Assembly: GCA_004123355.1 (NCBI GenBank) | Contig: SCHM01000005.1 | Coordinates: forward strand, 744,001 to 808,000 | Reading direction: 5' to 3' | DNA length: 64,000 nucleotides | From: Amphirosellinia nigrospora | Taxonomy: Eukaryota > Ascomycota > Sordariomycetes > Xylariales > Xylariaceae | In this document: piece after piece, positions 1 to 64,000 of the stretch | How positions within the stretch are numbered: position 1 is the stretch's first letter | Layout: each line of letters opens with the position of its first letter | Notes under the pieces: model-generated | Database searches by the model: none | Told to the model about the DNA's origin: nothing | What the model saw: only the letters and a program-made list of their open reading frames with translations | Position numbers and translations under genes: made by a program

Positions 1-399
1 AACGAAGGCTCCATAATTTGTGCAGATCCGAAAAAAGGGGCACATGGCAGGTATGTCATATAAACAGAGGGCAAAACGCAAATCAAATTCAAGAAAATCA
101 ACTGCTCTTTAAACCCAAAGAGAACTATTTGTTGTTTTCTATTCTCGAATAACCTAAGCGGAGCTTAAAGGCCGAATAATGCGAAAGCAACAGGTCTAAG
201 TGTCTGCACCTATTCTCTAATTTCTGCCTAAGGGGCTTTTCATCAATTGGGCGACCAGAGTCATAATGGCATCTTTTAGAGTCAAGACAATCGGTTGGGA
301 CACTTTTTTTTTGTTAAGTGTCACGGTGCGATTAGCGTGGTAGTCGGAGAGAGAAAAGGGAATGTGAGAAACGTAGGGGGAAAAAAAAAAAGAAAATAC
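1..399. other. Intergenic, no gene seen
   Basis: I see no coding signal here. An A-run at 381-390 reads as a T-run on the minus strand, directly downstream of the tRNA gene, and is a good candidate for its polymerase III terminator. Confidence 0.5.
380..392 (-). terminator. Probable polymerase III T-run terminator
   Basis: A run of eleven A on the plus strand is a T-run on the minus strand, starting within about 20 bases of the tRNA 3' end. This is the usual fungal Pol III stop signal. Confidence 0.6.
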
Positions 400-522
400 T
401 GGCCAACGAGGGAATCGAACCCCCAGTGCCTAACGATACAGAGTAAATATGCTAAGTAAGGATTCTAACGCTGAGAACGCTAGGGGTTGCATCGCTAGGC
501 CGTACCGACTCGGCCATAAGCC
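400..522 (-). tRNA. Intron-containing tRNA gene, isotype uncertain
   Basis: Read on the minus strand, this stretch holds an A box (TGGCCGAGTCGG) and a perfect B box (GGTTCGATTCC), followed by a T-run suited to polymerase III termination. The D arm pairs GCCG with CGGC, and the T arm pairs GGGGG with CCCTC around the loop TTCGATT. The A-to-B distance is long. If the anticodon stem is TAGCG/CGTTA, a roughly 50-base intron follows base 37 and the anticodon would be GCA (Cys). The acceptor stem has a mismatch and the spacing between acceptor and D arm is one base short, so the isotype is not secure and a tRNA pseudogene is possible. The A box sequence also resembles tRNA-Leu and tRNA-Ser. Confidence 0.72.
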
Positions 523-1850
523 ACTCATGTTAAAATTTCTCATATAGTTCTTGTAGGCAGCAGGGTTAGGCTCGGGCCAGGCCCAGGTCATTACGTTTTA
601 GGACACGTGATGCTGGATAAAGAGCAAGGAGAAACTCTATGGCCAGGCATGAAGAATGTGCTGGAAGGGGCGGCTATGCGGCTTATTTTTAAGGTTGCTT
701 GATTACGATATCATAGATGCATGGTTTTGCCTATTGTCTCAACTGGACTCCAGACAGCTGGCAAAATAGGCCTGGTTTTTTTATTTCAATTTGCCTCATT
801 ACCAGAATCCTTAAGCTTGAATCAAGAGTTTTGGGGTGGCTACCTACAAATTTCTATAGGCGACGGGGATTCTTTACTGGTTGATATAAAATAAAAGATT
901 TCGAGGGCCCTCGGCAACACCAGCTGTCCATCGCCTACCACCCTATATAAAGCCTACTGTCACACGGATTTTCAGCCCTCGTTATTTGTTCCCTTTTGGG
1001 TTATATTGGCTACACAGGCCCAACGGAGGTCCGTTGGGGTAGCCCGAAATCTGTGTATATATAGGCTAGTCAGGTCCGAGTCCTCTGGAAAGGAATCTAG
1101 AGAGCAAGAGGTCCTTTGACGCCATAGCCAATTATTAGATCTGAAGGAATGAAGCTATTCCCAAGCCCTCAAACAGAGCCCTTGTGACACCTACAGACCC
1201 GAAGAGCTCTCCACAGGTCAAAAGGTAAGCAAAGGTAAGTTGGTGTAGACAGCCAATCATACTAGTTGCTGAAGGCTTAGATAGCCCTTTTCCACCTGAA
1301 CCTTATTGATTTTGTTCCCTTCCTACTTGCGAATAAGAGGCAGGTTAGCCAGAAGGAGCTTTATGCGGACAAGCTACGGGCCTTAGGTAGTTACAACACC
1401 ACACAGAATCCTAGGAGGCCAATTACCCGAGCTATTTATTGAATTAAGATCCGAGATTAGGGGTTTGAAGACTGTTAAAATAATATTTTCTGAAACAAAA
1501 GTTTACTTTAGCCTTAATTATCTAATTAAAATTCAAGTGTAATAAAGCTAATGCTAGGGTTCTATTATAAAAAGTATATATTTAAACATAGCTTCTGCCA
1601 GCTTATATTATATGACTATGATGAGTTGTGATGGCATGATTCTATGGAGGCAATCGTTATATCGGATAGCACCTCTGACCGTGGGTGCCTGATGCTACCT
1701 ACGCAAGGCTCCGTTAGGCATCATGTTGGAAACAAGGGCAGATTAATCAATACTACAATTGTCCGCTATTAGACATATGCGCACTTTGGTTACTAATATC
1801 ACGTTCCTCACTTATTATCGGTTTGCCCTAGGAACCAAGTTCTTGTCAAA
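523..1850. other. Gene-free stretch, AT-rich in its second half
   Basis: No supported gene. A perfect 9-bp hairpin lies at 1019-1038 (arms CCCAACGGA and TCCGTTGGG). The part from about 1440 to 1620 is markedly AT-rich. It may hold decayed repeat DNA, but I cannot name an element. Confidence 0.4.
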
Positions 1851-4800
1851 ATGGATGCCGGAGCCGCTGTGGGGGTAGTCTCGCTGGTCCTCCAAGTCTC
1901 TCAGGGTTTGCTAGATTACTACCAAGCCTGGGAAGGTTACAGCGATGATGTACGACAGGCCTATAATTGCATTGCCGACCTCAACAAGACATTTGCATTG
2001 CTAGATAAAAGGTTGCGTTCCATGTCCACTGTGAACCCAGGAAGCAACGTACTGAATCGAGTCGCGGAATGCCTGACGGCCTGTACGGGTGAAGTTCAAC
2101 ACCTCGAGAGAAAGCTGATGAAGCTGCACAAGCAGGATCCCAAAGGGTTTACCCAGAAAGCCCACGCTGGTGTCCTACGGGCGTTCTATCCCTTTCGCGC
2201 AAGCACCCTCGAGAAACTCAAGGAGATCGTCCAGGATTTAATGGTACATTTGAAGCTTGCGATACAAGTGCTGCTACTAGAGAATAGTGTAGAAACAGAC
2301 GAAGCTATCGCCCAAATCAAGGTTGGCGTCGATAACACTAACACCTTGGTTGCTAAAATCCACACAACTACGCTGGATACACAAACACAGACAGTAGCCG
2401 CTGCTGCTGGTGTCGAGATGCTTTTGAAAGCCGAGGAAACTGAACAACGAAGGCAGGTACTTAGAGCGCTCGAAGCGCCCAACCCATCTATCGAACACGA
2501 CGAAGCACGCAGAAAGTACGAACCTGGTACCGGAGACTGGTTCTTAAAATGCCAGGCCTATCAAAATTGGGTAACTGGTCTCTCCCACGTCTTTGGCTTC
2601 ATGGGAAAGCAGGGTGCTGTAAAACCGTGTTATGTTCTACAATTATTGAGGATGTGAAACGTCAACTGCCTAACCAACCCGGAAGTGTCCTTGCCTACTT
2701 CTACTTCTCTTTCTCAGATACGCAGAAGCAAAGCTACACCAACCTTCTGCTCTCCTTGGTTACCGAGCTCAGTCGAAGATGTGCCATACATCCAAAACTG
2801 CTAGCAGCCTACAACCAAACCCCTGAAAAGAAGCCTGACACGAGCATTCTTGAAGAAGTCTTGATTGATCTGCTTCGAGGAAGCCGGACCTCTTATCTTA
2901 TAATAGACGCACTAGACGAATGTCCAGAGGGCGGCAACCAGAGGGAGCAAGTTATGCAGGGACTAGAACGAGTCGCAAATGAATGCACCGAAACACGAAT
3001 TCTACTCACCAGCCGCAAAGAAATGGACATTTTGGAATTTATGCAGACGTGGTCGGTAGTCCAGGTCGCAGTAAACGAGGACAGCGTAAACGCGGATATA
3101 GACATCTTCGTTAAGAATACACTGGCTACCAATAAGAAGCTTCCTTCTCAAACTAAGGAAGAAATCGAACGCATGTTCCACCAGAAGTCGGATGGAATGT
3201 AAGGGACCTTGCTCTAATCACCCTTCTATATCGTGAGCCGTAATGCTAATATATCTCGCAGGTTCCGGTGGGCTGCGTTACAGCTCCAATCCATTCTCAA
3301 CCTGAAGATACTTCGCCCTAGATATATTTCCGCTGCGTTACGTGAAATGCCACGAAGTCTCGATGAAACTTATGAGCGTATTTTAGGCGCCATTGATGAG
3401 ATGTATTACGACGAAGTTCGGTTGGCCTTGGAGTGGCTCGCGTTTAGCGAAAGCCCGCTGTCTGTGGCCGAGGTGGGGGAGGCGTGCAGCATCCGCCTGG
3501 ATGAAACTAATGAGCCTTTTCTCGACGAATGCAACGATGAAATCATCTCCGGACTTCTCAGCGTTCTTTCGCCTTTAGTTCTTATTGAGCCAGTACCCGA
3601 GGCCGAGCGAATGCAAGCTGTGAACTCTCATCCGATGAAGTTCAGCTCTGAGCATTACGTCCAACGCATCCGCCTTGCCCATTTTTCTGTGAAAGAATAC
3701 CTTATGTCCAGTCGCTTGCGAGCTTCTCGGGCTTCTAGTTTCGCGCTTGGGAGCAACGGTCATTATGATCTGGCTCAGAGGTGCTGTGCATATGTGCTCT
3801 ACTTCACAAGCCAATGCAATGTAGCAATTGGGGAGCGACCACCTCCTATTGAAAGTAGCAATCGAGGAATAAGAGATCCAGAATTCATGCCGGACTTAAT
3901 ACCCTCCTACCCGCTATTACTCTATGCTGTCTCCCATTGGACAAGGCACCAAGGACTCGCGGAAAATGGGACAAATGCCCCTCCGATGAATGTCAATCTT
4001 CATCTCAAAATACTACAGCAGGGAAAAGTAAGAAAAACATGGCTCTTCCTCGTGGGCGACATGATAGATTGTGGCAGAGACCGCAATATATCGTGGTATT
4101 TCGCAGAAAGTGACTGGCAAGAAGGCACAAAGGCTATTTACTGGACGTCTCTCCTTGGATTCTATCACACGACATCTATGCTCTGCGAGCAAGCCACTCG
4201 TTCCGATTTGAACCACGTTGCTGGTCATTTTAAAACCGCTTTAGAAGCTGCTGCATTTGCAAAGGCAGTGAAGGTTGTGGGAAGGTTGTTGGAGGCGGGT
4301 GCGGACGTCAATCCTAAGGACGGAGGGCCTAGCCGGGCCCTTATACACGCTTCAATAGGCGGAAACACACAGATTGTCCAGATGCTGATCGACAAAGGCG
4401 CAATCATTAACGCGCCGGACGAGCTTTACTCCAGTGCCCTTTACTATGCTGTATATTGGCACAATGTTAATGTAATCAAGCTTCTCATCGATAATGGTGC
4501 CGATCCAACAGCAGCGGACGAAGATGGATCGACACCGTTACACCTAGCTTGCTCAGAAATTTACCTTGACGATATAGTGAAGCTACTCCTCGACAAAGAT
4601 CCCGACTTGACAGTAGCAACCGAGGATGGATGGACGCCGCTACATTGCGCTTCAAGTATGAACCACGCTGAGACAGTTAAGCTTCTCCTCCACAAAGGCG
4701 CCGATCTAACGGTAGTAACCAAGAATGGATTGACAGCGCTACACCTGGCTTCGTGGAATGGCCACATTGATGTAGTGAAGTTACTCCTTGACAAAGGTAT

Positions 4801-5721
4801 TGAAGTGAATATAGACCAAGATGGATGGACAGCGCTCCACTTTGCTTCATATAGTAACCATGTCGACGTGGTTAAGCTACTCCTCGATAGGGACTTTGAC
4901 ATAAGACTCGACAATGACGGATGCACACCTCTATACTTAGCGGCGGCCGAAGGCCATGTCGATGTAGTTAAGCTGCTCCTTGACAAGGGCCCTGACATGA
5001 GACCCGACAAAGACGGATACACACCTCTATTTGCAGCGGCGGTTGAGGGCCATTTCGATGTAGTTAAGCTGCTCCTTGACAGGGACCCTGACATGAGACC
5101 CGACAATGACGGATGCACACCTCTATTTGCAACGGCGGTTGAGGGCCATGCCGAAGTAGTTAAGCTGCTTCTCAAGAATGTTTCAACGGCGGATTTTTTG
5201 TGCAGAAGTTACAGTGGTCGGAGTCCAATTTTCTATGCGGTCATGACAGACCAAAATAAATTCTTCGATGTGCTTCAAACCGAACGACAATCAAACAGCG
5301 GGAACCATTTTGGTATAAGTGCATTATCCATTGCTGCCCGTTGTGGCCGGGAGCAGATAGTGGACCGGCTCCTTACTATACCGGATATTGACATTAATTC
5401 TGCAGACAGCTGTGGTCGCACGCCGATTTGGTGGGCTCTCAAACAAGGTCACGTTGAAATTGCCATCCGGTTGGAACAGCACGCATACCACTCGGCTTGT
5501 GCACTTCAATGGCCAACATACCCCTAGGGAATCCTGTGTTGTTTAGAATTAGTGGCAGATGGTGCGATATATGTCTGGCTAGCATGGATGAACCGTACTA
5601 TGGTTGTGAATACTGTGACGGTGGTGATTTTGATGTTTGTCGAGAATGCTATAAGCTTGGAGGTCATTGCCTGGTTGAATCCCACACACTAACACCTTGC
5701 AAGGAAGATAAAGATCTATAA
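1851..5721 (+). CDS. NLR-type STAND protein: HeLo-like domain, NACHT, ankyrin repeats, ZZ finger
   Basis: Fungal NLR-like receptor of the kind linked to non-self recognition and heterokaryon incompatibility. Residues 1-200 resemble the HeLo-like/STAND N-terminal domain (hydrophobic start, helical). The NACHT domain follows at about residues 250-430, with LWLHGKAGCCKT as Walker A and YLIIDALDEC as Walker B. About 13 ankyrin repeats span residues 775-1185, and a ZZ zinc finger (CDIC, CEYCDGGDFDVC, CRECY) lies at 1212-1262. One intron (3199-3261, GTAAGG to GCAG, branch TGCTAAT) joins the NACHT end to the next exon in frame. The frame breaks twice, near 2580 and near 5490, each equal to loss of one base; with both allowed for, the length is about 1,269 codons. 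Walker A has Cys where Gly is usual. It could be a decaying gene or an intact gene with sequencing deletions; conserved motifs on both sides of each break favour the second. Confidence 0.85.
3199..3261 (+). other. Intron of the NLR gene
   Basis: This 63-bp intron has a GTAAGG donor, TGCTAAT branch-like site and CGCAG acceptor. Splicing restores the reading DGM-FRWAALQLQS, the motif expected at this point of fungal NACHT proteins. Confidence 0.85.
4800..5180 (+). repeat. Near-identical 99-bp tandem repeats coding ankyrin units
   Basis: Successive 99-bp units encode 33-residue ankyrin repeats with the core HVDVVKLLLD. The last units (about 4900-5180) are almost identical at DNA level, for example the shared stretch around CACACCTCTATTTGCA. 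Such homogeneity points to recent duplication or concerted evolution, as is known for the fast-evolving repeat domains of some fungal NLRs. Confidence 0.8.
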
Positions 5722-6391
5722 CCTCGATATTGTTTTTATGTTTATTAAATCAGCAATACGTAAGTTTTATGAAAGAGGCACTACTGAGTGAAACGAGGGT
5801 TTTGTTGTCAGTAAAAAGATTTTTTAATTTGTTGGCTCTTACGTCCTAAATAGGAGATTCTATTTTTATTTCGGAAACCTCCTTGCCGGCCCAACCTATT
5901 GTTGAGTTCTGTAAAGGGGGACGATTAACCGAGTTATTAATACTACATAAATCAAAGACATTAATTTCCAACCAAAATTGAGCCAGCACCGCAACCCACC
6001 GCCTTCTCTATGCGCTCACGTGACAGATGTGCAATTACATGACCTGTTCCAAAGCCAACTTGCATGAGCGAGCCGAGAGGATATGAGAGGCTCACACGCA
6101 TGTGCTAAGATTTACAAATTCAGCTCATGCTACTGCCATTCTTTCGCTGAGCTCCATCAGCCTAACTACCGATGAATGCACAAAAATGCGAAGACTAGAT
6201 TCTTAAGATCTGGAAAGTAGAGAATTACGAGCTATCATCTTGAGCTACGTGTAACTGCCCTATCTCGGTAGAAATGAATAAAAGCACTGCCAGCCGAAGT
6301 CGAGCAGAATAGATAATATGTCTCGTCTCACACTATCTCAAATTTATGTTATAGCTTTTGATCCAAACTCCCTTTCAAACCTGAAGTTGAG
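5722..6391. other. Intergenic, AT-rich
   Basis: This stretch holds the 3' flank of the NLR gene and the promoter of the next gene. I see no further gene or clear element. Confidence 0.4.
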
Positions 6392-7123
6392 ATGAACGCA
6401 ACCGCTCCTTCACCTTTCGCCATGAATCTCCCCGAGCCAGTCAGAATGGGTCGATATCTTGGACCCGCCAACGTCATCCGCCCAATCTCAAAGATTCATT
6501 GGCGTGTTGCCACAATCAAGAATGGCGTTTATATTCTTCACAAGCTTACGCTCTTGTCCTCCGATCAAGGTGTCGATGTCATCCAGAAGCTCATCAAGTG
6601 CTACAAAGAGTCTCACAGCTGGCACATAAACTGGCTAATCACAGCTGTTCCTTTCAAGGTTCCAGTTGCCTATACAGCAACTATTTCTCCTGTACATACT
6701 TGCTGAGCCCTTACACGTGAATTAAAGCCTGACTTGTTATAGATCCCAATTAAAGCTATCTCACAGACTCTGCCATGTGTAGTGGACATTGAGGCTATGC
6801 ATCGCTGTCATGTAATCACAAATGCGCTACGAAAACCTGAGTGCCTCCCAGGCACCGCGGACTTGATCACATCTTACAACCGCTTCGCAGCCATTGACGT
6901 GGCGGAGGGGGAAACTTGTGCGAGGGATGTATTGCTGGTTCGCTTAGAGTTCAGCAGAGTCGTGTTCTTGGTATTTGTCATCTCGTCTATTATCTTCTCA
7001 GTTATCATTGGAGTCCTAGCTGGTATCTTTCAACAGAGTCTGAACACTGGATTCGGCGTATTTGGTGCTGTCGCGGGAGTGATTGGGATCATAGAAGGTT
7101 TCTTGACCTGGTCATTGAAGTAA
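6392..7123 (+). CDS. Small membrane protein with two C-terminal helices, function unknown
   Basis: Two exons, 6392-6691 and 6743-7123, give an unbroken 226-residue protein. The 51-bp intron has donor GTACAT, a CTGAC branch site and a TTATAG acceptor, and joins the exons in phase 0 (ATISP then IPIKAISQ). The first 150 residues are soluble, mixed alpha/beta in character, with no motif I recognise. The C-terminus carries two hydrophobic helices: VVFLVFVISSIIFSVIIGVL and, after a short polar link, FGVFGAVAGVIGIIEGFLTW. The second is glycine-rich. The start is the first ATG of a long open frame; a second ATG lies 10 codons in. Function is not inferred. Confidence 0.65.
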
Positions 7124-7661
7124 AGTGACGAGTTAATAGGGGCTAATATTCAAATTTAACCATTCTAACACCCAAGTCCAGTTCAACCTGGTGGGCATCG
7201 GAACTGAAATCTGTTTTTCGAGGGACGGGCAGCTTGGGTCTGGTTAGCTTGGTCGTTGGTGTTGTTATCGATGGCGAGAAAAGTTATTTCATAGGCGGAA
7301 TGAAGGCGTGGCTGAAACCAAGTAGCAACCTTCTTACCCAATTGTGTGAGACAGATAGATGCGACTACACCTGGGTGCGGCATTTGGTTATAGGTGTGCA
7401 GTTGCACATTGGGTTCTTTCGCATCTGCGCCAACACAGCATGGCGCGTCTGCACCAACATAGCAAGACGCGTCTGCGCCTCGTTTCCATTCCCTTCCCTA
7501 TTCCTGTGCCCTTTCTATTTAAACATGCATTGTTATTGCTTGGGCCTTAGGTAAATTCTGAAATGAAGTCTATCCTTTGCTCAGAAGGTGATCATCGTTG
7601 ACCAAGACAATTATTTCCAGCAGGAATTCCCCCCTCAGCAACTCCTCACAATATCCCGAGG
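7124..7661. other. Intergenic region with a short minisatellite
   Basis: This is presumed promoter and 5' leader of the following gene. The only clear structure is the 24-bp tandem repeat listed separately. Confidence 0.4.
7420..7479 (+). repeat. 24-bp imperfect tandem repeat (2.5 copies)
   Basis: Units CGCATCTGCGCCAACACAGC and CGCGTCTGCACCAACATAGC, each followed by four further bases, sit head to tail, with a third partial unit CGCGTCTGCGCC. The units differ by only a few changes. It lies about 200 bp upstream of the disordered C2H2-like gene. Confidence 0.7.
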
Positions 7662-9751
7662 ATGGTCTTACCAGTTGAATCGGGAGATTATCCCGATGTC
7701 ATTCCAACCGCGCCTGTGCTCCAGTCAGAGCTGCTACCACCATACGTACCGGGATGTCAACTCAATGGTGAAGAGCCGTTCCATCCAAGCTCCCAGGTTC
7801 CCTACACACAGAAGCGTGGCCTCACAATAGAGAAGGGCTGTTTAAACAGTCCCACGCAGAGTCTCTCGCTGAGGCATCTAGCGCGCACGCCGGTGACACA
7901 ATCGTTTGACGCCAGCGTTAGGTCCGCATTGCCACAGACACCAGATCTATTATGGCCGTCATCTGAGTCCTCGTCTTCCACACCTTCAACGGTGTCAAAA
8001 AACTGGACTCCAGAAATCAACTCTCGCTTCCGTAGTCTCGGCCAGGATTTGGCAGCACAATGGCCTCCTCGAAGACCAAATGTTCTCAGGAAAACATCCA
8101 GCTGGAATTCCAACCTCACGGTCGAGAATCGGCCATACGAGCCGGGATCAATTTGTTTAGATGAAGCGATGATGGAGTATCCATTACCGGGAGGGGTTAC
8201 GACTGATCGGGCTTATCTTAGTTCGACGGGCGAAGCAACCACGATACCCGGCACAGCACCCATTGACGTCAACTCCCCAAAACCCCCAATCCAATTCACC
8301 GTCCCAAGTTTTCCACCAACGACTTCGTCATCAGACTTCCTGGAGAATAAAGCCGATCCCTCCTATTATGTCACCAATCAGCTAAACTCGATGACAAGTG
8401 ACAAACAAGCAATGATACCAAGACCAGAACCTGATAACACAATGCCCACGCCAAGTGTTGATGATGGTGATACAGAATCCAGCGACACAGAATCTAGCGA
8501 CACAGAATCTAGCGACACAGAATTGAGCGACACAGAATCAAACATTGATGACGATGAATCTACTTTGTCGAACATCGAAACGGTTGTCAGCATTTTAGGT
8601 CCTGAGTATGGTCATGTTGCCCAACGGTTGATAAATAAACTTACATTTCGGGAGTTACCGTTGACCTACTCTGGTTTCCAACGGTCAGCAACCCAGGCAG
8701 ATGATACTGCAGGCTTGACTTCAGACACTCCCAGTGAGGCCTCATGTTCGTCTAAGACACCAGGTGGTGCCTCGTCCTCCGATATGGCAAGCAGCGCTTC
8801 ACCATTGAACACACCATTCCCCAGCCATGGCAGTGAAAAACGGAAGTCGACTGGGAAAGGTGATGGCGATGATTCCGGCGATGCGGATGAAAACGACGGT
8901 GATGGCCATAGGGATAAGCAATTTAAGCGAGCTGGATCTGAGCCAAAGCCGAGATACGACTGTCCTATTTTTAGAAGAGCTATTCCCCTGGGAGCATCGT
9001 CAAAAAATCGTTTATGCGCTCTAGGTGGGTTAGAATTCCGGCATGTTTGGTAAGTTATTCCAAAACTAGAAACTAAAACTTGCATTATCAAATTGTTCTG
9101 ATGTTCGGCAGGAACCATTTAACAAAGGTCCACCTTGGATGTCAAGTGTGCGGCAAGAAGCTCGACACCCACGTGCAAGTCACGACTCACGTACTAGAGA
9201 GGGGAAACGTCAACTCGACGTGTCAAGGAAACATGGAAGCAGGGTCACGTTACGAGATCGGTATAGAACTATGGCTACGCATGATGACCATATACAAGAA
9301 CAAGGCTCTTAACCACGAACAGAAGTGGAGAGAATGGTGGAAGCTGCTCTGCCCTAAGGCCGGGGACGCCGACATCCCCGATCCGCGACACCACGAAGGC
9401 ATCAGTCTCTCCAATATACCCACGCTACAATTTAAGTTCCATGAAATGTGGCAAGAATATCCACGTCTTCCACAACTAACCAACGAGCAAATACAAGACT
9501 TATCGACGCTACTGAGCAGGCTGTCGCAATTGTTCACTGTTGGTCAAGGCCCCCGAAACCCCAGGAAGTCTCGCCGCAAAGAAGCCTCGCCCCGCGTGAC
9601 AGAAGCGGAGCGAGTTGTGGTGCAAGCCAACAACACAAACATTCAGGATCCCCAGACGCTATCAGATGTTCTATATGGATGTGGTCAAGATGGTCTCTTG
9701 AGCTGGCCGGAAACTGATTGGGATGATGTCTTCGCTTCTAGTTGGAGTTAG
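7662..9751 (+). CDS. Disordered protein with C2H2-like zinc module
   Basis: Two exons, 7662-9049 and 9112-9751, give about 675 residues with no break. The intron (9050-9111) has a GTAAGT donor and CGGCAG acceptor. The first 430 residues are rich in Ser, Thr and Pro and carry a run of SDTES repeats (about residues 270-290). A zinc-binding module spans roughly residues 431-480: a CPIF start, a later Cys, then RHVWNHLTKVHLGCQVC, giving Cys, Cys, two spaced His and a CxxC pair. This is the layout of fungal C2H2-like proteins in which a Cys-containing segment precedes an HLxxxH motif. The intron splits that module exactly between HV and NHL. The C-terminal 200 residues are hydrophilic. Nuclear location and DNA or RNA binding are inferences. 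Confidence 0.75.
8468..8543 (+). repeat. 15-bp coding minisatellite, (SDTES)n
   Basis: Four to five copies of a 15-bp unit close to AGCGACACAGAATCT encode Ser-Asp-Thr-Glu-Ser repeats. The acidic Ser/Thr pattern fits casein kinase 2-type phosphorylation, which is an inference. Confidence 0.85.
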
Positions 9752-10483
9752 TGGTGCGCGTCTCAGAGAACTGGAGTGCTCAGCATTGTCGCCAAAGGTA
9801 TGGTGGCCAGCCAAGTGGCTGGTGCCACATAGGTAGGTAGTATTTAGCTCGGGACCTGCTGCGCGGGCCCATCACACTCTTTTCTCACTTGCAAATTCAG
9901 TACATAAACACTATTTCGGAGCCACGCCTTCTATTTTGTGTGAAGTAAACGCATCTCGAGTTAGACTGTGTTCGAGGTAAAACCAAAAAGTGGTCTGCGC
10001 GTTCTATCGGTCGAAGGGAAGCTAGCAAGCTATCCATGCACGATATCTCACGGCGTCAGACAACCTCAACACAATTGGTCTAGAAGTTCACGCTATCCCC
10101 ACACTATTAGATCAGCTCTACCCCAGAGTCAGTACCATAGTTGTGAATCCCTGCTCCGCAGCCCCGGTCCTATTAACATCGTACAAACTGGGGAAGCCTC
10201 CGCCCAGTTAGCTAAACTGTAGAATACACATGCCGCTGACAAGCTCCAGACCCTTCCCAGTTCGTTGACCGCTGCGGATCCTCGTCAAGGGTCTATCAGA
10301 CTAGGGACTTCCTCCGGGAAAGGGAATTGAAGAGAACGATGGCCCAAGCTCAGGTCATGTAATATAAGCTCTGTCTACAATAGCTTGCAATGTTCTTGTG
10401 TTTATCGTGCTAATCTCCTGGCGAATGTGTTCAGGGCTTAATCTAGGTCTTTAGTCCATCGTATCAGACCACTTTGCAGCAAA
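9752..10483. other. Intergenic, no gene seen
   Basis: I find no conserved coding segment. It serves as 3' flank of the C2H2-like gene and promoter of the transporter gene. Confidence 0.4.
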
Positions 10484-11628
10484 ATGGAAAACGGCAGCTC
10501 CATCGACACCATGGGAACCAAACATGAACACCTTCATGAGCACATGAGCCCGGAGCTGGCCATGAACAAAATCAAGACGGCAGGAAGCATTTCTATCTCG
10601 CCGGCTCTGTTGAGAAACTATACCTATCGCCACAGAACCAGGTGAAGGGAGATTTGAGGCAGAGATTCGGGAACCCAACCGCGATGTTCGTAATCAGCTC
10701 TCCCTATACCCATCAAGGCTGTTCAACATCATAGCTAACTAATCGCAGTGGACTAGCAGGTCATGTCATCTCCATCGGCCCCTTGCATGTGATCTCATGG
10801 GATGGCGAGGAGCTGGTGGCAGTGGTGCAGCTAGCATGTAAGTATCAAACCGAGTGGCACACCAAAGATCACTCAAGAGCCTCCCACGTTGTGATGAAGA
10901 CCTAACAAAATTCACTTAGACCCTTCTTCCTCTATTTCGGTGGCGTTCTCATGACGTTGGGTGGACTTCTCGAGTTTTTCCTGGGAAATACATTTCCATC
11001 TGTCGTCTTCGTCTCATTTGGTGCCTTTTGGTTAAGTTATGGAGGCTTGTTACTTCCCCAGTTCAATGCGTATGCTGCATATGCGCCCCCAGGTGCGACA
11101 TCTGTAACAGAAGGACTACAGACTCAGGGCTTCAATGCCAGTTTTGGTAAGTTCAACCCTAAGTATACAGGAAGACTACATTTGAAACAATTAGCTAACT
11201 AGTTCACCTCCTAACATAGGCTTCGTCACGCTTTCTATGACAATCCTGTGTCTCATGTACTTCATCTGCTCGATACGGACCAACATCGCCTTCGTCATCG
11301 TCTTCCTCACCCTTATTCTCACATTCGGTTTGATCACGGGAGCATATTGGGCTCTAGCCCAGGACTACACAGGTAGTGCGGGGTTTGCCGCAAATCTTCT
11401 TGAGGTGAGTGATCAAGAATCTCTTCAAGTTGATCGATTCGAGCCGTTACTAATTTACCTGGGCAATATTAGGGTGCCGGTGCCGCTTCTTTTGTCTGCG
11501 CTGCAGCCAGCTGGTGGATTCTGTTCAGTCTCATGTTCGCCTCTGTCGATTTACCATTTAGCCTCCCTCTCGGCGATCTCAGCACCAGAATTCCTAGCGG
11601 AAGCAGCCGTAAGCTTGCGCAAGATTGA
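10484..11628 (+). CDS. Gpr1/Fun34/YaaH family transporter (acetate/ammonia type)
   Basis: Six-helix plasma membrane transporter of the AceTr family, which in fungi moves acetate and has been linked to ammonia export. Five exons fit: 10484-10685, 10749-10837, 10920-11146, 11220-11404 and 11473-11628, all with GT/AG ends. Family features are visible in order: SISPALL and EKLYLSPQN at the N-terminus, GDLRQRFGNPT before helix 1, CDLMGWRGAGGSGAAS, GGLLEFFLGNTFPSVVF, SFGAFWLSYGG, and the C-terminal FASVDLPFSLPLGDLSTRI. The frame is broken twice, near 10614 (CTGTTGAG, where CTGTTTGAG would be expected) and near 10796, each equal to one lost base. With these allowed for, the total is 287 codons, the normal family size. 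I therefore favour sequence error over a true pseudogene, but cannot exclude decay. Confidence 0.85.
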
Positions 11629-12900
11629 TCACGTCAACTACATTACTCTATACACATCACAGTACGACGTTACCTAATAAGCACCGTCGGATACGAATAG
11701 TTGAGACTCAGGCTTTGGAATATAAAGAGAAAAGTTATGTCTTTGTGTTAGGAATAAAACATTAGTTTGATATATAATAGCTATTATTATGTGTAAGGGC
11801 TACAGTTTTAACTAATACCCACGGTGTTGTTATTTTCGTTGGTGTACAACTTTCGTCTGAGGAACACTTCAAGACGCGCGTCAGAAACACAGGCCAGTTT
11901 ACAGGCTATTTTTAATAACGCCATTAGGTGTATAATATCTATACTTTACTTACACTTAAGAGCTTCGAAAGGATTCATTCTCCTTATGTTGAAACTACTC
12001 ACGATTGGCTTTATTCTTACTTTTACTCTTATAGGATCAGTAGTTAATGAAAAGTAAACTAGATGTAAGACAGAGCAAACGAAGGGGTAGATCGTTTTTG
12101 TTAAGTCGGTTTCTCGATCATCAGAGACAAGGCCGAGAAACCATCTAAGAAAATCATCTCCGTGCTGTATACTTCCGGCTAAGGCAGTCATAGACAAAGG
12201 AAAAAATTGAATGACAAATAAACGACTTTATTGGCCCTTGATTCATGGATATAGAGGGCTTTAATATCTCAAAATATTGTTTCTAGTAGCGACACGGAAA
12301 AAACACGGGAGGCCATCATATCTTTGAGGATGCGTGAGTTTCCACTCTCACGACAGAACCAAAACGAAACTTATTTATGAGGGGCATTCATATAACTACT
12401 CGCCGAGTATAATTCTCTGATGTCTATAGCTGCTTTGCATTGCTGTCTGCTGCCTCTGCACCAGACATGTCGAAGCCCAAAACTGTCGCTTTCGCCGTGA
12501 AGCTTTTGAGAGAACACATTTCACACGGAATAATACAAATTCTTGATTGAGAGAAACATAGTGTGTAACTAGGCATGCTGTTCACCGATTCATGGTTTTG
12601 GAAGCTAAAGGAACCTCCCTTTTTTTCATTTTTGAATATCACGACTAAAGCTTATCTACATTCTCCGTGTGAGAACTATCGAAGGCACCACCTAATATAT
12701 ACGATACATCACCCCGGCCCCATCCCCCTCACTTGCCAGGCCTTCATGGTACCCAGGGCTCCAGGGGGGCAACACACGTACGTATACAGCTAGGGAGTAG
12801 CCTCTGGAGACTAGAGACTCTCCGCGCAACAATAGATATCAATATAGACCCTATGCCTCAACGTGAGGCAGTCACAAGAACTACATTTATCAACTGTGAC

Positions 12901-12963
12901 GGACAAAACGACGCCGTTGTCGCCATCTGGCTACAACGATATATAAACTCCACATCTCCGCGA
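12901..12963 (+). repeat. Dispersed repeat, copy A
   Basis: About 63 bp starting GGACAAAACGACGCCGTTGT matches copy B at 14357-14419 in direct orientation. The four differences I see are all C/T or G/A changes. Confidence 0.8.
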
Positions 12964-14356
12964 CATCAACCTACTCTAGAATGTACTGTTGCTGGATTAT
13001 AGTGCCCTTATTCTCAACATGACATGGAGTATTCGCGCATAATTGTCACACGTACCAGCAGACTAGGCCACGTATCCCAGGCCCCGGGCTCTAATTGGGT
13101 GTATCCGAGTGTAACCTCTGTACCAGGCTTTAGCTATTTAGCTTCATCCGACCTCCGAGATAAGAGTAATAGGGAAGTAATGGATGAAGAAGCTATTAGG
13201 GGAGATAAACTGAAGATCTCCTGCTTCGAAAGATCTGAGGGACTAGAGTTTCATAGCCCCCTTAGCTCTGTAGAAGATCATTATAATTGAACACCTTTCC
13301 AGACCGTTAAATAGAAGAAGCCCTCGTTATAATAAGAATATGAATCCCTAGATAAAGGGTTTTATTTGCGGTTACGAGGAACAGGGATCTAGGCATGAGG
13401 ATCAGACCAGACGAAGAGACTCCCTGTATATAGTCATGTAGTCACATAGGGCCCGCGGAGATGGCTTCACTAGTTCTCCGTGCAACAACGGATGTCTACA
13501 TCCCACCCCTACGAGGTCCCTAATAGCGACGTTACTGTTCTATCATTGCTGTAACTCTGGATAGTCCAGCCAGCTAGATGTTGACTTGTCTTAAGAGAGA
13601 CTAGCCAAGGACCCGTGTGCTGGACGGATCGATCTCTACGCGATATATTCTATAGAATTTGACCTTTTTGAGAGTAAGAATGATAAGTAGATGCCGTTGT
13701 TTTATTCAACAAATGAAAAAAGGAGGTGTGGGAGCCCTATAACGACGACAAGAGGCCGAGACCTCGCTGTACGAGAACATATCCAGTCCGTCGTCAGGCG
13801 GCGATAGAGCGGATAAACATTCAATAGCGAATGCAGCCCTAGAAACGTTGCCACTAAAGCAGCAGGTCAACGTAAGGGTACATCGCTGCGCGTCTTGATC
13901 TAAAGCCCAAGCAGGATCAATACTTGCGAATGGTAGCGGCAGCATGCCATCCCGCTATGACTCTGCCCACGGGAGTATTCGCATGCTACGTTAACATAAG
14001 GTAGGTCGCCCAAGTTTCATATACAGGGCCATTCTCATCGAAAACCCAGTTTCTCTGCCTGAGCTATTGGCAACTTACTTCTCCACCCTGACTTCTGGGG
14101 TTGTATGCAGATGCCGGTACATTGGCCCCGTGAGCCTCATTCTGGCGGAGTGACCGACTCTGATGATGCATCTCGTATCGGTCGTCCTGACGGTAACCTC
14201 CACTCACTCGCTTGTTGGATGGGCGTGCGCTTTTCGGCGTCAGCGGGGAACGCGGGCCACCCGCGCTATCGCACGTCGAGAGGGTGAGTATCTGCAGGAT
14301 ATACATGCACGACAATGCCACTAGAAAATGAAGCAACCGTGATGGAACGCCGTGGC

Positions 14357-14419
14357 GGACAAAACGACGCCGTTGTCGCCATTTGGCTACAACGGTATAT
14401 AGACTCCACATCTCCGCAA
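14357..14419 (+). repeat. Dispersed repeat, copy B
   Basis: This is the second copy of the 63-bp repeat, about 1.45 kb downstream of copy A. Similarity fades quickly on both sides, so the parent element is larger than the conserved core or has been trimmed. Confidence 0.8.
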
Positions 14420-16556
14420 CAAACGCATGCTGGAGAAGAGACGGAGTGAAACAAACGTCCAGTTATAGAAGTTGAGATAGAGGGTTTGGAGTGGGAATTA
14501 GAATTGCTAAAGAGAAACTAATAGATGCAGGCTTCCTCATTCAAGATGCGAGTGAGGTGGTAGTTGACTGCTTCTGGACTTGACGTCTAACTATATCGGC
14601 TTGAGGGACAAGGTCGATCTCTCTTATTTCTTTCGGTAATGGTATAATGTACCGACGCACGACATTGCCGAATATCGGCTGGGACCCAGAATGCTGGAAT
14701 AGTGTGCGCGTGTTGCTCCTGCGGTGACTCTTTGGTGTACGGATAGCCCTACCCCTACGTTCTATAAATCTGCTTTAGCTAGGGCTACTATTTTCCCAGA
14801 AGTAGGTAATTCCGTGTTGGCTGTGTAATGCCAGTGAAATGCGACCACTTCCATGATACGGCCTTTGTCTTAAGGTTTCGCAAGTACACTAAGATGGATT
14901 AGTCACAAAAATGAATCGACAGTCAAGTCAAGTCAAGCACAGTCCCATATGTGGCTGCGGCACAACACAGTAAATATATAAATCAAGTCCTGGACATCCC
15001 TACATATAAATAAACCCCAGAGGACTGTTTATTTCGACAGTAAGCCAATAAATCACACCACCAGCCTGACTCGACAAGCACAGTGGAAAGCGTGCTCTGC
15101 TAAATATGTCTCGGACCACAACGCGGTTTCATCCCACTGCGGAACCCGCGTATAATATCTACCCGCGGCACAGTACAGTATGTCATGCACACGCCGAGCA
15201 AACATGATCCATTCTGGATTCCACGCGCGAAATTGTTCAAAACATCTCATACATGGATAACCCCGTCATCGAATGGATTTTATACTTAAATTTAAGCTTC
15301 TTTTTCACTTACATAATGAACCTGCACAAAAAAAAGGCCACAGCCACACACAAACAACAAGGGGAGGTACTAGGTATGGGGACCCGGGGTTGTCCGGGAC
15401 GGAAATGAAAAGGGAAAAATGCGGGTGCAGCGAGGACAGCCGAAACCCGGGCATCCCGGCTTTTCAGCCAGCTGCATGCATGCATACGCGCGTACCTCGA
15501 ATACCACGGGTACTTCTAGTGTATCCATCATCTGGGATTAACCCAGTACCGTCCAATTACACCAAGCGTTCAGTATGCGGAATAAAGTAACTCGTAGTAT
15601 ACTGAACCGTGAGGAACCGAAAACAATTAATTATTTGTTTCAACGACACGATTTTAATTTTATTTCCTATTAAGACCTAGACTTGCTAAATTCACGTGAT
15701 ATCCTCTATCGAATTCAACAACCGTCTGCTTATGTCTTCACAACCCTGCCACGTTCTGTAAAGTATTGCAGATACGAGCTGGTATTTGAGCAAGCCCCTG
15801 ACGGACCAGTAGTTCTTGACTCTAAGATCTCAAGCATCACTGAAAAACTACGTCTCGAATGTAATGTAGTTAATATGAGGAGTTTCGCCCCACCTGGATC
15901 AGGTCATATCGATTTGCATGTTTCCTCATGATAAGAGATTTTATTGTCAAGGCTACGTCAACCGTATTGTGAGATACAGCATCACGAACCACTATACACA
16001 AATGGAATGAATAAAGCTTCGTTCCTTTGACCCTCGACAAGTGAGTATTATATACTCTCGTGGTAGTGGCCTTTTGTCGTCTAATTGCTGCCTCCACAAA
16101 CATGGGTAAGATTTGTGATCTATTGTAGTCTCGCATTTGTTTGCACGGTGGCCCTTCCATCGCCGTATGTACTGCAACCGAAACCCAAGACGCGAGTTGA
16201 AAAACCAATCTCAAAATTCTGCAAGAAATTTCCTCCCTCCATACATTCCCATCTAATAACCACCTTGATAGTGTGAGTGCGCTCGTCGAGAAATCCTGAA
16301 AATGCAAGGAAGAGAATGTAGCTGGCATTATTAGCGTGGCCTGTTCATGATAGCCAGGATCATTCGCCATGCTCCTTCTGTGTGCGTGTAAATGTATGAT
16401 TTTTGCTCCTAAATCTCAATATCCCGAAACGCCGTACTGGTATCTCGCAAAGAAAGATGCAATGCAATGACCTAAAGACGAAGGAAAACGGCCAACACTC
16501 TCTCCTCCATCGTCGTCGGTCGCCCCTGAATGATGCCAATCTCAATTACTTCTCCG

Positions 16557-17866
16557 TTATTCGGGATCGGGGTTGGTAGTCCGAAGTACTTTTCTCGAAT
16601 AATCCTGATTGTCTTGCAGGGTGTTTATGCTTTCTCGGCTTTTATTTTCGAATCGGCTGTAAATGTTGGTTGCGAAGGGATCCATGCGTGGGTCGTGAGG
16701 CATCAGACGACTGCTTCTTCGGCCTGTCGATGTGTTTTCTCCGTCCCATACAGATGCCATAGCGGTCGTTGGCGTGCTCATGACACCTACGGAGCCACTG
16801 AGGTGACTATCTGACCTCGAAGCAAGTTGTTCCTCACGTTGGTGTTTTCTACGTTGAAGGTAGAAGAACACGGCGAGCCCTGCAAGAATAGCAACAATTC
16901 CCACAACACCGATTGCAATGCCGGCGATGGCACCGGAACCAGGGCCGTGACTAGAAGTTGGTGGTGATGATGTATCGGCGCCAGATCCGACGGTTGGAGT
17001 GGGTGTCACTGTTACAGTTTCTAGCGAAGTAGTTCCACCAGCCGTTACTGTTCGTACTGAGGTAGTAGGATCCGCTGATGTGGTTGTCTTTGAATTTGTT
17101 GTACTTGTCTCCTAGAATAGAACATTAGCGACATTGTCTTGAATGAGCCAGTAGTGTCGAACAATAAGAAAACAATAAGTTTAACTGGTCTAGCTAAGCA
17201 TACAGGTGAAGTGCTAGAAGTAACCGAAGTACTAGTAGCGTCGAGTGACCTACGGAAGTAGTAGTGCTCGATGTCGCTACAGTTGTGGTAGAAGTTTGCG
17301 CCTGGATTCAGATACAGTTAAAATGTAACCTCTTCCATCAGCCCCAACGGATCTGTAGAGAAATTCGTCCATGCGATATTGTTCGGATACGCGGTTCCTA
17401 TGCAGATAAATGTTTTGGAATACTTACTGTCGGAGTAGATGTTGAGCTTGCGCCCGCTGTGCCGGAAGGCGTCAATCCCAGCGCTATATATCCGTATACG
17501 TTATCGCCTCCACACGTATCTGGCTTCCAACCAGGGCATGAATCGCCGCATTGACCCGTGTCTACTTGGGACGACATGACAGGTATGTAATCACTGCACC
17601 AGCAATCGAAGTGTTGAAGGATGGCGAAGGCCATCGACTTGTCGACACAATAATCGTGGCATAGTCCGTTGGATTGCCATATGCTGCTATCTGCTCCATT
17701 GTTAGTGGCAGAACCTTTACTGAGATACAAGACGACACATACTTGTAGGGGTGGTGCCCGTGTTAATGCTTGCGCAGTACTCAATGTCGAGGGATTGGGC
17801 AAGCTGAGGGCCAGCTACCAAGGCCATGATGGCCACGAAGGGCATACTATTCCGCAACAAAGCCAT
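16557..17866 (-). CDS. WSC-domain cell wall stress sensor-like protein
   Basis: Single-pass cell surface sensor of the WSC/Slg1 type, which reports wall stress to the Rho1-PKC pathway in yeasts. Exons on the minus strand are 17866-17743, 17690-17428, 17301-17254 and 17111-16557, giving 329 residues without a break. It starts with a signal peptide (MALLRNSMPFVAIMALVAGP). A Cys-rich WSC domain follows at about 28-110 (NGLCHDYCVDKSMAFAILQ, CWCSDYIP, CGDSCPGW, CGG). Then come a Ser/Thr-rich mucin-like stretch, a transmembrane helix (AIAGIAIGVVGIVAILAGLA, then VFFYLQRRK) near residue 210 and a cytosolic tail with DPRMDPFATNIYSR. The small third exon and the 142-bp third intron in the Ser/Thr region are the least certain parts. 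Confidence 0.85.
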
Positions 17867-20800
17867 GTTGTAGTCGTCGAAAACACCACTGATGTTCCTA
17901 TGGTGCAGAGAGTGTATTAGTAATGGTCAATAATATATTCATCAGGGTTCAAGTTCCGTGGCGGTCGGTGGCTGCGCGGCAGATTCAAACGCCGAGCCAC
18001 AAACAAAGCCGGTATCAGTGACTTACTGTGCTCTATTAAGGAGGTTATGACACAGTAGACGAAATTTTTGTAGTGAGTCAACTACTCCCGGGAGATTGCC
18101 ACGACTAAATCACAAACAACCAAGAGAACAACGGTTGTCGGTTACCATTGTCGTGACCCAGCCGAAGTAAAGACGAAAATCCCAGGCGAACGGCCCAGGT
18201 CGTCAAAGACGCCCCGGATGTCGAGACAATGGCGGACGACCGGAATACTGCTACGACGACTAGGACGAGTAAGTTGAGGTGTTTTCGTCGCAGAATAGGA
18301 AGCGAGGACGGCTGCTGTGCAGCTGTGGTCCAAATTCCTCGAAGAAATGAGGGAAACGGAAATGATGGGATGACTGAGGGAGGAGAAGGGAGAAAAATGT
18401 CCGGAAACAAGCGGCGGGTCCAATTGATCCGCAGAAGTGGTCTACCGTACGTAAGTACAGGCTGCTGTGTGGTGTTGGGTGCTGTGCTATGAAAGGATGG
18501 CGGCAAGACGACGAGACCAGGGGAGGATAGAGGATTAGGTAGAGGATGGAGTACTGGTGTAATGGAGGATGGATGGGCGATATTGGGGGACGCGGTACAA
18601 CGGATGCGACGGATGGACTGGACTGGATTGCCCTGCTACAAGTACAGCTCACAGACAGACACCTAAAGAGGAGAGCGAGAGAGAGAATCTAGGTAGTGTA
18701 ATGGGCAGGTACCTGGTAGACGTACGTGTACGGGCTGTCCAGGTTACAGACTACACCAGGTACATGTACCTTGGTAGCGCCGTTAGTGGTGGGTTGTTCG
18801 CCTGCAGCACTCATGTGCCAAGTATGGCGAATGGCGGACAGGGTCGCAGGTGGGTTCGACGAGAAAAAATAAATACGAATGTTTTATGCTAGGCGTGCAG
18901 GATTGACAGGTTGCATGTTGCAGGGTTAAGGCTAGGTAGATCTTTATTTGGCAGTTAGACCGGGTGTCAAGGGGGTCTCTGGGTCTCTAGTTCTTGAGCA
19001 AATAAGTGTGAAGTCAGCAGCCTGCACAGTAAGACCAGAACCAATGTAGAATAGCCGGTGGAGAGTACACTACAAGTCGTCGGTTGATACACGACACAGT
19101 AACACGAGGTGTAGCAAAGATCGTACGAAGGACACAATGATGATGACGAAACGAGTGACAACAATTGAATGTTAGATGTTCGGTGGAAAGAGAAAACGGG
19201 TGAAGGCGGGATAGGAGAGGAGAGGACAAGACGAGATGAGACGGGAAAAAGGGAAGAAGGAAGAAGGCCTGGAATGGGCAAAGTGAACAAAGAAATCCAT
19301 GATGCCTATCAATTTACTTAGTAGCACTAATTTACCTACAGGCACCTACGCCATCTGAATACAGTACAGAGATACAGTACGGTACGGCTACAGCTATAGC
19401 TCCTGTGCAGTGCCGTTGACGTTAAGTTGGTAAGGTACCAAAGCAACTGCTGCAGACAACCGGGGGGCTGATTAGCGGAGCAAGCCACCCGCTTCAGGTG
19501 CTGTGATTCAAAATTCACAATGACCTCATTCCCCAGTTTAGGAATAGCCAGATATACGCGGGCCTATCGCATGGCTTCTTGTGCGGCGGCCATACGAACA
19601 ACGACGGAGGCTTAGTTATCCGCCATGAGCTACTGTCCTTAAAACCACCTTTTCTCGCCATCGCGTTCGCATGCAACACGAACACACCATGTTCGACAGA
19701 AGGTTCAGTTCGAATAATACACGAGCCCTTCCATTCCCCATGATTCTGAGCATGAGAATACGCTTGGGACCATTGCCACTGATGCTACCAGTTGGTCAAA
19801 CTTTGGCCGACATTTATATATGCGCCAAGTGGGCGTGCTGTCGTCACCCTCACCCAAGCACAATTTAGAAAATGCGACCGCACAAGCAACATGATGCGGA
19901 TTGGTGTTTCAACTGGCGAGCCATTGGAGTGGTAGAACCCTTTATCGGTAACGATAGTCTCGATCGGAACAGCCACCAGCCGAGCAAACCAACTAAGCAA
20001 AATCAAATCAGATCAGCACAAGCTAAAGAGCTACTTATCGTCTTCATTTGAATTAGCATTCTGCTGGGGCGCCGTCGGCCGAGCTATTACTCGGCTCCAC
20101 CCCATTGGTACCCGTTTGGTTTCCGTGCTGCTTTTGACGCTGTCTACTAAGTACCTTTATATGACTACTTAGGAGCAGTGATCTGATGCTGAATACTGCT
20201 TCACCCAGCTTGACTCGGTAGCCGTTGTCTGGCATGGCATTTGTTCAAGTACGGTGCTGCGTCATTGTATGAGACATGCGGCACCAAGACCACCTATTTA
20301 CCGAATGTCTCGAATGTCTTGCTCCTGGCCGCCGATACCACGAGCCGACGCTCAGCCTCTACCGTCTCGTGATTCGTGATAGCAGTGTTTCGCACCAAGA
20401 TTCTCTCGTATCACGTCAGGCACTACCCCGGCTTTCCGGCGAGCCGATAGGCGCAACAACAAACCAATGCGCCAATCACCTCTCGTATACCTGCTTCTTC
20501 TGTTTACGTTCTGTGTTGCCAAAACGCGAAACGGCTACGATGACTACTTATTTGATAACACGTGAGCTGATCCAAAAACTCCTACCATCTGCACCTTCGC
20601 CATGCATCTCTATATTATTTATCTTGCGAATAGTAGTATCCAATTTGAGATGTACTAACCGACTGACCTTCGAAACTCAATCGAGACAACAAAGTTAGAC
20701 GTGTGAACTTCAGGTGTGAAAATACATCGGATTTCACCTTTTCATGTACTATGTAGTAAGTATTGTACATGATAGCGCCTTCAATAACGGATTGACGGCA

Positions 20801-23800
20801 TTCACGATACCACCCCATGTGCAGGGATACTCCGCAAGTTGTTCACCTCAACACAAGCAACACGAGATGACCCCGCGTTGACTCCCAGCCCCCTCAAATG
20901 TAGTCGGATAAGCCCGCAGATATGATTGGCATATGTCAAGCAGGCCCATAGCGCTTATTTTTGCCGCTGCACATGGGGTAACCCGAGGGTTTGGCAAACG
21001 CGAGAAAAAGGTTGAGCCCGAACCAATATAATGGGTAGATGCAATGCTAGGGTCTTAGCAAGCCAAAGCTAATATTGATTATTGGCATTGACACTGTGGA
21101 TAGGGCGAACCTTGTTGTTGGCATACACACCATCATTATCTTTAAAGAAAAAAAAAGTATCGTAGCAAGCTTGCCAATCGAAGACAAGCTCGCCTTCGTG
21201 CAACCTTCCTCTCCAAGGTTGGTGGCTAACTGTACAAGGGTCTTCCAAGATGAGCTCACAGATTACGAATCTTGGCGTCGTTTTCTGCTTGGCAACGCTG
21301 CATTGCTCCCGGATATATAGCAATACAGCGATGTGGCAACGACTATTCTTCAGAAGTATTTTCCGGGCGCGGCGAGGTCGTCACCTGTGAGCGGGACTAA
21401 ACTGGTATGGCAATCCTGACTTTCGCGACATTAGATTTTGACTATCACTTGTAAGCCTCAATCTTCTAGCAAGGTTTTGTCTAACTCTATCGTGTACTCA
21501 TTGATGGAGAGACTTCCTCTAATCACCCCACCGTTCGACATCCGCCAATTCTAGTCACACAACTGTAACCCCCCTCAACCCATCGGTCCGATATGTATGG
21601 GGGACCTTATGTATGAAGATCAGAGAATATCTAGTGGCAGATCCCCGACTATTAGGTGCGGCAAGCTTTCCCAAGTCCGATAGTGGGTGACCAGATCCGT
21701 AAAATAAGGTATATCAACTCTCGACGATGACACACGGGCCTATCTTAGCGGGCACGGCCCGAGTCATATAGCATAGCTTAGACGTTCGGCTACGGATTAC
21801 CGAGACAGAAGAGCGAGTTTCGGGCCACCGTACGTGCTCGGAACTTCTAAACGGCGAAGCCGCAGCTGACTGATGTCTTACTTTAGGTAATGTGAAACCC
21901 ACTATGCCTTCTTGATAGCTGAGTCTATTGGAATGGACGTAGAACGCGTCTCGAGGCGATGGAATTGAGTTGTGCAATCCTGGGATGGCAAATGCTAGTT
22001 CATATATGAGTATTGGCAATGCCTTTCATCCCATTGCACGGAATCGAGAAGTTTGGTTTTTGTCTCATTGCAAAATCATCAATCCCGGCTGTTTGTTTTC
22101 TGTAAGCCACTGTCTCATGATCGACGTAGCGTTGGCAACTTCAGTTTTTTACTTGAGTTCGTGTTTTTCTCATCGCACCATCAATGACTTCTTAGCATTT
22201 TCATACGAAAGCAACCAGAATACGAACAGCTAACGCCGGTCAATACCTTCCCAGACGCTGGCAATGCGATCATTAAAAAATCAAGGGGAAGACTAGTTCT
22301 GCTACGAGGCATGCGGCAGACGAGCATGACACCGACTGAAGATCGCGAATGCGAACTGCTATAAATCCATTAGCAGTATTGCTTCACCGGGTAGAATTCG
22401 GCCCATTCTATACCTTTATATCGGCGTTGGCGTCAACAGCTGCTAATACGGTGCTAGTAAACAAAACAGTCCAAGCCCGCGTGCCTGACGATCTGGTCAC
22501 AAATAGGAAAGATCAGATCTGATCAGTCAGTACTTGATCAGATGGCTCTCACACAACCCACTCGACCCCGAAAATACAGTCGCGCGTGTTTAGTCAATAC
22601 GGGCACGGCCTTCCACATGACAAAGTGGTAGCCAGACACCTGGGCGGGTTTGCGTCATCGCTCCTGCGGTTGGTGGTGCCTGAATGACTTGTGTCACGAC
22701 AGTTGGCTAGCTACGCCGATCAGCAGTATGGAAGGGATGTTGATCTGCGTATAAAGCGCCCGCCATTGTTTGATCTACACGCCGCGTCGGCGACCCTTCG
22801 ACCAGCAGAAGTCAAGTATATTAGCGTCTTTGTGACAATAACAATTCAGCCTCCTCGAACTGTTATTGATTATTATATAGTATTTAAGAGCCGGAGACAG
22901 TATACTTACGCATCTGGACACAGGGACAACCCATTCCCCGCGATTACCAGTATCCGGGTGCCTGGAGCGCGCAGACAAATTCAATCTACAAATGAGTCGA
23001 AACTCTGAAGATTAGCATTTCGCCTAGCGCCCGGTAGCCAGACGGTAGCAGGAATCCTGAAATAAGGATCATCTGTTCAGGGTTAGCTGGTTAGGTTGGT
23101 GATACTAGCGCCGATCTGCTGCAGATGTTCTAGCTCCAAATAGCCTCCCACGAATGGCTACCTACCGGTCAAAGCCTAGCGCTCATGGTGAGTCTTGGCA
23201 GCCTGTTTTTGTAATTTGGTCCTGCTTTGGTAACGACGTTTCGTCTCCTCATTTCGGTCTTGGGTGAAATAGTATGAACTATGCATGGCGTCTATAAACC
23301 AGGTTGGCCAATGGTCGGGGATAAGTGCAACGACGCCTATGTGATATATCGGGCACGAATGACAGGTGCTCATAAGCGAGACCAACAAAACGGCATCCAA
23401 AACGCCACGAACCCCTGAATTTGCAACTTGGACAAACACCCAAACCAACAGATGACAGTTGAGAAATTAAATAATCTCTGCCGTGGGTAAGAACTTGATC
23501 GGACATCAAGACGTGCTTATCGCTGTAAATCACCACGACCTCACTACATTCAAGGGGAACTTTTGATACTGCGCCTTATTCCTTATAATCGACATCTGAC
23601 TTTCGATGCAGACGGGCCACGTGATTGCTCGGCTGTGCCTGGCAGTTACTAAAGTACGGACGGTAGTTGAAGCTGCAGGTTCATGCTAGCGAGCGGGTGG
23701 CGCTTTGGTTACTAGTTGGTTTCTGGATGCACTCAAAATAATGACGGCTCACTCGACTGACTCCTCACCAAACGAAGTGATACTTCACAAACACGGCGTA

Positions 23801-24554
23801 TCTAGGCCATATTAGTAGGCATCGGCATAGTGGACGTAGTCTTCTTCAATGCTATGTAATTGGATCTATCTAGAATTTGATAGCCCGGGCAGTATGAATA
23901 AAACCCTAGCATTCAAACCCGCCGAAAAGGCCGTAACGGCCATGGTATCTATCTACATGACAGGCCATATAGACCGCGATGCAAAACGCACGGCCTAAAC
24001 AAACAAACAAAGTGAGACGAAACTACAATGCAAGAATTCCGTGTTGTCACCTCTGAGATTCTTGCCTCCTGGATATGTCCCCGAACAAAACGCCAAATGT
24101 CCCCTAATCGAAATGTGCCAGATGCGAAACCGGTTCCCACCATGCCTCCGCCCCTAAACGCCCAACGCTCTCGCTCTCGCCTTGCTCGAATGCTTCTCAC
24201 ACATTTGTATATCTCTCTCTCTCTCTTCGAGACTCCATCATCGCCTCCCGCGAACCGGCGACCCGCGCGTGGGCGACCCATGCACAGGCGTGCCGCGCGC
24301 AGGGGATCCGTGTGTGGCCGACTCCGCGCGGGGGATCCCCTCACGGGGCTCCGGCGGGGCTGCTCTCGCGCGAGCTCTTGCTCTCGAACTCCTCGACCAT
24401 GGCGCGGACGCGCCGGGCGGGGGAGGTGTTGGCCGTGCTCCGCAGGTGCTCTCGCTGCGGTAGTCGACGCTCTTCCGCAGGCTGCTGTTGTCGGCGCTGG
24501 CGGCAGCGGCGTGGTGCGTCTTCGTCTTCCTCCCCGTGCGCAGCGCCGGAGGCG
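17867..24554. other. 6.7-kb gene desert
   Basis: No open frame here has a recognisable family motif, intron structure or length beyond chance. The region around 21040-21330 is open on both strands for about 80 codons but neither product is recognisable. A CT-rich stretch lies near 24210-24230. Part of the region right of 17866 must be the WSC promoter. Confidence 0.45.
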
Positions 24555-27500
24555 TCAGGATGGGGTGATCTGGAGCGTCGAGGTACTACCTGACGGGCGC
24601 TCGTACCGGATCGCTTCCGCCGACATCATCTCCGCGTCGCTGTGCTGCGAGAACATGGACACGGGGGTCTGCGCTGCGCTGCGGGCCTGGTGCAGCTCTG
24701 CCCCCAGCCGGTCGATCTGTTCCTCTAGTGTTAAGGTTGAGAGGTTGGGTTCTGTCTTTGGCATGTGTCGCCCGTGGTGAAGTAGTGGAGGTCGTCGTGG
24801 GAAATCGGACTCGGCGGGGCGTGATGCCGCGTGTGTTGGTGTCCGTGGCTGTGGAGGCTGTGACATCTGAGATGTCTCGGGGAAGTCTTGGTCGGCTTCG
24901 ATGCGCTCCCACTCCGCATCTAACCCGTGGCTTAATGTATCCTTCTCAGCGCCGATGCGGCCCTGGCTCGGGCCCGCGGCTCGCCCTTTGTCCTCGTCGC
25001 TAAACGGACTTTTTGTCGTCGATAGAGGACGAATGGGAATTTCCAGCTTCCTCGTTATTGGTACACCTCCATCGAGCGGTTCTTTACCCTTTCGCCGTTG
25101 CTCCCCTGATTTTCTATGATCTTCCCCTGTTGCTGGGTCCACCAATACGACATCTTGCTCGCTTATCAAATCTGGTTCGGCATTCACGACTCTCAGGGGT
25201 TCCTTGGGTACAGTGAACATAAACTGTACCAATCGTTTCTCAACGGCTTTTTCGATATCCCAGTCTTCGTCATCGGGGTGTGGCCCCCGTCCTTCCGCTC
25301 CACGCACCGGCGCGTACCGTGGTGTACTTTGGCTCGGACCTGCGGTATCTGATTCCCAGGCAGCTCGGCCACTTTTCCTGCGCAAGAGGCCGTCGGCTGC
25401 GATGCCACCTATCCCGCCCAAGCTTCCCAAGCGCGCCTCGAAGTCATTGGTTTCGACGACGTCGGGTTGAAATGGACTGTTCTCGTCAAGATCGCTGGAC
25501 GGACCCGGGTCGGAGCTAGTATTGGTGAAGACACGACGTAGACTGCCCAGCCAGCTGCGCCGGGGCTTATCCTTACTTGGGCTCCCGGGTTCCTGGGGTA
25601 CGTCTTCGACCGCGTCCTCCTCGTTCCTCTCCCGGCCAAAAAGCAACCCCGGCCCCTCAGCCTGGAGGTTGGGGAAACTGCTGCGCGCCGTGTTATAACT
25701 TGGTGCCGAGCTCGAGCTACTGCTACCCCCTCGGCCTTCTGTGGTCGCAGCCAGCGCTGCGGCGACCGCAACGCCAAAGCCGGGGCGTAACTGGCGAAGT
25801 AAGGATCCTGAGCGACTCAAGTTGCTGCGGTTGGAATCGGAGATATTGCTCTCGGTGCGTGACCCATTCTCGTCAGCGACGGCATTGAACCCACGGCGCG
25901 AGGGCGATGCCCCCCCAGCTCCGGCTGTGGCAGTGGTGCGGTTAGTAGTAGCACGCCCGCTCAGCAGTGCGTCCGCCGCATCTACGTTGGTCATCCAGTC
26001 TTGGACATCCGGATCGGTTACAGAAGCGCGATTCCGGTCTTCGGACTTGGTGTTTGTGAAGCGCGGCTGGGGCCGGGAAGGAGATTGGGCGTTCGCGAGT
26101 TGGTGTCAAGAACGGATCCGAGTACGCGCCACTATCGCGTCTCTCATCACGGACCGGACTTATCGCTTCTTCGCCTATATCTCCAGTGTCATCCTCATCC
26201 GCTTCAATTATGGGGTTCATACCCATTGGGCCCCTTGGGTTTGAGACTGGTTCGTAACCACCGGAAGAGGATGATTGGTGCTGCCCTCTGGCCGCCCGTG
26301 GAGCAATCTGCTTTCTATTTACCTGCACCATCGGGGGCGCTGGAGGTGCCATATCCCCAAACCAGTTATGGCGGCTGTTGTCGAGGCTGGCTCGCCCAGT
26401 TTGTAAGCTCTGGTAACCAAGTGAACGGTCACCGCGCGCGTATGGATCAGGGCCGCCTAGATACCAGCTATTGTCTTGGTCGTGTTCCGACGGGAATTCG
26501 TCGTGGCCAAGGAATCGAGAGTTATCTTGGGCGAGGGCGCGGATCGTCGAGTCTCTAGCTTTCCGCTCATCCCGATTTCGTCTGCGATAGAATAGATAGC
26601 CCAGAATAGCCGCGACTAAGAGAAGAAGTCCAAGTCCTAAGCCAAGGCCTAATTCGAGACCGAGTTTCTGGCTTTGGCCGTTATTTAGGTTGGTCGTGCT
26701 TCCTCCCGCAGCATTTTCGGCATAAGATGGGTTGGTGTAAGTATCGGTCCATGTCATTGAAGTCAGGTTGAGGAATGTTGCCGTATCACCGTTACTCCGC
26801 CGCTTTTCCTGGCTCCCGGATGAAGAGATTGTATGGCCTCCATAAACCATCATGACATTGCCAGGGAGAAGTGCGGCACCATGGCCATAGGTTCCATCAC
26901 CGAAGGTTGGGAATCGGGAATGGACCATTGCCATTCCCCGTCGCCGCCATAGTCCGATCCAATTTGAAGAACAGCGAGCTGCGGGAATGCGGCCTGGGTA
27001 AGATCGCCGACCCAACCCCCGTATATCAAAAGCCGTTCCATCCTCATTCAAGACAGCCGTATGGCCGGATCGGCTGTCCACGCTTTCGACATCACTCTTC
27101 AGGCCAAATCTGTGTTCGGGGCTCGGATCCTGTCATGGCGATATCGGAAACAAAACTCCAGCTTTCTTCCGGAAGACTCCAAATCGCGACTGTGCTCATG
27201 TTGATAAATGCGTATTGCGTGTGTCCGCCAAGCAAGACGTAGTTTATCTGCTGAGTGATGACGCTCGACTTGTTCGAAAAGGACGGACCCAGACTGGTGA
27301 AGGTAAAGCCAGCTTCCGAGATTGGCGGACCGCTGCTATCTACTGGATCGACTGTGTAGCTCCTAGCTCCAGTCGTTGAGGGGAGATCTTGACCATCTGG
27401 TTCGTGTACGTCGCGTTTGACTGGGAAGTGGTCGGATCCGAGTCATTGTTGGGCACATGCCGCCGTACACGTAAGTATTAGCCGGCGATGTCATCGGCTC

Positions 27501-28003
27501 CAGTACGGTTGAGAAGCTAAAGCCAGCACCCAAGAAACCCGGTCCCATTTTGATCCATTTAGCATCCTCGGCTGGCTCGATGTCTTCCTGGTTCCATGAG
27601 TTTGAACTAACACCGGGAGCTGAGGGGTTGAAGGACCAAATACTGGCGCCAGTGGAAGTTGAACAGTCGCCGGCATACACCAGTAGCGATCCATTGTCGG
27701 CGAGAGAGGGCACAAAGGCGGTGCTGCTGCTCTCTAGGAACGGTAAACCAGACGATAGGGTGCTAAGCGATAACGATGAAGCCACCAAAGTAGCAGAAAT
27801 GTTGACGGCTAGTAGGTTAACGGAATTGTCTTGCGGCGAGAAGATATAAGCAACTTCTCGGCAACATTGTCCCCAGTCTGTCCTGGCTTCGACGTAGGTA
27901 GGAAGATGCTGGTTGGAATGTAGGGTAACGTTCGTGCTGCGACGGCGGCAGTGAGACAGGCCCATACTGTTAGCAATATCGAGATGCGGGTAGCCGCTTT
28001 CAT
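24555..28003 (-). CDS. Kelch-type single-pass membrane protein with long cytosolic tail
   Basis: Fungal surface protein with a kelch/galactose-oxidase-like ectodomain. The start ATG gives a signal peptide (MKAATRISILLTVWACLTAA). Ectodomain pieces in order are LPYIPTSIFLP, VAYIFSPQDNSVNLLAVN, TYVYGGMCPT, NYVLLGGHTQYAFINMS, SRSGHTAVLNEDGTA, LIYGGWVGDLTQAAFPQLAV and TYGHGAALLPGNVMMVYGG, matching repeated kelch strands. A helix of GLGLGLGLLLLVAAILGYLF with a YRRR stop follows near residue 450. The tail of about 700 residues is disordered (SYSDPFLTPTRE-type motif, VQDWMTNVDAADALL). The frame changes at least eight times, near 27860, 27447, 27366, 27118, 27100, 27030, 26925 and 26085; most equal one lost base. 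The motifs before and after each change are intact, and the total is then about 1,150 codons. No intron is needed. Confidence 0.8.
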
Positions 28004-29150
28004 TCCTAGCGGCCGCGATGGCGACCCGACGGTTTGGCCGGCCAGCGGCGACAGAGACAACCCGAACGGAGACTGGATTGCTTCACCTCAGCCTTGACAA
28101 AAGCATCATTTCCCCCTTGGCCCAGGCGCAAGTAGACGTGCACGAAGATGCGACGAATAAGAAGACGGGTAACAATGAAGTAAGAATACGTGTCTCCCAT
28201 ACCAGGTGCTGGCTAGGGTAGATGGTTGATCAACCGTCTGTCCGAGCTAGCAACAGTTCATGCCCCTCAGGTAAGGGTAAGTGGGGTGAAGCATAGACCA
28301 GGATATTAAGAAAATCGTCGGTGGACGAAGGCCGGGGATTGTGTCGTTCACCTACCTACCCGAGATAGACAACGGATGTTATGCGGGGGAGGTGAGACTT
28401 GACTTGCCCGGGGACGCGATCCGGATCTGCGGAAGATTTCAACAACGACGAAAATAACAACCACAGTTGAAACAATTAACAAATGGCGTCGAGCCTCGGT
28501 CAGAAGTAATTTGATTAACAGGAAATAGGTTACCTTATTACACTGTACTCAGCTGCACTGAAATTCACTGCCTTCTGCTTGGGCAGGTCGCGGGTTGCGC
28601 GAGTTAATGGAGGTACTGTTTGTCACGGTGTGTCCATGTTGTCAGGACAACAGCGCTTCAGATCTCGGCCCCACTCTCTGTCGAGCCAATACGCGCCCTA
28701 CTTACTGCGCCCATGCTGCCCAAATTGGCGCTTACATACTCTATTGGTAGTTAATACTCGGCTTTTCTTTTCTTAGTTGTAGATGGACCCTCCTTCATCG
28801 TGACATGGACCGATGCCGGGGAGCTGAACTCATATCACGCGCTCGAATTTTGCCACAGACGGTGCTACTATCGAAGTGGTAGGTGATTGTTTAGGTAACA
28901 AATTCAACACCGTGACAAGTACACATGGAACGTTGCAAATCAATTGAATTGGCGACACAAATGAAATCCCTTTCTACTTATTGAGGCCTTTCTCCTCGTC
29001 ATCAACATCTATAAGCGTCGCGTGACTATGGGACAATAGTAGATGTCTAGAGTAGATGTCTAGACCATGGACGGCGACGATACATGTTGCCATTAATACA
29101 AGATACTTCGCCAGTTTACTCCCGACCCCAGTTACCTCAAATTACCCACC
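28004..29150. other. Intergenic, promoter side of the kelch gene
   Basis: About 1.1 kb between two minus-strand genes. I see no gene and no clear repeat. A sequence near 29040 (GTAGATGTCTAGA) is directly doubled. Confidence 0.4.
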
Positions 29151-32100
29151 TCACGTGCCTTGCTGGTTAATCTTCGCCTGCAGCTCGCTCTCTTTTTCGC
29201 AGTCCATCTTCTGCTGCCTCAATTGCTGCTGCAGTCCTATGACCGTGCCGTGCAATTCGTCTCGCTGTTTTCTTGCGGCGTCGCGCTGGGCCTCGATCTG
29301 GATCATGGCGGGCTGCAGCTTATTCGGGTCGGCGATGACCTTCATCTGAAGCACCTGGATGTTTTTGGTGGCCTCGTTCAGCTGCTGCTGGAGAGCTCTT
29401 CTGCTCGTCGCAGTCTTGTCGCGCGCCCTCCAGCAGCTTCTTCTTCTCCTCGTCGCAGTCCTGCTGTGCGGCCTTGAACCGTTGCTGGAGCTGCACGTGC
29501 TGCGTTTGCAGGTCGTTCCAAATCTTTTGTAGCGTTCCCAGCTCTTCGCGGTAAAGATTGATCTCGGCTTGCGCCGCCTGGAGATCATTGCTTCCTTGCC
29601 CCGTCGACTGCTGGTTGCCTCCGTTCCCGTCTGCCTTCTTCAGCGCCTCGCTCAACCGCTGCCGGAGGGATGCGACCTCAGTCCGCAGGTTGCTCTCGTT
29701 GAGCTGAAGCTTCTTGTAGCGCTTCTGCAGCTCTGCTAACTCGCCCTCTACCTTCTGTCGTTCCTGCGTATTCTGGGCCACCTGTGTCTGGAGATCATTG
29801 ATCTGGAGATTCAAGTCTGCTGCCGGTGCATTGTTGAGCAAGTTGGTAACTTGCGCCTCGAGCTGCTTGCGCTCCTCTAGAGACTGTTTGAGTGCATTCT
29901 CAAGGTTCTCGACCTGGAGTTGGAGATCCGGCACCGCGCTCGCGTCATTATTCTGATTCTGCACGGCCTGTTGGAGCTGCGACCTCGCCTCATCAAGCTG
30001 TTGCTGTAGAGTTTGACTGTTCTTTTGGCACTCGTTCAGTCGATTTTGAGTGACCTGCCTAGTTGCATCAGCTGTTTCAAGCTCGTCGAAATAGCTGAGT
30101 TCCACGACAGCAATGTTCTGATCGGTGTCCTGATTGCTCTATATTGTGCTAGTTGTTCTTTGTAAGAATCAAGCGACCCCCCTGCTACATTGACGTCGGC
30201 CGGGGTTTTAAGATCCTTGATCTGCTGATGTTGCTCCGCGATCGTCATCTTGTAATTATTCAGGCTGTTGTTCGCGTCAAGAAGGTAATCATACCAGTCC
30301 GTCCTGAGCACGATGAGCCCCTGGTTGTCATCTCGGAAGGTGCTGGGTATTGCAAGCCCCATGGTAAGTTAATGATCCTAGCTGGCGTACCCGCTTGGCC
30401 ATTGCCTTCAACTCCTCGTTCTCCTTTCGCAACTGCTCGCGTTCAGCCTTGCATTTTTCCATCTTTGCCTTCAATCCGTGCGTATCTATGGCGCCACCGT
30501 CAATTTGTTGTCGAAGATCATTCCGCTCATTTTCGGCTGCTAATAGAGACCTGAAGTACACAGTGTTGCATGCTATGATTCCTCTGTTGCTGTCCAAACG
30601 TGCTTCCGTACTCCAGATTGAAGCCTTCGTCGAAGTTGAGAATCTTGCCCTTGACACCCTTCGATTTCTTGAGGCTATGATTTCCTGTTGCATCATCTGT
30701 CTCTCTGTTGGCAACTGGCGAGTTGATCCTTCAGTTGTTTGACTTGCTCTGAATGTTCTTCGCCGAGCTGCTGAAAGTCGGGTTGTTGAGAATACGAAGC
30801 GTATCATTGTCTCGTGCAAGATCTTCCCTCTTCTTATTGCCATCTTGGATTTCCTTCTGCAAAGCGCGAATTTGTGCCTGCTGCTCATTGATCTGTCCAA
30901 CCAAAGGATTTATAGCATCACCATTTTGAGCAGTGATATTGGCCTGCTTGAAGTTTTCCACATCTTGTTTGAGAGCTTTTTCTCGCTCCCCGCCTTCTTG
31001 AAGTAGCTTTTGGAGATATCGAATACTATCATTGAGGTAGACGTTCTGTTTCACAAAGCTTATGTCCTCATCCGAAAGCTTCTCTTGAAATTGCTTCTCA
31101 GTCTCGAGTAACCTCTGTATTTCGCGCTCACGCATCTCTATTGATGAATTGAGCTGGGAAACCTTGGCTTCTAGGTTACTCTTGTCTACACTAAGCCTTA
31201 ATAACTTGACGTCGATATCTTTGTGCTGGGATTCCCATGCGTTGACGACGTTTTTGGTGGAAGGCTGTGGTATGGTGACGACGGTGGGCCGGTTCTCCAT
31301 ATCCCTGGTATGCTTGGTATTAGGGCGATCCCCAAAGGCAGGAAGAACGAAGAGGGGCCCATGGCCGCTCTTTCGCAATCGATAGAAACGGGTGTTCAGG
31401 TCAACCTTTACGATACCACGATGTTTTGATTCCTTGTTGTTGGTAAACGCCGCGTCGCCCAACACCTTTTGCTCTTCAAACACGTCGTCCTGAGCATCCT
31501 GATGGGCCTCCGCCCGATCAAGCATACGATGAACAAACGTAAACACGTCCTCTCCCGCATTAGCCAAGATCCATCTATCTTGCGGGAATATGATTTCTCG
31601 TCCAGAACGACCGTCCGGTCCGTGAATGCTAATGTGCTGTAGCGGGACGACGGCCTCGTTGGCGAGCAGATCCAGAGTGTTGCCGTAGGCGATCTCGAGT
31701 TCGTGCATACGGGCTACGAGATGCTGGGTAAAAAGATCCACTGGCCGACCAGAGTTGTCTTGGCGTGTGTGAGTGCTCGCTGCTCATCGACCTTGTCACT
31801 GTCAAGGGGAATGATGCCAAGAATGCCACCCATGGCCGAGTATTCGTGATCTAGGCGCTCCAGGATCTCGTTGGCATGCATTAACAGCGTCAAGTGTGTC
31901 TCGTAGGGGCGGTACTGCTGGAATGGATGCTTCTCCGCAAGCTCTATTTCTGCTGTGTCAAGGGGGCAATGCCATTTTGGCCCCTGGGTATCGCTATTAC
32001 TCTTTATTAGATTCACGAGCGCATTTAGGGGTTTCTTATGCGCAGTATCTTCCGTGCTGTAATGCTCTTGCAAGTCGTTAAGCCAGTCAAATGCTTGCTC

Positions 32101-32493
32101 TGCGGCAAAAGGGGCATCTCCGTTTGCTTTCCCTTCATTTGGTGGCTCCAAGGCGCCTCCATGCTGAGCCGGGGCGAGTAATGATATCAATACGGCCAAG
32201 GACTGGGCATGTTGCTTTAGGGCGAGAAGAGTTGGGGCTCTGCCCGGAGTGGACAAGTAGGTGCAGTTCACGTGCTCGAGCAAGTGGTAGGGAAGCTGAG
32301 GGTTATTATGGACCAAGGCACTGTAATACGGCTTCGACCAGTGTGTACTCTTGAGAAATCCTTTCATTGAATTGTACACCTCCGTCAATTGCATCGATGG
32401 CTTATGTGTATTATCCTTGAACGCCGGCTGGTTATTCGCGGGCTTCTTTTGCCAGCTCCAAGCGTGGCCGCTCGTCATCGGATCGGTAGCCAT
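29151..32493 (-). CDS. Very long coiled-coil protein, function unknown
   Basis: Large minus-strand gene coding roughly 1,100 residues. The N-terminal 350 residues are globular, starting MATDPMTSGHAWSWQKKP and containing DLFTQHLVARMHELEIAYG. The rest is almost pure coiled coil, dense in Gln, Glu, Lys, Leu and Asn (for example LQLQVENLENALKQSLEER and QINDLQTQVAQNTQERQKVE). Frame changes occur near 31745, 30795, 30680, 30550, 30130 and 29420; several equal one lost base, and coiled-coil heptads continue across each. The part 30330-30800 is not fully resolved and may hold one or two short introns (a GTACGC donor near 30390 and CAG acceptor near 30340 are possible). It resembles vesicle-tether or myosin-tail-like proteins only in composition; I assign no function. 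Two adjacent genes instead of one is the main alternative. Confidence 0.65.
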
Positions 32494-35322
32494 GATGGCT
32501 ATGGCTGCTCTTCAAGCTGTGAATACGCTTTAGTCGGATTGATGGCGGATCCCCCTCGAGCCGAGTGTATAGGATGCTCCTGGACCTGATCCTGGGTAAT
32601 GAGGAAACAACTAGACGGCGGCAAAGGCGCATTCTATGATCCATTGTCGGTGGTCTTCAAAGAGAGATAAGTGAAGCCTAACGTTCCGGAATAGGAATTC
32701 TGCGAAGGCACAAAGACGTTCCTATGCTAGCTTTGCATGGACAAAGACGTTCTCGTCTTCAAGGACCCAGCTATAGGGATTCCAGTGGGAAATTCTGTGG
32801 AAACATGCGAGACATGGTTGCTAATGGAATACTGCTTGCAACAATTACTGATGCTTTCTACTATGCATTATCTATACGTAATCAACTGTCACAGTGGCTC
32901 TCAAGATGTCTCACAAGCTGTGATGGATGATAGTGGGCTGGATGCGTAGCTCTCTCCGGATCCGGTCTCTTTCGCACCTGTCGGAGCCTTGGAATATAAC
33001 TTGAGAAACATGACAACCGAATAGTACTGACGGGCCCTGGCGAGCGGATAAACATTCTTTATTGCCCGACAATGTCTGCTAACGACTTTACAGCTCGTGA
33101 AATCATGCCGTGGAAGGAGTTATAGGGATTTCCTATTAGGAAAACTTAGGTAATATTTGACAAGCTTCAGCTCAGCTTGCCTTACGCATAAGCGAGTATG
33201 CAGTATTGACCTTTGTGTACTAATTTCCCCGCAAGGTCAGATCATCATTGCTTGTATGGCTGATCGTACTTGTTTCGGATTGAAACCGTGTCGATTGTTG
33301 CTATTGGGATAGTATATAGTTGTCTCAAAGCCCAATTAGGACCCGATCGAGGAGTGTTCAGGTGGATGATGTACAAGGTGGGGTCATCACGAGCTGTGTT
33401 AGTGTTGAGCTGAACTTCTTGTTGTTATTGGGCACATATTTGGCGAGTCGATGACGACGAGATTGGTATATGTGGCATTATGTTGTACATCCCTTAACAT
33501 TGATGGGCAAATCGATTGTAATGACGAACAGCGCAACGCAACGTAAGTCGATCGAGTTGCACTAATTTTGTACTTTTCGTGAACAGGCCTAAAGGTTGAC
33601 ATACGGGACTTCCAAGTAATCAATGTGACACTGATAACGAGAACATTGATTTATTCTATCCACGAGTACCCTTTCGTGATTTGGTTCGGCTAGTAGACCT
33701 TCATTAGTCTGTAACATGGGTTATTCTCCGGCGCTTACGTGTCACAAGTCTCCTCATCCAACAGCTCTCATGCAATACATAACCGTCATTCCTCAGTGAC
33801 TCGATCTGACACGTCTTAAGGCTGAACTGTTTGTAGAATAATGGCGGTCGGAATTGATGTCATAAACGCTTTGTTCACGATGATGGCGATAATGACTGAT
33901 TGATCGAACTTTGGTCTGTGTACACGTATCAGATGCTAATATTATGATAGGTGTAAATAGTGCGAGGAGATCGAATCCTTCCCGTTGATCATATGCGCTA
34001 TAGTAGACTAATATCTATAGATTCGTGATTAGCATACACACACATTGAAGGCTTGTGATGCAGGCTATGGGTTTTGGAAACCAACGGAGATTTGGCATCT
34101 GCTGACGCTAATAATACGGAGATAAGATATTCTACAACAGGAAGAAACCCCAAATAAATGGATTACTATTATTTGACTCTATTTTGAGCAGAACTGGGCC
34201 TCCTCGAACTCATCTTGATCATTTATGTATCCTCATGCCACAAAAAAGTTGAATCTTGTTACATAAGTACTTACACAGGTCTGGTACGATGCTACGCTAT
34301 ATAATCCACTATTGAAATGATCTACAATCTCTTCCAGCAGTGCCCCTTTGTCGGGCGCTACTGTACAGTAGCAGTACCTAGTGCTACACTGCGGTGGCAT
34401 ACCAATGCAGTCCACTATGAACCTAGCGTAGATCGGGTCCAGCTTCGATTTGACTTGTAATTGGTGATCAGCCCCGAGCTCCCTCACCGACGTAGTTATT
34501 GCAGGTGTAGGCACTGTAAGGAGAGCCGGGGCTGGAGAGATCGAGACCGCCGACGTTTCTTGTATACTGGGTATCATATTAAGTGGTACAGCATGTCCAC
34601 CGCCCACTATGCTCTAGTGCTACGGTACGGATAGGTACTTGGATAGTGGTAGGCTACTGCTAGATAGTAGCGGCATGCTGCAACAGATGGCGTACCACAA
34701 GGGTTCGACAACAGGGATCGGGGCATATGCCGGGCTAATCAGCTCGACCAGGGTGTGTGCATACTTCCGTCATAGCTCTCCACTAGTGGCTTGACTCTAG
34801 GCTTGGCTCTCGAGCTCCAGGATCGCGGGTGCCCAAAATCTTGGATTTTATCGCGGCGTTGCAGCCCGTTAAAGTTCATCTGTGGTCCAGACATCTCGAG
34901 GCCTGCCGTTCTACTCCATCCCTTGATTCCTCTCCCCCGACTTTTGTTTTTGGCTTTGGCTCCAGAAAGACAAGTCACCGCCAATTTTAAGTGTGACTGA
35001 CGTTTGCGGGAGCGCGCAGGAAGTGAGGTTCACCAGACGACGCCCCCATCCAAGACACAACAACGAGAACAGCGAGTATATACATGCCTTCATAGGTAAT
35101 TACTCTTCATTCTTTCATTTTGCATATTCACCCCGCCCCGCTCTCCCACCTGGACACCTCTGCAACCCATTCTTATCTTTCAATTCATGCAATCGTCCCT
35201 GGTGGTCGAGTAGGCGACGCTAACAAGCATCAAGATTCCATAGGTCACGTCGTGTTCGTTGAGCCTCTGCTTCACGGCCATTGATAATCGCCAAAGTCGA
35301 CGGGCCAGGCCATTCCGGCAAC
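32494..35322. other. 2.8-kb intergenic stretch
   Basis: No supported gene. A minus-strand open frame at 34233-34607 shows no family motif. The right end must hold the promoter and 5' leader of the CSC1-like gene. Confidence 0.45.
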
Positions 35323-38160
35323 ATGAGCCAGCAAGGTTCGGCGCGTGATGCGCCAGCTCCAGCGTCTGCGGCGAGTACGTCTTGTTGAACGACGGTATAC
35401 ATCAAACCAGTACTGATTGTTTTGTACGCTAGGTTTATATCTCACATTGGCTCCCGTGGCCCTCACTGCTGCTGTATACTTATCCATTTTCTTGGTTCTC
35501 CGTAAGAGCCAGAGACGTTTTTATGCCCCTAGGACCTACCTGGGAAGTTTGCGAGAGAGGTTAGTTCGATTGGTCCGTTGCTATAGGTCTCTTGAGTCGC
35601 AATGCTGACTTGCGTGCGGGTGTGTAGTGAGAGATCGCCTGCCCTCCCAAACGGTTTATTGAACTGGTTTGGCGCATTTTGGAAGATATCGGATTACCAT
35701 CCGCTCCAACACCAATCGCTCGATGCGTACCTATTTCTCCGATTTCTTAAAATTTTGATCGTTATTTGTTTCGTGGGCTGCTGTATCACATGGCCTGTTT
35801 TATTCCCCGTCAACATCACCGGCGGAGGCTCTGCAACTCAGGTTGACTTGCTCTCTTATGCGAACGTCAACAAGGACACTCAGTATAACCGATACTATGC
35901 CCACGTATTTATCGCCTGGATCTTCTACGGATTCGTGATGTTCATGGTTGTGCGCGAATCCATTATGTACGTCAATCTGCGTCAGGCGTTTCTCTTATCG
36001 CCTATGTACAGCAACCGAATTTCCTCACGGACCGTACTTTTTGTTTCGGTGCCCGATAATTATCTAGACGAGGCTAGACTGCGCAAAGTGTTCGGTGAGT
36101 CGGTCAAGAATATCTGGATTGCTGGAGAGACGAAGGAACTTGACGACTTGGTCAAGGAACGTGACAAGGTGGCCATGAAGCTTGAAAAAGCCGAGGTCAA
36201 ATTACTAAAGCTCGCCAATGCTGCACGTCTCAAGGCGATCAAGAAGGGTGCCCCGGATGAGAGAGCCGTGGCTCCTGCAGACGCAGAATCGGGAAGTCTG
36301 GCTGCCCGATGGGTACCGCCCAAGAAGCGACCATCCCACAAGCTCGGATTCTTGGGTTTAATTGGTAAAAAGGTAGATACGATTACCTGGTGCCGAACCG
36401 AGCTTGAGCGCCTCATTCCCGCGGTGCAGAAAGACCAGGCTGCTTATCGCGAGGGAAAATACAAGAAGATCAACAGCGTTTTCGTCGAATTTACGAACCA
36501 AGCTGACGCAGAATCCGCGTACCAAGTGCTGGCTCACCACCAAGCGTTGCAGATGACTCCCAAATACATTGGGGTGACACCAGGCGAAGTGGTTTGGAGC
36601 GCCCTAAAAGTGTCATGGTGGCAAAGAGTGATTCGAAGATTTGCTGTTATTGGGTTCATCAGCGCTCTCATCATCTTCTGGGCTATTCCCGTCGCGGCTG
36701 TTGGTGCTATCTCCAACATCAGCTACTTGGAGGAGAAAGTCTTTTTCCTCCATTGGATTAAGTTGATTCCTCAAATTATTCTGGGTTTTGTGCAAGGTCT
36801 TTTACCATCGGTCCTCATGGCCGTCCTCTTGTCCTTGGTGCCAATTGTGATGAGATGTGAGTTACTAGTCTACTAAGGTACTAACAGCATGATACTGATA
36901 CGAGAATAGTATGCGCAAAGTTATCTGGAGAGCCGAGTCTCTCCCGCGTTGAACTCTTTACTCAGAACGCCTACTTTGCTTTCCAGGTCATTCAAGTCTT
37001 CCTAATTACCACCCTGACTTCTGCCGCCGCGACTGTGGGAGCACAGATTTTCGAGCATCCGGAACAAGCCACAAGCCTTTTGGCGGAGAACTTACCCAAA
37101 GCATCCAACTTCTACATTTCTTACTTCATCGTTCAAGGTCTGGGAATTGCCTCTAGCGTGCTCTCTCAGGCTGTCGGCTTTGTTATCTTCACTGTGTTCT
37201 ACAAATTCCTGTCCGGGACACCTAGAGCGTTATACACCAAATGGGCCAATCTGAGTGCTATCTCATGGGGTTCAGTGTTACCCGTATATACGAATATAGC
37301 CGTGATCAGTGAGTCTTCTCCTCGTTTTCATATGTTTTATAGTAAGTTGACTGTTTGAAGGTATTACGTATGCAGGTATTGCGCCGTTGATGTTGGGCTT
37401 TGCTACTATCGGCATCTCTCTCTTTTATCTGGCATGGAGGTACAACATCTTCTTTGTCACAGACACCCGGATTGATACCCGTGGCCTCATCTATCCTCGT
37501 GCTCTGAAGCAGCTCTTCGCTGGTGTGTACATCGCTGAACTTACCATGATCGGCTTGTTTGCAACATCCGTGGCGATCGGCCCACTCATTTTAATGGTTA
37601 TCTACCTCATCTTCACTATCCTGTTGCACGTCACAATCAACAGCGCTATTGACCCTCTTCTGTATAATCTGCCCAGAACTCTGGCTGAAGAGGAGGCTGC
37701 GCGTAGCAGGCACGGATCTGTCGAGAACGGCGAAAAGGATGCGCACCACGCCGAGAACATGAGCAATGGAACCTCGTCCAACACCGCCAGCAAAAAGAAA
37801 CTTGGAATATTCACTAAGTTTTTCAAGCCATGGGAGTACTGTGACTACGAGACAATGCGGAAGCTTGTCCCACAGAACGACGTTGATGTTTACAACGTAT
37901 ACGCTGACGAGGTCGAACGTGATGCTTATTACCCACCGTCAGTCACTAGCGCAGCGCCGTTGCTCTGGATTCCTGAGGATCCCTTGGGCATCTCGAAGCA
38001 AGAGGTTCATGACACGAGCAAGGTCATTCCTATCACTGACGAGGGCTGTACGCTCACGGATAAGAATAAGCTTGAGTGGGACACGGAAACTGTCCGTCCC
38101 CAGTGTGGGAGGAGAAGATCTACTACTAATTTGATACCCAAAAACATCACCGACCATTAA
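35323..38160 (+). CDS. CSC1/OSCA-type osmosensitive calcium channel (RSN1/DUF221 family)
   Basis: Multi-pass cation channel of the CSC1/OSCA/TMEM63 family, gated by osmotic or mechanical stress in characterised members. Five exons: 35323-35374, 35433-35559, 35628-36856, 36910-37308 and 37376-38160. All introns have GT/AG ends and the joins are exact, giving 863 residues with no break. The order is: N-terminal helix (LYLTLAPVALTAAVYLSIFL), helices near residues 105-125 and 150-170, a cytosolic PHM7-type domain with charged helices (about 190-375), then the seven-helix RSN1 core including FWAIPVAAVGAISNISYLEE and LPSVLMAVLLSLVPIVMR, and YPRALKQLFAGVYIAELTMI. A soluble C-terminal tail follows, with CDYETMRKLVP, typical of the PHM7 external/C-terminal domain. 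The single codon-level fit across 2.6 kb contrasts with its frame-broken neighbours. Confidence 0.93.
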
Positions 38161-39203
38161 TTTTCGGCACTATGGGGGATACGGCTGTGTCAGTACATGC
38201 CCATGCCGCACCAGAGGCTCGATTACTTCCTTCCCATGACGCATACGATAGAAACTCTATGTTAGAATTACGACGGACGGTGTGGATAAAGCAGAAATAC
38301 CTTGTTGAAGGCATTCTGCATCTATTAGGAGAATTATTTGATACCCGGTCCAGGAAAAGGGGGTTTGTTTAATTTTTTGTATTCAGTGTAATGTAATGAC
38401 TGGTTACGATACAAGTACTACTCAATGTTGTCTACCTAATCCCTAGCTAGGTTTACTCCTCTCCAATAGTTCTAATGATCAAACTTGTGCGATGATTACC
38501 GCCTCCTATGTGTCTTGAAACTATCGTACTCGTAGTCGATAGTCGACTCTTCGAATAAAAACCGACATGATAATGCACCCAATACTCGCTTGCGTTGCGT
38601 AATAGTTTATTAACGTGTGTCAGCCTCTTTTTTTTTCTGTACACCATATTAAACAGATGAAATGATCTCCCTGAAATATCTATATGCACGCTTTTAATGT
38701 GAGGCAACCTGTAGAAATCCGGGGTAGCTTATCCTGAAAATCCGGGCCTCTGATGCCTTAGTTATGTTGAGGCTGGGGTTGTAAGTCCCCACGCAACCTC
38801 GCCGCCCCTAGCTCCCCAGCCTGTAGCTTAAACTGGTACAGCAGGCGCACTAGGACGAACCATTAGCGGTCTGTTGAGGAGCCTTGCAGGGGTGCCCGCC
38901 AATCAAAGCGCACTATGCCACCTACCTAGTCAGTCTCATGACGCCAGTCGCCAAGCACTTCCCTAAACTGATCACAGCAGCAACGCAAGCACCACCGCCA
39001 CCCTTCCCTCTATCTATTCCATATCTACTACCTGCGTGAGCAGTCATCCCCAACAACCTTATTTATTCTAGCATCGATAGAATCACTCTCGACTAGAAGT
39101 CTTTTGACAATCAATCCCGCCACTCTTCCCCTACGAATCAAGAGTACCCAGCCATCGAGTCTTCCTCTATACCTTAAGCGTCCGTTTGTTAGAAGCAGCG
39201 ACA
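38161..39203. other. Intergenic, no gene seen
   Basis: 3' flank of the channel gene and promoter of the ML-domain gene. No recognisable repeat or gene. Confidence 0.4.
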
Positions 39204-40040
39204 ATGAGGCTCTCCTGCCGTCTATATCGCTGCGCTGTCTGCCAGCAACCTCGTCTGTGCAGGCAGCTGGTTTGGCGCCGGTGATGTGACCGTGAACGAA
39301 GCTCAGAAAGTCCCTGGCGATTCCCTCTACAGTTCTGTGATACAGACCATGACCAGGATACCGTGAAAATCGAACATGTCGACCTATCGCCTAACCCACC
39401 TGAGGCGTACGTCATACCCTTCTCTATTACTCTTCTCAATATCTTCCCTCCGGATGCCTCATACCGATTTAGCAAGGCTGCATAGCAACATGGGGGCCCA
39501 TCGTGACGCTGACCTCGGGACCGGGACGAGCAAACGAAGCTCGAAACGATTGAGTTTGTGCATGATGAGTGAACAATTAGCTAACAAAACACTTTGATTG
39601 CAGAGGCGCTAAGCTTGTTATCCACGCCTCGGGCACCGTTTCTCAGCCGATCGAGAAAGACGCCTACGTCCAGCTAATTGTCAAATATGGTTTGATCCGC
39701 CTAATCAACACCAGGGCCGACCTGTGCGAGCAGGTTGAGAACGTTGACCTCAAGTGCCCCATTGAGAAGGCGTGCTGTCTATCACCAAGGAAGTTGATAT
39801 TCCCAAAGAGGTCCCACCTGTACGTTCCGCTCCCGGCCCCTCTTTCCAAGCTGTCCCCCATCTTCGTGCTCGGAGCTTCGCAACGTAGATTCACTGACTC
39901 TTGCTATGACAGGGAACCTACAACGTGTTTGCTGATGTCTACAACGCCGACGACACGCCATCACCTGCTTGCAAGCTACGGTGACGTTTGGGATGAAGAG
40001 AAAGGCTGACGAGGCTGATGAGGAGGTTGGGGATTTATAA
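39204..40040 (+). CDS. ML-domain lipid transfer protein (NPC2 / PG-PI transfer type)
   Basis: Secreted or vacuolar sterol/phospholipid-binding protein of the NPC2 family, known in fungi as phosphatidylglycerol/phosphatidylinositol transfer protein. Exons 39204-39406, 39604-39819 and 39913-40040 have clean splice sites (GTACGT, GTACGT donors; TTGCAG, GACAG acceptors). Recognisable segments: signal peptide AVYIAALSASNLVCAGSW, then KVPGDSP, LQFCDTDHDQDTVKIEHVDL, GAKLVIHASGTVSQPIEKDA, YVQLIVKYGLIRLI, DLCEQVENVDLKCPIEKG, and GTYNVFADVYNADDTPITCL. The Cys pattern fits the family's disulfides. Four frame changes lie near 39214, 39325, 39770 and 39959; three equal one lost base (for example CCC for CCCC at 39323), the first is a one-base gain or two-base loss. 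The corrected size is about 183 codons, normal for the family. Confidence 0.88.
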
Positions 40041-40628
40041 ATCCTTTTACGCGAATGATAATGGGAAACGCACTGGTCAACGTCTGAAATCGGACTGGAT
40101 TCACATATCAAGGTCACAGATAATTGCGAATACGAATACACACGTGGCTTCTTCCACACCCCGTGGAATGAGCAAGCTTGGTTTCTCTCCCTCTCATTAA
40201 GGCTTTGGTGCTACTTTGGGCGTTGTAGGAAATATCATACATCGCATGATTCTACACCATACGGTTATCGTTAAGGTGGTCAAGTGTTGTGGCTTCACTT
40301 GGTGTATTGGCCACGGGTTGTAATAAGGGCTCTGATACCGCATTTAGAAAATCGATGAACCTCACGAATACGTTTATGCCTTCTGCCGTGATTACCGTAA
40401 AACCTACTGATTGTGTTTCTTTAATTGATGCACTGATTACACTCTATGAGTGAAGTGCTATGCCGGGATACTTATTCTATCAAGACATTATGTATACCAA
40501 CCAAGATAGCCCCTTCGCCAAACCGTCGAATACTAGTAGTTGGCTGATGCCAGCCATGATGCAACCCGTGCTCCTGATAACTCGTGACTCCTTTCTCGCT
40601 TCGCGGCAGCTCGTTCAGCCTCCATCCT
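40041..40628. other. Intergenic between convergent genes
   Basis: The ML-domain gene and the V-ATPase subunit gene converge here. No gene seen. Confidence 0.4.
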
Positions 40629-41315
40629 CTATTCTCCAAACAGACGGCGCACCCTCCTCAGCACACTGTCCTTCTCGGGGTCGTATGGGTGCTCTTTACT
40701 CGGGATTTCAAGGATGGTCGGGAAGGCGGCCGTATATGTGTCGATGCGGTACCTGATCTTGTCTGCGACCTAGAGATAGATGCTTCCCGTTAATATCTTG
40801 GCCGTTGGACGCTACAGGGTAGTGTGAAGCTGCTTTTACAGACAGACGGAGATGGGAAGAGAGTGAGTGAGTGTATGTGTGTGGGTGGATGGCGGGAAGG
40901 GGAGACCGACGTGTTGGTTGATGAGGATGATGCCGATGTCCTTGCGCTGCGTGGTGAAGCTCTCGAAGGCCGCCTCGATCGCTGACGTCTCGGTCTTGTT
41001 GTCGACGACGAGGAAGTTCTTTTGCGAGTCGGGGGGGTTCGTTACATGCTGGGAGACGCCGACGTTAGGTATTCTTCTTGTCTCTTCTCATCCCGTCCTC
41101 TAGACTCTCTTAGGTGGAAGAGACAACGTGGTGTTGGTTCCTAGGACTTACACCAATACCGGCCAGCAGTAGACCTGTTACCGAGTCCTGGATGGCATGG
41201 TATGTTAGCTTGGAGTGGGTGGTGGGTGTGAGGGCTCGTTGGTTGAGAAACGTACCTCGTCCCCGATCACGGCGAGGAATTGCCGGTCCTTGTAGTCTGC
41301 TTGGGACGTGGCCAT
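40629..41315 (-). CDS. vma7: V-type ATPase subunit F
   Basis: Subunit F of the V1 sector of the vacuolar proton pump, which sits in the central stalk. Exons on the minus strand are 41315-41256, 41187-41152, 41048-40911 and 40769-40629, which sum to 125 codons and 124 residues, the usual length. The protein reads [81 protein letters not shown], then [20 protein letters not shown] and RRLFGE at the end, all family hallmarks. Introns 1 and 2 have GTACGT and GTAAGT donors. Intron 3 has a weaker GTCGGT donor. No frame break. The start is 475 bp from the divergent nur1 start, so the two probably share a promoter region. Confidence 0.95.
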
Positions 41316-41790
41316 GGTTGGTTCGTGCCGGTGGGGTGTAGAGGGTTGTCCTGGCCGAATGCGAGGTGTAGGTTCGGTGATATATTCCTTTACCTGTTGA
41401 GCTTCTCTACAGGCAGATGATGTAAGGTAGGTCGCCCGCCTGTAGCGTGCCCTGTGCACCACTATAGGTCCAGGGAGCTGAGCGGGCGCCTAGGTAACCT
41501 TAGGTATCCACCCTATGCAGCCCAGGTTACCACCGTTCGCCCTAACGTCGATAGCAATCAAGACCCCTGCAATATTTTCTAATTACCATCTCAAGTTAGG
41601 CTACACCTATCAGGACAAGAAGCATCTCGCAGCTTTTTATCAACAAGTGACGGCCAGGCTCATAGATAGTCGTACCACGGTCGATCGAACTGTAAAGACT
41701 ACAGCAAGCAACATCTCGCCAAACTGTATGCAGTTATACATGCAAGTCGTCACCCAGTAGACAGCCGGAACCAACTCCAACGCCGAAAAG
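41316..41790. promoter_or_regulatory. Divergent intergenic region, vma7 / nur1
   Basis: The 475 bp between two divergent ATGs must hold both promoters. I do not see a reliable TATA box or named operator, so only the arrangement is supported. Confidence 0.5.
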
Positions 41791-43147
41791 ATGCCGCGAC
41801 TTGTACGCAAGAGACCGTTCATGGAACGTGTCAAGGCCATGCTGAACCCCATGGATTTCCTACTGTGGCTCTCAGAAGAGATCGAGACGCACGACTGGAG
41901 CTCCAAGACGGTCGGCACCCAGATCGGCTTGGCTATGAATTTTGCTTTCTTGATCGCGCGTGCCAATAGTGGCGGCACCCGCGTCGCAGATCCGTTTTCG
42001 ACGATGGCGGCAACGGTGGAGGGTGGTTAGCTTACCTGGTAAGTGGCAACAGGCCCTGTCTCTGGTAGTGGAGAGATTTCACATCACTAACAGTTGTTTG
42101 TCATGATGGCAGATCGGCGCAATCGTGTGGTTCTTGGTTGGCTTCTCGGGTGTCAACGCGTACTATACTATGTATCGATCGCGTACATATCGACTATTCG
42201 AAGCCAACCTCGAAAAGAAGCCCGAATCGCACTCCGCCCGCCGTGTCCGTGTACAATCGTCGCCTGTCTCGTCGTCCCCGTTACGGTTGCTAGCAGATGT
42301 TCTGAGTTCCGAAAGCGCAGAATCGAGGGCACATCCAGATAGCACGCGCGATGTCTGGGAAATAGCCATGTGGGATCCGCTACCGATTTCTCTGCGCCTA
42401 TTCTGCCTATTCAGCCCCGGTCACATCTTCGTCTACATGATGTTCCTACCTCTGGTGCCACTCGACGCGCGACCGAGTGTCACCGTTTTCAAATGCCTTG
42501 TCCTTCAAGTTCTCCTATCTGTCCAGCTTATGTTGTTCCAGTCCAGATTTTCACAACAGAACAAGGATTCGTCGGTCATACAGAAGGAAGTTATGCATGA
42601 ATACGACACCAAATTCGTCCATCCTCTCATGTACCCGACTGTCAGAGATGCCGGAACCCAATTTTCCAGAGATGACTTTGGCAACGATAGCGACTTTGTC
42701 GAAGTTGGCACACCTACTGTACAGCTTCGTAGGGGTTTCAAGACTCGTCCCAATCCGAATTACACGAAACACATCGACCCCAACAGTACAGGCTCAATAC
42801 ATTCTAACAGTATAGCGAGCCCGGGGTTGTTTACTCCAACCGCAGCTACGAGGCAAACAAGCCAGTTTACCGGCGATATCCAAAGCCGACCATTTTCAGC
42901 CAAACCAATACGAAGAAGCGTCCCGGGACCTACACCACTAAGAGAGGGCACGAACCAGTCCGTGGCATATACATCCACTGGTACGGGCGGCGGAGGCTAT
43001 TTAGGTGTGATGAACCATCCGAATTCGCCTTTAAAAAAGGGACCAAGTCTCGGTGACCTTGAGTTCAGATCTCCCGCAACAATGGAGAAATGGCTCGACT
43101 GGAACAGTTCAAATCGTTCCAAAGGGACCGCAGCCCCAGCCCAGTGA
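41791..43147 (+). CDS. nur1: Nuclear rim protein Nur1-like (DUF2418)
   Basis: Inner nuclear membrane protein; in yeasts Nur1 partners with Heh1/Src1-type proteins in rDNA and heterochromatin tethering at the nuclear rim. Exon 1 is 41791-42038, the intron 42039-42112 (GTAAGT donor, TGGCAG acceptor) and exon 2 42113-43147. The N-terminus RKRPFMERVKAMLNPMDFLL and WLSEEIETHDW is diagnostic. Helices follow: IGLAMNFAFLIARAN, IGAIVWFLVGFSGVNAYYTM with YRSRTYRLFE, then DVWEIAMWDPLPISLRLFCL, FSPGHIFVYMMFLPL and VFKCLVLQVLLSVQLMLFQS with RFSQQNKDSSVIQKEVMHEY. The tail of 180 residues is disordered. One base appears missing near 41999, just before GGNGGGWLAYL at the end of exon 1; with it the protein is about 427 residues. 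Without it exon 1 ends in a stop shortly before the donor. Confidence 0.88.
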
Positions 43148-44476
43148 AGAGCTCGAGAAAAAGCACAGGCACAGTTACATCCCAGAATCCTCAGCCTCCT
43201 AATTGGGGCCGCCGGCAGGTCTCCACATATGAAAGATACCCATCTATGTTTCAGTAATGGGCGGCTTGGGATGATACGCAGATGTACCCGTGGGTTTGGG
43301 TCATATGGCTACCCGGGTAGGTAGTCGGGATTAAGTTGAACTAGAGTGGGCCGACTACCGCTTTATGGCCTACTTGTCATGGTAGAGTGGCATATGCATT
43401 TACGGCGTTTTGATGATCCATGGGTGGGAGTTTGCTGCATATTGTTTCGTGGTTCAAGGTGGCACGTACTTTTTCATTGGGGGGTTTCGTTTGCTCAGCC
43501 TGTCTGCTGCTGTACTTTGACGAACTGTCTAACTGTCTACCTGTCTGGGTAATTTAAGTACTCGGGTATGATGATATCGGGAGCATAGGGCTAGATATGA
43601 ATTTTAATCATTTTCACCTCTACCCTTGCCTTGTATTACATGTTTCTTCCGTGTATGGCTACCGTTAGTCGTTTCCTTGTGTTCTTTTATGGGTGAAAAT
43701 GGGCAACTTCTGCTTCTACCTTTGACACTTGGCTTCGTGTGACCCCCATTCTGGACACATCATACTTTTCGAGGCATGGGTATTCGCCATTGATTAGGTT
43801 CTATGTTCTTACTAGGTAGAGAAGCTCTACTTGATTGATTAGGAACCTTTATGGTATTGGTTAGATAGCTTTATGTTGTGAATATAAAGCTAAGCTAAAA
43901 GATCATATCGAAATAATCTCTAGTAATATCTTAGCAGAGTTATTCATGTGTAATCCGGTATAGGTATCTCAATGTTCAAAGATCAGTGTAGAAATACTTT
44001 AGTGTTTAATAGGTATGATGCAGTCCAAGGGAAAAATGAAGGGCGGCTACGATTCTTCGCATATTGATAACTGCTAGTCTGTGGCTATAGCATGTATTTT
44101 GCAGCTACTATCAATTCCGTATTTACATAATATTTATGAAAGCAGTATTCTAGCTACACTAGTGTATCGTAGGCAAAATTTTAATCAATTCGCTCTTTTT
44201 GTTCCACAGGGCAGTAATTGTCACGCCGAAATTCCTATTATTTAAAAGATCCTTCGCAATCCTACAATGCTGACGGGCGCGCGCGCAACATCCTCCGCCG
44301 CCTGACTCATGGCCGTATCATCCTCGATCTGGTAGGGCTATACAAATTTCTATCAATGGTATGTCTGTAAGAAATATAAAAATGCAGCTATCATGAGTAA
44401 ACAGCATTGAACTACTTTATTGAAGTCAGCCATCATTCAAAAGTTTCTACACAAATTCAAGCCTGGGCCTCTCATC
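43148..44476. other. Intergenic, AT-rich between about 43760 and 44200
   Basis: 3' flank of nur1 and promoter of the propeller gene. No gene or element recognised. Confidence 0.4.
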
Positions 44477-45502
44477 ATGTTATTTACGAAGCTCCACTAC
44501 TTGCCCACGCTATACTCCTGCGCTTCAGCAGTCAGCGCAGCAACAACTACCTCTGGCCATCTATTCCCAGCTCACACCATTTTCCAGTTCAATGAATCAG
44601 GAACATGGCTTGAGAATATCGCGGTACGGGCGAACGGAGATCTACTCGCGACGATGCTCAGCCCGACCGCGTCCCTGTACACTTTGAAGAAGCCCTATGC
44701 CGCCGCGACTCGAGAGTTTTCGCTCCTGCATACTTTCGACAACGCCACGGGCCTGCTGGGGATTACAGAAATTGACCACGACGACTTTGCCATCCTCTCG
44801 ACTCAGCTTATAAACGGCTCGAGTTCCGTTCCTGGGTCTACCACGATCTGGGGAGCCTCTTTTAAAAATGACAAATTCACCACCCGAAAGATCGCTAGTG
44901 TCCCCGACGTCTTGGTGCCAAACGGGATCACTTCGATCCCGGGTTCGACTGCCGTGCTCCTCGCTGATAGCATCGGGGGCACCATCACCCGCTGCGACAC
45001 GCTGATAGGGACGTGCGAGACCGTCTTAAAACGCAACGAGACCGAGGCGGCCCCGGGGTCTCTCAACCCTGTGGCAATAAACGGGATCCATTACCGGGAC
45101 GGATACGTATACTGGAGCAACTCGAACTCCGTCTCCATCTTCGGGATACCCGTCGATAAGGGAGGTTATCCGGCCGCCGACGCAAAGGTGGAAACCGTGG
45201 GGAAGATCAACAACGCCTCGTTCATCGACGACTTCGCGCAAGACGCGGACGCCGGGAGGTTCTACGTTGCCGCGGGGCCCGAGAACACGATCGTGGAGCT
45301 GCGGCGCGATGGCTCGAGCCGGGTCGTCGCCGGCTCTCCCGCCGAGCTCACCGTTGCCGGATGCACGGCTGCTGCGTTTGGGAGGACGGTGCGTGATGGT
45401 AGGGTTCTTTACGTGGTGACGAATGGTGGCCTCATGGCGCCTGTCGATGGGAAACCGGAGCCGGCTAAGATTGTGGCGGTCGATACATCTGGGTGTGTCT
45501 AG
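44477..45502 (+). CDS. Secreted SMP-30/NHL-like beta-propeller protein
   Basis: Intronless, unbroken gene of 341 residues. I choose the ATG at 44477 because it begins a signal peptide (MLFTKLHYLPTLYSCASAVS, then AA); upstream in-frame codons lack an ATG. The remainder resembles the six-bladed propeller (SMP-30/gluconolactonase/calcium-dependent phosphotriesterase superfamily) common in fungal secretomes: WLENIAVRANGDLLATMLS, GLLGITEIDHDDFAIL, VPNGITSIPGSTAVLLADSI, NPVAINGIHYRDGYVYWSN, IDDFAQDADAGRFYVAAG and VLYVVTNGG. Blade edges repeat the pattern of a small residue, Gly, then a hydrophobic strand. Catalytic metal ligands are not certain, so enzyme activity is not claimed. Its codon use is GC-rich compared with the flanks. 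Confidence 0.82.
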   Translation: MLFTKLHYLPTLYSCASAVSAATTTSGHLFPAHTIFQFNESGTWLENIAVRANGDLLATMLSPTASLYTLKKPYAAATREFSLLHTFDNATGLLGITEIDHDDFAILSTQLINGSSSVPGSTTIWGASFKNDKFTTRKIASVPDVLVPNGITSIPGSTAVLLADSIGGTITRCDTLIGTCETVLKRNETEAAPGSLNPVAINGIHYRDGYVYWSNSNSVSIFGIPVDKGGYPAADAKVETVGKINNASFIDDFAQDADAGRFYVAAGPENTIVELRRDGSSRVVAGSPAELTVAGCTAAAFGRTVRDGRVLYVVTNGGLMAPVDGKPEPAKIVAVDTSGCV

Positions 45503-46461
45503 CTGCACGCCGATTCTAATAGTTATAGGTGTACGCTTGGCCCTGGAGGCAACTGAGCAATTAGAAGATTAATATAGTTCACATTTTTGGTAAGGCAATA
45601 GAGCGATTAGAAGATTAATTTAGTTCCCGTTTTTGGCATTCTGTTGTTGGTACTCATGCCTCACTAATTCCTACCATCTGTCATCCATCTGCATCGGGCT
45701 TACTTGTTAGGATATACGTAGGCTGCCCTCATAACCTTCACTGCTACGCCGAGATTTGTTACCTGTTCCACGTCGAGGGAGGTGCATGAGATTCCTTACT
45801 TCCAGTGTTTAGGCTTGGTGCTTTCTCACCATACTCGTACAATAGGGGTCCCAGCTTAGGTCCAACCGAGCCATTAAATACAAGGAAATGCTAAGTAAAT
45901 GCTATTTCATAAGTTTAGCTGAGGAGTGGTTTCCCCTTGAAGTTTAGATACCCCTCATCAGTGCTGTTTTCATTGATGTTGTCCTGATCATTGATGTGTT
46001 TATCGTCAGAGGACCCGCCATTCTTTGCTAACCTTAGTCCCGCCTAATAAGTGAAGATGACTATTCTCGCTATTTTGAGATTGTATTTAACCAAGTGACT
46101 TAATTGTATTGTTAATTACTGGTTTTTATCATGGGCGGGCACGAGATTCCTCTGATATTTGCGGCATGTGCATCTGGTATAAGTTTGTTTGTGTGTGTTT
46201 GTGCTCGTGTATCGTTTGTGCTGTGCATGGCTATCTTCTCTTTTTTAGTTAATATATATTACAAGTACGATGTCCAGTCTTGCATTTCATTAAGTTACCT
46301 ATAGATTATATAAAATGGTAGCAAATACCCCTCTGACTTCTACTTTACTCCTCTCTTGTTCTCGCCTCTATATTCCCTCGCCATCTTCCACATCTGAACG
46401 CCTATTTCAACTTTTTGGGCACCCACAATCGTCTTCCTTACCCAGTCCTCCGATATTTACG
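45503..46461. other. Intergenic, AT-rich
   Basis: No gene seen. It becomes strongly AT-rich from about 45880 to 46310. Confidence 0.4.
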
Positions 46462-46924
46462 ATGCTTCGCACTATAGGAGAATTCATACTACACCAATGG
46501 CATAAGTTACTGGACCTACAACACCAGTCACCCTCGTCATGGCACCAGGACAGGTTCCGCGAGGAACTTGAAGAATTTGACGAGGCGGAGGGTTGGTTGG
46601 ACAGGCTCAGCGAAGCATCGGACGTCTTCTTCGCCATTAGCCGCGCCAAGTACGATGGCTTCCCAATTGCAGATCTGCCTTCACTCCAACCAAGTTCTGT
46701 CGCAATATATGGATATATGCTGGCCAAGTACACCTCCCGGTGGGCATCTAAACCGCACACTGGCGTTTCTCTGCGGTGTACCCTCGCACTCCAGCGTAAG
46801 AGAGGTGGTCAATCCAACTAAGGACCACAAGTTGGGGACAGTGGCAGGTCGACATGGTATAGAGTCGGAGAAATTTACAAGAATTGGTCGCCGGTTACGG
46901 AGGGTCTGGTTGCTATTCCCATGA
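46462..46924 (+). CDS. Conserved fungal hypothetical protein
   Basis: Small protein beginning MLRTIGEFILHQWHKLLDLQ; an upstream in-frame ATG at 46315 would add 49 Ser/Pro-rich residues. Conserved-looking segments are DRFREELEEFDEAEGWLDRL, SEASDVFFAISRAKYDGFPI and YGYMLAKYTSRW. In a frame shifted by one base, SSVREVVNPTKDHKLGTVAG and RHGIESEKFTRIGRRLRRVW follow up to a stop at 46924. The shift lies near 46740-46790 and equals a one-base gain or two-base loss. From memory, this architecture (SEASDVFF...YTSRW...SVREVVNP...RRLRRVW) occurs in many filamentous ascomycetes, but no function is known to me. Confidence 0.65.
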
Positions 46925-47566
46925 TTCATGGTACAGGAATCAGGCGTTATGGCTATGTTCTTCTTGGCGATACAGCAGTTATTGTGCTGCACATGGTACT
47001 GGGAAACACGCAGGAACAAGGAGTTATGTGGTATGTAATATCGCCTTGATACTGCTGTTATTATCAGTAAACTTACTGGTCATGTTGGCTTATCTAATCC
47101 TTTATGTGTTTAGGAAGATTGGTTGCTCTTGAAGGGATGTTGTGAAGTGTTTGCCAAGACGTAGTGCGAGATTGGCAAAACAAAGGATACGGGATGCATA
47201 CCTAATTATAAACGGAGTTACGACGAGATGTTTCGGGGAACCATTACAGCCTGTATATTATTCATCAATTGACAGGAGCCTAGAGTGCAACATGATTCAG
47301 GCAACATTCTCTTCTTTCGCTGAGCCAGGCATGTGAACATCTGGCACAAAATGACCGTGTTAGGTTGTAGAAAGACGATGCCTGTGAGCTTGGTTGATTC
47401 TAGCCATGCAATCAAAGACTCAGGCAGCACTTCTCACAACTGCAGGCCTTACCACTTTTGAGCGTAAACGCAATATATAATAATATCTAAGGTTGGTGAT
47501 TTTTCTACAACTCTTATTCCTAATACCTCACATATTGGTTTTCAAACCATCAACTCTGCCAGAACA
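46925..47566. other. Intergenic, no gene seen
   Basis: 3' flank of the conserved hypothetical and promoter of the fusion gene. Confidence 0.4.
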
Positions 47567-49647
47567 ATGCCAAAATACTTCTTTACAGACTTGCCGAAGA
47601 TGTCGGATACCATGGCGAATCCAGGGGAACAAGTTCATGCCAACACAGGAGAAGAAACAGTTACTAACGACAATCCAGTCATTGTTGGCATCTACGGACT
47701 TCCAGGATCCGGCAAGTCTTTCCTGCTCCATCAACTAGAGGAGGAGCTTGGAAAGGAAGACTTCGAGTTCTACGAAGGTTCCAAAGTCATTGGATCTCTT
47801 GTGCCAGGCGGACTAGACAACTTCCGAGGGTTGCCGGAAGAAGACAAGGTCACATGGCGCCAACTCGCCATCGGCACGATAAAAAAAGAATGTGCAGAAA
47901 CCGGAAAACTTGGACTTGTCACCGGACATCTCATGTTCTGGTCGGAAGGAGATGACGAGAGACACTCGGTGCATACACCTGAAGATCTAAACACATATAC
48001 CCATATCATTTATTTGGTGTTCCGGCGGACGTCATTGCTCAACGCCGCGAAGATGACACGGAGAGGAACTGTCCCCAGTCTTCTATCGATCACTTACGCA
48101 ACTGGCAAGACGTTGAGATAGCCGCGATGCGCCAACTCTGCCGCAACCACAACATATTGTTCTGCGTGCTTGATACTCAGGACACGCTGTTGACCAGGGC
48201 ATCGCAAATGATACGTGACTTTCGGCATCATACCGAGACCTATAACCTATCTTGTGCAGAGACTAGATTGGATGAAATTCTTGGAGTTGATACGAAAATT
48301 AAGATAATGTTGGTCATCGACGGGGGCAGAATATTAGCTGCCGAAGATACCGGGAACATGTTTTGGGATACCACTTCTCGGGCTGAACAATATACACTGC
48401 AGTCGAAGGACTCGTTCGGCGGACCCATGGGCTACACTTATACGGATTTCCGTCAAGCCGCACTCCTATGCGAGGAGGTTGCCAGCGAGGAGGAGTTCGA
48501 GAGATTTTGCATTGCAGTTGCATCAGCAGTCACCATCCATGACGAATTTAGACTTCTGCTGAAGGTCGTTGCAGAGCAATATGATGTAGGCGCGGTGGTC
48601 GTGACCTGTGGATTGCGCCGGTTCTGGGAAAAAGTCCTAGAGAACGAAGGCCTCTCTGGAACGGTCAAAGTGATCGGTGGTGGACGTATCTCCGATGGTC
48701 TTGTTGTGACCGCCGATGTGAAGGCTGCTTTAGTCTCTCGTTTGAAAGACGTCTACCGCATGTACGTGTTGGCGTTTGGCAGCAGTCCGCTGGACCTACC
48801 CATGCTGAATCAGGCGAATGAGGCTATCGTTGTGGTCGGCCAAGAGGATACCAGAAGCAAGACCATGGATGCTGCGTTAATCAAAGCCATTGAAATTGAC
48901 GGTCTTCTAGCATGTCAAGTACTGATACCCAGCGATGCGCCACCCCGGCTGGATTCTGATAAACTTCCCGTTACGCAGATCAGCAAGCTCAAGGTAGTTG
49001 ATTACGTTCTCCGACGCCATCGTACCAAGGAGAACCTCGACGCACCAGTTCGCCATTTGACGGAGAAACACGCAACCAAGCTCCTATTGACACCCGCACC
49101 TAACGCATTAATCAGAGGCCATCGCCGCATTGGATGGTACCTTGCAATAGAGACCCTCCCGCACTTCCTTGGTTTGGAGGAATACATGATCTCTCATCTG
49201 CAGGGTCGCCTAACCAGCGGTTTTCGACTACAAAACGAGCAGCACACCTTGATTGTCGCGCTGATGCGCGGAGGAGAGCTCATGGCGTCCGGTATCAAAG
49301 ACGTCTTACTTAATGCTATGTTGATGCACGCCAACGGCCCGGACGATATACTGAAACATCACCTCGATGATAAACGCGCCATCATCCTAGTCGACTCCGT
49401 CGTGAACAGCGGAAAAACGGTAGTGCGATTCGTTCAACACATTCGCACGCTTCATCCCACTATTCGCATCATCATCGTTGCTGATGTTGTCCAACACCAA
49501 TGCGTGAAAGAGGGTAACCTTGCCAGTCTACTCGCCAGCGATATGCAAACCAAAGTCATTGCGCTCCGTCTTTCCGATAACAAGCCTACTAGGAAGGGCA
49601 CCACGGATACCGGCAATCGATTATTCAACACGACGCATTTGACATGA
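47567..49647 (+). CDS. P-loop kinase / HAD-like / phosphoribosyltransferase fusion protein
   Basis: Three enzyme-like modules in one chain of about 693 residues. Residues 40-190 form a P-loop NTPase (VIVGIYGLPGSGKSFLLHQL; later VPADVIAQRREDD) like small-molecule kinases. Residues 225-440 resemble the HAD superfamily: IMLVIDGGRILAAEDTG for motif I, VVVTCGLRRFWEKVL, and YVLAFGSSPLDLPML for the acidic motif. Residues 480-690 match uracil phosphoribosyltransferase-type folds: LVALMRGGELMASGIK-type strand and AIILVDSVVNSGKTVVRF as PRPP-binding loop. HAD motif I has Gly in place of the second Asp, so phosphatase activity may be lost. One base appears missing near 48022 (TTGGTGTT, with GAT expected), which splits module 1. 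No introns. A nucleotide salvage or regulatory role is inference only. Confidence 0.85.
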
Positions 49648-49879
49648 TGTACCGGCCTCTGGTCTTACTCGGCTGCAGACTTGAAGCAATAGGTTTAGTC
49701 TGACTTGAGAATATTTGCTTGCCAGCGATAGCTCGGACATCGCTGGATGATGGAGTATTTGATGTTCTAGGTAGATCGAGTAGCCAATCGAGGCATTCCA
49801 CAGTAGCCGTTTGAATCGTGATAGCCGATATCCGCTCGACCCTATTATCGTTTTGTCTTCTCAATTGTAGATCACGTCA

Positions 49880-51338
49880 CTATGTAGTCCGAAGGAAAGG
49901 AAAGCCTAACGTAACCAAATTATGCCATGGTATGGTATCAGACGCATCAATTGCCGCCCAATAAGACTTCAAGGCATCGCGCACGTGCTCTCGGAAGTTG
50001 GGTGAGAAGCCGGCAAATGTGGCGATGTTAGAGAACCACTTCTCCCGCCCGCCGCCGTCTTCTGTCAGCTCGATACAGGCAACTAAAAGCGGCAGGTCGG
50101 TGCATCGGACAGGTTGCTTCGTGACGTTGAATGTCATCTCGATCTGACTTAAAATGCTCATTGACAAGACTCGTGCCGGCGCATCATCTACACCAAAGGG
50201 GCATCTCAGGCGATGGGCCACCAACAGCGCGGCCGCTTTCATGCTCTGCGCCTGGCAAAGCATATGGGCCACTTCGATTACATTGAAGCGAGTTGTCAGG
50301 TCGTCGGGCACTGTGGGTTGCCATTGATAAATGCATTGCTCGATGGCGTCGAGTTCTTTTAAGCTGTCCGTGTCGTCCTCTTTGTCATGCGCTACTGCAT
50401 AGCCTACTTTACAGATGTCGTAGAATAGGGGCAACAAGGTGCCACACACCCAACGTGGCGGTCGGCGTAGGGCTCGGGAGGCGGCCTGAAGCGAAATGTA
50501 GGTACCGCGCAACTAAACATGCAAGCACGAAGCTCCCACATGACTAGACAGCTCAGGAAGATACGCAGCTCCGGCCGGGCCGGATCACTGACGGAATAAA
50601 CGGGCTCGATCAGCCCAAGGTCCGCCTACAGATGGCCATCACGTCGTAAAGCCGCAATCTCACGGCGAATGTCGAGACTAGCGCGCCGAGCATCAGACAG
50701 TCGATCATAGTATCATAATTTTCCACGCGCAGGGAGGTCAACACGGCGATGGCGGAAGAGGCGTAGCGATAGCAGGCGCTCAGATGCCTTGGATTAGGCT
50801 GCTCGTTGTCGACGTCGCCCACCCACGAGATGGCACATGCCAGGAGTGCATCCATGAACGTCGTCCTCGAGAATAGTATGTGCGGGATGACTTGTCCGCG
50901 CATCTTTTCGCCAAAGCTAGAGCTCACGGAGAATACATCCGACGTGCGGCTGTGGCACAGGAATTGCTGGACCAGACGCTGTTCATCCGTTGACAGGTCG
51001 CCTAATCCCACGGTTGGGATACACTTTGGAATCATTGTGGCGTGGTTCCCACCTTGCTTCTGGAGCCCGGTCCAAAGAGATAGTATGTGGCCATCATCAG
51101 GTTTGCCGACGCTAGCTCTCCGTGCTGGCCGGTTCTCCGGGGACAATCGCTTTCCTCGCGCCCCCGGCTTCCGCCCAGGCCTCCCTTTTGGCCGGACAGT
51201 CTCACAGACATGTTGTAGCCGGAGGCAGCGCTCACACCGTTTCTCGTTCGGGACCCATTCACAGCGCTCTTTGATCGCGTGGCATCGGTCACACGCTCGT
51301 GGCGGTTCTAAGCCACTGCCATTTACCCAAAAAGACAT
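49880..51338 (-). CDS. Zn2Cys6 fungal transcription factor
   Basis: Gal4-type regulator. The ATG at 51338 is chosen because the open frame before it has no other ATG. The zinc cluster CDRCHAIKERC and CERCLRLQHVC (spacing Cx2C, x6, C, x8, Cx2C, x6, C) is at residues 17-46, followed by a basic RPKGRPGRKPGARGKR linker. The rest matches the alpha-helical middle region of such factors: QQFLCHSRTSDVF, FMDALLACAISW, ACYRYASSAIAVL, ELRIFLSCLVMWELRACLF, FRFRPPPEPYADRHVG, CGTLLPLFYDICKVGYAV and the C-terminal WHNLVTLGFPFLR. Two one-base losses lie near 50612 (after RRTLG) and 50455 (after DRHVG); the sum is then 487 codons. It lies next to the fusion gene and near the amidase, which it might control, but that is a guess. 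Confidence 0.87.
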
Positions 51339-51731
51339 CCTGTCATAATGTCTTTCGTGTACTATTCTGTCCAAGCCGCTGATTAATATAGTGACAGATT
51401 CGCAATCCTTGACTAGTCTTGATTAGTCATAAAGCAGGCTAAGCGAAGTACGTCAACACCCGGCTCTCGAACTGAGATGAAGAGGGTATGAGTATTAATT
51501 GACTGCTATAAGAATCGTTAATGTTACTCGTGTCTTAATTCTTTAAACATCGAAGTATTGATCGATGCTGCTAACTACAGCCAGACACTCTTCATCATGC
51601 TTGTGATTAGTGAGTATCACCAAATCGGCGCATTGGTACTAGATGACTTACATGGAGAAAGTCCTACATAGGCAATTTATACATGAATTTAATGGCAGTC
51701 TTCTTATCTAACAACCTATTGGGAAACACTT
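51339..51731. other. Intergenic, promoter side of the Zn2Cys6 gene
   Basis: A doubled TTGACTAGTCTTGATTAGTC occurs near 51410-51430. Nothing else recognised. Confidence 0.4.
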
Positions 51732-51733
51732 TA

Positions 51734-51918
51734 TCCCTTTAAGGGGTGACTCGGCACCAGTACATAAAATAGAAAAGCGGGACTACGCAGATAACCAGAT
51801 CAACGAATCAGACTTTTATTCAAGTAAGTAGAATTATTCTGATTCGTTGATCTGGTTATCTGCGTAGTCCCGCTTTTCTATATTTTATGTACTGGTGCCG
51901 AGTCACCCCTTAAAGGGA
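51734..51918. mobile_element. Foldback MITE, copy 1 (TA target site)
   Basis: A 185-bp non-coding element made almost wholly of two inverted arms of about 80 bp. The left arm begins TCCCTTTAAGGGGTGACTCG and the right arm ends with its complement; only a 2-base difference (AAAATAG against AAAATATAG) interrupts the pairing. The loop of about 25 bp contains TTTTATTCAAGTAAG. A TA flanks both ends, the target duplication of Tc1/mariner elements, which is the probable source of transposase. The near-perfect arms point to recent insertion. Confidence 0.88.
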
Positions 51919-52162
51919 TATTGTAGCATGTTTTACCAATGTTTACGTTAATAATTGTGTAATGTACCTCTATTTGCAAGGGTGGACAAACCACATCTAC
52001 TTACCTCTAAGTACCTAGGTAGATCATGTTAACCCCAAAATGTAATAATGGACCCCACCTAGCTCGAACAACTCCCTTGCCCAGATCATCGCCATCATCC
52101 CCGGGCGATTATCAGATCCCCCTCAAAGCACCATATTCCTGACTGACCGACTGACTGACTGG
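51919..52162. other. Short intergenic stretch
   Basis: Between the MITE and a decayed gene. It may contain an upstream exon of that gene; a CAG acceptor-like site lies at about 52174. Confidence 0.35.
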
Positions 52163-52670
52163 CTGAAAATCTGCAGAATGGCTCGAGCTGATGCGGACCA
52201 CGTACACGGCTACACAAGACGAGCTGGGAAAAGACGTCTACGAGATTGGCGACAACCGGCTCGGCACCCGACTACTACTCCTTCGAACATCTTCTCGCGC
52301 TTCCCTCGGAGCTTCCACGTCTGACCAATCATGACGCTGAATACTTCTACATCATCACCTTGACCGCGAGATCTTCACCATGAATTTGACATCCACTGGA
52401 AGCTGGCGCACACCCTGCGAAACGACAATCTGTGGCTCAAGGCCATCGCCGACAGCACTTACCCGTACAAGCCCACCATCTCACTCGACATCTGCTTAGA
52501 CAAGTATATGACCTCGCCAGCTTTGGAGCTGCCCAAATCACGCCCTAGATTGGAATACTGCTTCCGCCTCGTCACCCCGAAAACAGACATCGCCACCGTC
52601 CGAAAAGCAGGCGACATCCTTCCTGCCATGCAGACCCCCAGCCTTCGGTCAACGAAAAGGCTGAATTGAG
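52163..52670 (+). pseudogene. Decayed conserved fungal hypothetical gene
   Basis: Protein-like pieces follow each other in different frames: WLELMRTTYTATQDELGKDV and YEIGDN, then YYSFEHLLALPSELPRL, AEYFYIIT, LDREIFTMN, and DIHWKLAHTLRNDNLWLKAI with ADSTYPYKPTISLDIC, ending SPALELPKSRPRLEYCFRLV and TPKTDIATVRKA. This order resembles a family of filamentous-fungus hypothetical proteins that I know only by its recurring sequence. At least three frame changes occur in 500 bases and the C-terminal part is not followed by a convincing continuation. Either a pseudogene or another deletion-ridden gene; the break density and missing ends make decay likelier here than elsewhere. It sits directly beside MITE copy 1. 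Confidence 0.6.
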
Positions 52671-53269
52671 TGTCGATCATTGGTAGTGATCGTAAAGCGC
52701 TCATGCTAGATGTGGTTGCTCAGTTCGAGCCAGCGGTAGGCATCCCAGTAGAAGATGATAGCGATGGTAGGCAGATTCACGTGAGATTTCCAGGCTCACA
52801 CTGTTATCATGGGCGTACGGTACCACGTAAGATTTTGGACGTCGTCGCGAATTACATCTCTGTGCACAAACACCTTGGTTAAGCGTTGGGAGTAAAGAAA
52901 CAGTTGAAACGTGCGTACTTTTTTTCTTCGCAGAAAGACGAGCCGGTCAACGGACCGCAAGGCTTAAGAGACAGCATTCAGACGACAGAGGGAGTCAGGG
53001 CGCCGGTGGAAGAGGCCAAACCACGGATCGCCGAGGTCAAGGCAACGACCGGAGCGAATTCGAAGGGAAGTCTCATCAGGTTCTGGCGTACTGCATTCAG
53101 CGTACTGCAGTTCTTGCCCGCATTTGTTGCCCTTGTTTATCATCATTACAAGGATTTAATAAATTTCAGGGCCAGATATCTAGGTTAAACCCGGCTTTCG
53201 AATTAACTTCATATTAAGACAAAAGCTATAGCACTACTAACTGCTATAAGAGGTAATGCTACTTGTGTT
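52671..53269. other. Uncertain coding remnants
   Basis: Plus-strand open stretches of 70 and 100 codons (52670-52882, 52886-53188) lie here in different frames. The second ends in a hydrophobic segment (FWRTAFSVLQFLPAFVALVY). Neither is recognisable; they might be the tail of the decayed gene upstream. Confidence 0.35.
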
Positions 53270-55343
53270 TTATTTCTTATAGCTTTTTAAACATCGGTCG
53301 ACAAGGTCGGCTGTAGCCAAACACTCTTCGTCGCGCATGCGGCTAGTGAATATCTGGATCGAGCATGGAGCGCCTTCGACAATTTCTGGGTTATCTAACA
53401 ATTTCCAAATTAGCACATAGTCTAGGTACAATACCGATGCTACCGGTTTACTTACATGGAGGGGTGCCTTGGCCCAACTTCGCTACGAACGGCGACTCAC
53501 TCTTCGTTGCCTGCCGGAAGGGTATTATACATGCGGGATACTATGCCATTCCATTAGCTACGACTCAATGCGGTCAACTGATTTTTCATGGCTCATGCAA
53601 CTTACATCGAGGACATTCAAGAAAGCTGAGTAAGCCGGCCAGCAAAATTGGTCATGCTCTATAGCTGTGTTCTGAGCCGACGGGCAGATGACCGCATCCA
53701 GCTGGTGCTTAACCCATAATTTGCGCCAATCTTCAGCAAGCCTTTCACGTTGACTCTGCAGCGCCCCCAGCTTTTGGAAATTATCCATTGCGCTAAGGTC
53801 CGGTACAAAGTTCCATTGGATACTTCTTGCTTGCTCGGCGAACATGCCCATCGATGGCGTAGCCGGTTCGCCACTAGCAGCTATAATCTCTCCAGGGGTA
53901 CTGTCGAGAGAGAGTAGCCCGCTGGCGATCTGATTCGCCTCCGCCACGTGACATTCGGCGGCATCTAGAAGGACCACTTCATGGCCTTGAGACTGAAGTA
54001 TTTCGACTACTTTTGCAATGGTTTCCTTCACGGGTGGGTGAAGTGGGAACAAGGGATCCTCAGGGACGAGTCCCAGGCGTAGACTCATCCGCGATAGGAC
54101 ATTGGTGCTTCTCCATGGCACGTCGATAACCGTTGCGTCGTACCGAAATGGCTTAGCATCGATCACAGCTTTCATGAAACTTTGAAGTGTTTCCACATCG
54201 TTGGCTAACGGGCCAGCAGATGGCAGAATAGGTGGGATGCCCTCCCCGAAAGGCATGACTTGTCCCCAAATGCAATTCTGCTTGATGATGGCTTGAATCC
54301 GTACGTCCCGCAACACAATGACGGGATACGGATGGATCCTGAGATAAGATTGAGCAAGGTGACACTCCAGACACCTTGTACTTGGTTTACTTACCAGCAA
54401 GATCAGTGCCAACCCCGAGAGGTGATCCCCGGAACGCGACAAGGGCCCCTTCCCCACCACTTGACCCTCCGGCCGTGAGCACTATGAAGCCCGGGTGTTA
54501 GATAGCGCATATAAGAGTGAACCTCTCGCGAGCGACGAGTTTTGGAATACTTACTAGTATTCCATGGGTTCAAAACACGTCCGAAAATGTTGTTATCGGA
54601 CTCGACGGCCTACGAGGTTATTAGTTGTGCTTCGTCATCAAAGTATGCGATATTCAACATACCATCAACACTTGGGGACATTGGTCTTGACATAAAGGAC
54701 AGCTCCGAGGCCGAGCAGCATGTCTACTAGAGCCGAATTCTCGCTCGACGTCGTGCTGAGATGGGAAACAGCACCTATGGTGGCCTGTGTACCCTTGACC
54801 TGGTATGTGTCTTTCAGGCTTACAGGCAATCCATGGAGAGGCCCCGCTAGCTTGCCCTGAGCGCGCAAGTCGTCGAGAAAACGCGCTCTCTCCTGGGCTT
54901 CTTCGAAGAATGTTTCGGTCAAACAATGTGTCTTCTCAATCCGTTAGCGATCCATTAATAGTATATTGTCGTCTTCATTGACTATAGTGATCAGTCGGAG
55001 CACTTACGAGCTGCTGTGCGATGGCCGCTCGTTTGGAGAAGGCCAGCGTGACTTCAGCGGATGTGAATTTGCCTGTTGCGAGGCTTTCAAGCAAACTTGA
55101 CACGTTATAAGATTCCGTGATTTCAAGCTCCCTCTCCGTCATGATACCGGAGCGACGGGGTATATCTAGAGAAATGAGGTTGGTCTTGGTCGTGGATAGG
55201 TCCGACTGTCTTGGGAGAGTCTCCAGTAGCGACTGGGTGAGAGTCCATGCTTCTGGTATCGCTTTTTGACAAAGTGATCGCTTCTCAGCCACCCTACTCT
55301 GCCAATCTTGAGCCGAGGTCGACGATGGAATTTGGTGAGCCAT
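53270..55343 (-). CDS. Amidase signature family enzyme
   Basis: Hydrolase of the amidase signature family (acetamidase/fatty acid amide hydrolase type) with a Ser-cisSer-Lys triad. Seven exons: 55343-55008, 54931-54663, 54609-54555, 54481-54395, 54338-53606, 53540-53456, 53394-53270. Visible motifs: catalytic Lys in LHGLPVSLKDTYQVKG, the glycine- and serine-rich signature LTAGGSSGGEGALVAFRG, the nucleophile in VGTDLAGSIRIPS, then CCGTYGFKPSSSR, and QVMPFGEGIPPILPSAGPLA. The C-terminal exon reads NPEIVEGAPCSIQIFTSRMR, where family members have GAPxSLQxVGRR. Two single-base losses, near 54680 (CCCC, five C expected) and 54255 (GGGG, five G expected), break the frame; with both, the exons sum to exactly 564 codons, the normal size. 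No signal peptide, so probably cytosolic. Substrate unknown. Confidence 0.9.
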
Positions 55344-57378
55344 TGTGGTGAGATAGTGAGAAATAAGGAAAGATCCCAATCAAACAATGATGATGATGAT
55401 GATGGTAGGAGGGTTTCCACGATTAAGCCTACTCTAGGCCTACTTATATATATATGTTCACCAGCCACAAGTTACGATGTCGGGTATTCTAAATGAGGAT
55501 ATGTTGAAACCGGCCTAGACTGCCCTTGGCCTCAATCAATCGAAACAAATGCCCGCCGGCAACTTCCCGGCTGGGTGGGACCCCGCACTTTGTAATCCGC
55601 CGGCGGACTGATTTGATGCTGAGAAGAATTATGCCGGCCGGTGACCCGTGCCAGCCTATACTAAATCTTATTGGCTTCGATCCGGACTTCTAATAGGGTA
55701 GGGAGAGAAAAAGGATTTGACAGAGTATATTGATATGTAGAAGAGATGGAGTCGTCTACTACAGGGGAGTCCCACAAACTTTCCTCATGTAGCCCATACA
55801 CACAGTTCCTTCTTCATACCGGAGTAGTACCTGCCCACTGGGAGATCAACTTTGAGCGAGAGATAGCATGTATACCGCACGCCGGCCTAGGAAGAGATGA
55901 AAATGAAAAGGGGTAACACCTGAACCAATAAGACTATCAACACCGCGCTAAAAAGCTGAATATTACAAGGATCAACAAGCTTTGAAAAATGACTCGGCAA
56001 TTACTTTATACGGCTTGATAATCTAGTGTATAGGTATGTAATACTAACAAAATAGTAGTGCTACGCTAAAATAGGCGCACGGCGAACGTCTGCTAGCAAC
56101 GGACAAATCGTCAGAAAGCGATTATTAGAGAATTTGGTAAACAAGTGTACAATTTACACCCTCCGTATCTAAGTATGTTAATGACTAACGTGTTACTTGG
56201 GCACCCCGATGACCATCAAGCCGACCCTGTTACGGTATGCTGCGGAGCAATCTAGGATTTCTTCCCTCCTTATGCGTTAACAATAAGTCAATACTCGAAA
56301 TGTCAGCAGTGTGAAGACAGTGCCTAAGTACGTGTAAGCCTTGGCCATGTAATGGAACAAGGTAATGAGAAAGGTCAGTTCTATGGTGTCTTAGCTGAAG
56401 CTACTAATAGAGCATATTTTAATTTGAAAAGAAGGTATGTTCGACAACAGGCGTGGAGCACCTGACGAGACGACAGCCGAAAGTCCGCATCAATGACACC
56501 GTCCTCTGCCAAGTCTACTGATAGTCCTATTATACACTTAGGCCTGAACCTTTATTACGTTTTCTCAAAATCTATTTTGTTAGTCTTCATGTAGACTTTT
56601 TCAAAAACCTGGGGGGTCCCTATTAATGAAAGGAATCGAAACACTAAAGTCGGGAGATCATGAACTTGGTCGATTGACAGGTGTTTAACGATAGGCGGCT
56701 TAGTTAGATCCAGGTCGACAAGATTTTCACTGTGCAATCTCAATGGCATCTCGATAAGGCTTAAAGACTCAGGGTCCGGGCTTCGCAGTTTCGTGATATT
56801 CAGAATCGTCATTAAGTCACGATTCGTCTTGGGTATCATAGTCCTGCTACTTCGCTATCTGAGTCGTATCAAAGGTCCTACATTGCCGGCGGCAAAGGAA
56901 GCCCTGCAGCGAGGACACTCTAGTATCGCTGAAATCGAAACAGTCTGGTTTTGGGAAGGAAGGTGAAATGATGCATGTGTCTAGCATCTCACCATTTAGC
57001 GAAGGTGCTAAAACGTGTTGAGAGATATAATCGCGCCTTAGACTGGCTTTGTTTGAGCTTGAGCTGAACAGCGCCTGTCGATCAATTCCCATAGCTTTTT
57101 ATTTATTTTTCCTTCTGGAAACATTGAACCATTTTCGAATTGCACCAAGGTGTCTGCAAGACAGCAGCGAGCGATGATGTGCCAGAGCAACTAGTTAGCT
57201 GCGCTGCGGCCCGTCTTTTAGCCCCACGGAAAACTGGACATTACTATGGTTAGTATTTCCTATGTTGATCATTTATCTTTGGGCTGGTACACTATTTTGC
57301 AGGAGCCCCAGCCGCCAAGATAATAGCGCCAGATAACCGAGCCCTACCGATTGGCGGCTTAGTTTCCGACACTATCTA
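55344..57378. other. 2-kb intergenic stretch
   Basis: Holds the amidase promoter with a (GAT)n-like run at about 55388-55405 and an (AT)n-like run near 55445. Minus-strand open frames at 56555-56839 and 56847-57092 are adjacent and AT-rich but carry no motif, so they are not called. Confidence 0.45.
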
Positions 57379-57565
57379 TCTCTTTGAATGGCGTTTCGGC
57401 ACCAAGTACATAAAAAGTGGAAAAGCGGGACTAAGTAGATAACCAGATGAGCGAATCGGACTTTTATTCAAATAAGCGTACCTAATCTAATTCGTCCATC
57501 TGGCTATTTGCTTAGCTTCCCTGTCCACTTTTCATGTACTGGTGCCGAAACGCCATTCAAAGAGA
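57379..57565. mobile_element. Foldback MITE, copy 2 (TA target site)
   Basis: A 187-bp relative of the element at 51734. The left end TCTCTTTGAATGGCGTTTCG and the right end CGAAACGCCATTCAAAGAGA are exact inverted repeats, flanked by TA. The interior shares GGAAAAGCGGGACTA, AGATAACCAGAT and TTTTATTCAA with copy 1. Arms of this copy match each other less well inside than those of copy 1, so it looks older. Confidence 0.87.
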
Positions 57566-59253
57566 TAGTGAGAGGGCTAAGAAAGCTAGGAGCCGGCTCA
57601 CGGAGAGACCCGAGTCTCATGATACGGGTTCATTGGGAGATTTCGGCCAGACCTGAGGCTTCGCACTTATGAAAGGTGGCAAGTGGCTCATTTTCGGGTG
57701 TACAGTGGTGTTTTCAGGGTGCGCACGAAGGGGGAAACCCATTCCATGTGAAGTAGGGTAGATAGATAGAGCAGCGGGAGCCATACAGTATTGAACGAAC
57801 AAAGATAGTCAAAAGCTGTACTAGCACCTGTGCAATGTTGTAAAACACCTACAACACTCGCTGCGCTGGCATCTAGGAAGCGATTCGTGACGGGAATGCG
57901 TCGTGTTAGAGAGATTGATGATTGCTACTTAATTGGTAGTGTATTTCCATGGACGATCGGACTTCGAACTAGAATGAGATAGCGGTCGAAATGACTGCTA
58001 TGCATGCCCTGCGCAACATACATATCCCTTTCCCGAGCTCGTATTCTATTTAAAGACTCCACATTGCCTAATTTATTTAAAAAAAAGTTTCCCACTATCC
58101 AGATGGAGGAGCAGAGAACTACACGGCTCTTACCTATATTAGTAGTACTTCACTCTAATCGAAATAATCAAACGGTTATGTCGAGTATCAAACTTCTTGG
58201 ACGCGTGGACTCATAGACCGCAAGTTCTAACCTGTTTTTAATTCTCTTATCCTATCATAGTAGCACTATGTGGGCAGGCCTGCCTCGGAGACTTCCGCCC
58301 ACAGGCTGACTAGCGGACTTGGCACCGTATAACCCCGTGAGCATACTTTAAGCCTCAGAGCTTGTTAGGACATCATGAACTACCAATGAAATGTAAGAAC
58401 GAGTTTGTGTATATAGACCGCTTCTTATGCCTCTGATGGATTCAGGCACCTGACGTGAGACAGGACTTAGTAACAGCCTTTATTGAACTTAAACGCCAAG
58501 CCCTACGTTATGAACATGTGATGACAAACGAAACTCTATATCAACGCCTAATTAATACTACAGCTACATTAAGTTTAAATAGCCGGCTTATAGACGTCTT
58601 AGTCGCGATCGCATATGGTCTAATTCATGTTCTATGTGATATCCAACATATTAGTACGGGTAGCTGAGTGCCACTGTTGGGTGGCTTGGATACTGTCGGG
58701 CGAAAGGTGGACAAGCAACTGTTAGTATTGAGGATCACGGGGAGTGTTGATCGCGGATTCGGCAACTTCCGGTAGCACATAGAGTAACTACATAGGTACA
58801 ACAAACTTCCAGTCCACTACCCGAGACAGAGTTTTAGGTAGGCATGGATGATAGAGATAGATAGTTGAAGGCCGTACATCCCCCGCTACTTAGTTCGCAG
58901 CCATTTCGAGGATATAGCTTATGACGCGGTCACACTAAGCTGACTTATAGCCGGGACGCGGATGTAGGCTACAGCGCTATTCCTTCTATCTGCCGTAAGA
59001 CGATGACGTCGAGATGAATCATACAACAGCAGTCGCATCAGATAACGAGCGTGCATAGTTAGAAGCTAGCCTCAAACGTCTTTTGAAGCGAGTGAATTAA
59101 TTCAGCGCAAAGCATGGCAGCCCACATGGCACTTATGACTTGAAGACGGTATCAATGGAGTATATGAGCATTATCTAAATTAACTAAACCGCACATATAC
59201 ACTAATTAACTATAACGATTAATGGCCCATTTTATAAGAGCTCTTGTTTGCGT
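57566..59253. other. 1.7-kb intergenic stretch
   Basis: No supported gene. A plus-strand open frame at 58455-58667 (70 codons) is not recognisable. Confidence 0.4.
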
Positions 59254-60564
59254 CTAATAATCATAGCGGTAGCACATAACATCTCCGGAGAGAGTGTTGA
59301 TGACTTGTCCAATTGTGACGTCAGGTCGAATGCCAGCCATGTTAATGACCGTATCCAGGGTCAGGGGCACACCATTAACATCTGTACCGTCGATGGAGGC
59401 GTACCGGTTGTTCGGGTCCGCTAGCTCCCAAATACGCCAAGCGCGGTCGACGAAGGTGTGGTGAAAGTAAAAGAAGGGTTCGGAAGGCGAAGCATACACA
59501 TCCGCCATCACACCACCAACACCATTGTGGCCATATCCGTGGGGTCTAGATGCAAAGTCAGCACATCAAAATCATCGACCCGGGTAAGTAAATGATAACA
59601 CTTACCCGTACTCGAAGCATGTCTCGAAGTCCGCATAATCGTTGTTAGACAAACAAGAATTGACGTAGGCGGTACTGCACTGCGCAGTGTCCGCAGAGTT
59701 GCCTTGCCGGCTCAGACAATGCGGAGTGTTACCACTGCCGGGACCGATGTTGCAGGTAAGTCCGGCGAATTGGCCGTCGGTCACTATAACACTCGAGTTA
59801 GTCATTCTGTGCACGGCCTGTAGTTGTTTACAAACGTGGGGAACTTCTAGAACATGACTTTCGTCTGAAGGACGCCCCCATACTCTAATATTTCTGTTAA
59901 AGCATGACTGGATGAGGGAAGTGCTTACCGCAGTGGCTTGTGGGACCGAGTATTCCGAGCCATGCAGAGCTGAAGGCGTCTGAGGCGGAGAAGGCGCCAG
60001 AGTGCTTGGTCTCGTCGAACCAAAAGAAGGGCGCGGTGAATCCGCACTCGGCGCGCAAGACTTGCTCAAAGGTCCAGATGAAGTATCGGTGCCAGGGGAA
60101 GAACTTCTGGTTCTGGTGCACGTTCGGGGTGTACATCTGATGTAGACGAGCGAAGTCCTCCCATCTGCTCTTAGACCCAGTAAATCCCCTGACGGCGGCT
60201 TGCCCATCAGACACTTGAAGGCATTCATGAGAGCTTGCCTGTTCGCGACCGAGTAGTTGTCCCATTCGTAGCGGATGTTGGGGCTTGAAGCACACGAAGC
60301 CGCCGCGGCTGCATTTGTCGCAAATAATCCTGCCGTCTTGGCCATTTCTTCGGGTGATGCCGTATCATTGTAGGTGGCCGGGTCAGACTTTGCTTTGGGA
60401 GCATGCGCGAACTGCTGTACAGCTTGCTCGAAAGGCACCAGTGTATGGTGCCCAGTGATGTCCAGCAGAGGAGCTAAGACATCCTTGAGATCCCTACTTT
60501 GCTGAGGAAGTCCTAGGACGACCGTGGCGCCACAAAGGGCCTGGGAGAGTAAAGAGAATCGCAT
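59254..60564 (-). CDS. Secreted tyrosinase-like copper monooxygenase
   Basis: Type-3 copper enzyme (tyrosinase central domain) that hydroxylates or oxidises phenols. Exons 60564-59929, 59783-59606 and 59545-59254 have clean GT/AG introns. The signal peptide is MRFSLLSQALCGATVVLG. All six expected copper-binding His can be placed: CuA in FARLHQMYTPNVHQNQKFF and PWHRYFIWTFEQVLR, CuB in GPHGYGHNGVGGV and FFYFHHTFVDRAWRIWE. Extra Cys between (TCNIGPGSGNTPHCL, CSTAYVNSCLSNND) suggest disulfides suited to an extracellular enzyme. One base appears missing near 60185, just before FTGSKSRWEDF; with it the exons sum to 369 codons. There is no long C-terminal lid domain, unlike classical melanin tyrosinases, so this is the short secreted form. 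Physiological substrate is unknown. Confidence 0.92.
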
Positions 60565-63500
60565 GTTACCCTCTCTTGCACGATAGGTATGTTGGTATCA
60601 AAGAGGATGATCGCAGGCCGACCCAGTTTATAAACGAGTGACTAGTCGCTGTCGAGGGCTAGGAGCGAAGTGCCAGGATGTAAGGATCTAGAAGCCAAGA
60701 GCCAAGACATGGAAGCCAGTTTGATCGGGATCGCGACGGCATGGCGGCGTATTTAAGAACAAAGAGGAACGGATACTCGGCTCGGTTTCTGGGCGCGATT
60801 ATCTGGAGCCTACAGGACAATCCTACGCTATGAAATTACGAGGACGGAAAGGATTTGTTCGCCCAAGTGTAGGCGTAATTTCAAATCAGCACTAAACTAT
60901 TGCTGTACGGGAATGGTAGCGCGCCACGAACCCGATAATCCGATTCTAGACCTCAAAAAGAACAGTGGATACAATCTTTGTCCACAACAGTTCTGTAATT
61001 GTTGCATTTACTCATAATATGCGCCGTACGAGTGCAGTACACTAAAGTTGGCGGTGGCACTAAAGGACAGTCAGGCTGGTAGGCATCTGAAAGCTGAGGA
61101 AGAAAATTCAAGGGGTAAACGGCACAAATTCGAACAAAATCAGCTGACTACAACAAACCCAGGTCATAAAGGGAGGGCACTTGTGGACCCCAAGTCACCC
61201 ATGCGCTTCCAGGTTCGGTATACCCAGTAGGTGTACGTATCCCCAGATGGTAGCTACCGACTATGGTTAGTACTTGTAGATCCTGGTCTGGTCTAGCTAA
61301 AGCCCTTCGAAGCGATACAGAAAACACCAAAAATGTGACCAACCCGCTCGTGCTAAATTCTCCAAGCTCCAGCTTCCGGGAAAAGAAAAGTTAGACACCT
61401 CACAGCCATTGTTTAATTATTTGACGCAGGTGCTACCCCTATCGTATAGCGGCCAGCAGGGCGGCCGACCTTTCCGGCGCCATGGTATTCGTATAGGAGT
61501 TGGTTGCAGATAGCGGTACCAGAGTACGTAATATGCAAAATGTTGCGGCTGGGGTTAGTTGGTTGGTCTACCTGCACGTACTCTACTCTATTGACATTGT
61601 GACCACACCTACGGTACCGTACTTAGCTAACCATAAACAGTCAATTAAAGTTAAAGCTGTTTTCTAAAATAAAATAGGGAAGGTGTATCCAACAATAGCC
61701 TACTTTAATAACATACAGGAGGAGCTATAAAGCGCCGTAACAAGTCAGCTTACACGACGATACGATACGATGTGGCATGATCGATGCACGATGGTAATAT
61801 TGAAGCATTGCGCGGCCGCGGTTATTAGACCCACACGAGAGGTCCCTTTTTCTTCGGTAGGGATTATCCCATGCGGCGCCCCCTGAAAGGGAATAATATG
61901 AGACGACTCACTGCCTCATTCGATGTGAGCTGTGACCCTAGGTGATATCGGGACATCCTAGTGCCTAGTATGGAATATTGTAACGTCATATATGTAGACC
62001 TGTCATATATGTAGCATATAGCTCCCTATTTAGCTTCCACACAAGATAGTTGGTAGTTTATTTACCCCGCCGTCGGGCCAGAGCAAGAGAACACCAAGCT
62101 TCCAGCCTAACGCACGATGAGTGACCAGCGGACCAGGGCACTAGTATGTAGTGTACCCGTGCCAAGGTAAGGCGCACACTAGTGGCGTGTATACGATAAC
62201 CTGCAGGTATGACAGCAGTGTAGATATCTAGACATTCTTGATGTCATGGAACTAGGTGACGTAGCAGCGGACAGCAGGAAGCGGTGCTTCTTCTTCTACA
62301 CTACTTGACCCTGCGATAGATAGAAACCCCGCGTATCCAGTCTATCAATTAACCTTCTCTTTAAGGGCCTAGTCATCAGCCGTACTTACACTATTAGTTT
62401 AATACAAAGGTAAAAAAGACCGCAACCTTGAACATGAAGCTTGGTCAACAGCTAGCGCTGCAGTGAGAACCAGCCCTCTGGGATGGCAAAATCACAGGGG
62501 GTATGGATCAAGAAAACGGGCAACTATGATCCCATTCGCTTCGTCATTTCGATAGTTGCGCCCTTGGACACGGTGAATTACAGCTCGAGCGACATCCATA
62601 GGACTTACTCATGGCCGTCAGCTTGGTGAGATTTCTGCGCTTTCTCAGTCACGTTCATATAGACATAAGCGTCATTAGATTATCTTTAACCCACCAGCTG
62701 CGGGCTACAACAACATCGAAGCCTTGTCTTGTCGGGCTCTTCCGTAAACACAATTGAATCCATGAGTTCAACTTGTGAGAGTCAAATTCTGGCTTGTTCC
62801 GTTGCCTTGGATCCCACTGCCTGTAGCCTCGCAGCCCCTCACAACAGCTAAGCCAAATCAGTCTTGCCGGGGGTGGGATAAGCGAGATATGCGGCAGGCT
62901 AGAGCTCCAGAAATCCCAGCCTACCTACTTCTTATGTACATCATCATCACTGGCGATAGTCAGCGAGAACTGCCGATGCTGATGCGGTTTTACTCGACAC
63001 GGTAGTTACGCCGACGAACAAACGAGACTACACCGCTTCAATATGATTACGGCCGTGTGACCTTGGTCCCGGGGGCGGATTGCACAATAGTACCTGTGCT
63101 AGGGGCGCCTCAATGTGTAATCGCCGTCGTAGCTGAACCTATAGTCGACGTTAGTAGGGCTATTAGAGCAAGCCACCAGTTGGACGAAGCGTGCAGCTTC
63201 TCATGGCCACGCACGTCATCGCATTTTTATGCGAACGGCTATTCACTAAGAAAGAAACGTGGGTATCAATTACCTTGAGCCACGTGGTTCATATTTTCTA
63301 CCCGATTGCAACATTCTCGTGTTCTCCGGTGGCCCAGAGCAACCCCCGGCGACAAATCCGGTCTCGCGTTCTCGCATTACTGTGACGAGATCAAATCCGC
63401 CCCCCGCAAGGCCAAAATGTCCCGAACAATTATATGCGCCGATACGAGCTGTAAGCTTATTACTCTGCGACCGAATTGGGTCTATACCCGGTGTTGGTAA

Positions 63501-64000
63501 GTGGTAAATTCCGCCTCGAAAAGGCAACAAACGGGACGGCATAGGCTATTCAGCCCTTGAATTCTTATTGAGCACTGGGAACTAAGCCCTTATCCGGCTC
63601 GCAACATTTGCAACTCAATACAACATTAGTTTCTCGCGCTTCCAGTTAAATGTTTAGTGTACTCAGAAGCTCATTATCTGCGCATGCGGGTTGCCGAGCA
63701 TTTACTGTGCCAATGAAAACCATCCCCAAAAGGGGCACCGAAATTTGACTGCATTCCCCCACGAATTCTTACGTAGTTAGAATCACGCATTGCCACGATG
63801 CGACTTTTTGTGATTGTGATCACCCTCACTATAAATTTAATATTTTTAAAAAAAAAACCGTGATCGCAGTTTGGCGGAGACGAAGATTCGTAACTATAAT
63901 GTAGTTCCTATTTATCTTTCCAAGCTACTGAATTACGTCTGGCTTTTTTGTCTTTTTCAAAAGCTCGCTAGTCACACTAATCCTTATACAACTACTTCAA
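60565..64000. other. 3.4-kb stretch without recognised gene
   Basis: Holds the tyrosinase promoter at its left end. Scattered short open frames on both strands show no motif, and no repeat pair is evident. A gene with its body to the right of the window cannot be excluded. Confidence 0.45.

Follow-up and report, generated by a model that had tools for sequence, protein, structure and literature searches.

The window analyzed here (64,000 nucleotides [nt]; bases 744001-808000 of contig C7 in an assembly of 48.1 Mb and 11 contigs) carries a series of protein-coding genes, several of which change reading frame internally. We followed these changes with a frame-tracking coding model, the training set of which consisted of long open frames from these same sequences, broken loci among them, and with Pfam scans of the window genes, which were done on stop-free pieces.

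On the forward strand, an NLR-type gene (1851..5524; NACHT-like, with ankyrin-like repeats recognized by eye) contains one break at ~2588-2624. Here, Pfam NPHP3_N matched in one frame over profile positions 1-35 (weakly, E = 0.025) and in another over positions 24-164, the spacing at the joint is -1, and the model placed the break at 2625 in one run and at 2648 in another. The P-loop of this gene (window 2590-2640, + strand) reads GKAGCCKT, such that the glycine preceding the lysine, usually invariant in this motif, is replaced; this could be a substitution error or reflect a truly altered receptor. A GPR1/FUN34/yaaH-family transporter (10484..11625, + strand) is matched by Pfam PF01184 in two pieces, with one model break near 10577. 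Similarly, a fusion of P-loop kinase, HAD, and uracil phosphoribosyltransferase (UPRTase) domains (47567..49644, + strand) has one break near 47987, where AAA_17 is matched in one frame and HAD and UPRTase in the next, and on which the model agrees.

The remaining broken genes lie on the reverse strand. A kelch-like gene with a GC-rich part (24050..28200), the kelch matches of which are weak and below the cut-off, received seven model breaks, and a coiled-coil gene (29154..32493) received three (two at another setting), on the evidence of the coding model only. For a Zn2Cys6-type regulator (49883..51338; Fungal_trans_2 match, weak Zn_clus match), the model called two breaks near 50625 and 50443, and at another model setting these frame changes were called introns instead. 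The amidase (53273..55343) changes frame at ~54271-54241, where an intron would not fit, and, by our reading of the pieces, again near 54660; Pfam PF01425 was matched over positions 15-102, 125-153, 151-175, and 181-388, with the frame changing between pieces. Ordinary introns seem to account for some of the changes; between profile positions 175 and 181, however, the DNA gap (~30 nt) is too short for one. In the tyrosinase (59257..60564), the copper-site piece (59900-60364) lies in a different frame from its flanks, with Pfam PF00264 positions 1-73 matched in one frame and 67-163 weakly (E = 0.03) in another. The model called no break in either the amidase or the tyrosinase, where the profiles change frame, and thus undercounts.

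Consistent with the claim of the earlier note on this DNA that the CSC1-like, WSC, vma7, and propeller genes are unbroken, the model called no breaks in any of the four. Of these, the CSC1-like gene occupies 35263..38157 (+ strand) and the propeller-like gene, a single open frame, 44477..45499 (+ strand); both names are taken from that note. At 399-523 on the reverse strand, intron-allowing ARAGORN reported an intron-bearing tRNA (labelled Gln, ctg), where neither the default tRNA scan nor Rfam reported anything.

Across the 28.7 kb that it predicted as coding in the window, the model called 19 breaks in total (0.66 per kb). Fifteen of the 19 fall in genes that had been named as broken beforehand, and the other four, which have no other support, lie in two short, low-scoring predictions (39208-39981 and 52170-52666). 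When calibrated on 56 unbroken exons (61.5 kb), the model made 2 false calls, and of 56 single losses that had been planted it recovered 44 (to within 60 nt); these exons were single, unbroken, intron-free, and partly in the training set of the model, with intron-rich genes not represented, so that the true false-call rate may be higher. These data demonstrate that the frame breaks of the window exist in the given sequence, beyond chance. At least eleven genes had been described as broken, and our analyses bear this out for part of them: the NLR, amidase, and tyrosinase genes by Pfam profiles; the kinase/HAD/UPRT fusion by both profile and model; and the kelch (7 breaks), coiled-coil (3), Zn2Cys6 (2), and Gpr1-family (1) genes by the model. 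In contrast, Nur1 received no model breaks and its Pfam DUF2418 match is unbroken, and the breaks described for the ML-domain and conserved hypothetical genes were not confirmed.

Breaks per gene were distributed more unevenly across the window than expected by chance (P = 0.011; 0.009 in a second computation), largely because of the one GC-rich kelch gene, in which C/G runs of at least four letters number 40 (next highest gene, 16). With C/G runs taken as the exposure, P values were still 0.036 (runs of four or more) and 0.020 (runs of three or more), so some unevenness remains. The proposal that coverage was uneven may hold, but these counts do not establish it.

Break rates in the window and elsewhere in the assembly

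For comparison, we examined 10 kb stretches placed arbitrarily (seven on contigs C1-C6 and three on C7/C8), 30 tRNA-flanking loci, and nine chaperonin genes, with the same model at the same setting. The C1-C6 stretches yielded 16 breaks in 26.0 kb of coding sequence (0.62 per kb), the C7/C8 stretches 8 in 9.6 kb (0.83 per kb), the tRNA-flanking loci 13 in 19.3 kb (0.67 per kb), and the chaperonin genes 11 in 14.7 kb (0.75 per kb). The 95% limits of all rates overlap, and the window did not differ from the C1-C6, C7/C8, and tRNA-flanking samples pooled (P = 1.0). At two stricter settings, rates per kb were 0.47 and 0.23 in the window, 0.35 and 0.12 in the C1-C6 stretches, 0.32 and 0.11 in the tRNA flanks, 0.59 and 0.37 in the C7/C8 stretches, and 0.50 and 0.29 in the chaperonin genes; on these small counts, the window lies above the C1-C6 stretches and tRNA flanks, and not above the C7/C8 stretches or chaperonins. 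Thus, the window is ordinary for its assembly, and the breaks are not peculiar to it. A search of the MFS family, in which 9 of 415 candidates were scored, gave no usable rate.

One 10 kb stretch, L041 (G000:C5:2500001-2510000), was left out of model training and of the rate counts because of its GC content of 8.4%. Throughout its length (1-10000), it contains very many long A/T runs, whereas four other 10 kb stretches that we measured have 47-53% GC; it is perhaps a centromere or a heavily mutated repeat block. An apparent depletion of long A/T runs in the window, which at first seemed about threefold rarer there than elsewhere, proved to derive largely from L041 alone: runs of six or more number 44 per 100 kb in the window, a value bracketed by those of the four other 10 kb stretches (30 to 60).

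Frame breaks in chaperonins and other housekeeping genes

Our chaperonin family search, in which all 25 candidates were scored, resolved these into ten genes. By NCBIfam models, the eight CCT subunits and HSP60 are each present once, and the tenth gene is a distant CCT-like domain. CCT subunits are essential in fungi. Six of the nine genes are broken (gamma, delta, zeta, eta, theta, and HSP60), with the profile resuming in another frame; more specifically, profile end and restart at the joints are 183/182 for delta, 329/329 for zeta, 170/170 for HSP60, and 323/324 for theta. The model called no break in CCT alpha, beta, or epsilon. Within CCT eta (L066, ~1205-1366, - strand), the eta profile is matched in a second frame by an inner segment (E = 0.0021), while the frame around it is open; two opposite shifts may cancel here, leaving no stop, and such pairs would escape checks based on stops.

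Likewise, DEAD-box helicases that we take to be HAS1-, FAL1-, and PRP5-like, together with a presumably Aurora-type kinase (the names being given by recognition), are broken inside conserved domains. As these joints were chosen by eye from 40 helicase and 143 kinase matches, they serve as illustrations, and no rate was derived from them. Two Metallophos loci were left out of the evidence. In a tRNA synthetase search, no joint could be distinguished from an intron; several stops occur in two of the matches.

These comparisons bear on the possibility that the genes are truly decaying, i.e., that the region lies on a small contig where genes released from selection gather frameshifts. Such decay would suit the many window genes that look dispensable (NLR, tyrosinase, transporter), as well as the altered glycine of the NLR P-loop. 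However, it would be expected to concentrate in dispensable genes or in one region, and no such concentration was found: rates are similar on other contigs and in the CCT and HSP60 genes that were found once each. Moreover, conserved profile positions are retained on both sides of all 13 joints that we mapped (see below), which also argues against decay, and we consider this explanation very unlikely.

Shape of the lesions

Thirteen joints were mapped by profile ends, 12 of them elsewhere in the genome and one in the window. Eight joints had a spacing of -1 and three of -2; one had +1, and the last had -5 (or +1), such that a net loss is certain at 11 of the 13, one fits the gain of a single base, and one is ambiguous. 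The description of the breaks as losses of one base therefore applies to most mapped joints (8/13) and does not extend to the three at -2, the one at +1, or the one at -5 or +1. Runs of four or more equal letters occur within 9 nt of 8 of the 13 joints, where the expectation based on coding sequence is 3.5 (P = 0.0125). When runs of three letters were counted as well, the excess was not significant (12 of 13 joints versus 9.6 expected, P = 0.11).

The same joints allowed us to weigh ribosomal frameshifting, programmed or tolerated, acting genome-wide in the manner of Euplotes ciliates. Reading continues immediately in the new frame, and short letter runs on which slippage could occur are present at some joints, both of which would accord with such frameshifting, as would the four joints (4/13) at which the upstream frame meets a stop no more than 9 nt from the last matched residue. 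At the other nine, the upstream frame stays open for 12 to 111 nt beyond the last matched residue. In PMC10235951, frameshifting in Euplotes is described as occurring at stop codons; with nine of 13 upstream frames open, the shifts seen here are not generally tied to stops in the manner of that account. In addition, the 13 joints, compared by eye, share no common motif, which further disfavors a programmed signal.

Losses in untranslated RNA genes

We examined 50 of 58 tRNA gene matches; 20 of these 50 rank below the first 30 by score. Six of the 50 (L032, L083, L085, L086, L087, and L088) equal a sibling copy minus one or two bases, with no substitutions; the absent letters vary, and one tRNA is short of two bases. 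L032 has only one sibling (L014), so for this gene the siblings alone cannot tell loss from gain, and L082, where the difference is more complex, was not counted.

The 5S rRNA genes (L092-L124) are dispersed over seven contigs (C1, C4, C5, C6, C7, C9, and C10) and belong to several divergent sequence classes. At least 7 of the 33 copies lack one base within a run of C or G. Among 13 near-identical copies of one class, we counted, by eye, ten losses and no gains. A single run of five C accounts for six of the losses and a single run of four G for two (these eight in seven copies), with two elsewhere. The difference at the C run, present in 6 of the 13 copies, may in part be true variation.

Since tRNA and 5S rRNA genes are not translated, no translational mechanism can explain their losses. 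That these genes carry the same losses as the coding sequences, together with the open upstream frames and the missing motif, makes genome-wide frameshifting a vanishingly unlikely account of the breaks.

Insertional RNA editing, in which missing bases are restored posttranscriptionally, has a parallel in the mitochondria of Physarum, and it would cover messenger and structural RNAs alike, as observed. However, sibling tRNA or 5S copies have the base in their DNA, the absent letters differ, and one tRNA lacks two. We know of no insertional RNA editing system in a fungal nucleus, and a literature search for Physarum editing, with the terms used, yielded no paper. We consider it extremely unlikely that editing is at work here. 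More broadly, the assembly might be accurate and a fungal nucleus might carry thousands (by extrapolation) of true small losses, which are repaired posttranscriptionally or tolerated in translation; messenger, tRNA, and 5S genes alike would then carry true losses. This reading, too, we hold to be exceedingly improbable.

The breaks as highly probable errors of the assembled consensus

Taken together, our data indicate that the frame breaks are almost certainly errors of the assembled consensus and that they occur genome-wide, because other samples of the assembly show such losses at a similar rate, even in genes and RNAs that should be indispensable to the fungus. Most likely, the genes of the organism are intact. 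The suggestion in the earlier note that uncorrected deletion error underlies the breaks is thereby strengthened, both by the similar rate across samples of the assembly and by the same lesions in chaperonins found once each and in tRNA and 5S rRNA genes. Under this explanation, bases would have been dropped throughout the assembly, mostly singly and preferentially in one-letter runs, and then left uncorrected, so that each sample shows ~0.6 to 0.8 frame changes that can be detected per kb of coding sequence. The source would presumably be long reads without accurate polishing.

Our result is a warning rather than a discovery. Gene models, pseudogene counts, and claims of gene loss that are based on this assembly should not be relied on until checked against accurate reads. 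The control that we used requires no reads and can be applied elsewhere: a comparison, inside one assembly, of chaperonins present in single copy and of tRNA and 5S genes present in several.

Comparison with known systems

As in Euplotes (PMC10235951), many genes here need frame changes to be read through. Unlike in that account, most joints here lie away from stop codons, and untranslated RNA genes are affected. A closer parallel is offered by long-read assemblies. According to the reports on Kastor (PMC12007338) and Polypolish (PMC8812927), residual indels in such assemblies are mostly short, are tied to one-letter runs, and fragment genes; for instance, in the former, of the 1234 pseudogenes annotated in bacterial draft Pss508 (23.3% of genes), 1101 are frameshifted only. 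The genomes treated in PMC12007338 and PMC8812927 are small and mostly bacterial, whereas ours is a 48.1 Mb eukaryote and, by gene content, a fungus. Here, too, short indels at letter runs break genes, and by this analogy the lesions look like residual long-read indel error.
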